37,405 nucleotides of DNA from an uncultured Clostridium sp. Lineage in GTDB: Bacteria; Bacillota; Clostridia; Clostridiales; Clostridiaceae. Position numbers and translations under genes: made by a program. The notes under the pieces were generated by a model, which worked only from the letters and a program-made list of their open reading frames with translations, was not told where the DNA came from and searched no databases. Of the stretch, positions 1 through 37,405 are shown piece after piece. The DNA lies in contig UQFE01000023.1 in NCBI GenBank assembly GCA_900540255.1, forward strand, positions 1-37,405, in the 5' to 3' direction. Within the stretch, counting starts at the first letter, position 1, and the number at the start of each line of letters is the position of its first letter.

Positions 1-62
1 ATCCACTCCATAAAGTTCTTTTACTTGTTCAGAAATATCACGAGTTGTCATTCCAATTAATT
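1..62 (-). pseudogene. IS256-family transposase fragment, cut by window edge
   Basis: Read on the minus strand, this encodes MTTRDISEQVKELYGVD, matching the MTTRDI-EQ-YG block of IS256/Mutator-type transposases. The residues before it (Leu-Ile-Gly) do not fit the family, and the next gene's tail abuts directly, so the N-terminal part is missing. The C-terminal continuation lies outside the window. It marks an old insertion at the distal end of E4. Confidence 0.7.
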
Positions 63-76
63 AAACTGGAATTTGT
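63..76 (-). repeat. cargo-gene 3' motif, copy 1
   Basis: The minus-strand 14-mer ACAAATTCCAGTTT overlaps the stop codon of the YrvL-like gene. The same 14-mer recurs exactly at 1181-1194 and 9896-9909, each time just after a cargo gene, with variants elsewhere. Confidence 0.6.
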
Positions 77-504
77 CAATCCGTTCCTTTAGTTTTTTTA
101 TCAACATCATTTATTCCAAATAAAGCTAATATCAAAGATACAATAATAATAGAAATATCTGTTGCCGAAACAGACTGCATAAAATAATCGACAACACGCA
201 GACCATAAAATGTAGCAAACGTATCTAAGATAATATAAAACAGTATAGCCATTTGTTTTGGCAATTTTCCAAAAGATAGAACTACTTTAGGCAATACCTC
301 AGCTATCAGACTAAAAGGATAAGAAATAATTGTTGCAATTACAAAAAACAGAATAATACTCCCTATTGACTCATATTCAAACCCAAATATTTTCATTATC
401 GCTCCACATAATAAGGCAATAATAGATAATAAGCCAACAAACAATAATCCACATAAGAGAAAAGTTATTAACTTTTCTTTATATCTGTTCCAAATCTCTT
501 TCAA
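76..504 (-). CDS. YrvL-like membrane protein, 142 aa
   Basis: This small integral membrane protein has about four hydrophobic segments (roughly residues 13-35, 45-70, 82-100, 112-130), a basic N-terminus and a basic C-terminal tail. The spacing and the FEYESIGSIILFF segment resemble the YrvL family of Bacillus regulatory membrane proteins; that is a recognition by eye. The minus-strand start is TTG or ATT-like rather than a clear ATG: the reading begins close to a GGGGAG ribosome site (about 505-515), so the exact start is uncertain. It sits distal to the ccr remnant, and its upstream DNA resembles that of the phosphotransferase gene in E1, so both occupy the same cargo slot. An orphan immunity function is also possible. 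Confidence 0.55.
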   Translation of the reverse strand: MKEIWNRYKEKLITFLLCGLLFVGLLSIIALLCGAIMKIFGFEYESIGSIILFFVIATIISYPFSLIAEVLPKVVLSFGKLPKQMAILFYIILDTFATFYGLRVVDYFMQSVSATDISIIIVSLILALFGINDVDKKTKGTD

Positions 505-613
505 TTATTTCACTCCCCAAATTCTAATTTACCTAATAAATATAAATATTTCTACGTGATAAAATTATAATATTTATCTATACCAATATCAATATTTTTA
601 TTGCTATTATTCT

Positions 614-1023
614 CTATATAGCAATATCTAAGTTCAATTTACTTACACCAACATTTCTTAAAAATTAATCTTACTGACCTTGCTTCTATTTGATTAATAG
701 TTAATTTAGTTTTTCTTCTTTTAGTTCCATCTTGATTCTCCACTGGAACTAAGTCGTACCCTAAAACTCTTCCCCCACACCATTCTCCTGCTTTTGCTTT
801 TGCACACATTCCCATTTTTACATTTTGAGCTATAGTACCTCTCTCAAACTCCCCTATCAATGCCATCATCTGAAATTGCATTTTTCCTGCTGGTGTACTA
901 TTATCGAATTGCTCTGAATAAGAATTGAAAGATGTACTATTCTGCTCTAGTATATCTACTATCTTTAGAACATCTGAAAGCTTTCTACTTATCCTATTAA
1001 TCTTCCAAGAAATCACCATCTGA
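614..1023 (-). pseudogene. ccr recombinase remnant, middle and tail
   Basis: The minus strand encodes FQMVISWKINRISRKL and AGKMQFQMMALIGEFERG, nearly identical to residues about 80-160 of the E1 recombinase. After RLIF the sequence jumps, out of frame, to the last 15 codons of the same gene (LRNVGVSKLNLDIAI, stop at 614-616). About 330 codons, including the Zn ribbon and coiled coil, are therefore deleted. The missing N-terminal part lies at 2357-2432 on the far side of an insertion. The fragment cannot be functional. Confidence 0.85.
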
Positions 1024-1087
1024 AACAATTGTTCGATTATTATATTATATCACTAATTTAATTTTCACATTTATTTTGAATTGCGAA

Positions 1088-1131
1088 TAAAAAAATACTG
1101 TAAATTCATTTTTGAATAATACAGTATTTTT
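1088..1131 (-). terminator. hairpin terminator after S51 peptidase gene
   Basis: Arms AAAAATACTGTA and TACAGTATTTTT flank a loop of about 18 bases and end in T runs on either strand. It lies between the S51 gene and the ccr remnant. Confidence 0.7.
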
Positions 1132-1180
1132 ATCATATTTTTAGTTTTCTTCTCTTTATCTCTTAAATAAGCTAATCAAT

Positions 1181-1194
1181 AAACTGGAATTTGT
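1181..1194 (-). repeat. cargo-gene 3' motif, copy 2
   Basis: Exact copy of minus-strand ACAAATTCCAGTTT, starting 3 bases after the stop of the S51 peptidase gene. Confidence 0.6.
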
Positions 1195-1197
1195 AAA

Positions 1198-1800
1198 CTA
1201 ATCAATGCAAATTACTTTTGAAAATTTATCATTCACGATAATTGCCTGATGATTGTTAATTGGGCAAATATTCAAATCTGAAAATTCAGCCAATATCTTT
1301 TCGGTAACTTTCTTAAATGGTGAAGTAAGATAATGTGGAAGGACATAAAAATCAACTAAATTAAGACCCTTATCATCTTCTTGTGAATAATCCTCTGGTT
1401 TCTCATCCATTTGTTCAATATATGTGATTGTTGAAGCACATATAATTGCACCTGCTGACTCACCAATCATTAGTTTTCCATTCGTCATTTCTCTCTTCAG
1501 CAATTCATCGGCTCCCGATTTTCGTAATTGGTCAATAAGAAAAAATGAATTTCCACCAGTAAAATAAATAATATCTGCTTCTTCGAAAACAGATTTAATT
1601 GTTGAATATTCCTCCTTTGAAATATCAATTTCTGTTAATATTGATCCTATTTTTTTGAATAATTTTCTAGCGGAACCCACATAACCTGTATAGCCTTCGT
1701 GAATTGAAGCTGTCGGAATAAATGCAACTTTCTTATTTTCAAGTTCTTCTTTTATCAGATTTCCTACACTTGAAAAGTGTGAACATAAAAACAATTTCAT
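1198..1800 (-). CDS. peptidase S51 / class I glutamine-amidotransferase-like protein, 200 aa
   Basis: The protein has the S51 (dipeptidase E, YgaJ-like) layout: YFTGGNSFFL at about residues 78-87 and the nucleophile elbow GESAGAI with Ser near residue 114, followed by NLVDFYVLPHY, where the family carries a catalytic His. Family members cleave Asp-X dipeptides or act on other small substrates; the substrate here is unknown. The length is slightly short for the family (200-230 aa) but the fold appears complete. A GGAGAT ribosome site lies just upstream. It lies with the YciI-like gene inside an insertion that splits the E4 ccr gene, so it is acquired cargo. Confidence 0.8.
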   Translation of the reverse strand: MKLFLCSHFSSVGNLIKEELENKKVAFIPTASIHEGYTGYVGSARKLFKKIGSILTEIDISKEEYSTIKSVFEEADIIYFTGGNSFFLIDQLRKSGADELLKREMTNGKLMIGESAGAIICASTITYIEQMDEKPEDYSQEDDKGLNLVDFYVLPHYLTSPFKKVTEKILAEFSDLNICPINNHQAIIVNDKFSKVICID

Positions 1801-1932
1801 CTATAATCTCCTTTGTAAATTCTAATTTATTTATCTGTAACTTAATATTATTATAACATCTTTATCCAATGCTGTATTATTCAATTTTCAAATAACATTT
1901 CTGTCGCACTTTATTCAAATTATTCATAAAAT

Positions 1933-1950
1933 TAACTCTACAAATTTTAA
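1933..1950 (-). repeat. cargo-gene 3' motif, variant
   Basis: Minus-strand AATTTGTAGAGTTAATTTTA lies about 25 bases after the YciI-like gene. It matches AATTTGTAGAGTTGATTTAG after the transposon's cargo gene at about 13,740-13,758, a second shared 3' flank. Confidence 0.45.
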
Positions 1951-1974
1951 TTCAACTTAAATGTATTCACATCA

Positions 1975-2271
1975 TTAATTTTGAAACCAATTTTCAGCAT
2001 AAGATACTTTATAATGTATATCTAATTCTGATATAGAGTATGTAATAACATTGTTCTTAAAAAATGGGTCTTCTCTATAAAAATCTTCGATAATTTGTTC
2101 TGTTTCTGACTTTACTACAGTAACAGATGAACTCATATCACTTTTCAATGATGAAAATAGAACTTTACCCTCTTTCATTAACATACCTGTATATTCCTGA
2201 TGCTCTTGCATCATTTTTTCAGTCATTTTTTCTGGATTAGTTACAATTCCTTCAATTAAAAAATACTTCAT
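1975..2271 (-). CDS. YciI-like protein, 98 aa
   Basis: This is a small ferredoxin-fold protein of the YciI/YCII-related type. It starts MKYFLIEG and has an H-QEY element (MQEHQEYTGMLMKEGKVL) where the family places its conserved His, then SSSVTVVKSE and an FYREDPFFKN segment typical of the domain. Length is standard. The family's function is poorly known and binding of small molecules is suspected. An AGGAGG ribosome site precedes the ATG, and a conserved hairpin module lies upstream at 2302-2326. It shares an insertion with the S51 gene. Confidence 0.75.
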   Translation of the reverse strand: MKYFLIEGIVTNPEKMTEKMMQEHQEYTGMLMKEGKVLFSSLKSDMSSSVTVVKSETEQIIEDFYREDPFFKNNVITYSISELDIHYKVSYAENWFQN

Positions 2272-2301
2272 ATTTTAATCCTCCTATGTTTAAAATTTAT
2301 C

Positions 2302-2326
2302 GAGTAGTTTAATAATAAACGAACTC
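2302..2326. repeat. module-start hairpin H1
   Basis: The imperfect inverted repeat pairs GAGTAGTTTA with TAAACGAACTC. Related hairpins at 9075-9099 and 9615-9640 share the GAG-TA-GTTT / AAAC-CTC pattern, and all three lie just upstream of a single cargo gene start. Confidence 0.5.
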
Positions 2327-2356
2327 ATATTCTATAAGAGAATTATAACATAATTT

Positions 2357-2432
2357 ATAACTTTCTTTCCTCTGCATCCTTTAGAAGTTCCTTTAGTGCT
2401 GATCTATTTTTTATCTCTTTACCACTTATTCC
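2357..2432 (-). pseudogene. ccr recombinase remnant, N-terminal piece
   Basis: The minus strand reads GISGKEIKNRSALKELLKDA followed by EERK, matching the resolvase-domain segment GISGKNIKDRPELKALLSDA of the E1 recombinase. The next residues of that protein resume at 1023 on the far side of the S51/YciI insertion. The catalytic Ser region upstream is gone, cut where the toxin locus begins. Together with 614-1023 this was one ccr gene. Confidence 0.8.
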
Positions 2433-2449
2433 TTAAATGTGGGCTACTG

Positions 2450-2484
2450 GTATCACTCACCTTTCTTGTGAAAGGAGGTGATAC
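2450..2484 (+). promoter_or_regulatory. stem-loop hiding the toxin ribosome site
   Basis: GTATCACTCACCTTTC pairs with GAAAGGAGGTGATAC around a TTGT loop. The whole Shine-Dalgarno AAAGGAGG is in the stem, 2 bases before the toxin ATG. In addition, ATGTGGGCTACT (2437-2448) is complementary to AGTAGCCCCACAT after the stop (2587-2599), which could close the mRNA ends. Such structures are typical of type I toxin mRNAs. Confidence 0.7.
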
Positions 2485-2486
2485 TA

Positions 2487-2588
2487 ATGAGTAACGATGA
2501 TTTAATGTTACTATTTACAGCAGGTATATTCTTAATAGCATTATTTACATTTATAGTGTTACTTATAGAAAAAATCTCAAAAAAATAG
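2487..2588 (+). CDS. candidate type I toxin, 33-aa holin-like peptide
   Basis: This 33-residue peptide has a short polar N-terminus (MSNDD), one transmembrane helix (LMLLFTAGIFLIALFTFIVL) and a charged tail (LIEKISKK). This is the layout of the small holin-like/TxpA-type type I toxins of Firmicutes, which act at the membrane. An ideal AAAGGAGG site is buried in a hairpin, and a convergent promoter on the other strand could make an antisense antitoxin RNA. It is one of the few plus-strand genes in the array, and it lies immediately beside the truncated end of the ccr remnant, so it may have arrived by insertion. Toxicity is inferred, not shown. Confidence 0.7.
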   Translation: MSNDDLMLLFTAGIFLIALFTFIVLLIEKISKK

Positions 2589-2620
2589 TAGCCCCACATC
2601 GCAATTGGAAAGCTACTATT
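2584..2620. terminator. bidirectional terminator after toxin
   Basis: Perfect arms AATAGTAGC and GCTACTATT, with T runs on both strands, directly follow (and partly overlap) the toxin stop codon. Confidence 0.75.
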
Positions 2621-2628
2621 TTTTAATC

Positions 2629-2663
2629 ATATTAAATTATAGTGATATCAGTTGCCTAAACAA
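2629..2663 (-). promoter_or_regulatory. promoter for a putative antisense antitoxin RNA
   Basis: On the minus strand TTGTTT (2658-2663), a 16-base spacer and TATAAT (2636-2641) predict a start near 2629, reading back across the toxin 3' end. The bidirectional hairpin at 2584-2620 would either end it after about 50 bases or be read through into the toxin gene. Confidence 0.5.
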
Positions 2664-2778
2664 CTTTAATTGTATACTATAGGGTGTTGGTATCACCTTA
2701 TTTTTATTATCTTCATTTCTTATTTATATTATATCAAATTTTTATAAAAAATAAACACCTATATTTTTTTATATTATT

Positions 2779-3213
2779 CTAATCTTTTATCTTCTGAATA
2801 ATTTTCAGTCTTTCATTTATCATTTTAACATCTGTTTTATTCTCACTGATAATAGTAATTAAACAAATAGCTGCAACTATAATATATAATGAAATAAATA
2901 TTGCTTGTATTAAATAATCTTCATTTAATATCCCTAAATACATAAAACTCCCCTTTAAAATTAATAAAGTAATTATTAAATGTATAAATCCTTTTATTAC
3001 TAAAGACATATTTTTTATACTAAAAATTATTGTACTAGATGAGATAATAAATCCAGCTACCATAATTATAAATATATATTTTATAATCTCACTTATTTGT
3101 ATTGTTATTTGACTTGTCCCCGTTACAACTAATACACCTAATAACATACTAATAATAGCAACTAAACTTATTATTGCTCCTGCTATTCCCCTTTTTAATA
3201 TCTCTTTTATCAT
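2779..3213 (-). CDS. DUF3021-like membrane protein, 144 aa
   Basis: The protein is predicted to have four transmembrane helices (about residues 10-32, 42-62, 72-92, 103-123) and a basic tail. It matches the DUF3021 family, which is usually encoded next to a LytTR regulator. It follows the LytTR gene by 10 bases with GAGGTG as its ribosome site, so the two form an operon. In known pairs the membrane protein is thought to restrain or modulate its regulator; that role is inferred here. Confidence 0.75.
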   Translation of the reverse strand: MIKEILKRGIAGAIISLVAIISMLLGVLVVTGTSQITIQISEIIKYIFIIMVAGFIISSSTIIFSIKNMSLVIKGFIHLIITLLILKGSFMYLGILNEDYLIQAIFISLYIIVAAICLITIISENKTDVKMINERLKIIQKIKD

Positions 3214-3223
3214 CTAAGTCACC

Positions 3224-3664
3224 TCATATATCTAATATCTTTTTTACTTTTTTCAAATATCTTCTTGATATATATTCTTTTTCACCATTTTTAAAATTAA
3301 TTGTTATCATACCATTAATACTAGCTTCTAAATTTTCTATTTTATAAATATTGATAATAGCTGAATTAGAAATTCGTACAAACTTATTTCCATCAAGAAT
3401 TTCTTCCAATTCATATAACCTATGATTAACTATATATTTTTTATCTTTTGTACGTGCATATACCTTTTTATTTTCTGCATAAATTGAATATATATCATTA
3501 ATATTTAATAAATATATCTTCTCTTTGCTGTATGCATTTAGTACAGATTTTTTCATTTTTAGATTTTCCAATATAAACCTTAAATTTTCATCTTCTTTAC
3601 TTGGCGTATATATCTCTATAAAAATTTCATCTATTTTTTCATCTATATTTATTTTTACTTTCAT
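3224..3664 (-). CDS. LytTR-family DNA-binding regulator, 146 aa
   Basis: The C-terminal half is a LytTR domain: IYLLNINDIYSIYAENKKVY, then LEEILDGNKFVRISNSAIIN, then MITINFKNGEKEYISRRYLK. There is no receiver domain, so it is the stand-alone type. The chosen Met follows AAGGAG by 7 bases; seven upstream codons lack a usable site. It is the first gene of an operon with DUF3021. An 11-bp direct repeat with 21-bp spacing upstream (3723-3754) suggests autoregulation. Confidence 0.85.
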   Translation of the reverse strand: MKVKINIDEKIDEIFIEIYTPSKEDENLRFILENLKMKKSVLNAYSKEKIYLLNINDIYSIYAENKKVYARTKDKKYIVNHRLYELEEILDGNKFVRISNSAIINIYKIENLEASINGMITINFKNGEKEYISRRYLKKVKKILDI

Positions 3665-3722
3665 TTTGCATCTCCTTACCATCATTAGTATATCTAATTA
3701 CTTACACATTGAATATATTTCT

Positions 3723-3754
3723 ACGATATGTGGCATTAGATACACGATATATGG
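3723..3754. promoter_or_regulatory. direct repeat, likely LytTR operator
   Basis: ACGATATGTGG (3723-3733) and ACGATATATGG (3744-3754) are direct repeats 21 bp apart, two helical turns, and 60-90 bp upstream of the LytTR gene. Known LytTR proteins bind paired direct repeats. Confidence 0.55.
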
Positions 3755-3763
3755 TCTATTTAT

Positions 3764-3778
3764 ATTACTTATGATACG
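3764..3778 (-). repeat. half att-like scar
   Basis: The minus strand reads CGTATCATAAGTAAT, the middle of the att core without the flanking GAGGTTT. A similar partial copy lies at 6867-6881, at the same distance from the next full att. Confidence 0.5.
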
Positions 3779-3796
3779 TTATTTTTGCTTGTAAAA

Positions 3797-3833
3797 ATAG
3801 CCTTAGGCAAGTTAATTCAACGCCTAAGGCTAT
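3797..3833 (-). terminator. hairpin next to att3
   Basis: Perfect 12-bp arms ATAGCCTTAGGC and GCCTAAGGCTAT, followed on the minus strand by TTTTT. A near-identical hairpin sits beside att2 at 6902-6938, so it belongs to the element end. Confidence 0.7.
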
Positions 3834-3886
3834 AAACCTCATTTATTTATGATACGTTTCTCCGTAACTACTCTAAATGAGGTTTT
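3834..3886. repeat. SCC-like att site 3 (E3/E4 junction)
   Basis: The minus-strand core is GAAACGTATCATAAATAAAT followed by GAGGTTT. It matches the rlmH end at 26,154-26,182. The opposite arm AAATGAGGTTTT (3875-3886) pairs with AAACCTCATTT to form a hairpin, giving inverted repeats at the element junction. Confidence 0.8.
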
Positions 3887-3943
3887 GCCACTTTATTCTT
3901 TTATCTATTATATATAATTATGCTATAATTCCCACGCTACAGT

Positions 3944-4477
3944 TTATTTTAATAGATCATTTATTATTGAAGCTAATTTCTCAGGTTCATATGTTGGGGC
4001 AAATCTGGAAATAATATTACCATTTTTATCCACTAAAAATTTAGTAAAATTCCATTTTATATCTTCTCCATCAGTTTTAAACCCTAGATCTTCAAGCTTT
4101 CCGTATAATAACTTTGATTCTTCATCATCTTCTGCTTGTGGTGCTTCTGATTTTAAAAACTTATATAAGTCTGAAGCATTTTCTCCATTTACTTCAATTT
4201 TAGCAAAAGTTTCAAAAGTTGTTCCATATGTTAATTTGCAAAAACTTGATAACTCAGCATCACTTCCTGGTGCTTGTTGGAAAAATTGATTACATGGAAA
4301 ATCTAATATTTCAAAACCCTTATCTTTATATTCATCATAAATCTTTTGTAACCCTTCATATTGTGGTGTAAATCCACATCCACTTGCTGTATTTACTATT
4401 AAAAGAACCTTTCCTTTATATTTTTCTAAAAGTATTTCTTCTCCATTTGTCTTTTTTACTTTAAAATCATATATCAT
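3944..4477 (-). CDS. glutathione peroxidase-family protein, Cys type, 177 aa
   Basis: This thiol peroxidase of the GPx family reduces peroxides, most likely with thioredoxin as donor since the trx genes adjoin. The catalytic set is visible: Cys in NTASGCGFTPQY (about residue 34), Gln in FPCNQF (about 70) and Trp-Asn in IKWNFTKF (about 141). The peroxidatic residue is Cys, not selenocysteine. An insertion near residues 116-133 (EAPQAEDDEESKLLYGKLED region) makes it longer than its paralogue at 5707-6183. It is the last gene of a five-gene operon-like run and has its own AAGGAG site. Confidence 0.88.
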   Translation of the reverse strand: MIYDFKVKKTNGEEILLEKYKGKVLLIVNTASGCGFTPQYEGLQKIYDEYKDKGFEILDFPCNQFFQQAPGSDAELSSFCKLTYGTTFETFAKIEVNGENASDLYKFLKSEAPQAEDDEESKLLYGKLEDLGFKTDGEDIKWNFTKFLVDKNGNIISRFAPTYEPEKLASIINDLLK

Positions 4478-4492
4478 AATTTTTTCTCCTTC

Positions 4493-4804
4493 TTATAAAT
4501 GTTTCTCAATATTTTCTTTAATCACCTGTTTAGGTGAAAATCCTATTAATCTTTGAACTTCTTGACCTTTTTTTAATAATACTAATGCAGGAATATTAGA
4601 TATATTATATTGTTCTGCAATATCCATACTGTTATCAACGTTAACCTTTATTATGTTAATTTTATCTTCAAATTCAGCTTGTAACTCATCCAATATTGGT
4701 GAAATCATTTTGCAAGGTCCACACCATTCTGCAAAAAAATCCACTAAAACCATATCTTTTTCAATTTCACTTTTAAATTCATTACTATTAACTACTTTCA
4801 TCAT
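4493..4804 (-). CDS. trxA: thioredoxin, 103 aa
   Basis: A complete thioredoxin fold with the WCGPCK active site (residues about 28-33) and the cis-Pro segment SNIPALVLL (about 70-78), of standard length. It would recycle the two adjacent peroxidases. GAGG lies 8 bases before the first of two ATGs, and the gene starts 4 bases after the reductase stop, so they are almost certainly co-transcribed. It is probably a second, mobile trx copy in the host. Confidence 0.93.
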   Translation of the reverse strand: MMKVVNSNEFKSEIEKDMVLVDFFAEWCGPCKMISPILDELQAEFEDKINIIKVNVDNSMDIAEQYNISNIPALVLLKKGQEVQRLIGFSPKQVIKENIEKHL

Positions 4805-4807
4805 AAA

Positions 4808-5686
4808 TTATACCTCTTTATTTTTTCTTTTTATTTGCTCTATATAAGACACAGCTGATAATGCTGCTATATTTCCTTCTCCTGCTGCCTTAATATATTG
4901 ATATGGAGTACCAACTATATCTCCTGCAGCATAACAACCTTCAATATTTGTTTTCATTGTTCTATCAACTTCTACATGATTGTTTTCAATTTTTAAACCT
5001 GGAACTAATTGTCCTGGTGATATACTATCTCTTAAAATAAATACCCCATCTGTTTCAATTTCACTATTTTTAAGAATAAGTTTTTTAACTGAACTATCTC
5101 CTACTATTTCCACTGGAATATCCTTTATTATTTCAATAGATGAATCAACTTCTATTTCTTGCTTATACATTGGCACATAATATACCTTTGATGCTATTGT
5201 TCCTATAAAATTTGCTTCAGCTTCTTCATGCTTATTATAAGCAATTATTGTTACGACTTTATCTTTATATAAAGGAGCATCACATGTTGCACAATATCCT
5301 ACCCCTTTACCTAAAAACTCTTCTTCCCCCTTAAATGGCTTACCAAAATTAACTCCTGTAGCTAATATTATTGAAGTAGCTTCATACATTTTGTCATTTA
5401 CCATTAAAGTAAAATAATCTCCCATAGCATAAATGCTATTCACTTTTTCTTCTGTTATTTCAATATCCATTGCTTTTAAATGATTAGCAAATTCATCTCT
5501 TATTTCTACTCCACTTTTTCCATAAAAACCTAAATAATTATTTATCTTATGAGCCTTTACAAGTTTTGTACTTATTTCCTTACTTCCAAAAATAATAAAT
5601 CTTTTATTTCTTATCTTTGCATTTAATGCTGCTGATATTCCAGCTGTTCCACTTCCTATTATTGCAATATCATATCTTTCATTCAT
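4808..5686 (-). CDS. thioredoxin reductase-like flavoprotein, probably ferredoxin-linked type, 292 aa
   Basis: The FAD-binding loop IIGSGTAG (about residues 9-16), the redox pair CATC (about 132-135) and the C-terminal GCYAAGDI FAD motif are present. The second nucleotide domain is unusual: where NADPH-dependent enzymes have GGGxSA the sequence reads IIAYNKHEEA, and the HRRxxxR motif is replaced by YYVPMYK. The protein is also short (292 against about 310 aa). Clostridia have ferredoxin-dependent flavin thioredoxin reductases that lack exactly these motifs, so that type fits best. Electron donor is inferred. The gene lies 20 bases after the upstream peroxidase. Confidence 0.8.
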   Translation of the reverse strand: MNERYDIAIIGSGTAGISAALNAKIRNKRFIIFGSKEISTKLVKAHKINNYLGFYGKSGVEIRDEFANHLKAMDIEITEEKVNSIYAMGDYFTLMVNDKMYEATSIILATGVNFGKPFKGEEEFLGKGVGYCATCDAPLYKDKVVTIIAYNKHEEAEANFIGTIASKVYYVPMYKQEIEVDSSIEIIKDIPVEIVGDSSVKKLILKNSEIETDGVFILRDSISPGQLVPGLKIENNHVEVDRTMKTNIEGCYAAGDIVGTPYQYIKAAGEGNIAALSAVSYIEQIKRKNKEV

Positions 5687-5706
5687 TTTATCATTACCAC
5701 CTATAA

Positions 5707-6183
5707 TTATTTTAATAATTTTTTAATATCCTCTTCAATTTTTAATGGCTTTACTGTAGGTGCATATCTTTTAACTACATTTCCTTCTGAATCAATAAGA
5801 AATTTTGTAAAATTCCATTTAATGTCTTTACTCAATAAACCTTTTTTCTCATTTTTTAAGAACTTATATAATGGATGTGCATTTTCTCCATTTACCTCAA
5901 TCTTTTGGAACATATTAAATGTAACTCCATAGTTTAAAGAGCAGAACTCTTGTATTTCTTCATTGCTTCCTTTATCTTGATGTGCAAACTGATTGCAAGG
6001 GAATCCTAAAATTTCTAGACCTTCTTCTTTATATTTCTTATTTAATTGTTCTAATTCAGTAAATTGTGGTGTTAACCCACATTTACTTGCTGTATTAACT
6101 ACTAATACAACTTTACCTTTAAATGCTTCCATCTTAACTTCTTGCCCATTCATTTTTTTTGCTGAAAAATCATAAAATTCCAT
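5707..6183 (-). CDS. glutathione peroxidase-family protein, Cys type, 158 aa
   Basis: A compact GPx-family thiol peroxidase with Cys in [12 protein letters not shown] (about residue 35), FPCNQF (about 71) and IKWNFTKF (about 125). Length is standard. AAAGGAG precedes the ATG. An ohrR-type operator copy (6209-6227) lies directly upstream, identical over 25 bases to one in front of ohrR, so this peroxidase and the genes after it are probably derepressed together with ohrR. It shares only about half its residues with its paralogue at 3944-4477, so the pair is not a recent duplication. Confidence 0.9.
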
Positions 6184-6208
6184 ATTTTATCTCCTTTTAA
6201 TTTTATCA

Positions 6209-6227
6209 AATTTAATTTTATTCAATT
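6209..6227. promoter_or_regulatory. OhrR operator candidate 2, before gpx
   Basis: AATTTAATTTTATTCAATT is an 8+3+8 palindrome with one mismatch. It repeats exactly at 6771-6789, within a 25-base identical block. It lies between ohrR and the peroxidase operon. Confidence 0.65.
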
Positions 6228-6310
6228 AATTATTCTAAATTTATAGAATTTGCTACATACACATTTAATTAAAAGATCAATTCTAATTAAATGTATATTT
6301 CAACAAATTC

Positions 6311-6742
6311 TTACTTAAATGTTGCTAATAAATTATCTAACAATCTCTTTAGCTCAACAACATCTTCTATGTTCTTGCCAAACTTACAATACATTTTCTC
6401 TGGAACCTCAATGATTTCCTCCTTCATTTTTCTTCCTTTTTCAGTAACCTCCACAATAACTACTCTATCATCATCCTTATCTCTATATTTATCTATTAAT
6501 TCCATTGAAAGTAGCTTTTTTAATACAGGAGTAAGAGTTCCTGAATCTAAATGTAGTTTTTGCCCCATTTCCTTTACCGTTATCTTTTCATACTCCCATA
6601 CAACTAACATAGCAATATATTGAGTGTATGTAAGTCCATATTTATCTAACTGTGGTTTATAAGTTTTTATTACTTCTCTTGAGGCTGCATATAATGAAAA
6701 ACATAACTGATTATCTAATTTCATTTTCTCATATTTACCCAT
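6311..6742 (-). CDS. ohrR: OhrR-type MarR peroxide-sensing repressor, 143 aa
   Basis: A MarR-family repressor whose N-terminus DNQLCFSLYAASREV carries the single redox Cys (residue 14) of the OhrR subgroup, followed by the winged helix (KEMGQKLHLDSGTLTPVLKK, about 58-77; wing DKDDDRVVIVEVTEKG, about 89-104). OhrR binds operators until organic peroxide oxidises that Cys. It is the first gene of the E3 cassette, with a strong promoter (6802-6830) and an operator just downstream of the -10, so it should repress itself and the adjacent peroxidase operon. Confidence 0.9.
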   Translation of the reverse strand: MGKYEKMKLDNQLCFSLYAASREVIKTYKPQLDKYGLTYTQYIAMLVVWEYEKITVKEMGQKLHLDSGTLTPVLKKLLSMELIDKYRDKDDDRVVIVEVTEKGRKMKEEIIEVPEKMYCKFGKNIEDVVELKRLLDNLLATFK

Positions 6743-6770
6743 TATAATTCCCCTTTTTTAAATTTTTTCA

Positions 6771-6830
6771 AATTTAATTTTATTCAATTAATCTTGTTAT
6801 TATATTATTACTATTCACCACTTTTGTCAA
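6771..6830 (-). promoter_or_regulatory. ohrR promoter and operator
   Basis: TTGACA (6825-6830), a 17-base spacer and TAATAT (6802-6807) form a good sigma-A promoter reading minus. The palindrome AATTTAATTTTATTCAATT (6771-6789) lies about 13 bases past the -10, over the start of transcription, where a bound repressor would block. Confidence 0.75.
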
Positions 6831-6866
6831 GTGTAAATTAATATAAATATATTTTTTAACTCTTTA

Positions 6867-6881
6867 TTATTACTTATGGTA
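6867..6881 (-). repeat. half att-like scar
   Basis: The minus strand reads TACCATAAGTAATAA, resembling the rlmH end TACCATAAGTAAATG without its flanks. It is the counterpart of the copy at 3764-3778. Confidence 0.45.
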
Positions 6882-6901
6882 GTATATTTTCAATTACAAA
6901 A

Positions 6902-6938
6902 ATAGCCTTAGGCAAGTTATACCAATACCTAAAGCTAT
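6902..6938 (-). terminator. hairpin next to att2
   Basis: Arms ATAGCCTTAGG and CCTAAAGCTAT (one mismatch) are followed by T residues on the minus strand. It is homologous to the hairpin at 3797-3833. Confidence 0.65.
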
Positions 6939-6993
6939 AAACCTCACTTACTTGTGATACGGTTCTCAGTATAACAGATAAGCGAGGTTTTTT
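6939..6993. repeat. SCC-like att site 2 (E2/E3 junction)
   Basis: The minus-strand core GAACCGTATCACAAGTAAGT is followed by GAGGTTT, identical to att1 through these bases. The inverted arm AAGCGAGGTTTTTT (6980-6993) pairs with AAACCTCACTT as an element-end repeat. Confidence 0.82.
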
Positions 6994-7031
6994 AATTTAA
7001 CTTATTTATCATATCATTATACATATCATTT

Positions 7032-7499
7032 CTAGCTACAAATATCTTCAATCATATCTGCCACTTCATTATTAGTAATTACAGTATCTACTTCCTTTAA
7101 ACTATTATAATCAACGTATATATCTTCTTTAAATTTTATAATTGCTATTAATTTACTTATTATTAATCCTATAAATATTATACAAATAGATTCTATTTGT
7201 ATAATAACTAATGCTTTCCATTCATTATAATCTGCTAACTCTCCAAATAATGATAATCCATAACCTATAATTAAAAATATAAATGCTATTCTATTCATAT
7301 AAATATCTTTTGCTTTTTTTCGTAATTTTTCTTTCCTTAAGTACACTCTATTATTATCATCTCTTTCTGCAATATTACTTCCTGGAAAGTATGATTTTAT
7401 TACCTTTTTCTTAGTATTTCCTAAGCTCCATAATAATAATATTAAAGCTCCAGCTATTTGTAATGATATTGACATAGTATAAATATATATAGGCTTCAT
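7032..7499 (-). CDS. hypothetical membrane protein, 155 aa
   Basis: I do not recognise the family. It has an N-terminal transmembrane helix (about residues 5-27), a basic cytoplasmic loop containing SYFPGSNIAERDDNNRVYLR, two more helices (about 66-84 and 93-117) and an acidic C-terminal tail. The chosen ATG follows GGGAG by 9 bases; the GTG seven codons upstream has no site. It lies distal to the chimeric ccr remnant, the usual cargo slot, next to att2. Confidence 0.6.
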   Translation of the reverse strand: MKPIYIYTMSISLQIAGALILLLWSLGNTKKKVIKSYFPGSNIAERDDNNRVYLRKEKLRKKAKDIYMNRIAFIFLIIGYGLSLFGELADYNEWKALVIIQIESICIIFIGLIISKLIAIIKFKEDIYVDYNSLKEVDTVITNNEVADMIEDICS

Positions 7500-7558
7500 C
7501 TTCTTTTTCTCCCTTTTCACTTATATATTTTTTTATTATACTATATACTTTATTAAAA

Positions 7559-7957
7559 TTATATTTCAATATTTAAGTTTAGTGTCTTTATTCCAACATT
7601 TCTTAACATAAAAGAAGAAGGAGTACCCTTTATAGATAATCCTTCTTCTTTACTTATATAATCAACTAAGCTATCATTTATTTTTAGTTTTATTGAATCT
7701 ATTTCTCTTGCTTCATTTATAGTTATCTCTGATATTATCATATGAAGCAATTTCTTATGTTGCTCTCTAGTTGTACTTTCTGTTAGAACTTTACTGAAAT
7801 TCTCTAATATACTCCCACCTAAGTCTAATTCTATATCTCTATCTGCTCCATAGTTTTCATTCAGTACATCTATTGTTGCTTTTATACCTTCAATTACTTC
7901 TGTTGGTATATTATTTACTTCTAGTAATTGACTTTTCTTATAAATCTTCTTCATCAT
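7559..7957 (-). pseudogene. chimeric ORF: SCC core small gene fused to ccr 3' end
   Basis: Residues 1-49 (KSQLLEVNNIPTEVIEGIKA region, then ENYGADRDIELDLGG) are homologous to residues 4-47 of the E1 core protein at 22,835-23,173 (PVEVINNLISTIALLDKNYG then ERDINNDLGG). From SILENFSKVLTES onward it matches the last 80 residues of the recombinase, ending PSSFMLRNVGIKTLNLNIEI. An in-frame deletion of the whole core between the two genes explains this. The fusion is open and has an AGGGAGG site, so it may be translated, but a function is unlikely. Confidence 0.85.
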
Positions 7958-7975
7958 TAATCCTCCCTAAAATAT

Positions 7976-8013
7976 AAAAACTTCTATATGTAATCCAATT
8001 ACACATAGAAGTT
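7976..8013 (-). terminator. hairpin terminator
   Basis: AAACTTCTATATGTAAT pairs with ATTACACATAGAAGTTT with one mismatch, with T-rich sequence following on the minus strand. It separates the 116-aa gene from the chimeric ORF. Confidence 0.75.
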
Positions 8014-8118
8014 TCTTGATAAGTAATATCTTTTATTCAATATATTATTCTTAACTATAATATATATTTATATTTTAGATTTATTTCGTAATACTTTAAA
8101 ATTATTCAATACTTAGTT

Positions 8119-8469
8119 CTATTTAGAAACTTTTTTATTTGTCATAACTATAATCATATTAATTATAAAAATAGTAAAACTCGTAGCTGAAATAAACCAG
8201 AGCCACTTATCCCAATATACCCAATTTAGGGCATTATTATCAGCTAAAACACCTAAAAACATCAGTCCACAAAACATCGCCAAACCGCATATCACATCGA
8301 CAATTAAATCAATAACCATAACTGCTTTATTATCTTTTGATATAGATTTTTTATTAAGATAAAGTGCTTTTAAAAAATTGATAATTATAACAAGGAACAA
8401 TGCTATGTATGTTACAAATATCCATATAAAATAATTCATAACATCGTCCAAAGGTTTAATTTCTATCAT
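8119..8469 (-). CDS. hypothetical membrane protein, 116 aa
   Basis: Three predicted transmembrane helices (about residues 10-33, 48-72, 86-108) with a basic C-terminus (MTNKKVSK). The central WVYWDKWLWF stretch is Trp-rich. I do not recognise a family. It has a GGGGGAAG ribosome site and is a single-gene unit among cargo genes of E2. A membrane immunity protein is one possibility, suggested only by its neighbours. Confidence 0.6.
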   Translation of the reverse strand: MIEIKPLDDVMNYFIWIFVTYIALFLVIIINFLKALYLNKKSISKDNKAVMVIDLIVDVICGLAMFCGLMFLGVLADNNALNWVYWDKWLWFISATSFTIFIINMIIVMTNKKVSK

Positions 8470-8596
8470 CTAACTTCCCCCTTACAATTTAATACATTTA
8501 TATCACGTAATAATACAATCATTCATCAAATATCTTTTATATTGTCATAGCTTATTAACCATAAAATAACAATTTCATTCAACTTCATCTAATAGT

Positions 8597-8610
8597 AAAA
8601 CTGAAATTTA
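8597..8610 (-). repeat. cargo-gene 3' motif, variant
   Basis: Minus-strand TAAATTTCAGTTTT begins at the stop codon of the 144-aa gene and differs by one base from the AAATTCCAGTTT core. Confidence 0.4.
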
Positions 8611-9042
8611 TCGTTCTAATTCTTTCAAGAAAAAACGTAACGACATTACTGTTTTAGATATCTTATATTTACTTTCTAAAGAAACTAATTCAGGATTTTC
8701 CACTAAATCATTAACTTCTTTTTCACTAACTCCTGACATCAATGCAATTGTTTCTGCCGATAGATTATGATATTCTAATAAAACTTGCAAAAATGCTCCA
8801 ATTTTTAAATCGGCATTATTTCTCCCTATAAGCTCGAGCATCATAATTAAATCAGACATCTTACCAAAGTTTTTAGAATTTTCAAATAGCATTTTTTCAT
8901 CTTTGCTTAAAATAACATCTTTTTTTACATCTAATAATTTTGAAAGTGTATCTACATTGAATTTGTATTTTTCAATCAATAGTTGCAATGTTTCCATTAC
9001 ATATTTGGACGTTACCACTTTTAAATCTTTAATTTCTTCCAT
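8608..9042 (-). CDS. hypothetical helix-turn-helix-like protein, 144 aa
   Basis: An all-helical protein. A segment near residues 90-113 (LEYHNLSAETIALMSGVSEK) reads like a helix-turn-helix, and residues 25-45 (KFNVDTLSKLLDVKKDVIL) look like a second, so it may carry two repeats of the same fold. There is no membrane segment. The chosen ATG follows GGGGAG by 7 bases; the upstream TTG has none. Similar small proteins occur beside secreted-toxin loci of Firmicutes, but I cannot name a family. Confidence 0.6.
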   Translation of the reverse strand: MEEIKDLKVVTSKYVMETLQLLIEKYKFNVDTLSKLLDVKKDVILSKDEKMLFENSKNFGKMSDLIMMLELIGRNNADLKIGAFLQVLLEYHNLSAETIALMSGVSEKEVNDLVENPELVSLESKYKISKTVMSLRFFLKELER

Positions 9043-9056
9043 ATTAATTCTCCCCT

Positions 9057-9099
9057 TCAAATTGGAATTTATTAAGTAGTTTAAAAGTCAAACTAGCTC
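9057..9099. repeat. module junction: 3' motif variant plus hairpin H2
   Basis: The minus strand holds AAATTCCAATTTG (about 9057-9069) and the hairpin GAGCTAGTTT / AAACTACTT (9075-9099). It occupies the whole gap between the SUKH-like gene and the 144-aa gene. Confidence 0.5.
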
Positions 9100-9121
9100 A
9101 TTTAAATTTGAAATTCCTCAA

Positions 9122-9586
9122 TCATTTTTTTAAATTAATAAATTTTAATTCTTTTTCAGCTTCTAATTTTGAACCATAAAATATAATTTCATTATATTGT
9201 TCAAGATTATTTTTCCAGTTATCAGTTCTTTCTAAGAAATTCTTAAAATCATTTGCAATTAGAAAACATTTTTTGTTTTTATTTATATAGCATATTGGTG
9301 AATCACCTTCTAAATTTGTTGTTGAACCAATAGTTCCAATTAATCCACCTTCACTATCTGTTGCAAAAACATCTACTTGAGGAACTGTATAAAATGATAA
9401 TTTAGGAATATTATCATCAAAAATAAAATGTATATCATAATCATCAGCATATTGTTGATAATTTTCATTTTTTTCACTTAAACTCATATGATAAACAGTA
9501 GTACCTACTGAAATAACCTCTTTATCTTCTACAAATACACATAAACTCTTCTCTAGTTCTGTTACATCTAAATATACTTTATTCAT
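9122..9586 (-). CDS. SUKH/SMI1-KNR4-like immunity-type protein, 154 aa
   Basis: An acidic soluble protein. The segment VDVFATDSEGGLIGTIGSTT, followed by PICYINKNKKCFLIANDFKN with FLE, resembles the core of SUKH (SMI1/KNR4) domains, which commonly serve as immunity proteins against contact-delivered toxins. No toxin gene adjoins, so it would be an orphan immunity gene. I start it at the internal ATG behind GGATGGG; a TTG seven codons upstream lacks a site. It lies between hairpin modules H3 and H2, as a single-gene unit. Confidence 0.55.
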   Translation of the reverse strand: MNKVYLDVTELEKSLCVFVEDKEVISVGTTVYHMSLSEKNENYQQYADDYDIHFIFDDNIPKLSFYTVPQVDVFATDSEGGLIGTIGSTTNLEGDSPICYINKNKKCFLIANDFKNFLERTDNWKNNLEQYNEIIFYGSKLEAEKELKFINLKK

Positions 9587-9614
9587 TTCCCATCCATAAA
9601 TCCCCAATCCAGTC

Positions 9615-9640
9615 GAGTAGTTAAAAAATCAAACCCCCTC
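9615..9640. repeat. module-start hairpin H3
   Basis: GAGTAGTT pairs with AAACCCCCTC imperfectly in the same pattern as H1 and H2, about 30-55 bases upstream of the SUKH-like gene. Confidence 0.45.
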
Positions 9641-9748
9641 AAATAATAATACATTTATTCATTACTTCATATTTTTATTGTACCATATTATTCTATTTTA
9701 AATAAATATATCAAGTTAGTATTTTACAATAGATTGATTTTTTTACAT

Positions 9749-9787
9749 AAAAACTCTTACCTGTATATTTAAATACAAGTAAGAGTC
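9749..9787. terminator. hairpin near att1
   Basis: ACTCTTAC and GTAAGAGT, with inner GTAT/ATAC pairs, form a stem of about 12 bp. It lies in the 379-base gap 9587-9965, which otherwise holds hairpin H3, att1 and one 3' motif and no gene. Confidence 0.55.
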
Positions 9788-9827
9788 TCAATTCTTATAA
9801 CTACCTTTATCTATTTACAAATTTAGT

Positions 9828-9884
9828 AAAAACCTCACTTACTTGTGATACGGTTCTCCGTATCAGTAGTAAGTGAGGTTTTTT
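9828..9884. repeat. SCC-like att site 1 (E1/E2 junction)
   Basis: The minus-strand core GAACCGTATCACAAGTAAGT is followed by GAGGTTTTTAC, preceded by CGGA as if it were the end of an rlmH gene (Gly-Glu-Pro-Tyr-His-Lys-stop). The arm GTAAGTGAGGTTTTTT (9869-9884) pairs with AAAAACCTCACTTAC, and an inner GATACGG / CCGTATC stem nests inside. The same core ends the rlmH gene at 26,154-26,182. Confidence 0.85.
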
Positions 9885-9895
9885 ATCTATTATAC

Positions 9896-9909
9896 AAACT
9901 GGAATTTGT
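9896..9909 (-). repeat. cargo-gene 3' motif, copy 3
   Basis: Exact minus-strand ACAAATTCCAGTTT, about 55 bases after the phosphotransferase stop and 12 bases from the att1 arm. Confidence 0.6.
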
Positions 9910-9965
9910 TAATCTGCCAAATGCCTTTTTTGCTTACTTAAACCAGTTACGTATTTATCGTCAAG

Positions 9966-10883
9966 TTATAACTGACTACTATTTTTATACTTATCTGTAT
10001 ACCACTTTGGTAGGTACATCTGAAAATCGTCGTAGTCATCAAATGCCATACGACATCTCGCTACCATTCCATTGATTTCTTCTTGCCCAAATTTCTCTGC
10101 CCACTTAATAGAATATAAAGAAGCATGCGCAACATAAACTGCAAGTGTAATCCAAAAATCATCAGGAATTTGGTCATCAAAATAAGCATCTATTTGTCCA
10201 ATACAATACGGAATGCTATTTTCAATTCCAAAACTTTCAAGCTTATAGAATTCTTCATAAGGGTCGCCGATTTCCCAACGATTAAAATCAATCACACCAA
10301 TTGAACCATCATTTGTATAAATAAGATTTCCTGGATGATAATCCCCATGCATATATACAGCTTTCTGTTTCCATATTAGGTCAATGTTTTCCTTTACATA
10401 GTTAATTGCAATCTCATCACCATCAATTCGAACTTGTGACTCCTCATAGCGTGATAACTGTAACAATTTCTTTGTTTTCTTTGTATCTTTTGGTATGTCA
10501 TCTACATCAACCTCTATTGAATGTATTTTCTTTAAAATCTTTCCTGCCTCTCTGCCAAGCTGATACTGTTCGTTTTCTGTCAAGTCAGATAATACTTCTT
10601 CTAAATCTTTGCCTTCAATCCAAGTAAGTAACATATATACATTTTTTCCGTTATTGCAAATTCCGAAATCAATTGGTAAGGACATGGAAAAGCCAAGTTT
10701 TGAATATTTTGCTATAATCTCATATTCTTTTTTCTTTACATTATACTGTTCCACATCGGATATTCTAAGCAATAATAACTTTCCTTCTTTGGTTTTAATC
10801 AAATATTTACTATCACTTGAACACCCCCTTGAGATCTTTTCAATAGTTTCCCAATTACTGCTATTCTTTATATCCTCGAACAT
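9966..10883 (-). CDS. aminoglycoside phosphotransferase-family protein, 305 aa
   Basis: The APH kinase fold is clear: Brenner motif YMHGDYHPGNLIY (catalytic Asp about residue 192) and metal-binding GVIDFNRWEIGDP (Asp about 209), with an N-terminal lobe starting KISRGCSSDSKYLIK. Members phosphorylate aminoglycosides or other small alcohols; sequence alone does not say whether resistance results. The ATG follows GGGAGGTG by 6 bases; a TTG five codons earlier overlaps that site. It is the last gene of E1, behind the ccr tail, with an upstream region like that of the YrvL-like gene in E4. Confidence 0.8.
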   Translation of the reverse strand: MFEDIKNSSNWETIEKISRGCSSDSKYLIKTKEGKLLLLRISDVEQYNVKKKEYEIIAKYSKLGFSMSLPIDFGICNNGKNVYMLLTWIEGKDLEEVLSDLTENEQYQLGREAGKILKKIHSIEVDVDDIPKDTKKTKKLLQLSRYEESQVRIDGDEIAINYVKENIDLIWKQKAVYMHGDYHPGNLIYTNDGSIGVIDFNRWEIGDPYEEFYKLESFGIENSIPYCIGQIDAYFDDQIPDDFWITLAVYVAHASLYSIKWAEKFGQEEINGMVARCRMAFDDYDDFQMYLPKWYTDKYKNSSQL

Positions 10884-10999
10884 TTCTGCACCTCCCAAAA
10901 TTATAATTTATCTGATAAATATAAATACTTTAACATGATAAAATTATACTATTTATTGGTATCATTCTCAATATTGTGTATTTTTATTTAATTTATACT

Positions 11000-11075
11000 T
11001 TATATAGCAATATCTAAATTCAACATACTCACTCCAACATTTCTTAACATAAAAGAAGAAGGAGCATCCTTTATA
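11000..11075 (-). pseudogene. severed 3' end of the E1 ccr gene
   Basis: The minus strand encodes DAPSSFMLRNVGVSMLNLDI then Ala-Ile-stop, the natural end of the recombinase at 14,782-16,467. Removing the transposon and one copy of the 7-bp duplication joins the frame exactly and restores a protein of about 565 aa. The piece has no start of its own. Confidence 0.9.
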
Positions 11076-11102
11076 GCAACGGGTTCCGTTTTAAGGTGCA
11101 AA
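11076..11102 (+). repeat. transposon left terminal inverted repeat
   Basis: 27 bp, matching the right end (14,812-14,838) in inverse at 26 of 27 positions. Confidence 0.92.
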
Positions 11103-11130
11103 AGTTGCTAATCAAGTTAAAATCTCAATC

Positions 11131-11345
11131 AAAATCACATGTGAAATCACATTACGATTCACATGTGATTTTTTTTATTAAATTGTTTATATTGCTTATT
11201 TTAGGGAATAATTATAATATAGAAATGATTGAAAATCACATAGCAAATCACAGGGTAAATCACATATAAAATAAAAAAATAATAGTTTTATTATCTTTGT
11301 GAATAGGTATGTGATTTTATATGTGAATACGTATGTGATTTATAC
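11131..11345. repeat. left subterminal octamer array
   Basis: The 265 bases between the left end and the first gene hold about nine copies of AATCACAT or its complement ATGTGATT, with small variations. The first cluster forms a perfect hairpin, AAATCACATGTG / CACATGTGATTT, with a T tail (11,131-11,174). Four or five more copies lie at 14,755-14,806 beside the right end. They are probable transposase binding sites; the hairpin may block incoming transcription. Confidence 0.7.
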
Positions 11346-11367
11346 CTAAAAGAAAGGAGTTGCGGAG

Positions 11368-11640
11368 GTGAAGTATATAAAACCTAAAAAAGAAAATAAG
11401 AAAAAGGTTTCTTTGGAATTATCAACAAGAACACTTGCTATATTAGAGCATTACTCTAAATACACTCAATATAGCGAAGAAGAAATACTGGATATGTTTT
11501 TATTAAACCTATTAGATGATACTAATTTTATAGAATGGGTTAATAAGCAAAGATACAATAAGAAAATACTTGCTTCATTGTATGATACTATTAGTGATTC
11601 GGAGTTGAAAAATAATGAAACTAAAGAGATTGTCAGATAA
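11368..11640 (+). CDS. transposon accessory protein, ribbon-helix-helix-like, 90 aa
   Basis: A small basic protein. KKVSLELSTRTLAILEHYSK, then YTQYSEEEILDMFLLNLL, has the strand-helix-helix pattern of ribbon-helix-helix DNA binders. The start is GTG behind AAAGGAG (11,354-11,360). The last 26 bases overlap the transposase gene in another frame, implying coupled translation or a frameshift. A role in binding the subterminal repeats or controlling transposase is inferred. Confidence 0.65.
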   Translation: MKYIKPKKENKKKVSLELSTRTLAILEHYSKYTQYSEEEILDMFLLNLLDDTNFIEWVNKQRYNKKILASLYDTISDSELKNNETKEIVR

Positions 11641-13531
11641 AACTGTTAGTAAAGTAAAAGTTATTCCACCTATTACTCAAGAAGAAGTTAATCAGAGGGA
11701 AATAGACTATACCACTTTATCAAAGATGGAGTTTTCGAGAAAATATGGATACCTTCTATATACCCCAGTAGAATTAGTTGTTGATAAAAAATCTTATAAC
11801 ATTCAAACTAACTTTTGTGCTAATCCCTTTTGTAAATGGTATGGTAAAGAGCAATTAAAGTATAAGAATCTAAAGGGGAATCCTTCTCGATATATGATTA
11901 CAGGAAAGAGTTTTAAATCAATAAAGTGTAATGATATTAATGATGATACTATTGATAAACCTGTAATAAGAAGTTATGCGGCTCCTTATTCAAATTGGGC
12001 AATGGCAGAAGAAATTAAAAGGTTAATAGATATTAATACTACAGTTCCTATTGAGCCAGATTATATATTCCATAAAGAAGATTGTTGTGAAAAAGATTTA
12101 AATCCGCTTGATAATCCTGATAGTTTTTATAGACGTGGCAAAAGTTCAAGCAACTCTCAAAAGTATCAGTGCAAATTATGCAAGAAAATTGCAAATGTCT
12201 TACCAGAGCAGAAGGAATGTTTTACTTACTATCAAAAGAAGAATGATATACTACCTCTGTTTATGAAACTAATACTAAGTAGAACTCCTGTAACAAGAAT
12301 ATGTGAAATATTAGATATTGGCAGTAGCACTTACTACAATAAGTTAGAATGGCTATATAGAAGGTGTTTAGAATTTCTTGAGCGATATGAAGATAAGAAA
12401 TTAAAGAATACTCATTTTGATACATTATGGCTTAACACTGATAAATTCACTTATCATCTTAACAATGTTAGAAAAAAGGGACATGGTAAAAATTCTATTT
12501 TAGAAAAAGAGAAACCTTTGTTTCCTACAAGTATTGTAGCGACTACGGATTCGAGAAGTCGATATATATTTAGAGCAGATGTTGCTTTTGACTTCACAAC
12601 CTCCGTAAACGAAGTTAAAAATGACTATATAAAATATAAGGAAGATAAGTTGAATACATATTTGCAAAAGACAAGTAAGTATAAAGTATCTAAAATAACT
12701 AATGATTCTACTTTAAGTGAATTGGAACTTTTTTTAAGAGATTTAGAAGTTAGACAATCGTATGTAGATGGATTTCATGTTAATTCAACATACACTACTT
12801 ATGCACATCATTGGCTAATAAATAAATTATTGAATGTTGATAAATTATTTATAGTTACAGATGAAGATACTGCCTTACTGACTTCTCTTTTGAGGATACA
12901 TAAAGAAGGTATTTCTAAGAATGATACTCATATTTTTACCTGCAAGGTTGATAAAGAATTAGATAAGAATGAGGCATATAAACAATATTTAACTCATAAA
13001 GAAAATATTAAATTATGGCAAGAGGCTAATAATTTAAAAGATGGTTTAGGTAAATCAGCCATAGACCTATTGGCTCATACTATATTTAATAACGATATAT
13101 ATATAACACAAACAATTAACGAAAAAGATTATGTTGTTGGAACTAATGATTCTATCCCCCATCCATTTCCTTATAAGGATGAAGGAAATAGATATATTAA
13201 TTGTGTTACAGATTTATCTAACCTTAATTGTTATGAATTAGCAGAGATAATGTACAGAATAGATTTGAGGTCTATAAACACATTTTTCAATCAAATAAGA
13301 AGAAAGGTGTCTATATTAGAAAGACCATTGTCAGGAGGCAGAGGGGAAGGGAAAAGTTATATATATGCTAACTTCAACCCTAAATATGCTCAATATATGA
13401 TAACTATTCTAAGAACATATTTAAACTTCTGTGAGACACATAAATATAAAGGTGAGGAAGTAACGCCTGCTATGAGGCTTGGGATAGCAAAAAAGAAATA
13501 TAAAATAGAGGATATATTATATTTTAAATAA
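11615..13531 (+). CDS. large DDE transposase, IS1/IS1595-like, 638 aa
   Basis: The N-terminal region has Cys pairs (NFCANPFCKWYG, about residues 66-77; KYQCKLCKK, about 185-193) like the InsA zinc finger, followed by a helix-turn-helix (VTRICEILDIGSSTYYNKL). The catalytic region shows LNTDKF (Asp about 275), FIVTDEDTALL (Asp about 415) and SILERPLSGG (Glu about 567), then the IS1-like ending TPAMRLGIAKKKY. It is far longer than IS1 transposase. It should cut and join the 27-bp ends. The family assignment is by motif only. Confidence 0.75.
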   Translation: MKLKRLSDKTVSKVKVIPPITQEEVNQREIDYTTLSKMEFSRKYGYLLYTPVELVVDKKSYNIQTNFCANPFCKWYGKEQLKYKNLKGNPSRYMITGKSFKSIKCNDINDDTIDKPVIRSYAAPYSNWAMAEEIKRLIDINTTVPIEPDYIFHKEDCCEKDLNPLDNPDSFYRRGKSSSNSQKYQCKLCKKIANVLPEQKECFTYYQKKNDILPLFMKLILSRTPVTRICEILDIGSSTYYNKLEWLYRRCLEFLERYEDKKLKNTHFDTLWLNTDKFTYHLNNVRKKGHGKNSILEKEKPLFPTSIVATTDSRSRYIFRADVAFDFTTSVNEVKNDYIKYKEDKLNTYLQKTSKYKVSKITNDSTLSELELFLRDLEVRQSYVDGFHVNSTYTTYAHHWLINKLLNVDKLFIVTDEDTALLTSLLRIHKEGISKNDTHIFTCKVDKELDKNEAYKQYLTHKENIKLWQEANNLKDGLGKSAIDLLAHTIFNNDIYITQTINEKDYVVGTNDSIPHPFPYKDEGNRYINCVTDLSNLNCYELAEIMYRIDLRSINTFFNQIRRKVSILERPLSGGRGEGKSYIYANFNPKYAQYMITILRTYLNFCETHKYKGEEVTPAMRLGIAKKKYKIEDILYFK

Positions 13532-13685
13532 GTATAATACTAAACATTATAAATTTAGTCTTTGTTTTTAAAATATGCAAATAACTACAACATAAAAAGA
13601 TGTCCAAATGTTATCAAGAGTAAATTTTTAAAAAGATACTAAAAATCAAATCTTTATATATTATATATGTGTAGTATGTAATATT

Positions 13686-13716
13686 AATAAAGTCCAGCAA
13701 ATTGCTGGACTTTATT
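13686..13716. terminator. bidirectional terminator in transposon
   Basis: AATAAAGTCCAGC and GCTGGACTTTATT form a 13-bp perfect stem between the convergent transposase and cargo genes. The rest of 13,532-13,761 shows no gene. Confidence 0.85.
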
Positions 13717-13747
13717 TCGCAATTTAAAATTGTTCGCTAAATCAACT

Positions 13748-13761
13748 CTACAAATTGGAAG
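13748..13761 (-). repeat. cargo-gene 3' motif, variant in transposon
   Basis: Minus-strand CTTCCAATTTGTAGAG directly follows the stop of the transposon's cargo gene. It combines the CCAATTTG core with the GTAGAGTT flank seen after the YciI-like gene. Confidence 0.45.
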
Positions 13762-14601
13762 TTATTCCATTTTCCATGCTCCGCCTTTGCTCTCGTAATA
13801 GTTTTGCAATGCATGGACTACTTCTGGAATAGTTTTTAAGGAATTAATATCTATTTCCTCATAAACTGTTTCGTCACCCTCAATTTCTAATATTTTACCG
13901 TCATCCCTCATTTTTATGTAAAACACCTCAGTTTCACCGCCTAATTCGCAAGTTATAGTAGATTCCATTGTAATACTTTGAGAAGTCGTTGGGAACAGTA
14001 TGAAGCCGATTAACGCAACAACGATTAATACAAACACAAATATACATTTCTTATCTACTTTCTTAAATAGCACCACGAACATAATGAGAAGAAATATAAT
14101 ACCCAAAATGCTGTTTGCTAAATTTGTCTGCGAATAGTAGAACTTCATGCAGTTGTTAATCGTATCAACTAACATCCCCGCAACAGGAAGTGCATACAAC
14201 ACACTACCCCAAACTGTCTTTTTGTTCCAATAGAACAAGACATAAGCTACAAGTCCGCAAAAAACAGCTATACCAATCCAGTGGAATAGATGGTTCCATT
14301 GGAGAAACTTATCAACTGTTACATTTGGGGTAAAAAAATCAATGATACCTTGTAACAAATAATAACTGATACACATACTGGATAAATATGAGAAGGTATT
14401 TATCATTGCATTTTTATTTGAAGAACTAAAGTAAATCACAAATGTTGTTGAGAATATCCAAAAGCCAAAAGAGCTTGCAATAGAACTCCAACCCCATAAA
14501 TCATCATTAGGATAAAAATTCAATAATTCAGTAATCAGACCAATAATTGCACCAAAACATATTACCTCTATATATGATTTTTTCGCATACTTAGATTTCA
14601 T
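13762..14601 (-). CDS. transposon cargo: multi-pass membrane protein, 279 aa
   Basis: Residues 1-200 hold six or seven hydrophobic helices (for example EVICFGAIIGLITELL, IGIAVFCGLVAYVLFYW, CIFVFVLIVVALIGFILF), followed by an extracytoplasmic acidic domain (VFYIKMRDDGKILEIEGDET) and a helical tail. I do not recognise a family with confidence. The start is the ATG behind AAAGGAGG, 27 codons inside the longest frame. A good promoter lies at 14,653-14,682. It lies within the transposon's inverted repeats, so it moves with it. Confidence 0.7.
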   Translation of the reverse strand: MKSKYAKKSYIEVICFGAIIGLITELLNFYPNDDLWGWSSIASSFGFWIFSTTFVIYFSSSNKNAMINTFSYLSSMCISYYLLQGIIDFFTPNVTVDKFLQWNHLFHWIGIAVFCGLVAYVLFYWNKKTVWGSVLYALPVAGMLVDTINNCMKFYYSQTNLANSILGIIFLLIMFVVLFKKVDKKCIFVFVLIVVALIGFILFPTTSQSITMESTITCELGGETEVFYIKMRDDGKILEIEGDETVYEEIDINSLKTIPEVVHALQNYYESKGGAWKME

Positions 14602-14652
14602 GTCTTTCCTCCTTTCAAATTTATAACAATTGTTCATTACTTGTTTAATATT

Positions 14653-14682
14653 ATTATAACACAATTTTCTATTTAATCTCAA
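14653..14682 (-). promoter_or_regulatory. cargo gene promoter
   Basis: TTGAGA (14,677-14,682), 18-base spacer, TATAAT (14,653-14,658), about 50 bases before the cargo ATG. Confidence 0.65.
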
Positions 14683-14781
14683 AAATTCCTTCTATTATTA
14701 ATATATGTATAACAAAAGATTCCAAATCAAATAAATGATTTAGAATCTTAGTGATTTATTATGTGATTTAGTATGTGATTA

Positions 14782-16467
14782 TTACTGTGATTTGTTATGA
14801 GATTTTATATCTTTGCACCTCAAAACGGAACCCGTTGCCTTTATAGATACTCCTTCTTCTTTACTTATATAGTCTACTAAACTATCATTTATTTTTAGTT
14901 TTATTGAATCTATTTTTCTCGATTCATTTATAGTTATTTCTGATATTATCATATGAAGTAATTTCTTTTGTTGCTCTCTAGTTGCACTTTCTGTTAGAAC
15001 CTTGCTGAAATTCTCTAGTATGCTCTTTATGAATTCATATGGTATTTCTTCACTTACATCATCCGAAAGTGTAACTAGCAATGGTTCTTTTTCCTCTTGA
15101 AGACTTTTAGCTCTCTTGTTTAGCTCATCTTTTCTCTCCTTGAATTCTTCCTTAGATATTAGGTCTTCTTCATATGCTTCGAAAAGTTTAGTTTTCTTTC
15201 TATCTATCTTTTCAAGTTCTTTATCTATTCTTTCTAGCTCCTTCTTAGCTGGTTTTATCTTTTTATGTCTTTCTCTATTGATGTTATTTACTATGCTTTC
15301 AACCATTTTCTGATTGGAAAGTAGTTCTGAAATCTTATTGAATACATACTCATTAGCTTTATCAACTCTTATAGAATTGCTGTTGCATACTGCTGTACCT
15401 TTGTTCTTCCAACTTCCACAAGCATAGTATTGTATTCTTCTCTTTGTTCCATCTTTTAGTGTATTGGTAGTTCTCATTATTACCATTCCTGCTCCACACT
15501 TAGGACATTTTAGTATTCCTGTTAGTGGATATTCTCCATCGTATATTCTTGCTGGTTTTCCTTGCTTACTTTCAAGTACAGCTTGTACTTTATCCCATAG
15601 CTTTTCATCTATTATTGCTTCATGTATTCCATCTGTTATTATAGGATTTGGGTTTATGTTTCTTCTTCTTTTTTCTGACCAATTTTGTCTTACATTATAT
15701 CTAATCTTTCCTATATATACTGGATTAGTTAGAATATCTTTTATAGAACCTACAGAAAAATCATTTCCTTTTTTAGTCTTGTAACCTAATTTATTTAGTT
15801 GATTAGTAATAGCCTTATAGCCTTTGCCATTACTATACTCTTCAAAAATTAGTCTTACTACTTCTGCTTCCTTTTTATTAATTATTAGTTGAGTATCTCT
15901 TCTTTTCTTGTGTTCTGTACCTTCAATTGGCACTATATCATAGCCTAAAACCCTATTTCCTCCCCATCTTCCATCTCTAGCACGTGCTAAGCAACCCATA
16001 CGAACATTTTGAGCTATGGTCTCACGCTCAAACTCCCCTATCAATGCCATCATCTGAAATTGCATTTTTCCAGCTGGTGTATCTGTTTCAAATGGTTCTG
16101 AATATGATTTGAAAGTTATATTGTTTTTCTCTAGTATATCAACTATCTTCAATACATCTGATAGCTTTCTACTTATACGGTTTATCTTCCATGATACTAC
16201 CATATCAAATTTTTTCTCTTCTGCATCACTTAGCAAAGCTTTTAGTTCTGGTCTGTCTTTTATATTTTTCCCACTTATTCCACTATCTGAATAGCATCTA
16301 TATATATCATATCCTTTATTGTTACACCATTCTTCTAAAAGACGTTTTTGTTCAAATATGCTGTAACCGTCTTCAGCCTGCTCACTTGTACTCACCCTCG
16401 TATAGATAGCTACTACCTTTCTTTTTTCTACAGTTTTTGATTCATTGAAAAAATTTCTTGATCTCAT
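14782..16467 (-). CDS. ccrB-like: CcrB-like large serine recombinase, 561 aa (3' end altered by transposon)
   Basis: This should catalyse SCC-like excision and integration at the rlmH att sites. The resolvase domain holds YTRVST (Ser26), KINRISRKLSDVL and IGEFERETIAQN; the recombinase domain holds ILTNPVYIGKIRY and NWSEKRRRNINPNPIITDG, strikingly like staphylococcal CcrB; a zinc ribbon (CPKCG ... CGSW ... C) and a coiled coil (about residues 400-470) follow. The last 18 residues (ATGSVLRCKDIKSHNKSQ) are encoded by the transposon end and replace 22 native residues lying at 11,000-11,075. Whether the enzyme still works is unknown. GAGGAGAG precedes the ATG. Confidence 0.88.
   Translation of the reverse strand: MRSRNFFNESKTVEKRKVVAIYTRVSTSEQAEDGYSIFEQKRLLEEWCNNKGYDIYRCYSDSGISGKNIKDRPELKALLSDAEEKKFDMVVSWKINRISRKLSDVLKIVDILEKNNITFKSYSEPFETDTPAGKMQFQMMALIGEFERETIAQNVRMGCLARARDGRWGGNRVLGYDIVPIEGTEHKKRRDTQLIINKKEAEVVRLIFEEYSNGKGYKAITNQLNKLGYKTKKGNDFSVGSIKDILTNPVYIGKIRYNVRQNWSEKRRRNINPNPIITDGIHEAIIDEKLWDKVQAVLESKQGKPARIYDGEYPLTGILKCPKCGAGMVIMRTTNTLKDGTKRRIQYYACGSWKNKGTAVCNSNSIRVDKANEYVFNKISELLSNQKMVESIVNNINRERHKKIKPAKKELERIDKELEKIDRKKTKLFEAYEEDLISKEEFKERKDELNKRAKSLQEEKEPLLVTLSDDVSEEIPYEFIKSILENFSKVLTESATREQQKKLLHMIISEITINESRKIDSIKLKINDSLVDYISKEEGVSIKATGSVLRCKDIKSHNKSQ
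14812..14838 (-). repeat. transposon right terminal inverted repeat
   Basis: 27 bp, inverse of 11,076-11,102 with one mismatch; it supplies the new C-terminus of the recombinase reading frame. Confidence 0.92.
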
Positions 16468-16507
16468 CAGTCTCTCCTCTATTATTATTGTAGTTTTTCA
16501 AATTCAT
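16442..16507 (-). CDS. possible leader peptide of ccr, 21 aa
   Basis: MNLKNYNNNRGETDEIKKFF plus Gln begins behind GAGGG (6-base spacing) and overlaps the ccr start by 26 bases in another frame. It could couple translation to ccr. No homology is recognisable. Confidence 0.3.
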   Translation of the reverse strand: MNLKNYNNNRGETDEIKKFFQ

Positions 16508-16515
16508 ATTTTCCC

Positions 16516-16581
16516 TCAAAGCTATAATATATATTTGATGAATACTTTTTCTACGAAAGTCTTCTAATATTATAGCTTTGA
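16516..16581. promoter_or_regulatory. 15-bp inverted repeat upstream of ccr
   Basis: TCAAAGCTATAATAT and ATATTATAGCTTTGA form a perfect inverted repeat around a 36-base spacer, 49 bases before the ccr ATG. It could be an operator or an mRNA leader structure; no T run follows, so it is not a simple terminator. Confidence 0.6.
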
Positions 16582-16613
16582 TTATTGAAACCTCTTTTGT
16601 TACACCTTAGTAT

Positions 16614-17048
16614 CTACAAATTTTTTACCTCCTCTTGTATTATTATCTTCTTAGATTCCTGGTCTATTGTTACTTTAATTTTATTTCTATATTTCTGTAT
16701 ATACATTGAAAGTATATTTACCCATTCCTCTGATTCACAAAAACTTACTATAGTAGTTCCATTGTTCTTACATGCTCTTACCAAATCAACAAATCTATTT
16801 TCATCTATATCTTCTACGCTCCATATTACTAATACTTCTATATCTCCTCTTTCTACTGATTTTATAGTTTGATTTAGCTTCTCTGTTTGTTTTATTTCAT
16901 CTATATATATGTTGATCTTACTTGAATTACATTCAAGTTCAAATTCTAGCCACTTCAACCTCCCAAGTCCGTTTTTGTTCAAATCTTCATTCTGTTCCTC
17001 TTTCCTCAAATATATTCCTATCTTTTTCCCTCTAACTTTTTCAAACAT
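16614..17048 (-). CDS. degenerate serine-resolvase-like protein, 144 aa
   Basis: The fold pattern follows a serine-recombinase catalytic domain: a first strand GKKIGIYLRKE aligned with YxRVST, LKWLEFELECNSSKINIYID in place of the helix and strand before GxSG, VLVIWSVEDIDENRFVDLV in place of the dRLxR segment, and TTIVSFCESEEW. The catalytic Ser is Glu and the conserved Arg positions are missing, and there is no DNA-binding half, so it should be inactive. It occupies the place of ccrA, directly before ccr. It may be a partner or regulator of Ccr. The ATG follows AAAGGTG; an earlier ATG lacks a site. Confidence 0.55.
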   Translation of the reverse strand: MFEKVRGKKIGIYLRKEEQNEDLNKNGLGRLKWLEFELECNSSKINIYIDEIKQTEKLNQTIKSVERGDIEVLVIWSVEDIDENRFVDLVRACKNNGTTIVSFCESEEWVNILSMYIQKYRNKIKVTIDQESKKIIIQEEVKNL

Positions 17049-17076
17049 TTTGCCACTTTCACCTTTCCAAAACTGG

Positions 17077-17121
17077 AGCATAGCAAAAATTTACCGAAAC
17101 CCCGTGTTTTTTAGCTATGCT
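17077..17121. promoter_or_regulatory. stem-loop before the resolvase-like gene
   Basis: AGCATAGC pairs with GCTATGCT, extended by an A/T run, around a loop with ACCGAAACCCCGTG, 30-70 bases upstream of the gene start. A related CCCCG stretch occurs after the cch stop. Confidence 0.4.
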
Positions 17122-17166
17122 TCTATTTCAACTTTCTTTTAGCAAAAATTTTCTTCTTCAAAGCTA

Positions 17167-17277
17167 CTATGAGCATTTACTCCGATATTTGAATTTCTCC
17201 TCTTTGTTTTTTGATATATATAGAAGTATCATTTCTGATACTTCATTTATTAGCTTGTCCACTTCTCTGTTACTCAT
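17167..17277 (-). CDS. small hypothetical protein, 36 aa
   Basis: MSNREVDKLINEVSEMILLY, then ISKNKEEKFKYRSKCS, is a single amphipathic helix with a basic tail. A strong AGGAGG lies 8 bases before the ATG and the gene starts 18 bases after the 168-aa gene, so it belongs to the cch-ccr operon. I do not recognise it. Confidence 0.6.
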   Translation of the reverse strand: MSNREVDKLINEVSEMILLYISKNKEEKFKYRSKCS

Positions 17278-17295
17278 TTCTTTTCCTCCTCTTTC

Positions 17296-17802
17296 TTATC
17301 TAACTTTAACAATTACAACATTAACACCTTGAATACTCTGATATTGAATATTATCAAAAGTGATTGATGTTCTATCGCTAAAGTCTAAATTATATAAGTC
17401 AGTTATTTCAAAAACTAACTCAGAACAATACACAATTCCTGTTCCCTTAGACATTTTTATATTGAAGTAGTTTTTATTGTTAGGTAGTTCTTTCCCTATA
17501 GCAATTTCATTATCTGAAAATGCAAACTGTATCTTATCTTCAATTTTTAAATAGTCCATTATCTTTTTATTTATAGACACTCTTTTACCTGTTTTGGCAT
17601 TGACAACTGATAGTCCTCCACCTCTTGTAGATTTATTAACTACTGCTCTACTGATTGATGGAACGAATGCATCCAATGTACTTTCCTTGATTTCTTCCAA
17701 ATTATCATTTGTTTTTTCTACTTCTTCATGTAGTTCAACTACACTTTCGTTACTTTCAATTACCATTTCGTTTAGTTCTTTATTGTTTTTGATTGTTTCC
17801 AT
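17296..17802 (-). CDS. hypothetical SCC-core protein between cch and ccr, 168 aa
   Basis: An acidic N-terminal coiled coil (about residues 3-48, Glu/Asn-rich) is followed by a beta-rich domain beginning GGLSVVNAKTGKRVSINKKI and continuing MDYLKIEDKIQFAFSDNEIA, vaguely like an AbrB-type hairpin. SCC elements commonly carry a small gene between the helicase and the recombinases, and this fits that slot. The reading frame stays open upstream to an amber codon at 17,890-17,892, three codons after a much stronger start, so the original protein may have been 36 residues longer. Confidence 0.55.
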   Translation of the reverse strand: METIKNNKELNEMVIESNESVVELHEEVEKTNDNLEEIKESTLDAFVPSISRAVVNKSTRGGGLSVVNAKTGKRVSINKKIMDYLKIEDKIQFAFSDNEIAIGKELPNNKNYFNIKMSKGTGIVYCSELVFEITDLYNLDFSDRTSITFDNIQYQSIQGVNVVIVKVR

Positions 17803-17889
17803 TTTTTCTTCCTCCAATTTGACACACATATTTTCTATTACAGATTTGTTTGACCTTTGAATCCCTAACTCCTTTTCCTTTGAAGATAT

Positions 17890-17937
17890 CTACATCTCCA
17901 TCACCTCCTTTCGAGTCAAAAAAAATTATTTTTTGAC
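17890..17937 (-). promoter_or_regulatory. strong ribosome site with immediate amber stop, plus hairpin
   Basis: AAAGGAGGTG precedes ATG GAG ATG TAG (17,890-17,901). The frame after TAG is open and in phase with the 168-aa gene. Just upstream, AGTCAAAAAA and TTTTTTGACT form a hairpin that may end cch transcription or attenuate. Confidence 0.55.
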
Positions 17938-17964
17938 TATTTTTTTCTCGAGAAAACGGGGTTT

Positions 17965-20085
17965 TTATATTATTTCTTGCTCAAAATCTTCCTCTTCTCT
18001 TATTTGCTCTTTTGGTAGTTTTATTACATATACATCTTCAGTATATCCAAGTGAATTTTTTCTACTTCTTGTGAATCTATCTGATTCGCAGTTCAAGTAT
18101 CCATTTTGCTTTAGCTCCTTTAGAACTACATTTTTATCTTCATATCCTCCTTGCTTTATCATTTCTTCAAATGATATTTTATTCATTTGAACTTCAATCC
18201 ACTCTCTCTTAGGTATCAACTTCCCTGAAGTATCTATTGGAACATTATCATCCGTTTCAAACTTCCTTTTGAATTTAGAGATGTACTGTTTTATATAGTC
18301 TATAGCTGATTGTGAAAAGTTCCTTTTTGATATAGAGCTTTTCTCTATCTCTATCAACATATTGATTATTCCATCAATATCTAGCTTAATACCCATCATT
18401 TCCTGATAGTAATATGCTGTAGTTAGCAATACTGCATAGTTATTGCACCTTCTTTTAGTCATTGAGTCTACTAAGATTTTTTCCTCTATCTTTTGATAGA
18501 TCTCATCTTTCACTTTTTCAACTCTCTCTCCAATATCATTTTTATCTATTTGCATGATATATTCAGCAAACTCAAAGCCTATATGACCATAGTTTTTCAA
18601 TATAGTTTGATTGATTTTTTCAGAATTTTCTGCATCTTTAGTCCATGAAAAGTTCGTTGCTTCGATTACTCTAACATGTATTCCTGCATTCTTATTAGAA
18701 TTATCTACTAGAGATTTTTCTCCATTAGATAGGATTGTTGTTAGCCATGTTTCTTTTTCTTTTAGTTCTGAAAACTTATTCAATCTATCCTTGTCTGCTC
18801 CATTAGCCATTGCATATATGAATTTAGTGAAATTATTTGAACTAGACATAGATAGTTCATCTAATGCAAATGGAACTCCTTTGATACCACCTAACTTATT
18901 CAACAAAGCATTATTAGTAGCATTATATGTATTATATAAGCTTTGTTTTTTTGCATCTGGTTTCGCAAATAATGATATTGCTAACTTCAAACAAGTTGAT
19001 TTACCTGTACTTGAATTACCAGCTAAATGAATGATAATACTATCAAATCCTAAATCCTCCCCTATATATCCAAGAATTATAGCTGATAATGCAACAATTA
19101 TTATGAATTCAAGTTCACATTTTCCATACACCTCCTCAACTAACATTTTTTCATAGGCTTCTTTTGTACCTTTAGGTTCTATTTCATAGTTGCCTATATA
19201 TTGAGAGTCTATCCCAATACATCTATATAGCTTGTAACAAACTTGGTCATTGTTTTTAGAAAAGCCTATTTTAGAGTGAACATTAGTGACTTTCTCAATA
19301 GTTTTTTCACACTCTCTAAAAAATTCAGCCGCTTTTGATGCATTGCTATGCATAACATCTAATCCTAAATTAATAAGATCTACTATTTTATTCTTATTAA
19401 GATATGTTTCCCTATCTACCTCAATCTCTTTGATTTCTGAAAAGGCTTTATATCTTATAACAGCTTTATACTTTCCAGTATCCGTATTTTTACGTATACT
19501 TTTTAGTATCATGTACTCACCAACTTTAGAAGACTGTCCATTTTCAAGTATCTCCCATACTCCATTTTCATCTACTTCGAATTTATCTCCAACTTTCTTT
19601 AGCTCTACTCTAAAATTAGTATAGTTGGTTTCTTCACTGCCGTTATAATCATTTATAATGGTCTTTTTGATTTTCTCATCTTTAGGACACTCTCCCTCTT
19701 CTATTTCTATTGGCACAGCTCTACAATCTTTGAATTTTCTTTTCATTTCTTCTTCAAATGTTTCATCATCTATAATGTCATCAAGCTCTATCTTGCCTTG
19801 CTCATTACGAACTATTCTAATATTTATCGTTTTTCCCTCAAGCTTTGCTTGTTTTATCTTAGTACAAATATCAGCATTTTCATCTATCTCCTTTTTATTG
19901 TTTGAAGTATCTAGTAGCTTACTAACTATCTCTTTACACTCCAACGGTACATGAAAATGTCCATATCTTTTTAATCTATGATTACTTAAATGAATTTCCA
20001 TAGTATCGCCTTTTTCTACCTCAATACTATCAATAGTTACTTTATGAACTCCAACTTTAAGTTCATTTGGTCGATGTTTAATCAT
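17965..20085 (-). CDS. cch-like: Cch-like DUF927/AAA+ helicase, 706 aa
   Basis: The C-terminal half is a DUF927 ATPase: Walker A HLAGNSSTGKSTCLKL (about residue 356), Walker B-like VPFALDELSMSS (about 405) and a sensor region WLTTILSNGEKSL. Staphylococcal SCC elements carry Cch, a self-loading MCM-like helicase of this family thought to allow replication of the excised element. The N-terminal 300 residues are charged and have no motif I recognise; in Cch such a region has a loading role. GGAGGAG precedes the ATG. It heads the run cch, 168 aa, 36 aa, resolvase-like, ccr. Confidence 0.8.
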   Translation of the reverse strand: MIKHRPNELKVGVHKVTIDSIEVEKGDTMEIHLSNHRLKRYGHFHVPLECKEIVSKLLDTSNNKKEIDENADICTKIKQAKLEGKTINIRIVRNEQGKIELDDIIDDETFEEEMKRKFKDCRAVPIEIEEGECPKDEKIKKTIINDYNGSEETNYTNFRVELKKVGDKFEVDENGVWEILENGQSSKVGEYMILKSIRKNTDTGKYKAVIRYKAFSEIKEIEVDRETYLNKNKIVDLINLGLDVMHSNASKAAEFFRECEKTIEKVTNVHSKIGFSKNNDQVCYKLYRCIGIDSQYIGNYEIEPKGTKEAYEKMLVEEVYGKCELEFIIIVALSAIILGYIGEDLGFDSIIIHLAGNSSTGKSTCLKLAISLFAKPDAKKQSLYNTYNATNNALLNKLGGIKGVPFALDELSMSSSNNFTKFIYAMANGADKDRLNKFSELKEKETWLTTILSNGEKSLVDNSNKNAGIHVRVIEATNFSWTKDAENSEKINQTILKNYGHIGFEFAEYIMQIDKNDIGERVEKVKDEIYQKIEEKILVDSMTKRRCNNYAVLLTTAYYYQEMMGIKLDIDGIINMLIEIEKSSISKRNFSQSAIDYIKQYISKFKRKFETDDNVPIDTSGKLIPKREWIEVQMNKISFEEMIKQGGYEDKNVVLKELKQNGYLNCESDRFTRSRKNSLGYTEDVYVIKLPKEQIREEEDFEQEII

Positions 20086-20374
20086 ATTAGCTCCTCCTCA
20101 AATCAAGTTTGTAATGTTATTATATTTTCGTAATTCTAAATCTTCAAAGTCGATTTTAGACGATTTTCACTTTCCCAAAAATTTTATGCACTCTTTATGC
20201 ATTATTTTTGCATTATTATTCACTCGTAGCCCCTCCTTTTCCCATGCTATATGTTTTTTGAGCTCTTGCCCCTCCTTTAACGCCCCTTCCCCGATTTCAT
20301 GCTATGAATACACTATCTCTTGTTTGCTCGTTTTTTCTCAATTTTTCATTTTTTATTTATTATTTTGCAAAAAA
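20086..20374 (-). other. intergenic leader upstream of cch
   Basis: A 339-base gap (20,086-20,424) without a clear gene. The minus strand has three purine-rich GGAGGGG stretches (about 20,230-20,290), each resembling a ribosome site. One (AAAAGGAGGGG) precedes a GTG that would give an 18-aa peptide, and the frame around it is open for about 44 codons without ATG. It may be a decayed small gene or a long leader. Confidence 0.35.
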
Positions 20375-20412
20375 AAATATCTCTTAACCTATTATTATAT
20401 TAAGAGATATTT
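20375..20412 (-). terminator. terminator after zinc-ribbon gene
   Basis: AAATATCTCTTAA and TTAAGAGATATTT form a perfect 13-bp stem followed by nine T on the minus strand, directly after the TM2 gene. Confidence 0.85.
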
Positions 20413-20424
20413 AAAATATTAAAC

Positions 20425-20886
20425 CTATACTAATGTTTCTCCATTAGCATTATTCAATTTTCCTGTGAATATTTGAACTGCATCATATATAGCCCAAGCA
20501 TAGCTTACAAATGCTATAGGTGCAAAAACAAACATACCTAATATACATATTCCTAATTGTATGAATCCAACTTCCTTATATCCTAAATAGAATCTATGTA
20601 TTCCTAATACTCCTAAAAATACCGCTAGTAGTCCTGCAACTATCTTATTGTTATTCGAACTGCTTTCACTACCTTTACTTACACTACTTTTTATTTGATT
20701 AGTGAAGTTATTTACTGCTCCCTTTAGTCTTACTCCACAATTTAGACAAACTTCTGCTTCTCTATTCTTCACTTCTTGTCCACATTCTGGACAGTAGTTA
20801 TCTCCTTGTCCTCTATTTGTTCCACACTTTACACATATTACTGCTTTTGGATTGTTTAGTTCTTCTCCACATTGTCTACAATACAT
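20425..20886 (-). CDS. zinc-ribbon plus TM2-domain membrane protein, 153 aa
   Basis: Two zinc ribbons (YCRQCGEEL...CVKCG, about residues 2-23; YCPECGQEV...CLNCG, about 31-53) are followed by a linker rich in Ser/Asn and a TM2 domain (IVAGLLAVFLGVLGIHRFYL, then a second helix ending FVSYAWAIYDAVQIFTG). TM2 proteins are small membrane proteins with diverse, mostly unknown roles. The ATG sits behind GGAGG; the frame extends 19 codons upstream but that part overlaps the Mor-like gene and lacks a site. It overlaps that gene by 31 bases. Confidence 0.85.
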   Translation of the reverse strand: MYCRQCGEELNNPKAVICVKCGTNRGQGDNYCPECGQEVKNREAEVCLNCGVRLKGAVNNFTNQIKSSVSKGSESSSNNNKIVAGLLAVFLGVLGIHRFYLGYKEVGFIQLGICILGMFVFAPIAFVSYAWAIYDAVQIFTGKLNNANGETLV

Positions 20887-21161
20887 TCTTCTCTTCCTCC
20901 ATTTTCTTTTATCTTTAATTTGTTTATAACTTGCTGTACCCAATTACATGTATATCCAAGCTTTTTTGATATTTGTTTTATATTTTTTCCATTATAGTTT
21001 TTTATGATATACTCCTCTACATAAGATTTAGAATATAGTCTCATTGGAAATGTTACTTGTTGACCTCTGAAATTCTCATATATTTTCAATGTAACTTCTT
21101 CTCCTAGAATTTCTACCATTTCTTTATAAACTCCACTATAACTATCATATATTTTTTTCAT
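20856..21161 (-). CDS. Mor-like transcription activator, 101 aa
   Basis: EILGEEVTLKIYENFRGQQV then TFPMRLYSKSYVEEYIIKNY is the dimerisation core of the Mor/C family of Mu-like activators, and NGKNIKQISKKLGYTCNWVQ is its helix-turn-helix. Such proteins turn on middle or transfer genes. It is followed immediately by the TM2 gene and lies upstream of cch and ccr, so it is the best candidate regulator of E1 excision genes. Confidence 0.8.
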   Translation of the reverse strand: MKKIYDSYSGVYKEMVEILGEEVTLKIYENFRGQQVTFPMRLYSKSYVEEYIIKNYNGKNIKQISKKLGYTCNWVQQVINKLKIKENGGREECIVDNVEKN

Positions 21162-21283
21162 TCATTATCTTTATTTACCCCCTTTCAATTCTCAATTAAA
21201 TAATAACTTGATTACGATTATTTGTAATGCTGATTATAATTGTGATTTTCTCTTGTAAAATCACATATTAAAAGTAATTTGAT

Positions 21284-21361
21284 TTAGTTGTTTCCTTCTA
21301 TACCTACAGCTATAACTGTAATAACTGTTCCTAGTATCTTTAACACCTTTACAATATTCAT
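21284..21361 (-). CDS. small hydrophobic peptide, 25 aa
   Basis: MNIVKVLKILGTVITVIAVG then IEGNN: a single short hydrophobic helix. AAAGGAGG lies 8 bases before this ATG (an ATG two codons earlier is too close). Its leader GAAAGGAGGTGATGAAGATG nearly repeats the leader of the amber-stopped frame at 17,901. Function unknown; a small membrane peptide or toxin is possible. Confidence 0.5.
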   Translation of the reverse strand: MNIVKVLKILGTVITVIAVGIEGNN

Positions 21362-21394
21362 CTTCATCACCTCCTTTCAGTATTTAGATAGATA

Positions 21395-21703
21395 CTAATA
21401 TTCATGAGGAAATAGCATTGTAGAATATTCCCCACTATCTATTACATATACTTTAATCACATCATCTATCTGAATATCTCCAATTTCTATTTCATATGTA
21501 CATGAATACTCTGGAACTTCTTGACTTTGATTTATTACAATCTTATTTCCTTCTTTTCTTATCTTGAAAACTTGCAAGTAGTCCACTTCAACATTTCCTT
21601 TATCCTTTAGCTTATCAATCATGCTCCACATTATTAGTTGTAGTCTTATATCTACTTTCTCATTTATTCCTCTTGTTACATATCTGTTATTTTTCTTGAA
21701 CAT
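21395..21703 (-). CDS. DUF960 family protein, 102 aa
   Basis: MFKKNNRYVTRGINEKVDIR, LQLIMWSMIDKLKDKG, VEVDYLQVFKI and the ending GEYSTMLFPHEY are the hallmarks of DUF960. This family is one of the recurrent small genes beside ccr in staphylococcal SCC elements, so its presence supports the SCC assignment. Biochemical role unknown. Its start overlaps the small gene upstream by 17 bases. Confidence 0.82.
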   Translation of the reverse strand: MFKKNNRYVTRGINEKVDIRLQLIMWSMIDKLKDKGNVEVDYLQVFKIRKEGNKIVINQSQEVPEYSCTYEIEIGDIQIDDVIKVYVIDSGEYSTMLFPHEY

Positions 21704-21782
21704 ATCTTTCTATCTCCTTATTGTTAGTTTTTACTTCTAGCTTTCCAGCTCTTATTACACCTACACATAGAATTCTCTTCAT
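21687..21782 (-). CDS. small hypothetical protein, 31 aa
   Basis: MKRILCVGVIRAGKLEVKTN then NKEIERYVQEK. GGAGG lies 8 bases before the ATG, and the 3' end overlaps the DUF960 gene, suggesting coupled translation. I do not recognise it. Confidence 0.45.
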   Translation of the reverse strand: MKRILCVGVIRAGKLEVKTNNKEIERYVQEK

Positions 21783-21806
21783 ACACATTTCCTCCAAATT
21801 CAAAAA

Positions 21807-21830
21807 AGCCAACCATCAATATGGTTAGCT
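21807..21830 (-). terminator. terminator after 201-aa gene
   Basis: AGCCAACCAT and ATGGTTAGCT (one mismatch) around CAAT, followed by TTTTTT on the minus strand. Confidence 0.75.
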
Positions 21831-21831
21831 C

Positions 21832-22437
21832 TTATACTTCTATTTCTGAATATAGATATTCATCTACTTTATTTTCAAATATACATACTGGATCTAAATC
21901 TAATACATATTCTACATCTTCATCTGCAAGTAACTCATCTATAGCTTCACTCTTACTTACTCCTTCTACCCAATATGATATTATTGTATCTTTATCAAAC
22001 AATCTATCTACATGCCATTCATCATCCATCATATTTTCTAGTGCTACTCTAGCAAGGATTTTTAAGTTAGAACCTTTCTTATATATTAAATGGTTTCCAT
22101 CAATCAATATATAGTCATTATCTTTCAAGTCATCATAGTATTTTATTACTTCTTTTATAGATACCTTTAGTTCTGTATTATCTTTTATTCCTAGGTACAT
22201 AGAAATTATATCTGCTCTAATTTCTACATATTCTTCTGCTAGTTCTTTTGCTATTTCTAATGTATTATCAAAATCTTTATAAAGCTCTTCTTTAAGTTCT
22301 TCATCTTCTATCAGTTTTATTAAATTTCCAATAATTTCTATATTTTCATTACTGACTTTACTATACTTTGCTATAACCTTATTTATTTCCTTCATAAGAA
22401 ATCTTTGTATTATATCTGAAAATTGCTTTGCTACCAT
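21832..22437 (-). CDS. hypothetical protein, 201 aa
   Basis: An acidic soluble protein, mostly helical in its first 120 residues (SNENIEIIGNLIKLIEDEEL, then KEELYKDFDNTLEIAKELAE), with an alpha/beta C-terminus containing NDYILIDGNHLIYKKGSNLK. No catalytic motif is evident. It has a GGAGAG site. It belongs to the run of small genes between the restriction-like genes and DUF960 and may be an element-specific regulator or anti-defence protein, but nothing in the sequence settles this. Confidence 0.6.
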   Translation of the reverse strand: MVAKQFSDIIQRFLMKEINKVIAKYSKVSNENIEIIGNLIKLIEDEELKEELYKDFDNTLEIAKELAEEYVEIRADIISMYLGIKDNTELKVSIKEVIKYYDDLKDNDYILIDGNHLIYKKGSNLKILARVALENMMDDEWHVDRLFDKDTIISYWVEGVSKSEAIDELLADEDVEYVLDLDPVCIFENKVDEYLYSEIEV

Positions 22438-22471
22438 TTTTCTTTACTCTCCTATCTTCTTATAAAATATA

Positions 22472-22511
22472 AAAAGTCTTAATCACTATTCTTATAGCAA
22501 TTAAGACTTTT
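22472..22511 (-). terminator. terminator after 101-aa gene
   Basis: AAAAGTCTTAAT and ATTAAGACTTTT form a 12-bp stem overlapping the stop codon of the 101-aa gene. Confidence 0.8.
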
Positions 22512-22815
22512 AAACTTGATTTATTTCTTGTTTTAACATTTCAATGAACTCATCTGAAAATACTTTTTTACTTATTGATTCTTTTATTAACTCTATTAGT
22601 TCTAGCTCTGTTACATCAAGACTTCTTGGAATATATGTTTCATCACCTCTTCTAGTTGCCTTGTAGACACAGAATCTTACTTCATCTCTCTTTAGCTCTT
22701 TGATGTAGATTTTCTCTATTGAGTATGTGTACTCTCCTTCTCCAACTTTTCCTTGATTTATTATCTTGCAGTATTTAGTTTCCTTGATTATCTTTTCTTC
22801 ACTCTTCTTACTCAT
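22510..22815 (-). CDS. hypothetical protein, 101 aa
   Basis: A small basic-acidic alpha/beta protein: a beta-rich start (YCKIINQGKVGEGEYTYSIE, KIYIKELKRDEVRFCVYK) and a helical end (TELELIELIKESISKKVFSD). GGGAGG lies 9 bases upstream of the ATG. It starts 20 bases after the 112-aa gene and is followed by a terminator, so these two are co-transcribed. No family recognised. Confidence 0.6.
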   Translation of the reverse strand: MSKKSEEKIIKETKYCKIINQGKVGEGEYTYSIEKIYIKELKRDEVRFCVYKATRRGDETYIPRSLDVTELELIELIKESISKKVFSDEFIEMLKQEINQV

Positions 22816-22834
22816 GTTATTGAACCTCCCTGTC

Positions 22835-23173
22835 TTATTCTATTAGAAACTTAGAAAGTTCTTCTGTTGTTACTACTACAATTGAAAAATCACTAGAAAG
22901 TAAAAATAGTGAAGAAGTCCAATTAACTCCTTCACTACATTCAATTATGTCTGTATATTCTGCTACTAATCCTTTTAACTTACCTTGCTTCAGCATTTCA
23001 ATATCAACGATATTTTCTACTATAACTACATATCCACCTAAGTCATTGTTAATATCTCTTTCCTCTCCATAATTTTTATCTAATAATGCTATTGTACTTA
23101 TTAGATTATTTATTACCTCAACAGGATATTTAACAATTTCACTTTTATCTTTTAAGCTATATATCTTTATCAC
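22835..23173 (-). CDS. conserved SCC-core hypothetical protein, 112 aa
   Basis: It contains PVEVINNLISTIALLDKNYG, ERDINNDLGGYVVIVE and a C-terminal LFLLSSDFSIVVVTTEELSK. The first half has a homologue in the chimeric ORF of E2, showing that this gene is part of the ancestral core and not recent cargo. The start is GTG behind GGAG. Function unknown. Confidence 0.65.
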   Translation of the reverse strand: MIKIYSLKDKSEIVKYPVEVINNLISTIALLDKNYGEERDINNDLGGYVVIVENIVDIEMLKQGKLKGLVAEYTDIIECSEGVNWTSSLFLLSSDFSIVVVTTEELSKFLIE

Positions 23174-23198
23174 TTAATCATCTCCTATATTATAATAA

Positions 23199-23230
23199 AA
23201 GAATTACATCTACTATAAGTTGTAATCCTT
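23199..23230 (-). terminator. weak hairpin between core and restriction-like genes
   Basis: AGAATTACA and TGTAATCCTTCT pair imperfectly; a T-rich stretch follows on the minus strand. Confidence 0.45.
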
Positions 23231-23257
23231 CTATTATATAATATATATTTATATTAT

Positions 23258-23509
23258 TTATCTTAACGTAAATACTTGATTTTCATATCTTATTATTTCT
23301 GTAGGAAATTTCCTATGACAATATAAATTCCTGCATCTTTGCTCATATCTTAATTCATTTGGTCTACTAGGTGATGGACTAAGGTCATGTGGTGTTAAAT
23401 TAAATGCTGCCCTAACAGCTCTTTTAAACTCATTTAATGTAACACTCCCCTCAGCTCTTAACTTTACCAATAAAAACTCTATCATATTATCTTCAGATAA
23501 ATTATTCAT
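23258..23509 (-). CDS. winged-helix-like protein of restriction locus, 83 aa
   Basis: Resembles the N-terminal domains of the two upstream proteins: DLSPSPSRPNELRYEQRCRN then LYCHRKFP aligns with their DLIINKNRKDTRFDQKVRNL then ISHRD. This is a winged-helix domain like that of Mrr-type restriction proteins. With no nuclease domain it may recognise DNA for, or control, the 265-aa partner. The third Met is chosen for its 7-base spacing from GGGAG; it overlaps the partner gene by 8 bases. Confidence 0.6.
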   Translation of the reverse strand: MNNLSEDNMIEFLLVKLRAEGSVTLNEFKRAVRAAFNLTPHDLSPSPSRPNELRYEQRCRNLYCHRKFPTEIIRYENQVFTLR

Positions 23510-24299
23510 CATCATTCTCCCTTCTTAAAATTGCTTTATATCCAATTGCTTGTAATCTAATTTTTTCTAAAAATTCGTTACCTGAAATTCTATATATTTG
23601 TCCACTTTTTTCTTGCATATCAAAATTATAAACTCTAACTATTTCAGCTTCATCACCATACATCTCCAAAAATAACCTCTCGTTTTCAGTTAAGAAAAAT
23701 GGTGTTTCTATTCCCCCTGTAGTAGTTTTTACTTCTAAAAATCTAACTTCTCCTATTTGATTGTAAGACAAGATATCATATCCTGCTCCATCACCATCAT
23801 CCTTTGCTACATGTCTAACCTTGCTACCTAAAATTTCACCTAAGCTTTCAGTTTCATGTTTTAACACGAAGAGTTCTCCTGCTTCTCCTATTTCCTTGTT
23901 TCTTTTATTCATTTCATCGAAATCTACTTTTCTTGCGTTAAAAGCTTTTTTCTTCTCTTTTCTAGTAGAATCTTTAGTGTCTTGTCCATAACTTGAAGTT
24001 GTTTCTTTTATATTTGTAGTTTTTCTTATTTCGGATTTAGATGTTAATATTCCAACTCGTCCATCTTTTCTATACTCAAAATATTTATATAAATCATTAT
24101 TATCTCTATGAGATATCATATTTCTAACCTTTTGGTCAAACTTAGTATCATTTCTATTCTTATTGATTATTAAATCCTCACCATCAGGTTGCATAATATC
24201 ATTAAGTATTTCTTTTAATTCTGTAGTGTTTAATTCACCGTACTCCTCTATAACCTTTATTGCCACTTCCATTATTTCTTGTTCAGTATAAAAGCTCAT
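23502..24299 (-). CDS. DUF3883 restriction-like nuclease, 265 aa
   Basis: An N-terminal winged-helix domain (about residues 1-75, with INKNRNDTKFDQKVRNMISH), a charged linker, then a DUF3883 domain: GEAGELFVLKHE, GAGYDILSYNQIGEVRFLEV followed by KTT. The Asp in GYDI and the Glu-Val-Lys form a PD-(D/E)xK-type nuclease signature. DUF3883 proteins occur in restriction and other defence loci. With the nearby Dam-family methylase this is the likely restriction enzyme of an R-M pair. Starts 1 base after the 153-aa gene. Confidence 0.75.
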   Translation of the reverse strand: MSFYTEQEIMEVAIKVIEEYGELNTTELKEILNDIMQPDGEDLIINKNRNDTKFDQKVRNMISHRDNNDLYKYFEYRKDGRVGILTSKSEIRKTTNIKETTSSYGQDTKDSTRKEKKKAFNARKVDFDEMNKRNKEIGEAGELFVLKHETESLGEILGSKVRHVAKDDGDGAGYDILSYNQIGEVRFLEVKTTTGGIETPFFLTENERLFLEMYGDEAEIVRVYNFDMQEKSGQIYRISGNEFLEKIRLQAIGYKAILRRENDDE

Positions 24300-24300
24300 A

Positions 24301-24762
24301 TTATTCCTCCTTTAAACTTAAATATCCATTTTCATAAATACAATAATCCAATAATCCATTACCATCTCTATGTGATATTAAATTTCTTACCTTTTGGTCA
24401 AATCTAGTATCTTTCCTATTTTTATTTATTATCAAATCTTCATCAGATAATTTCATAGTTTGTTTTAGATACTCTCTTAACTCTTTTATTGATATAACTT
24501 TTTTGTACTGTAACACCTTAATAGTCTCTTCCATTATTTCTCTTTCAGTAACTGGATATACTTTTGATAATACTTGTCCTATTTCATCTTGCGATTTAAA
24601 TAGCTTTAAAAACTCACTTTCTAATATATATGGAGTATCTGATAAGTATGTGTACTTTATTCTTTCTTTATCTAATGTAGCCATCAAATCTTTAGTTTGA
24701 ATATTAAACTCATTAGCAATATCTTTTAAATTAAAAAAATTATTATTCCCTATCTTAATCAT
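24301..24762 (-). CDS. winged-helix protein of restriction locus, 153 aa
   Basis: First gene of the restriction operon. The N-terminal 55 residues resemble a small recognition domain (FFNLKDIANEFNIQTKDLMA), and the C-terminal half repeats the winged-helix domain of the 265-aa protein (DLIINKNRKDTRFDQKVRNL then ISHRDGNG). It has no nuclease motif. It could be a specificity or regulatory subunit. AAAGGAGG precedes the ATG, and a near-consensus promoter with an inverted repeat lies upstream. Confidence 0.65.
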   Translation of the reverse strand: MIKIGNNNFFNLKDIANEFNIQTKDLMATLDKERIKYTYLSDTPYILESEFLKLFKSQDEIGQVLSKVYPVTEREIMEETIKVLQYKKVISIKELREYLKQTMKLSDEDLIINKNRKDTRFDQKVRNLISHRDGNGLLDYCIYENGYLSLKEE

Positions 24763-24786
24763 TTTTACCTCCTTTCTGGAATTGTA

Positions 24787-24840
24787 GGAATTATTCGATT
24801 TCTATAATTCCATTTTATTCCCTGACCCAATTTTTGTCAA
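24787..24840 (-). promoter_or_regulatory. restriction operon promoter with operator-like inverted repeat
   Basis: TTGACA (24,835-24,840), 17-base spacer and TAAAAT (24,812-24,817) form a strong promoter. GGAATTAT and ATAATTCC (24,787-24,811, 9-base spacer) form a perfect inverted repeat just past the -10, placed like a repressor site. Confidence 0.75.
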
Positions 24841-24862
24841 CAAAAAAAAAAGACGCTTAATC

Positions 24863-24895
24863 AAAAAAAAAAAAAAGAGAAGTCTAAACTTCTCT
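24863..24895 (-). terminator. terminator after methylase gene
   Basis: AGAGAAGT and ACTTCTCT around CTAA, followed by about 14 T on the minus strand; the stem overlaps the stop codon. Confidence 0.85.
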
Positions 24896-26024
24896 AATAA
24901 TTCGTAATTAATAAGTGTTTTACTTTTTTATCATTTCTATCCATAAAGCTTACTCTGTAATCTTTATCGAAGCCTCTGACATTTATATTTTGCTGATTTT
25001 CATAAAGTTCAGCAATAAACTCCGTATTTTTTATAATTAGCATAAATCTACATTGGCATTGAAAAATTAAGTAATTAGCTAATCTCCTTTGGTCATCTTG
25101 TTCAAATGTATTATTTGCATATTCTGAAAATCCTCCATCATACGGTGGGTCTAAAAACATAAAGTCATCTCTATTAATAGCTATTCTATTTAAAAATTCC
25201 TCAAAATCTAAATTAAATAATGTAGAAGCATTTAATTTTTCGTTTAAGTCATTATTTCTAATATACTCAATTTTATTTATAAAATTTTTATTATTATAAC
25301 TTAATCCACCATAAGGAACATTGAATTCACCCCTAGCATTGTATCTAAACATAGATGAATAACAGAACTCTCTTAAATAAAAGAATAATGCTATATGTAA
25401 TTCATCATCTATTCCATATTCATTTCTCTTATTATATAAATATCTATAGTATGTATATACTGATGCTCTTATTCCTGATTCAAAATTGCTTTGATAATCA
25501 TCATCTGGTAAATCTCCATCTTTTAATTCTTTTCTTTTTATATTTTTTATTTTCGACAAAAGTGATTTCTTAAATTCAATTATTAACCTATCTGAATTTA
25601 CATTTAAACTTTCTGGTAAATCTTGAAGTATCATATTTACTCTATCATTTATGAATAGGTTAACTAAATCTTTTAATTCTTCCTCATTTACTTCATTTCT
25701 TTTATAACTATCATACATTTCTCTAATAATGTGGTAAACTTCTCTTGAGAACAATCCCATAGAATTCCAATAAGCCCATATATCCAATAAATAATTATAA
25801 AAAATTTCATTTCTATCTTGTATCATCCTATATAAACTGATTAGCTCTGTTGAAAAATCATTAAGATATGCACTCCTATATTCATTTCTATCTAAAGATA
25901 AAAAACATGCTCCTCCACCTAAAAAAGGTTCTATATAATTTTCTATATTATTAGGTATATATTGATGTATAATCCCTACTTCTTCGCTTTTTCCTCCAGG
26001 CCATTTCACAAAGGGTCTTGTCAT
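24894..26024 (-). CDS. Dam-family (D12 class) DNA adenine methyltransferase, 376 aa
   Basis: Motif I-region RPFVKWPGGKSE and YIEPFLGGGACFLSL lie at the N-terminus, with the catalytic motif FLDPPYDGGF at about residue 290: the alpha-type order of D12 class N6-adenine methylases such as DpnM/Dam. It is longer than Dam (about 280 aa) because of a helical insertion between about residues 75 and 200, probably the target-recognition region. Start at ATG behind AAGGAG. It sits next to rlmH in E1 and would protect DNA against the linked restriction-like genes. Target unknown. Confidence 0.85.
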   Translation of the reverse strand: MTRPFVKWPGGKSEEVGIIHQYIPNNIENYIEPFLGGGACFLSLDRNEYRSAYLNDFSTELISLYRMIQDRNEIFYNYLLDIWAYWNSMGLFSREVYHIIREMYDSYKRNEVNEEELKDLVNLFINDRVNMILQDLPESLNVNSDRLIIEFKKSLLSKIKNIKRKELKDGDLPDDDYQSNFESGIRASVYTYYRYLYNKRNEYGIDDELHIALFFYLREFCYSSMFRYNARGEFNVPYGGLSYNNKNFINKIEYIRNNDLNEKLNASTLFNLDFEEFLNRIAINRDDFMFLDPPYDGGFSEYANNTFEQDDQRRLANYLIFQCQCRFMLIIKNTEFIAELYENQQNINVRGFDKDYRVSFMDRNDKKVKHLLITNY

Positions 26025-26153
26025 AAGTAACACTCCTTTTTTCTATATTCAATTGTATAAATATAATTAAATTCTTCTCACATTATACTTTATTGATAAA
26101 ACTAAGTAAAGTTATCGAATTTTTATCTAACCATACTTATATCCAATTTCAGT

Positions 26154-26182
26154 AAAAACCTCATTTACTTATGGTACGGTTC
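26154..26182. repeat. att0: rlmH 3' end, chromosomal attachment site
   Basis: The minus-strand sequence GAACCGTACCATAAGTAAAT followed by GAGGTTTTTAC spans the last five codons of rlmH and its stop. Staphylococcal SCC elements use the corresponding GAAGCGTATCATAAGTGA-type site at the end of the same gene. Copies recur at 9828, 6939 and 3834. Confidence 0.88.
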
Positions 26183-26644
26183 ATTTTTCATTATTCTAAA
26201 AGCTCTATAAACTTGTTCTAATAACATTACTCTAAATAATTGATGCGGAAAAGTCATTTTAGAAAAACATATCTTATAATTAGCCCTTTTAATTACATCT
26301 TGAGATAATCCTAAACTTCCACCTATAACAAAAGTTATGTTTGAATTACCCATAACCCCTTGGGTTTCAATAAACTTTGAAAACTCCTCAGAGGTCATTT
26401 GCTTAGCATTTAAATCCATTGCTATAACAAACATATTATCCTTTATCTTAGATAAAATAAGCTGTCCTTCCTTATACTTAATTTGAAGTTCTTCCTTTTC
26501 AGATGCATTATCAGGTGTTTTTTCATCAGGAAGTTCTATACTATCAATTTTGCAATATCTAGTTAATCTCTTAGAATATTCATCAATAGCTTGCTTCAAA
26601 TATTTTTCCTTTAATTTTCCTACAGAAATAATTGTTATATTCAT
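26165..26644 (-). CDS. rlmH: 23S rRNA pseudouridine-1915 N3-methyltransferase RlmH, 159 aa
   Basis: A SPOUT-fold methylase: MNITIISVGKLKEKYLKQAI at the start, FVIGGSLGLS (SAM-binding loop, about residues 102-111), FPHQLFRVMLLEQVYRAFRI near the end, then KNEPYHK. Length equals the family norm. It modifies pseudouridine 1915 in the 70S ribosome. Despite integration the C-terminus is complete because the att core keeps the final codons. The second ATG fits the usual N-terminus. Confidence 0.95.
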   Translation of the reverse strand: MNITIISVGKLKEKYLKQAIDEYSKRLTRYCKIDSIELPDEKTPDNASEKEELQIKYKEGQLILSKIKDNMFVIAMDLNAKQMTSEEFSKFIETQGVMGNSNITFVIGGSLGLSQDVIKRANYKICFSKMTFPHQLFRVMLLEQVYRAFRIMKNEPYHK

Positions 26645-26674
26645 CATTTTCTCCTCCTTTGTTAAATAAAAAAA

Positions 26675-27169
26675 CTATATTTGTTCTTCCTTAAAATTAT
26701 CTACCTCTACAATAGTAGTATCCTTACTTATATAAGTGCTTTTTGGTATCAATACATTTAAGGTATCATTTTTTAAAACAGCCCTAATTCCATTAGGATC
26801 TGCATTTTCCACATAATAATCTTCATTTATATCTCCACCTGGTTGAACTATAGCTACTGCTATATTTTCATTATTACTATAAAACAAGTTTCTCTTAACT
26901 TGTAATGTAACATAATTATTATAATACTCTAAGTTAATATCTTCTTTTTTCACTCCTGGTAAATAACATTGAATTGTATAACCCCTTTTATGCTCTTTAA
27001 ATTGTATATTAATAGGTGACATTTCATCTATATTTTTGACTAAGTTATCTATAAATTCACTATTAACAATATTATTTACAACATTATCAACTATATTATC
27101 AAACCTATTAATATTGCCAGCTATAGCATTAAAAGTAGTAGAAAATATATATGGGAATATACTAAACAT
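26675..27169 (-). CDS. Hsp20/alpha-crystallin family protein, 164 aa
   Basis: The central part shows a small heat-shock domain: PINIQFKEHKRGYTIQCYLP, GVKKEDINLEYYNNYVTLQV, then DTLNVLIPKS. The N-terminal arm is hydrophobic and IN-rich. Such proteins hold unfolded clients. GGAGG lies 8 bases before the chosen ATG. It is followed by rlmH 30 bases on. It lies outside the mobile array. Confidence 0.75.
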   Translation of the reverse strand: MFSIFPYIFSTTFNAIAGNINRFDNIVDNVVNNIVNSEFIDNLVKNIDEMSPINIQFKEHKRGYTIQCYLPGVKKEDINLEYYNNYVTLQVKRNLFYSNNENIAVAIVQPGGDINEDYYVENADPNGIRAVLKNDTLNVLIPKSTYISKDTTIVEVDNFKEEQI

Positions 27170-27295
27170 ATAAACTACCTCCAAATAAACCTACTATTAT
27201 AATTTATTTATTTGAATTATCATTTGACACTAAAATATAAATTAATTAATGCAAAAAAGAGCTTTGATATCAAAGCTCTTTTATAAAAATGGAAA

Positions 27296-27793
27296 TTATT
27301 TTCCACAACATTTTTTATATTTCTTTCCGCTTCCACATGGACAAGCATCATTTCTTCCAACTTTATTTTCATTTCTTACACTACAGCTTTCTCTGTATGC
27401 TTTTTGGATTTCTCTTCTCTTTTCAGGTGAGAATATAGCATCCCATTGTGGTAAGTTATAAAGATATTCAGCTTTAGCTTCTAACATATTAAAGAATAGT
27501 TTTTCTAAGTTTATATCTAATACTATTTCATCATTTGAAGTTAAAGCTTCTAAATCATATTGATTATTTAAACTTTCATTTATTCCATCAACAAATCCCA
27601 TAATGAATTCTTCAGAAGTTTCATACTTCTTAGCAAAATCAGCAATAGTTATTTTCATAGCTTCTTTGCTATTAGCTAATAAATCTCTATATATAGCAGT
27701 TTCTATTTTAGTATATTCATTCCAAAATGCTGCTTCTCCCTTAGTCTTAACATACTCTACGACCATATCTGTCCATTGTTTATATAAACTCAT
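27296..27793 (-). CDS. SEC-C metal-binding protein, 165 aa
   Basis: A helical protein ending in a SEC-C zinc motif, [20 protein letters not shown] (Cys-X-Cys...Cys-Cys). The rest has no catalytic signature. SEC-C tails bind zinc and often ribosomes or SecB in other proteins. Good AAGGAG site. Core-genome neighbour of rlmH. Confidence 0.8.
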
Positions 27794-27872
27794 AATTTTT
27801 TCTCCTTTTTCTTTTCTTACGATTATATAAAAATTATACTAAATATTATGTATCTTTTTCAACATATAAATA

Positions 27873-28025
27873 TTAAGTCATTTCAACTTGATATTGTGCT
27901 TCTTTTTCACAATAACTGCATTTATTTTTTGTTGTCTTATTAATTACAGGAAATGTTTCTTTTCCATCTATAACTTCATCCATTGCCTCATCTATATGAT
28001 CTTCACAGGCATATATTTTTTTCAT
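27873..28025 (-). CDS. yyzF: CxxH/CxxC small protein, YyzF-like, 50 aa
   Basis: MKKIYACEDHIDEAMDEVID with GKETFPVINK and KCSYCEKEAQYQV: a CxxH pair and a CxxC pair, the pattern of the BA_5709/YyzF family. This family is usually encoded between the YycJ hydrolase and rlmH, as here. It probably binds a metal. Starts 17 bases after the YycJ gene. Confidence 0.85.
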   Translation of the reverse strand: MKKIYACEDHIDEAMDEVIDGKETFPVINKTTKNKCSYCEKEAQYQVEMT

Positions 28026-28042
28026 ATTCTCATCCTCTACTT

Positions 28043-28834
28043 TTATAAAGTAATTATCTTGCTTGGATTATGTCTATTAGCTAAACTTAAAAATACATCT
28101 GAACCAATATTAATATTATTACTATCTAATATGTTTCTAACTGTAATTTCAGCTAATTCAGGTGTATTATTAGTATTACTTAAATGCCCTAAAATTATTT
28201 TTTTCCCTAGTCCACTTTTTAATACCTTAACAATTGCTTCACCACAATCCTCATTAGATAAATGTCCATATGCTTCTTTTATTCTTTGCTTTAAACTATA
28301 TGGATAGGGCCCAAAGTCTAGCATTTCCGGATTATAGTTACTTTCAATTAAAATAATACTTGAATCCTTTATATTATCTTCAATTTCTTTAGTAAAAGTT
28401 CCAAAATCAGTTGCTACACTTGCTTTCTTATCATTTAAATTAATTGTATATCCAACTGGTGCAGCTGCATCATGTGGAATAATAAATGATTTAATTTCCA
28501 TATCCTTAACTGCTACAATTGATCTTCTATCCATTACTTTTAAATTATGCTCTTTTATCTTTCCAATTGTCCCTTCCATTGCAACCCAAGTGTCATGTGG
28601 TGCATAAATAGGAATATCATATTTTCTAGATAAAACTCCAACACCTTTAATATGATCTATATGCTCATGAGTTATAAAAATCCCATCTAATTCGCTTGGA
28701 TTTTGCCCAATTTGCTTTAATGCTTCATCTATTTTCTTTCCAGGTAATCCAGCATCAATTAAAATTTTAGCCTTTTCTGAACCTACAAAAATACTATTTC
28801 CACTACTTCCACTATATAATGAGCAAAACTTCAT
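28043..28834 (-). CDS. yycJ: MBL-fold hydrolase YycJ/WalJ, 263 aa
   Basis: A metallo-beta-lactamase fold with the metal motif FITHEHIDHIKG (about residues 53-64), further ligands in FIIPHDAAAPVGY and VATDFG, and GHLSNTNNT near the end. The YycJ/WalJ family acts as a nuclease-like enzyme linked to cell-wall and chromosome coordination. It lies between murA and yyzF in conserved order. Confidence 0.9.
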   Translation of the reverse strand: MKFCSLYSGSSGNSIFVGSEKAKILIDAGLPGKKIDEALKQIGQNPSELDGIFITHEHIDHIKGVGVLSRKYDIPIYAPHDTWVAMEGTIGKIKEHNLKVMDRRSIVAVKDMEIKSFIIPHDAAAPVGYTINLNDKKASVATDFGTFTKEIEDNIKDSSIILIESNYNPEMLDFGPYPYSLKQRIKEAYGHLSNEDCGEAIVKVLKSGLGKKIILGHLSNTNNTPELAEITVRNILDSNNINIGSDVFLSLANRHNPSKIITL

Positions 28835-28851
28835 TTAAAATTCCCCCAAGC

Positions 28852-30111
28852 TTATTTTTCTACTCTTTTTATATCTGCTCCTAAGGCTCTGAATTTATCT
28901 TCAATATGAGGATATCCTCTATCAATATGCTCTATATCAGAAATTTCTGTTTCCCCATTTGCAACTAATCCTGCTATAACCATAGCTGCTCCAGCTCTTA
29001 AATCTGTTGCTGTAACCTTTGCTCCATTTAATGACTTAACACCATCTATTATAGCAGTTCTTCCTTCTACTTTTATTTCAGCACCCATTTTCTTTAATTC
29101 ATCAGTATGCTTATGTCTATTTTCCCATATACTTTCTGCAATTAAGCTTCTTCCTTCTGTAATGCTTAATAAAGTAGACATAGGTTGCTGTACATCTGTT
29201 GGAAATCCTGGATATGGAGCTGTTTTAACACTAACACCTTTTAAAGGTTTATCAACTGTAACTCTTACGCTATCATCGCCTTCTTCAACTATTGCTCCCA
29301 TTTCTAAAAGCTTTGCTGAAATAGATTCTAAATGCTTTGGAATTACATTTTTTATAGTTATATCACCTTTTGTAGCTGCTGCTGCAATCATGAATGTTCC
29401 TGCTTCTATTTGGTCAGGTATAACGCTATAATTACATCCTATTAATTTTTTAACACCTTTTACTCTTATAACATCAGTACCAGCACCTTTAACATCTGCT
29501 CCCATAGTATTTAAGAAATTTGCAACGTCTACTACGTGTGGCTCCTTAGCAACATTTTCTAATATAGTTGTTCCTTCAGCCATTGTTGCTGCAATCATTA
29601 CATTTATTGTAGCTCCAACAGAAACTACATCAAAGAAAATATTGGCTGCATGTAAATTTTCAGCATTAACACTTACAGCCCCATGTTCTATAACAACTTC
29701 TGCACCTAATGCCTCAAAACCTTTTATATGTTGATCTATAGGTCTAACTCCTATAGGGCATCCCCCTGGAAGTTCAACTTTAGCTTTTTTAAATCTAGCT
29801 AATAATGCCCCTATAAAATAATATGATGCTCTCATTCTTCTTACGTCTTCAGTACACGCATTAACTGTTGTAATATCTGAAGCATCAATTTCTAACGTAT
29901 TACTATTTAGTTTATTTACTCTACAGCCTAAACTAGCTAAAATTCTTTCTAAGCAATGTACGTCTTCTATATCTGGTATATTATCAATAATACATTTTCC
30001 TTCGCTAGCTAAAATAGCTGCCGGCAAAATAGCAACTGCTGCATTTTTGGCTCCATTAATTTCTACGTCGCCCCTTAATGTTTTGCCTCCATTAATAATC
30101 AATGTTTCCAT
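28852..30111 (-). CDS. murA: UDP-N-acetylglucosamine 1-carboxyvinyltransferase, 419 aa
   Basis: First committed step of peptidoglycan synthesis, transferring enolpyruvate to UDP-GlcNAc in the cytoplasm. Visible: [38 protein letters not shown] and [12 protein letters not shown] with the catalytic Cys (about 116), and [18 protein letters not shown]. Length is exact for MurA. Start at ATG behind AAGGGTG; a TTG seven codons earlier lacks a site. Confidence 0.96.
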
Positions 30112-30332
30112 CTTATATTCACCCTTATCCAATTTATATATATATTAATTTATCCTACAATACAAAAATTATCCATTTTTTATTTTATATGGTATAGTTT
30201 AAATTTTTACCTTATAAAATTTTAGTCAACACTATTGATTATATCATAAAGTATGTAAGAGTTAATAGGGTTTTTTCTTCCAAAATCCCTTAAATTTTAA
30301 CTTTATCTTATGTTATTACCCAAATATATAAA

Positions 30333-30362
30333 TTGTCAATTTAAGATTACATATGATATAAT
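30333..30362 (+). promoter_or_regulatory. promoter for 2H gene
   Basis: TTGTCA, 18-base spacer, TATAAT, 45 bases before the ATG. The gap 30,112-30,407 holds nothing else I can identify. Confidence 0.65.
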
Positions 30363-30407
30363 TTAATATAAAAGTATAATACAAAATTTAACTTGTGAGG
30401 TTATAAC

Positions 30408-30935
30408 ATGAAATATTATTTGGTGGCATTATTTGATGATGTATCTTATAAAAACTTAAGTCCAATTCAAAGAAGTTTATCTAAAAGATTTAGGGCAAAT
30501 AGGAATTCTCCTATTCCATATATTCCCTTAGAAGTAATAGAAAACCCTAATATAGATAAACTAAATACTGTAATGGATAAAATTTTAAAACCCTATAAAA
30601 ATTTTAAGGTAGAGCTATCATCAACTGTATCACTTTGCGACTCAAATAAAACTCTCAACTTAAAAATTGAAAATATAGGTTATATAAAAAAAATAGATAG
30701 ATTGATTGCTGACAATTTAAAGTTATATGGATTTAATGTAAAAAGTGGAAATAATGAATTACATTTATCTTTAGCTAATATAAATTATATAAATAAAGAA
30801 AATAAAAAGTTTGATTCAATAATTGAATACAAACCAAGTATTTCAACTTTAAAAGTTAATAGAATCGAGCTTTGGAAAATTTCTAATAATCGAAGAGAAA
30901 CTTTAATTCAGACATATCCATTAAGAACAATTTAG
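30408..30935 (+). CDS. 2H phosphoesterase (2'-5' RNA ligase-like) protein, 175 aa
   Basis: The overall layout matches the 2H family (MKYYLVALFDD at the start, NELHLSLANINY as the second HxS motif about residue 123). The first HxT/S motif is not seen: the equivalent stretch reads VELSSTVSL. Loss of one of two catalytic His suggests reduced or altered activity. A GAGG site precedes the ATG. Single-gene unit with its own promoter. Confidence 0.6.
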   Translation: MKYYLVALFDDVSYKNLSPIQRSLSKRFRANRNSPIPYIPLEVIENPNIDKLNTVMDKILKPYKNFKVELSSTVSLCDSNKTLNLKIENIGYIKKIDRLIADNLKLYGFNVKSGNNELHLSLANINYINKENKKFDSIIEYKPSISTLKVNRIELWKISNNRRETLIQTYPLRTI

Positions 30936-31065
30936 TATATTTTATTAAACTATGTAAAAAAATATAATATAAATTTATTTCTTGTATTCATTTACAGACC
31001 TTTTCAAGAATTAATTATTTCTATAAAATATATTATATTAATCCTAGTAGACGCGGAGGGCATTT

Positions 31066-31518
31066 ATGAACATTTTACCAATTGTAGAATTACAAAAAGA
31101 AAAAAAACAAAGTCTATTAATTAATCAAGATCTCTCACAATATAAATTATGGGCAAGAAAACATCTTGAGCTTCAAGTTAAGTTAAGTTCACTTGCTGAA
31201 GAAACTAAGTGTTATAAATACTGGATAGATGATGGCCTAAATTTAAATAAAGAAGCTGTATTTATTAAATATACAGATTTTCTTACACATGTAATAAACC
31301 TAGGAATAGATAAACATTATATCGAAAATTATGAGATAGTACTTAGACCTAATGATTATTGCTTAAGTGATCAATTTTTAAACCTTTATATTGATATTAA
31401 TGATTTAATAATATCACCCTCTAATGATCACTTTTTTACACTGCTAGAAGATGCCCTAAGTCTTGGAATAACTTTAGGCTACTCAGAAGAAGAAATATTC
31501 AATTCATTTATATATTAA
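31066..31518 (+). CDS. dUTPase_2/MazG-type all-alpha NTP pyrophosphatase-like protein, 150 aa
   Basis: LSSLAEETKCYKYWIDDGLN then KYTDFLTHVINLGID resembles the Mg-binding ELxNE...FKxW...EExxDxxH framework of dimeric dUTPases, though the second acidic pair is weak. If active it would hydrolyse dUTP or a related nucleotide. Ribosome site GGAGG is close to the ATG. Followed by a strong terminator. Confidence 0.6.
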   Translation: MNILPIVELQKEKKQSLLINQDLSQYKLWARKHLELQVKLSSLAEETKCYKYWIDDGLNLNKEAVFIKYTDFLTHVINLGIDKHYIENYEIVLRPNDYCLSDQFLNLYIDINDLIISPSNDHFFTLLEDALSLGITLGYSEEEIFNSFIY

Positions 31519-31522
31519 TTTT

Positions 31523-31570
31523 AAAAGCATTATTGATGTATACATTCACTACATCTAATGCTTTTTTTTC
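31523..31570 (+). terminator. terminator
   Basis: AAAAGCATTA and TAATGCTTTT with eight or more T following, just past the dUTPase-like gene. Confidence 0.85.
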
Positions 31571-31631
31571 TTGCAATAAAATTTAATATATAATTGCTAA
31601 CTTAGGAATACTATACCTGGAGGTGATAATT

Positions 31632-32063
31632 TTGATTGGATTGATAACTGCTATAATTTCAGGTATTTCTATGAGCCTTCAAGGGGTATTTAATACTAGG
31701 TTAAGTGAAAAAATAGGTACATGGGAAACAAATACTTTTGTGCAAGCCACTGGTCTTATTCTTTCTCTAATAATATTTTTTTTCTTTAGAGATGGCACTT
31801 TTAGAGAAATAAAATCTACTAATAAACTTTATTTACTTGGTGGAATACTAGGTGTTGTCATAACATTTACAGTTATGTTAAGTATGAAATCCCTAGGTGT
31901 AACTATTGGAACAGCTGTTATTTTAATAGCTCAAATATCTGCATCTGCCTTAATTGATGCCTTTGGTTTATTTGGCACAGAAAAGGTTCCATTTTCTTTA
32001 CATGAAATCCTTGGAATAGCAATAATGATAGCTGGGATAGTACTTTTTAAATGGAAGTTTTAA
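31632..32063 (+). CDS. YdcZ/DUF606-type DMT transporter, 143 aa
   Basis: Five hydrophobic helices: MIGLITAIISGISMSLQGVF with NTRLS (family start motif), then TNTFVQATGLILSLIIFFFF, LLGGILGVVITFTVMLSM, a fourth with GTAVILIAQISASALIDAFG and a fifth near the end. Half-size DMT-superfamily proteins of this type dimerise; substrate unknown. I use a TTG start 8 bases after GGAGG, because the GTG upstream overlaps the site. Confidence 0.8.
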   Translation: MIGLITAIISGISMSLQGVFNTRLSEKIGTWETNTFVQATGLILSLIIFFFFRDGTFREIKSTNKLYLLGGILGVVITFTVMLSMKSLGVTIGTAVILIAQISASALIDAFGLFGTEKVPFSLHEILGIAIMIAGIVLFKWKF

Positions 32064-32084
32064 ATTTATTATATTAACAAAAGG

Positions 32085-32132
32085 CTCCTAAATCATATAC
32101 TATAGTAATATGAATAATTTTAGGAGTTTTTT
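32085..32132 (+). terminator. terminator before S8 gene
   Basis: CTCCTAAA and TTTAGGAG then TTTTTT, ending at the S8 start codon. Confidence 0.6.
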
Positions 32133-33332
32133 ATGTTTTCTTCAACTAAAAAACTAGATCCTAATCTTAAATTTCTTTTAGCATCTAGTAGTATGAAAGA
32201 GTATAGAATTTTAATACAATATCGAAATTTTTCAGATTCAATTTCAAAAAAAATACGTTCTTATCGTGGTAATATAATTAGAAAAATTGAATCCTGTAAT
32301 ATAATTTGTGCTCAATTAAGAGCAAAATCAATACATTTATTATTAGAATATCCTGAAGTTAAATATATTTGTTTAGATCAATACTTTTTTTTATGTGGAA
32401 TGAGCATTCCAACAGCAAATAAAGTACGTATTTCTCATAAATTATCACTATATGGTCGTGGTATTGGAGTTGGTATTATTGATTCTGGTGTATATCCTCA
32501 TAGAGATTTAACTTATCCCTTTAATAGGATAATTACCTTCGTAGACTTAATTAATGAACTTCCATATCCATATGATGATAATGGTCATGGCACTTGTACT
32601 TGTGGGATAATTTCAGGTAATGGCTCATCCTCAAATAAAATATATACAGGAGTTGCCCCAGAATCTACTATACATTGTTTTAAAGCCTTTGATAAATTAG
32701 GTAAAGGTTATGCTTCTGATGTTTTATTTGCATTAGAAGAATTAATTAATATAAGTGACCAATATAATATAAAGGTTATTTGCTTACCATTTGAAAGTTT
32801 AAATTATAATAAATTTATCTTTATTCTTTTTGATTTATTATTAAAAACTGCAAGACTTAAATCAATAATTTGTATAGTACCTAGCGGAAGCAATAAAAAT
32901 ATTGATGATTCCATTACAGGAATAGCATTAAGTAACAATTGTATAACTATTTCAGGAATAGATACAACATCTTCTAATGTAAAATCATATGATTATTCTT
33001 CTTGTGGGGCCTTAAAAAAAGACACTAAACCTAACTTTTGTGCAGCTTGTGTAGATGTAGTATCCTTAAATTCTAATACCTCATATATATCCTATAAAAA
33101 TGATTCTAAAATACATGCCCCTAAATTAGATAATTCTTATAAAAGTTTTAGCGGAACTTCCATTTCTGCTGCATATATAGCAGGTATTTGTACCATTTTA
33201 TTTGAATATAACCCTAACTTTACATTTGATGATATTTTATCTTTGCTAAAAGTTGCTTCTATATCATTAGATCTTCCTAAAAACCAACAAGGTGAAGGAA
33301 AAGTAGATGTTAATAAAATTTTAAGGCAATAA
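32133..33332 (+). CDS. subtilisin-like S8 serine protease, 399 aa
   Basis: The catalytic triad is clear: Asp in VGIIDSGVYPH (about residue 117), His in DNGHGTCTCGII (about 152) and Ser in FSGTSISAAYIAG (about 338), with the oxyanion Asn probably in VPSGSNKN. No signal peptide, so it is probably intracellular or exported another way; residues 1-100 resemble a pro-segment. The GAG site is weak and overlaps the upstream terminator stem. Confidence 0.88.
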   Translation: MFSSTKKLDPNLKFLLASSSMKEYRILIQYRNFSDSISKKIRSYRGNIIRKIESCNIICAQLRAKSIHLLLEYPEVKYICLDQYFFLCGMSIPTANKVRISHKLSLYGRGIGVGIIDSGVYPHRDLTYPFNRIITFVDLINELPYPYDDNGHGTCTCGIISGNGSSSNKIYTGVAPESTIHCFKAFDKLGKGYASDVLFALEELINISDQYNIKVICLPFESLNYNKFIFILFDLLLKTARLKSIICIVPSGSNKNIDDSITGIALSNNCITISGIDTTSSNVKSYDYSSCGALKKDTKPNFCAACVDVVSLNSNTSYISYKNDSKIHAPKLDNSYKSFSGTSISAAYIAGICTILFEYNPNFTFDDILSLLKVASISLDLPKNQQGEGKVDVNKILRQ

Positions 33333-33359
33333 AAAAGCACCATTAAATGGTGTTTTTTT
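33331..33359. terminator. bidirectional terminator
   Basis: AAAAAAGCACCATT and AATGGTGTTTTTTT, between the convergent S8 and M23 genes. Confidence 0.85.
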
Positions 33360-34485
33360 ATTGCTGTATATATTTTATTGGGTTAACAGGATTATTATCA
33401 ACCCTAAGCTCAAAATGTAAATGTGGCCCTGTACTATTGCCTGTACTTCCAATTTCCCCAATTAAATCATTCTTTTTTACTATTTCTCCTACACTCACGT
33501 ATATATTACTTAAATGTGCATAATATGTTTTCATATTATTATTATGTTGTAAAATTATCAAATTACCATAACCACCATTATTATATCCTGCATAAATAAC
33601 TTCTCCTTCTAGTGCTGCACTAACATCTTCTCCTAAATCTTTTGCTATATCTATTCCTTTATGAACAGAATTACTTCTAACTTCACCAAATGTAGAACTT
33701 ACATATCCTCCTTTAGTTGGACTTGATAAAAATGCTACTCCTGCTTCATAAGGACTTTTAATCCCTGTTTTAACAATCGTATTTACTACAGGTGTAATAA
33801 TATTTTCACTTACTATATTTTCATTATCTTTATTTAATCCATAATAAGTAATTTCTTTATTAAGGAGCTTATTTCCCTGCACCCCCTGAATCACCTTTGT
33901 TTCACCACTCAATAATTCATTAGTTTCTTCAACAATTGTTTCTGGTTCTATAGTTTCTATTTCTTCTAATGTTACTTTTAACTTTAATCCTGATAAATTA
34001 TCATTTATCACTTCTGCATTATATATTTCAGGTGCCATTTCTCCACTTTCATTCAAATATGTTATTCTATTTTTTTCATTACTTGAGCTAATAACTCCTA
34101 ATAATTCTATTTGACTTATATTACTTATATCTAAATTGAGCTCATTTATATATGAATTACAAACTTCCTCTAACACAGAATACTTATCTTCTATAGATGT
34201 ATAAAAGCACACTATACTATCCTTTATCTTAATATTATGACCTTGCAAATCAATATTTGTAATATTATTTGTATTACTATTAAATACACTTATAGCATTT
34301 ATCTTATCTTCGTTTTTATCATCATTTTCATTATTTAAATTCATTACACTTTTATAAAAACCATTATTTTTTTCTGCACTAGTATTTTTATTAGGTAATA
34401 TAAACATAAAACTTATAAGCATAATTATTGTTAAACTTATTAATTTTAATAATACACTTATTTTATTTTGCTTATTTAAATTCAT
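33358..34485 (-). CDS. M23 family peptidoglycan endopeptidase with G5-like domain, 375 aa
   Basis: An N-terminal signal anchor (about residues 10-30, ISLTIIMLISFMFILP) is followed by an extracytoplasmic region, a G5-like domain (about 185-250, with GETKVIQGVQGNKLLNKEIT) and a C-terminal LytM/M23 domain with zinc ligands in HKGIDIA (His about 279, Asp about 283) and GPHLHFELR (His about 358 and 360). It should cut peptide cross-links in the cell wall. Its ribosome site is AGGAGG. Confidence 0.88.
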   Translation of the reverse strand: MNLNKQNKISVLLKLISLTIIMLISFMFILPNKNTSAEKNNGFYKSVMNLNNENDDKNEDKINAISVFNSNTNNITNIDLQGHNIKIKDSIVCFYTSIEDKYSVLEEVCNSYINELNLDISNISQIELLGVISSSNEKNRITYLNESGEMAPEIYNAEVINDNLSGLKLKVTLEEIETIEPETIVEETNELLSGETKVIQGVQGNKLLNKEITYYGLNKDNENIVSENIITPVVNTIVKTGIKSPYEAGVAFLSSPTKGGYVSSTFGEVRSNSVHKGIDIAKDLGEDVSAALEGEVIYAGYNNGGYGNLIILQHNNNMKTYYAHLSNIYVSVGEIVKKNDLIGEIGSTGNSTGPHLHFELRVDNNPVNPIKYIQQ

Positions 34486-34582
34486 TTTTAATTTTCCTCC
34501 TAAAGGACCAAATTTTTAAGCACATTTTTTAATTTATCCATATTTTTAATATTTTATGCATCTAACTAATTAAATTGTTTTG

Positions 34583-34611
34583 TTGAGGGTTAAGATTGCC
34601 TTTGTTATAAT
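34583..34611 (+). promoter_or_regulatory. promoter of dnaD-dnaC
   Basis: TTGAGG, 17-base spacer, TATAAT; transcription would start about 115 bases before the dnaD-like ATG. Confidence 0.65.
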
Positions 34612-34730
34612 AAGTTTATTGTATAATATGAATTGCTTTTTTTAATTTATATTTAAATATGATTGCGTTAAAATAAACTTAAATTGATTAAGTTTAAATT
34701 CAAATAATACTTAAGAAAGGTCAAAAAATT

Positions 34731-35735
34731 ATGAGCACTTTTATGTTAAAAAATAACTCATCAAACTTTACACTAGTAAGTAATGTGTTTATTGAAAAGT
34801 ACATGCCAAAAGCTCGTGGAGAATTTATTAAAGTTTATCTATTAATGTTAAAATATAATAATTCTGGTGAAATGGGTGCTAACTCAACTATATTAGCTTC
34901 AACATTAAACTTACTTGAATCTGATATCTTAAATGCACTAAATTATTGGAACGACGAAGGTATAATTAAGCTTATTCCAATAGATAAAATGGGTAATTAT
35001 AATATTGAATTTATAGACTTAGTTGAAGACTCAAAATCTAGAAGTAAAGAAGTTAACTTGCTCGAAGCATTAAATAAAACCTCAACTAAAGATATGCTAA
35101 ATGATATCGAAAGATTATTAGGAAGGCCACTATCCCCTAAAGAAATGACTACTTATTTAAGCTGGCAAGAAGAATTTAATTTTTCATCTGAATTAATTTT
35201 AATACTTATAGAATATTGTGTTTCTCGAGGCAAAAGTGATTATCGTTATATAGAAAAAGTTGCCATTGCTTGGCATGATATGAATATTACAAGTATTGAT
35301 GATGCACAAAATTATATAAAGAAAACAGAAGATAAGTGGATAAAAATACGACATATATTAAATTATTTAGGAATAAAAAATCCTGAATTAATGAAACCTC
35401 AACAAGAAATGCTTGAGAAATGGATAATTGATTATGCATTTCCTTTAGAAGTTATAGAAAAAGCTTGTAATATTTGTTTCCAAAGATTAAATCGTTCTGA
35501 TTTTAAATATATTGATGGAATTTTATCAAGTTGGAATAAAAATAACTTAAAAACTTTAGCTGCTATTGAAAATAAAGAAGTTGCTTATAAAGCTTCTCAA
35601 TCTCCACATAATAATAAAAATTTTATTAAAAAAACCCCTGAGGTTAATCCTCTTAAATTTAATAACTTTGAAGCTCGTGAATATGATTATGATTCATTAG
35701 AAAAGAAATTGTTAGGATGGGATAAAGATGATTAA
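34731..35735 (+). CDS. dnaD: DnaD-domain replication protein, 334 aa
   Basis: An N-terminal winged helix (GEFIKVYLLMLKYNNSGEMG, then STILASTLNLLESDILNALN) and two DnaD/DnaB2 domains (RLLGRPLSPKEMTTYLSWQE, about residues 124-143; KIRHILNYLGIKNPELMKPQ, about 203-222, with YIDGILSSWNKNNLKT, about 259-274). DnaD-type proteins help load the replicative helicase. The gene overlaps the DnaC-like gene by 8 bases, so they are translated together. Confidence 0.88.
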   Translation: MSTFMLKNNSSNFTLVSNVFIEKYMPKARGEFIKVYLLMLKYNNSGEMGANSTILASTLNLLESDILNALNYWNDEGIIKLIPIDKMGNYNIEFIDLVEDSKSRSKEVNLLEALNKTSTKDMLNDIERLLGRPLSPKEMTTYLSWQEEFNFSSELILILIEYCVSRGKSDYRYIEKVAIAWHDMNITSIDDAQNYIKKTEDKWIKIRHILNYLGIKNPELMKPQQEMLEKWIIDYAFPLEVIEKACNICFQRLNRSDFKYIDGILSSWNKNNLKTLAAIENKEVAYKASQSPHNNKNFIKKTPEVNPLKFNNFEAREYDYDSLEKKLLGWDKDD

Positions 35736-36708
35736 AGGATATCAAACGGAACTTATGGATATGTATGAAAAAATTCGTACTGATGAAAATCGTAAATTAA
35801 TGAAAAGACGTGAAGAAATAAAAAATAAATATCCAGAAATATTAGAATTAGATACAACAATTCAAAAACTTTGTTTAAATTTATCTATGGCTGCATTAAG
35901 GGGAATTACAGATCAAAATGAATTAAATAACATTAAAGAAGAAATAACCGACTTAAGAGCTAAAAAATATGAAATGCTTGTATCTCATGGATATAATCCT
36001 GATTATTTAAATTTACACTACAATTGTCCAAAATGTAAAGATACTGGATTTATCGGAATAGAGAAATGTTCTTGTTTTAAATCTAAATTAATTAAATTAT
36101 ATTATAAAGATTCAGATTTAGAAGAAGCTGTTAAAACTAATAATTTTAAAAATTTTAATATAAATTTATATCCTAATCATAAATTAAACGATGAAAGATA
36201 TACTCCTCGTAAAAATATAGAAGATATCCTTGAATATATAACTGGTGAATACTTACCAAACTTTAAAAATTCAAATACAAACCTTTTGTTTTATGGTAAC
36301 TCTGGTACTGGTAAAACATTTTTATCATGGTGTATTGCTAAAGAATTATTAGATAAGGGATTTCTTGTAGTTTATAAAACTTCTGATGATCTTTTACGTG
36401 CACTTAAGGATATAAAATTTAATAATGATACTGATTTAGAAAATCTTCTTATTAATTGTGATTTACTAATTATTGATGATTTAGGTTCAGAACAAATTAC
36501 CGATTTCTCATCTACAGAATTATTTACATTAATTAATAAAAAAATATTAAAAAATAAAAAGATGCTTATTTCTACAAACTTAAGTCTTCCTCTTATCTCA
36601 AAAAGGTATAGCGAAAGAATTTCTTCAAGAATAATTGGTGAATTTAAATTATTTAAATTTTTTGCAGAAGATATAAGAATACAACTTAATTTAAAAAGAC
36701 AAAAATAA
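35728..36708 (+). CDS. dnaC: DnaC-like helicase-loader ATPase, 326 aa
   Basis: AAA+ helicase loader with Walker A FYGNSGTGKTFLSW (about residues 188-201), Walker B LLIIDDLGSEQ (about 249-259) and sensor STNLSLPLISKRYSERISSR. The N-terminal region holds a zinc-binding-like cluster CPKCKDTGFIGIEKCSCF (about 99-116), common in the clostridial type. Works with the DnaD protein encoded just upstream to deliver helicase at the origin. Confidence 0.9.
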   Translation: MIKGYQTELMDMYEKIRTDENRKLMKRREEIKNKYPEILELDTTIQKLCLNLSMAALRGITDQNELNNIKEEITDLRAKKYEMLVSHGYNPDYLNLHYNCPKCKDTGFIGIEKCSCFKSKLIKLYYKDSDLEEAVKTNNFKNFNINLYPNHKLNDERYTPRKNIEDILEYITGEYLPNFKNSNTNLLFYGNSGTGKTFLSWCIAKELLDKGFLVVYKTSDDLLRALKDIKFNNDTDLENLLINCDLLIIDDLGSEQITDFSSTELFTLINKKILKNKKMLISTNLSLPLISKRYSERISSRIIGEFKLFKFFAEDIRIQLNLKRQK

Positions 36709-36714
36709 AAAAAG

Positions 36715-36766
36715 AAATCCTGATAACTTAAATTTCTTTACTGAAATAAGTTATTAGGATTTTTTT
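36715..36766 (+). terminator. terminator of dnaD-dnaC operon
   Basis: AAATCCTGATAACTTA and TAAGTTATTAGGATTT with a following T run. Confidence 0.85.
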
Positions 36767-36814
36767 AACTATATGTATTTATATAAGTTTACTTTAATAA
36801 TTATTTTTTAAAAC

Positions 36815-36843
36815 AAAAAAACTTCACTTTAGTGAAGTTTTTT
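36815..36843 (-). terminator. terminator of tRNA operon
   Basis: AAAAAACTTCACT and AGTGAAGTTTTTT, immediately after tRNA-Thr. Confidence 0.85.
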
Positions 36844-36917
36844 GGAGCTTCATGTCGGAGTCGAACCAACAACCTGCTGATTACAAGTCAGCTGCTCTGC
36901 CATTGAGCCAATGAAGC
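36843..36917 (-). tRNA. tRNA-Thr (UGU)
   Basis: Acceptor GCTTCAT/ATGAAGC, anticodon TGT in CTTGTAA, T-loop GGTTCGACTCC, encoded CCA. 75 bases. Confidence 0.95.
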
Positions 36918-36948
36918 ACATTTTTATGACTTTAATATTAAATTAAAG

Positions 36949-37025
36949 TGGCGACTCAGAAGGGGCTCGAACCCTCGACCTCCGGCGTGACAGGCCGGCA
37001 CTCTAACCAACTGAGCTACTGAGCC
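36949..37025 (-). tRNA. tRNA-Asp (GUC), copy 1
   Basis: Acceptor GGCTCAG/CTGAGTC, anticodon GTC in CTGTCAC, T-loop GGTTCGAGCCC, encoded CCA. 77 bases. Confidence 0.96.
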
Positions 37026-37031
37026 ATTATT

Positions 37032-37107
37032 TGGTGGAAACAACAGGGATCGAACCTGTGACCCTCTGCTTGTAAGGCAGATGCTCTCCCAGCTGAGCTA
37101 TGCTTCC
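37032..37107 (-). tRNA. tRNA-Val (UAC), copy 1
   Basis: Acceptor GGAAGCA with TGTTTCC, anticodon TAC in CTTACAA, T-loop GGTTCGATCCC, encoded CCA. 76 bases. Confidence 0.95.
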
Positions 37108-37115
37108 ATATAAAA

Positions 37116-37190
37116 TGGTGACCCCTAGGGGAATCGAACCCCTGTTACCACCGTGAAAGGGTGGTGTCTTGACCGCTTGACCAAGGGGCC
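37116..37190 (-). tRNA. tRNA-Glu (UUC)
   Basis: Acceptor GGCCCCT/AGGGGTC, anticodon TTC in CTTTCAC, T-loop GGTTCGATTCC, encoded CCA. 75 bases. Confidence 0.95.
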
Positions 37191-37249
37191 TAGTCTTTTG
37201 TTCACTACAATGTATTATTCATTTGTTTACATTGAGTTTTTTATAAAAT

Positions 37250-37326
37250 TGGCGACTCAGAAGGGGCTCGAACCCTCGACCTCCGGCGTGACAGGCCGGC
37301 ACTCTAACCAACTGAGCTACTGAGCC
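37250..37326 (-). tRNA. tRNA-Asp (GUC), copy 2
   Basis: Identical to the copy at 36,949-37,025; part of a duplicated Asp-Val block. Confidence 0.96.
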
Positions 37327-37332
37327 ATTATT

Positions 37333-37405
37333 TGGTGGAAACAACAGGGATCGAACCTGTGACCCTCTGCTTGTAAGGCAGATGCTCTCCCAGCTGAGCT
37401 ATGCT
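37333..37405 (-). tRNA. tRNA-Val (UAC), copy 2, cut by window edge
   Basis: Identical to the first copy but its first three 5' bases (GGA) lie beyond the right end of the window. Confidence 0.93.

What the first reader, a model, noticed from the sequence alone, without database searches (positions are those of the whole stretch)
3834..26182. Tandem array of SCC-like elements at the rlmH 3' end of a clostridium
Seen: the last codons of rlmH (minus-strand GAACCGTACCATAAGTAA then ATGAGGTTTTT) recur at 9828-9884, 6939-6993 and 3834-3886, and the DNA between copies forms units of about 16.3, 2.9 and 3.1 kb plus a fourth reaching the left edge. Known: staphylococcal SCC elements, including SCCmec, integrate at this same end of rlmH (orfX) through Ccr recombinases and stack in tandem. 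E1 has a CcrB-like recombinase, a Cch-like DUF927 helicase and DUF960, three known SCC core families. Inference: this is a clostridial SCC system of stacked elements, whereas the family is mainly described from staphylococci and relatives.
Basis: partly seen in the sequence, partly recalled or inferred. Interest (0 to 1): 0.93.

Follow-up and report, generated by a model that had tools for sequence, protein, structure and literature searches.

The report
Stacked SCC-type cassettes in a clostridium
Behind the rlmH gene of what is likely a Clostridium chromosome lie three DNA units and part of a fourth, set off from each other by copies of the last letters of rlmH, and they likely got there by the same recombinase cut-and-join that moves the staphylococcal cassettes carrying methicillin resistance.

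Summary
The last 18 nt of rlmH recur three more times on the same strand (0.01 expected by chance), giving units of 16.3, 2.9, 3.1 and at least 3.9 kb. The three inner copies are near-palindromes and the rlmH copy is not, as reported for enterococcal cassettes. E1 carries one large serine recombinase grouping with staphylococcal CcrB, a Cch-type helicase and DUF960. Only E1 has a nearly whole ccr, and a transposon has replaced its last codons; E2 and E4 hold ccr fragments and E3 none. Related recombinases occur in 18 of 68 searched genomes of the genus. In 11 of those genomes one lies 8-15 kb downstream of rlmH in the same direction. Blocks up to 7 kb are over 99% identical between species. 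Cassettes also sit at other sites whose left half resembles rlmH, which places the crossover at the dinucleotide GA and means the element carries the end of rlmH with it. SCC-type islands at rlmH outside staphylococci are already in print (Enterococcus, Bacillus and others). Less expected are the clostridial core-gene order and a stand-alone, predicted inactive recombinase domain beside ccr. Mobility today is untested.

The parts
26165..26647 (-). rlmH, the target gene; its last 18 nt (26165-26182) are the attL-type copy
   Evidence: no palindrome at this copy (dyad 7/23; fold z +0.68)
9856..26181 (-). unit E1, about 16.3 kb, the only unit with a nearly whole ccr
9827..9885 (-). att copy between E1 and E2, near-perfect palindrome around GA
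   Evidence: dyad 21/23; fold -34.7 kcal/mol, z -10.5
6965..9855 (-). unit E2, 2.9 kb, no whole ccr
6936..6994 (-). att copy between E2 and E3
   Evidence: dyad 18/23; fold z -6.7
3860..6964 (-). unit E3, 3.1 kb, no ccr; MarR regulator, glutathione peroxidase, thioredoxin reductase, thioredoxin, glutathione peroxidase
3831..3889 (-). att copy between E3 and E4
   Evidence: dyad 16/23; fold z -5.3
1..3859 (-). unit E4, cut by the window edge; ccr fragments, YrvL, peptidase S51, LytTR-DUF3021, Hol_Tox
14782..16467 (-). CcrB/CcrC-type large serine recombinase, 561 aa; C-terminal tail replaced by transposon sequence
   Evidence: NF047343 417.7 bits, NF047347 375 bits; tree
16614..17081 (-). 155-aa stand-alone serine-recombinase catalytic fold without the nucleophile serine (predicted inactive)
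17296..17829 (-). 177-aa conserved core protein of unknown function
17965..20085 (-). Cch-type replicative helicase (DUF927 plus Cch HTH)
   Evidence: PDB 5dgk, E 2.2e-49
20425..20943 (-). TM2/zinc-ribbon protein
20856..21161 (-). Mor-family transcription activator
21395..21703 (-). DUF960 protein
   Evidence: PF06124 83.1 bits
21832..22437 (-). conserved 201-aa core protein
22510..22815 (-). conserved 101-aa core protein
22835..23173 (-). conserved 112-aa core protein, also matched in Lachnospiraceae loci
23258..26033 (-). left cargo of E1: NOV_C protein, Mrr_N-like protein (below Pfam's cutoff), D12 adenine methyltransferase (restriction/defence type) and a small ORF
9966..10898 (-). right cargo of E1: APH-family phosphotransferase, below every named resistance cutoff
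11076..14838 (.). transposon in the ccr 3' end: terminal inverted repeats, 7-bp duplication CTTTATA, 638-aa transposase-like ORF
7559..7957 (-). ccr 3' fragment in E2 (recombinase residues 467-558)
660..2432 (-). ccr fragments in E4 (residues 56-88 and 77-201) with other genes between them

Best explanation
Behind rlmH lie three DNA units and part of a fourth, divided by copies of the rlmH tail, and they were likely placed one after another by Ccr-type serine recombinases as SCC elements are. Inferred mechanism: the recombinase joins a palindromic site on a circular cassette to the rlmH 3' end, exchanging strands at the dinucleotide GA that opens the shared 18-mer. The cassette's own left end supplies the next 16 nt (ACCGTAYCATAARTAA), so the rlmH reading frame is kept, and the far end gets a palindromic copy. 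A later cassette can enter at rlmH or at an inner copy, which stacks them. E1 would be the self-mobile unit (recombinase plus helicase); E2-E4 would be passengers needing a recombinase from elsewhere. Shown: the repeats, gene content, layout in relatives, shared blocks, sharp left junctions. Inferred: circular form, strand exchange, action on E2-E4.
For: Four same-strand repeats, 0.01 expected; palindromic inner copies, not at rlmH. Recombinase: 418 bits to CcrB and 375 to CcrC models, where staphylococcal CcrB itself scores 271 to CcrC and an outgroup recombinase 166/131; its 40-row clade is starred at 99/97 and, with one more row, groups with staphylococcal CcrB at 95/89. Cch and DUF960. In 68 genomes of the genus the recombinase is in 18 (21 places); in 11 of those genomes one place is on the rlmH contig, 8-15 kb downstream, same strand. 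A second att copy follows ccr in 9 of 9 ccr-bearing regions fetched and in 8 of 14 scan loci with rlmH (three loci are in both sets). Near-identical blocks across species: 7,018 nt 99.8%, 6,784 nt 99.5%, 2,923 nt 99.1%, beside RlmH identities of 82-96% to the window. One 118-nt left end is at 99-100% in 9 of 206 Clostridiaceae genomes; its junctions at rlmH and non-rlmH sites part company just left of GAACCG. The 25 sites classed as neither rlmH nor palindromic match the rlmH left half at 10.32 of 18 positions, control 6.18, sd 0.37, highest of 5,000 7.44. PMC10581047 (section 11, part 1) names GA as the CcrAB central dinucleotide.
Against: The recombinase misses the named CcrB/CcrC cutoffs (418 and 375 against 900), and Cch misses its own (252 against 700). 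The tree is rooted at the midpoint, and its tool warns of long branches and of unlike letter make-up in the CcrA and CcrB rows. SAUGI and DUF1643, which follow ccrB in staphylococcal elements, were not found, and DUF960 stands on the other side of ccr. Among copies of one otherwise near-identical left end, positions 9 and 15 of the 18-mer vary; a clean exchange at GA does not predict that. In L043 and L044 the second copy lies before ccr, and in 4 of 14 scan loci with rlmH none was seen within 2 mismatches. No clean empty site was shown: at the one secondary site examined, a relative has about 1.1 kb of other DNA there. The right chromosomal end lies outside the window. All ccr copies in the array are broken or altered.
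Confidence: 0.9

Rival explanations
1. Same origin, but the array in this genome is now stuck: the E1 recombinase lost function when the transposon replaced its last codons, and E2-E4 have no whole ccr of their own. This concerns present activity and is compatible with the best explanation of origin.
For: Transposon in the ccr 3' end with a 7-bp duplication; ccr fragments in E2 and E4. The lost tail is well conserved among the nine relatives aligned. The C. cuniculi relative's ccr also has an internal stop.
Against: The resolvase, recombinase and zinc-ribbon domains are matched over nearly their whole length; only the last 20 or so residues differ. A protein 100% identical over 93% of the query stands for 107 member sequences in the protein database. 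I first rated this 0.4 thinking the tail poorly conserved; one search shows otherwise, hence 0.45.
Confidence: 0.45
2. The repeats are dispersed palindromes or transcription terminators that happen to share the rlmH tail, and the genes between them were gathered by ordinary homologous recombination.
For: The inner copies fold into strong hairpins; homologous recombination could also swap cargo.
Against: The same copies bound recombinase-bearing units in several species. Left ends stay the same while the DNA left of GA changes with the site. Non-rlmH sites resemble the rlmH left half, which is not part of the repeat.
Confidence: 0.04
3. An integrative conjugative element or prophage that uses rlmH as its attachment site.
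For: Large serine recombinases are common in both; the Mor and helicase genes have phage-type relatives.
Against: No conjugation or virion gene family was found among the E1 proteins scanned (10 proteins were given to PHROGs), and units of 2.9-3.1 kb are too small.
Confidence: 0.03

Closest known systems
Staphylococcal cassette chromosome (SCC, including SCCmec)
   Same: rlmH 3' insertion, rlmH-tail direct repeats, palindromic far end, Ccr-clade recombinase, Cch helicase, DUF960, tandem and ccr-less units, restriction-type cargo
   Different: Clostridial host; one recombinase instead of CcrA+CcrB; no SAUGI or DUF1643 found; DUF960 and three unnamed core genes on the rlmH side of ccr; an extra stand-alone recombinase-fold protein
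Enterococcus cassette chromosome (ECC; PMC6222049, passages read)
   Different: ECC uses ccrAB; here one recombinase with the DUF927-type helicase
PolA-SSB primase islands of Bacillota (PMC10061031, passages and section 4 read)
   Same: Most lie downstream of rlmH with a serine recombinase and helicase; some are tandem; said to lack synteny with SCC
   Different: The paper places its C. difficile and C. perfringens examples in ssrA, not rlmH, with COG3378 helicases; it describes no array like this one in the passages I saw
CI ccrDE island of Staphylococcus brunensis (PMC10581047, passages and section 11 part 1 read)
   Same: SCC-type island at a site other than the rlmH end
   Different: There rimL is the target; here the same kind of element uses rlmH and rlmH-like sites

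Membership tests
SCC family | Inserted at the 3' end of rlmH | tested here: met
   relatives
SCC family | Bounded by direct repeats holding the rlmH tail, palindromic at the far end | tested here: met
SCC family | Recombinase of the Ccr clade | tested here: met
   Groups with staphylococcal CcrB, support 95/89, midpoint root, long-branch warnings. CcrC was not in the tree; NCBIfam scores 418 CcrB, 375 CcrC
SCC family | Recombinase passes the named CcrA, CcrB or CcrC equivalog cutoff | tested here: not met
   94, 418 and 375 bits against cutoffs 700, 900 and 900: kin of, not a copy of, the staphylococcal proteins
SCC family | Cch-type helicase in the ccr complex | tested here: met
   PF06048, PF18662; NF047345 252 bits, below its cutoff of 700; PDB 5dgk
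SCC family | SAUGI, DUF960 and DUF1643 genes after ccr | tested here: not met
   DUF960 present but on the other side of ccr; SAUGI and DUF1643 not found by Pfam among the E1 ORFs scanned; staphylococcal order
SCC family | Excises as a circle and restores the rlmH junction | not testable with these tools
   needs reads or PCR
SCC family (narrow sense) | Staphylococcal host | tested here: not met
   RlmH 96% to C. cuniculi and 95-96% in five other genomes of its genus; recombinase kin are Clostridium
Integrative conjugative element | Relaxase, coupling protein, secretion genes | tested here: not met
   none found in the E1 ORFs scanned with Pfam
Prophage | Virion and packaging genes | tested here: not met
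   none among the E1 ORFs scanned with Pfam; 10 proteins against PHROGs gave only helicase/primase, regulator and unnamed matches

The most novel reading that the evidence does not exclude
A clostridial branch of the SCC superfamily in which a single CcrB/CcrC-type recombinase works with a stand-alone, catalytically dead recombinase domain (16614-17081 and its relatives) that would pair with it to set direction or site choice, and which reads the half-site TTTAGAATTA...|GA both in rlmH and at many other places. It would then be a multi-site cassette system running through Clostridiaceae, with related elements in Lachnospiraceae.
Probability: 0.3. Interest if true: 0.8.

Novelty: new variant of a known kind. 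Interest (0 to 1): 0.6.

Why it matters
SCC elements made MRSA, and where their machinery comes from is still asked. These data give a recombinase-helicase-DUF960 cassette lineage spread through Clostridium, with related recombinases at rlmH in Lachnospiraceae, and near-identical copies in different Clostridium species, so clostridia would be a reservoir and exchange ground for the same kind of vehicle. The left-junction series lets the attB half-site and the crossover be read from natural insertions. The dead recombinase-fold protein beside ccr makes a testable candidate for a factor that steers a single-Ccr system.

Tried and rejected
E3 as a cassette found elsewhere: its redox operon occurs widely in Clostridiaceae (191 of 206 genomes match some part; the listed rows are mostly the thioredoxin reductase gene). 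In the 10 loci examined, from 8 genomes, no att copy bounds it; besides rlmH only weak 3-mismatch matches appeared. In one genome it lies about 12 kb downstream of rlmH with only the rlmH copy found. So E3 is an ordinary operon caught between att sites here.

First impression that the 638-aa ORF was a ribosomal-protection resistance gene: rejected, no Pfam, NCBIfam, PDB or PHROG match; its context is a transposon.

Shared sequence right after the rlmH stop in four genomes of the genus (L092, L094, L096, L103) as the native right flank: not used, because a similar sequence occurs elsewhere too (L092 against G008).

Empty site for the G007 secondary insertion: not clean.

Fold of the 112-aa core protein: confident model (pLDDT 90.3) but no Foldseek match in the PDB below E 0.04; this does not show a new fold.

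Homology of the 155-aa protein to serine recombinases by sequence alone is weak: hhalign probability 4%, E 0.011; Pfam Resolvase E 0.038, 3 of 8 members, with Rep_trans scoring better (E 0.0033). The case rests on the model and VIA-align. Foldseek's top rows were KaiC at low TM-score, with recombinase 3g13 at rank 9. P0133, which links it to a Resolvase match, looks like a fusion with ccr sequence and was not counted as evidence.

Searches covered the held library for prior reports. Nothing listed describes an rlmH cassette array in Clostridium, but several lists were cut (20 of 33 papers, 20 of 492, 10 of 22, 12 of 32), for most papers I saw only the listing, and subscription papers are mostly not held. 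A find in PMC7581432 gave no passage; PMC3068701 gave one passage, on recombinases of C. acetobutylicum in an older tree.
Full report
OBSERVATION. The tail of rlmH (GAACCGTACCATAAGTAA) is present four times on the minus strand within 3 mismatches, against 0.01 expected. RlmH itself is sure. Taken from the GA of each copy the units are E1 16.3 kb, E2 2.9 kb, E3 3.1 kb and E4 at least 3.9 kb. The three inner copies mirror themselves around that GA at 21, 18 and 16 of 23 positions; the rlmH copy at 7. Of 37,345 positions, 29 reach 15 and 4 reach 18. As RNA the inner copies fold with z -10.5, -6.7 and -5.3, the rlmH copy +0.68, so they might also insulate the units as terminators (inference).

CONTENT. 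E1, read away from rlmH: an adenine methyltransferase, Mrr_N-like and NOV_C genes; three small unnamed genes (112, 101, 201 aa); DUF960; Mor; TM2; a Cch-type helicase; a 177-aa gene; a 155-aa gene; the recombinase; then an APH-family gene that passes no named resistance cutoff. In the recombinase's last codons sits a transposon (11076-14838) with inverted ends and the 7-bp duplication CTTTATA. E2 holds ccr residues 467-558, E4 residues 56-88 and 77-201; none was matched in E3. E3 is a redox operon. These broken genes are described only.

RECOMBINASE. 418 bits to the CcrB model, 375 to CcrC, 94 to CcrA, all below the equivalog cutoffs. As yardsticks, staphylococcal CcrB scores 271 to CcrC, and an outgroup recombinase (L051) 166 and 131. 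In a 75-row tree (70 of 79 loci; 9 loci without an ORF of 430-700 aa, L001 among them, were dropped) the window protein lies in a 40-row clade, mostly Clostridium and Lachnospiraceae with Sporolactobacillus and Ammoniphilus (99/97), which with one Cohnella row joins staphylococcal CcrB (95/89), apart from CcrA and the more distant recombinases. The root is at the midpoint, and the tool warns of long branches and of unlike make-up in the CcrA and CcrB rows. CcrC was not at hand for the tree.

RELATIVES. A scan of named genomes found 135 relatives; the best 80 were kept, 79 distinct loci. Within these loci (up to 10-kb flanks) RlmH was matched at 50% identity or more in 14: L001, L006, L022, L024, L029, L030, L032, L033, L035, L036, L039, L043, L044, L046; one more match at 29% (L040) was left out. 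Of these 14, ten have a second copy of their own rlmH tail at 0-2 mismatches: after ccr in eight, before ccr in L043 and L044. None was seen in L024, L029 (one at 3 mismatches), L033 and L035; some of these loci are cut short. In 68 genomes of the genus RlmH is found in 65 and the recombinase (E 1e-100 or better) in 18, at 21 places; in 11 of those genomes one place is on the rlmH contig, 8-15 kb downstream, same strand. The other 10 places are on other contigs: left junctions outside rlmH were seen for G007 (second copy), G071 and G038; the rest are undecided. In the 9 ccr-bearing regions I fetched, an att copy follows ccr in each (G001, G002 and G003 are the genomes of L001, L006 and L022). 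In these maps a core order recurs, with genes missing here and there: rlmH (or another site), variable cargo, 112-aa, 101-aa, (201-aa), DUF960, Mor, replication genes, (177-aa), (155-aa), ccr, variable cargo, att.

EXCHANGE. G007 shares 7,018 nt at 99.8% with G008 and 6,784 nt at 99.5% with G033; a second element shares 2,923 nt at 99.1% between G007 and G046 and 2,875 nt at 98.2% between G003 and G007. RlmH of these genomes is 82-96% identical to the window's. The 118-nt left end of that second element is at 99-100% in 9 of 206 Clostridiaceae genomes.

CROSSOVER AND SITE CHOICE. In copies of this left end the sequence from GAACCG on stays the same (two synonymous third positions vary), and the DNA to its left is rlmH in some genomes and unrelated loci in others. 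So the element brings the end of rlmH with it. For more sites I fetched 40 short regions from the list, leaving out places known to be rlmH; 9 of the 40 gave no strict match. Over these, earlier loci and the fetched regions, att-like 18-mers found by a strict motif were sorted, duplicates removed: 44 at rlmH, 21 palindromic, 25 other. Two of the 25 (far ends in G007 and G002) look palindromic by eye but stayed in the count. The 25 match the rlmH majority left half at 10.32 of 18 positions, against 6.18 (sd 0.37, highest of 5,000 draws 7.44) at random offsets in the same upstream DNA; for TTTAGAAT it is 6.24 of 8 against 2.76. The left half is thus a likely recognition sequence, and it is not part of the repeat. 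PMC10581047 (section 11, part 1) gives GA as the CcrAB central dinucleotide and says CcrAB also acts at less conserved sites.

PRIOR WORK. ECC at rlmH with ccrAB, palindromic attR and circularisation: PMC6222049 (passages). Islands at rlmH in Bacillota, some tandem, non-syntenic with SCC: PMC10061031 (passages, section 4); its C. difficile and C. perfringens examples are in ssrA. PMC10581047 lists Mammaliicoccus, Macrococcus, Enterococcus, Bacillus, Geobacillus and Clostridioides difficile as hosts of rlmH islands. So the kind is known; the clostridial order, the site series and the 155-aa protein are what I did not find in the lists and passages I saw.

LIMITS. No genome is held for the window; the host is judged from RlmH and the recombinase. 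The right chromosomal junction is outside the window. No circle or empty site was shown.

Noticed in passing
window 11076-14838: A 3.8-kb transposon with terminal inverted repeats (GCAACGGGTTCCG...), many TGTGATTT-type subterminal repeats and a 638-aa transposase-like ORF with no Pfam, NCBIfam, PHROG or PDB match; it also carries a DUF6518 membrane protein.
   Followed up: partly
window 2487-2588: A 33-aa Hol_Tox (PF16935, 30.5 bits, cutoff 23.3) small hydrophobic peptide gene in E4, possibly a type I toxin-antitoxin locus.
   Followed up: partly
window 513-661 and 10892-11047: Two stretches beside the ccr remains of E4 and E1 are 82-84% alike up to the start of different cargo genes (YrvL and APH family), as if cargo were swapped at the ccr 3' end.
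   Followed up: no
window 22835-23173: The 112-aa core protein is matched from Clostridium to Lachnospiraceae loci; its confident model found no PDB match below E 0.04.
   Followed up: partly
L092, L094, L096, L103 just after the rlmH stop: A similar short sequence (CTCCAAATCTTTGATTTGG...GGCGAACTTACTC in L092) directly follows rlmH in four genomes of the genus; no Rfam match.
   Followed up: partly
206 Clostridiaceae genomes: 93 of 206 genomes match part of the cassette left-end query. Many listed matches cover only its att part (18-mer plus ATGAGGTTTT), often at several places in one genome, suggesting more cassette insertions than those with ccr; others match only the query's far end.
   Followed up: partly
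window 6936-6994 and 3831-3889, L022, G018: A class of left ends follows the att copy with a TAGCCTTAGG...CCTAAGGCTATTTTT hairpin, shared between species.
   Followed up: no
window 36846-37405: Six tRNA genes in a row with a duplicated stretch at the window's right edge.
   Followed up: no
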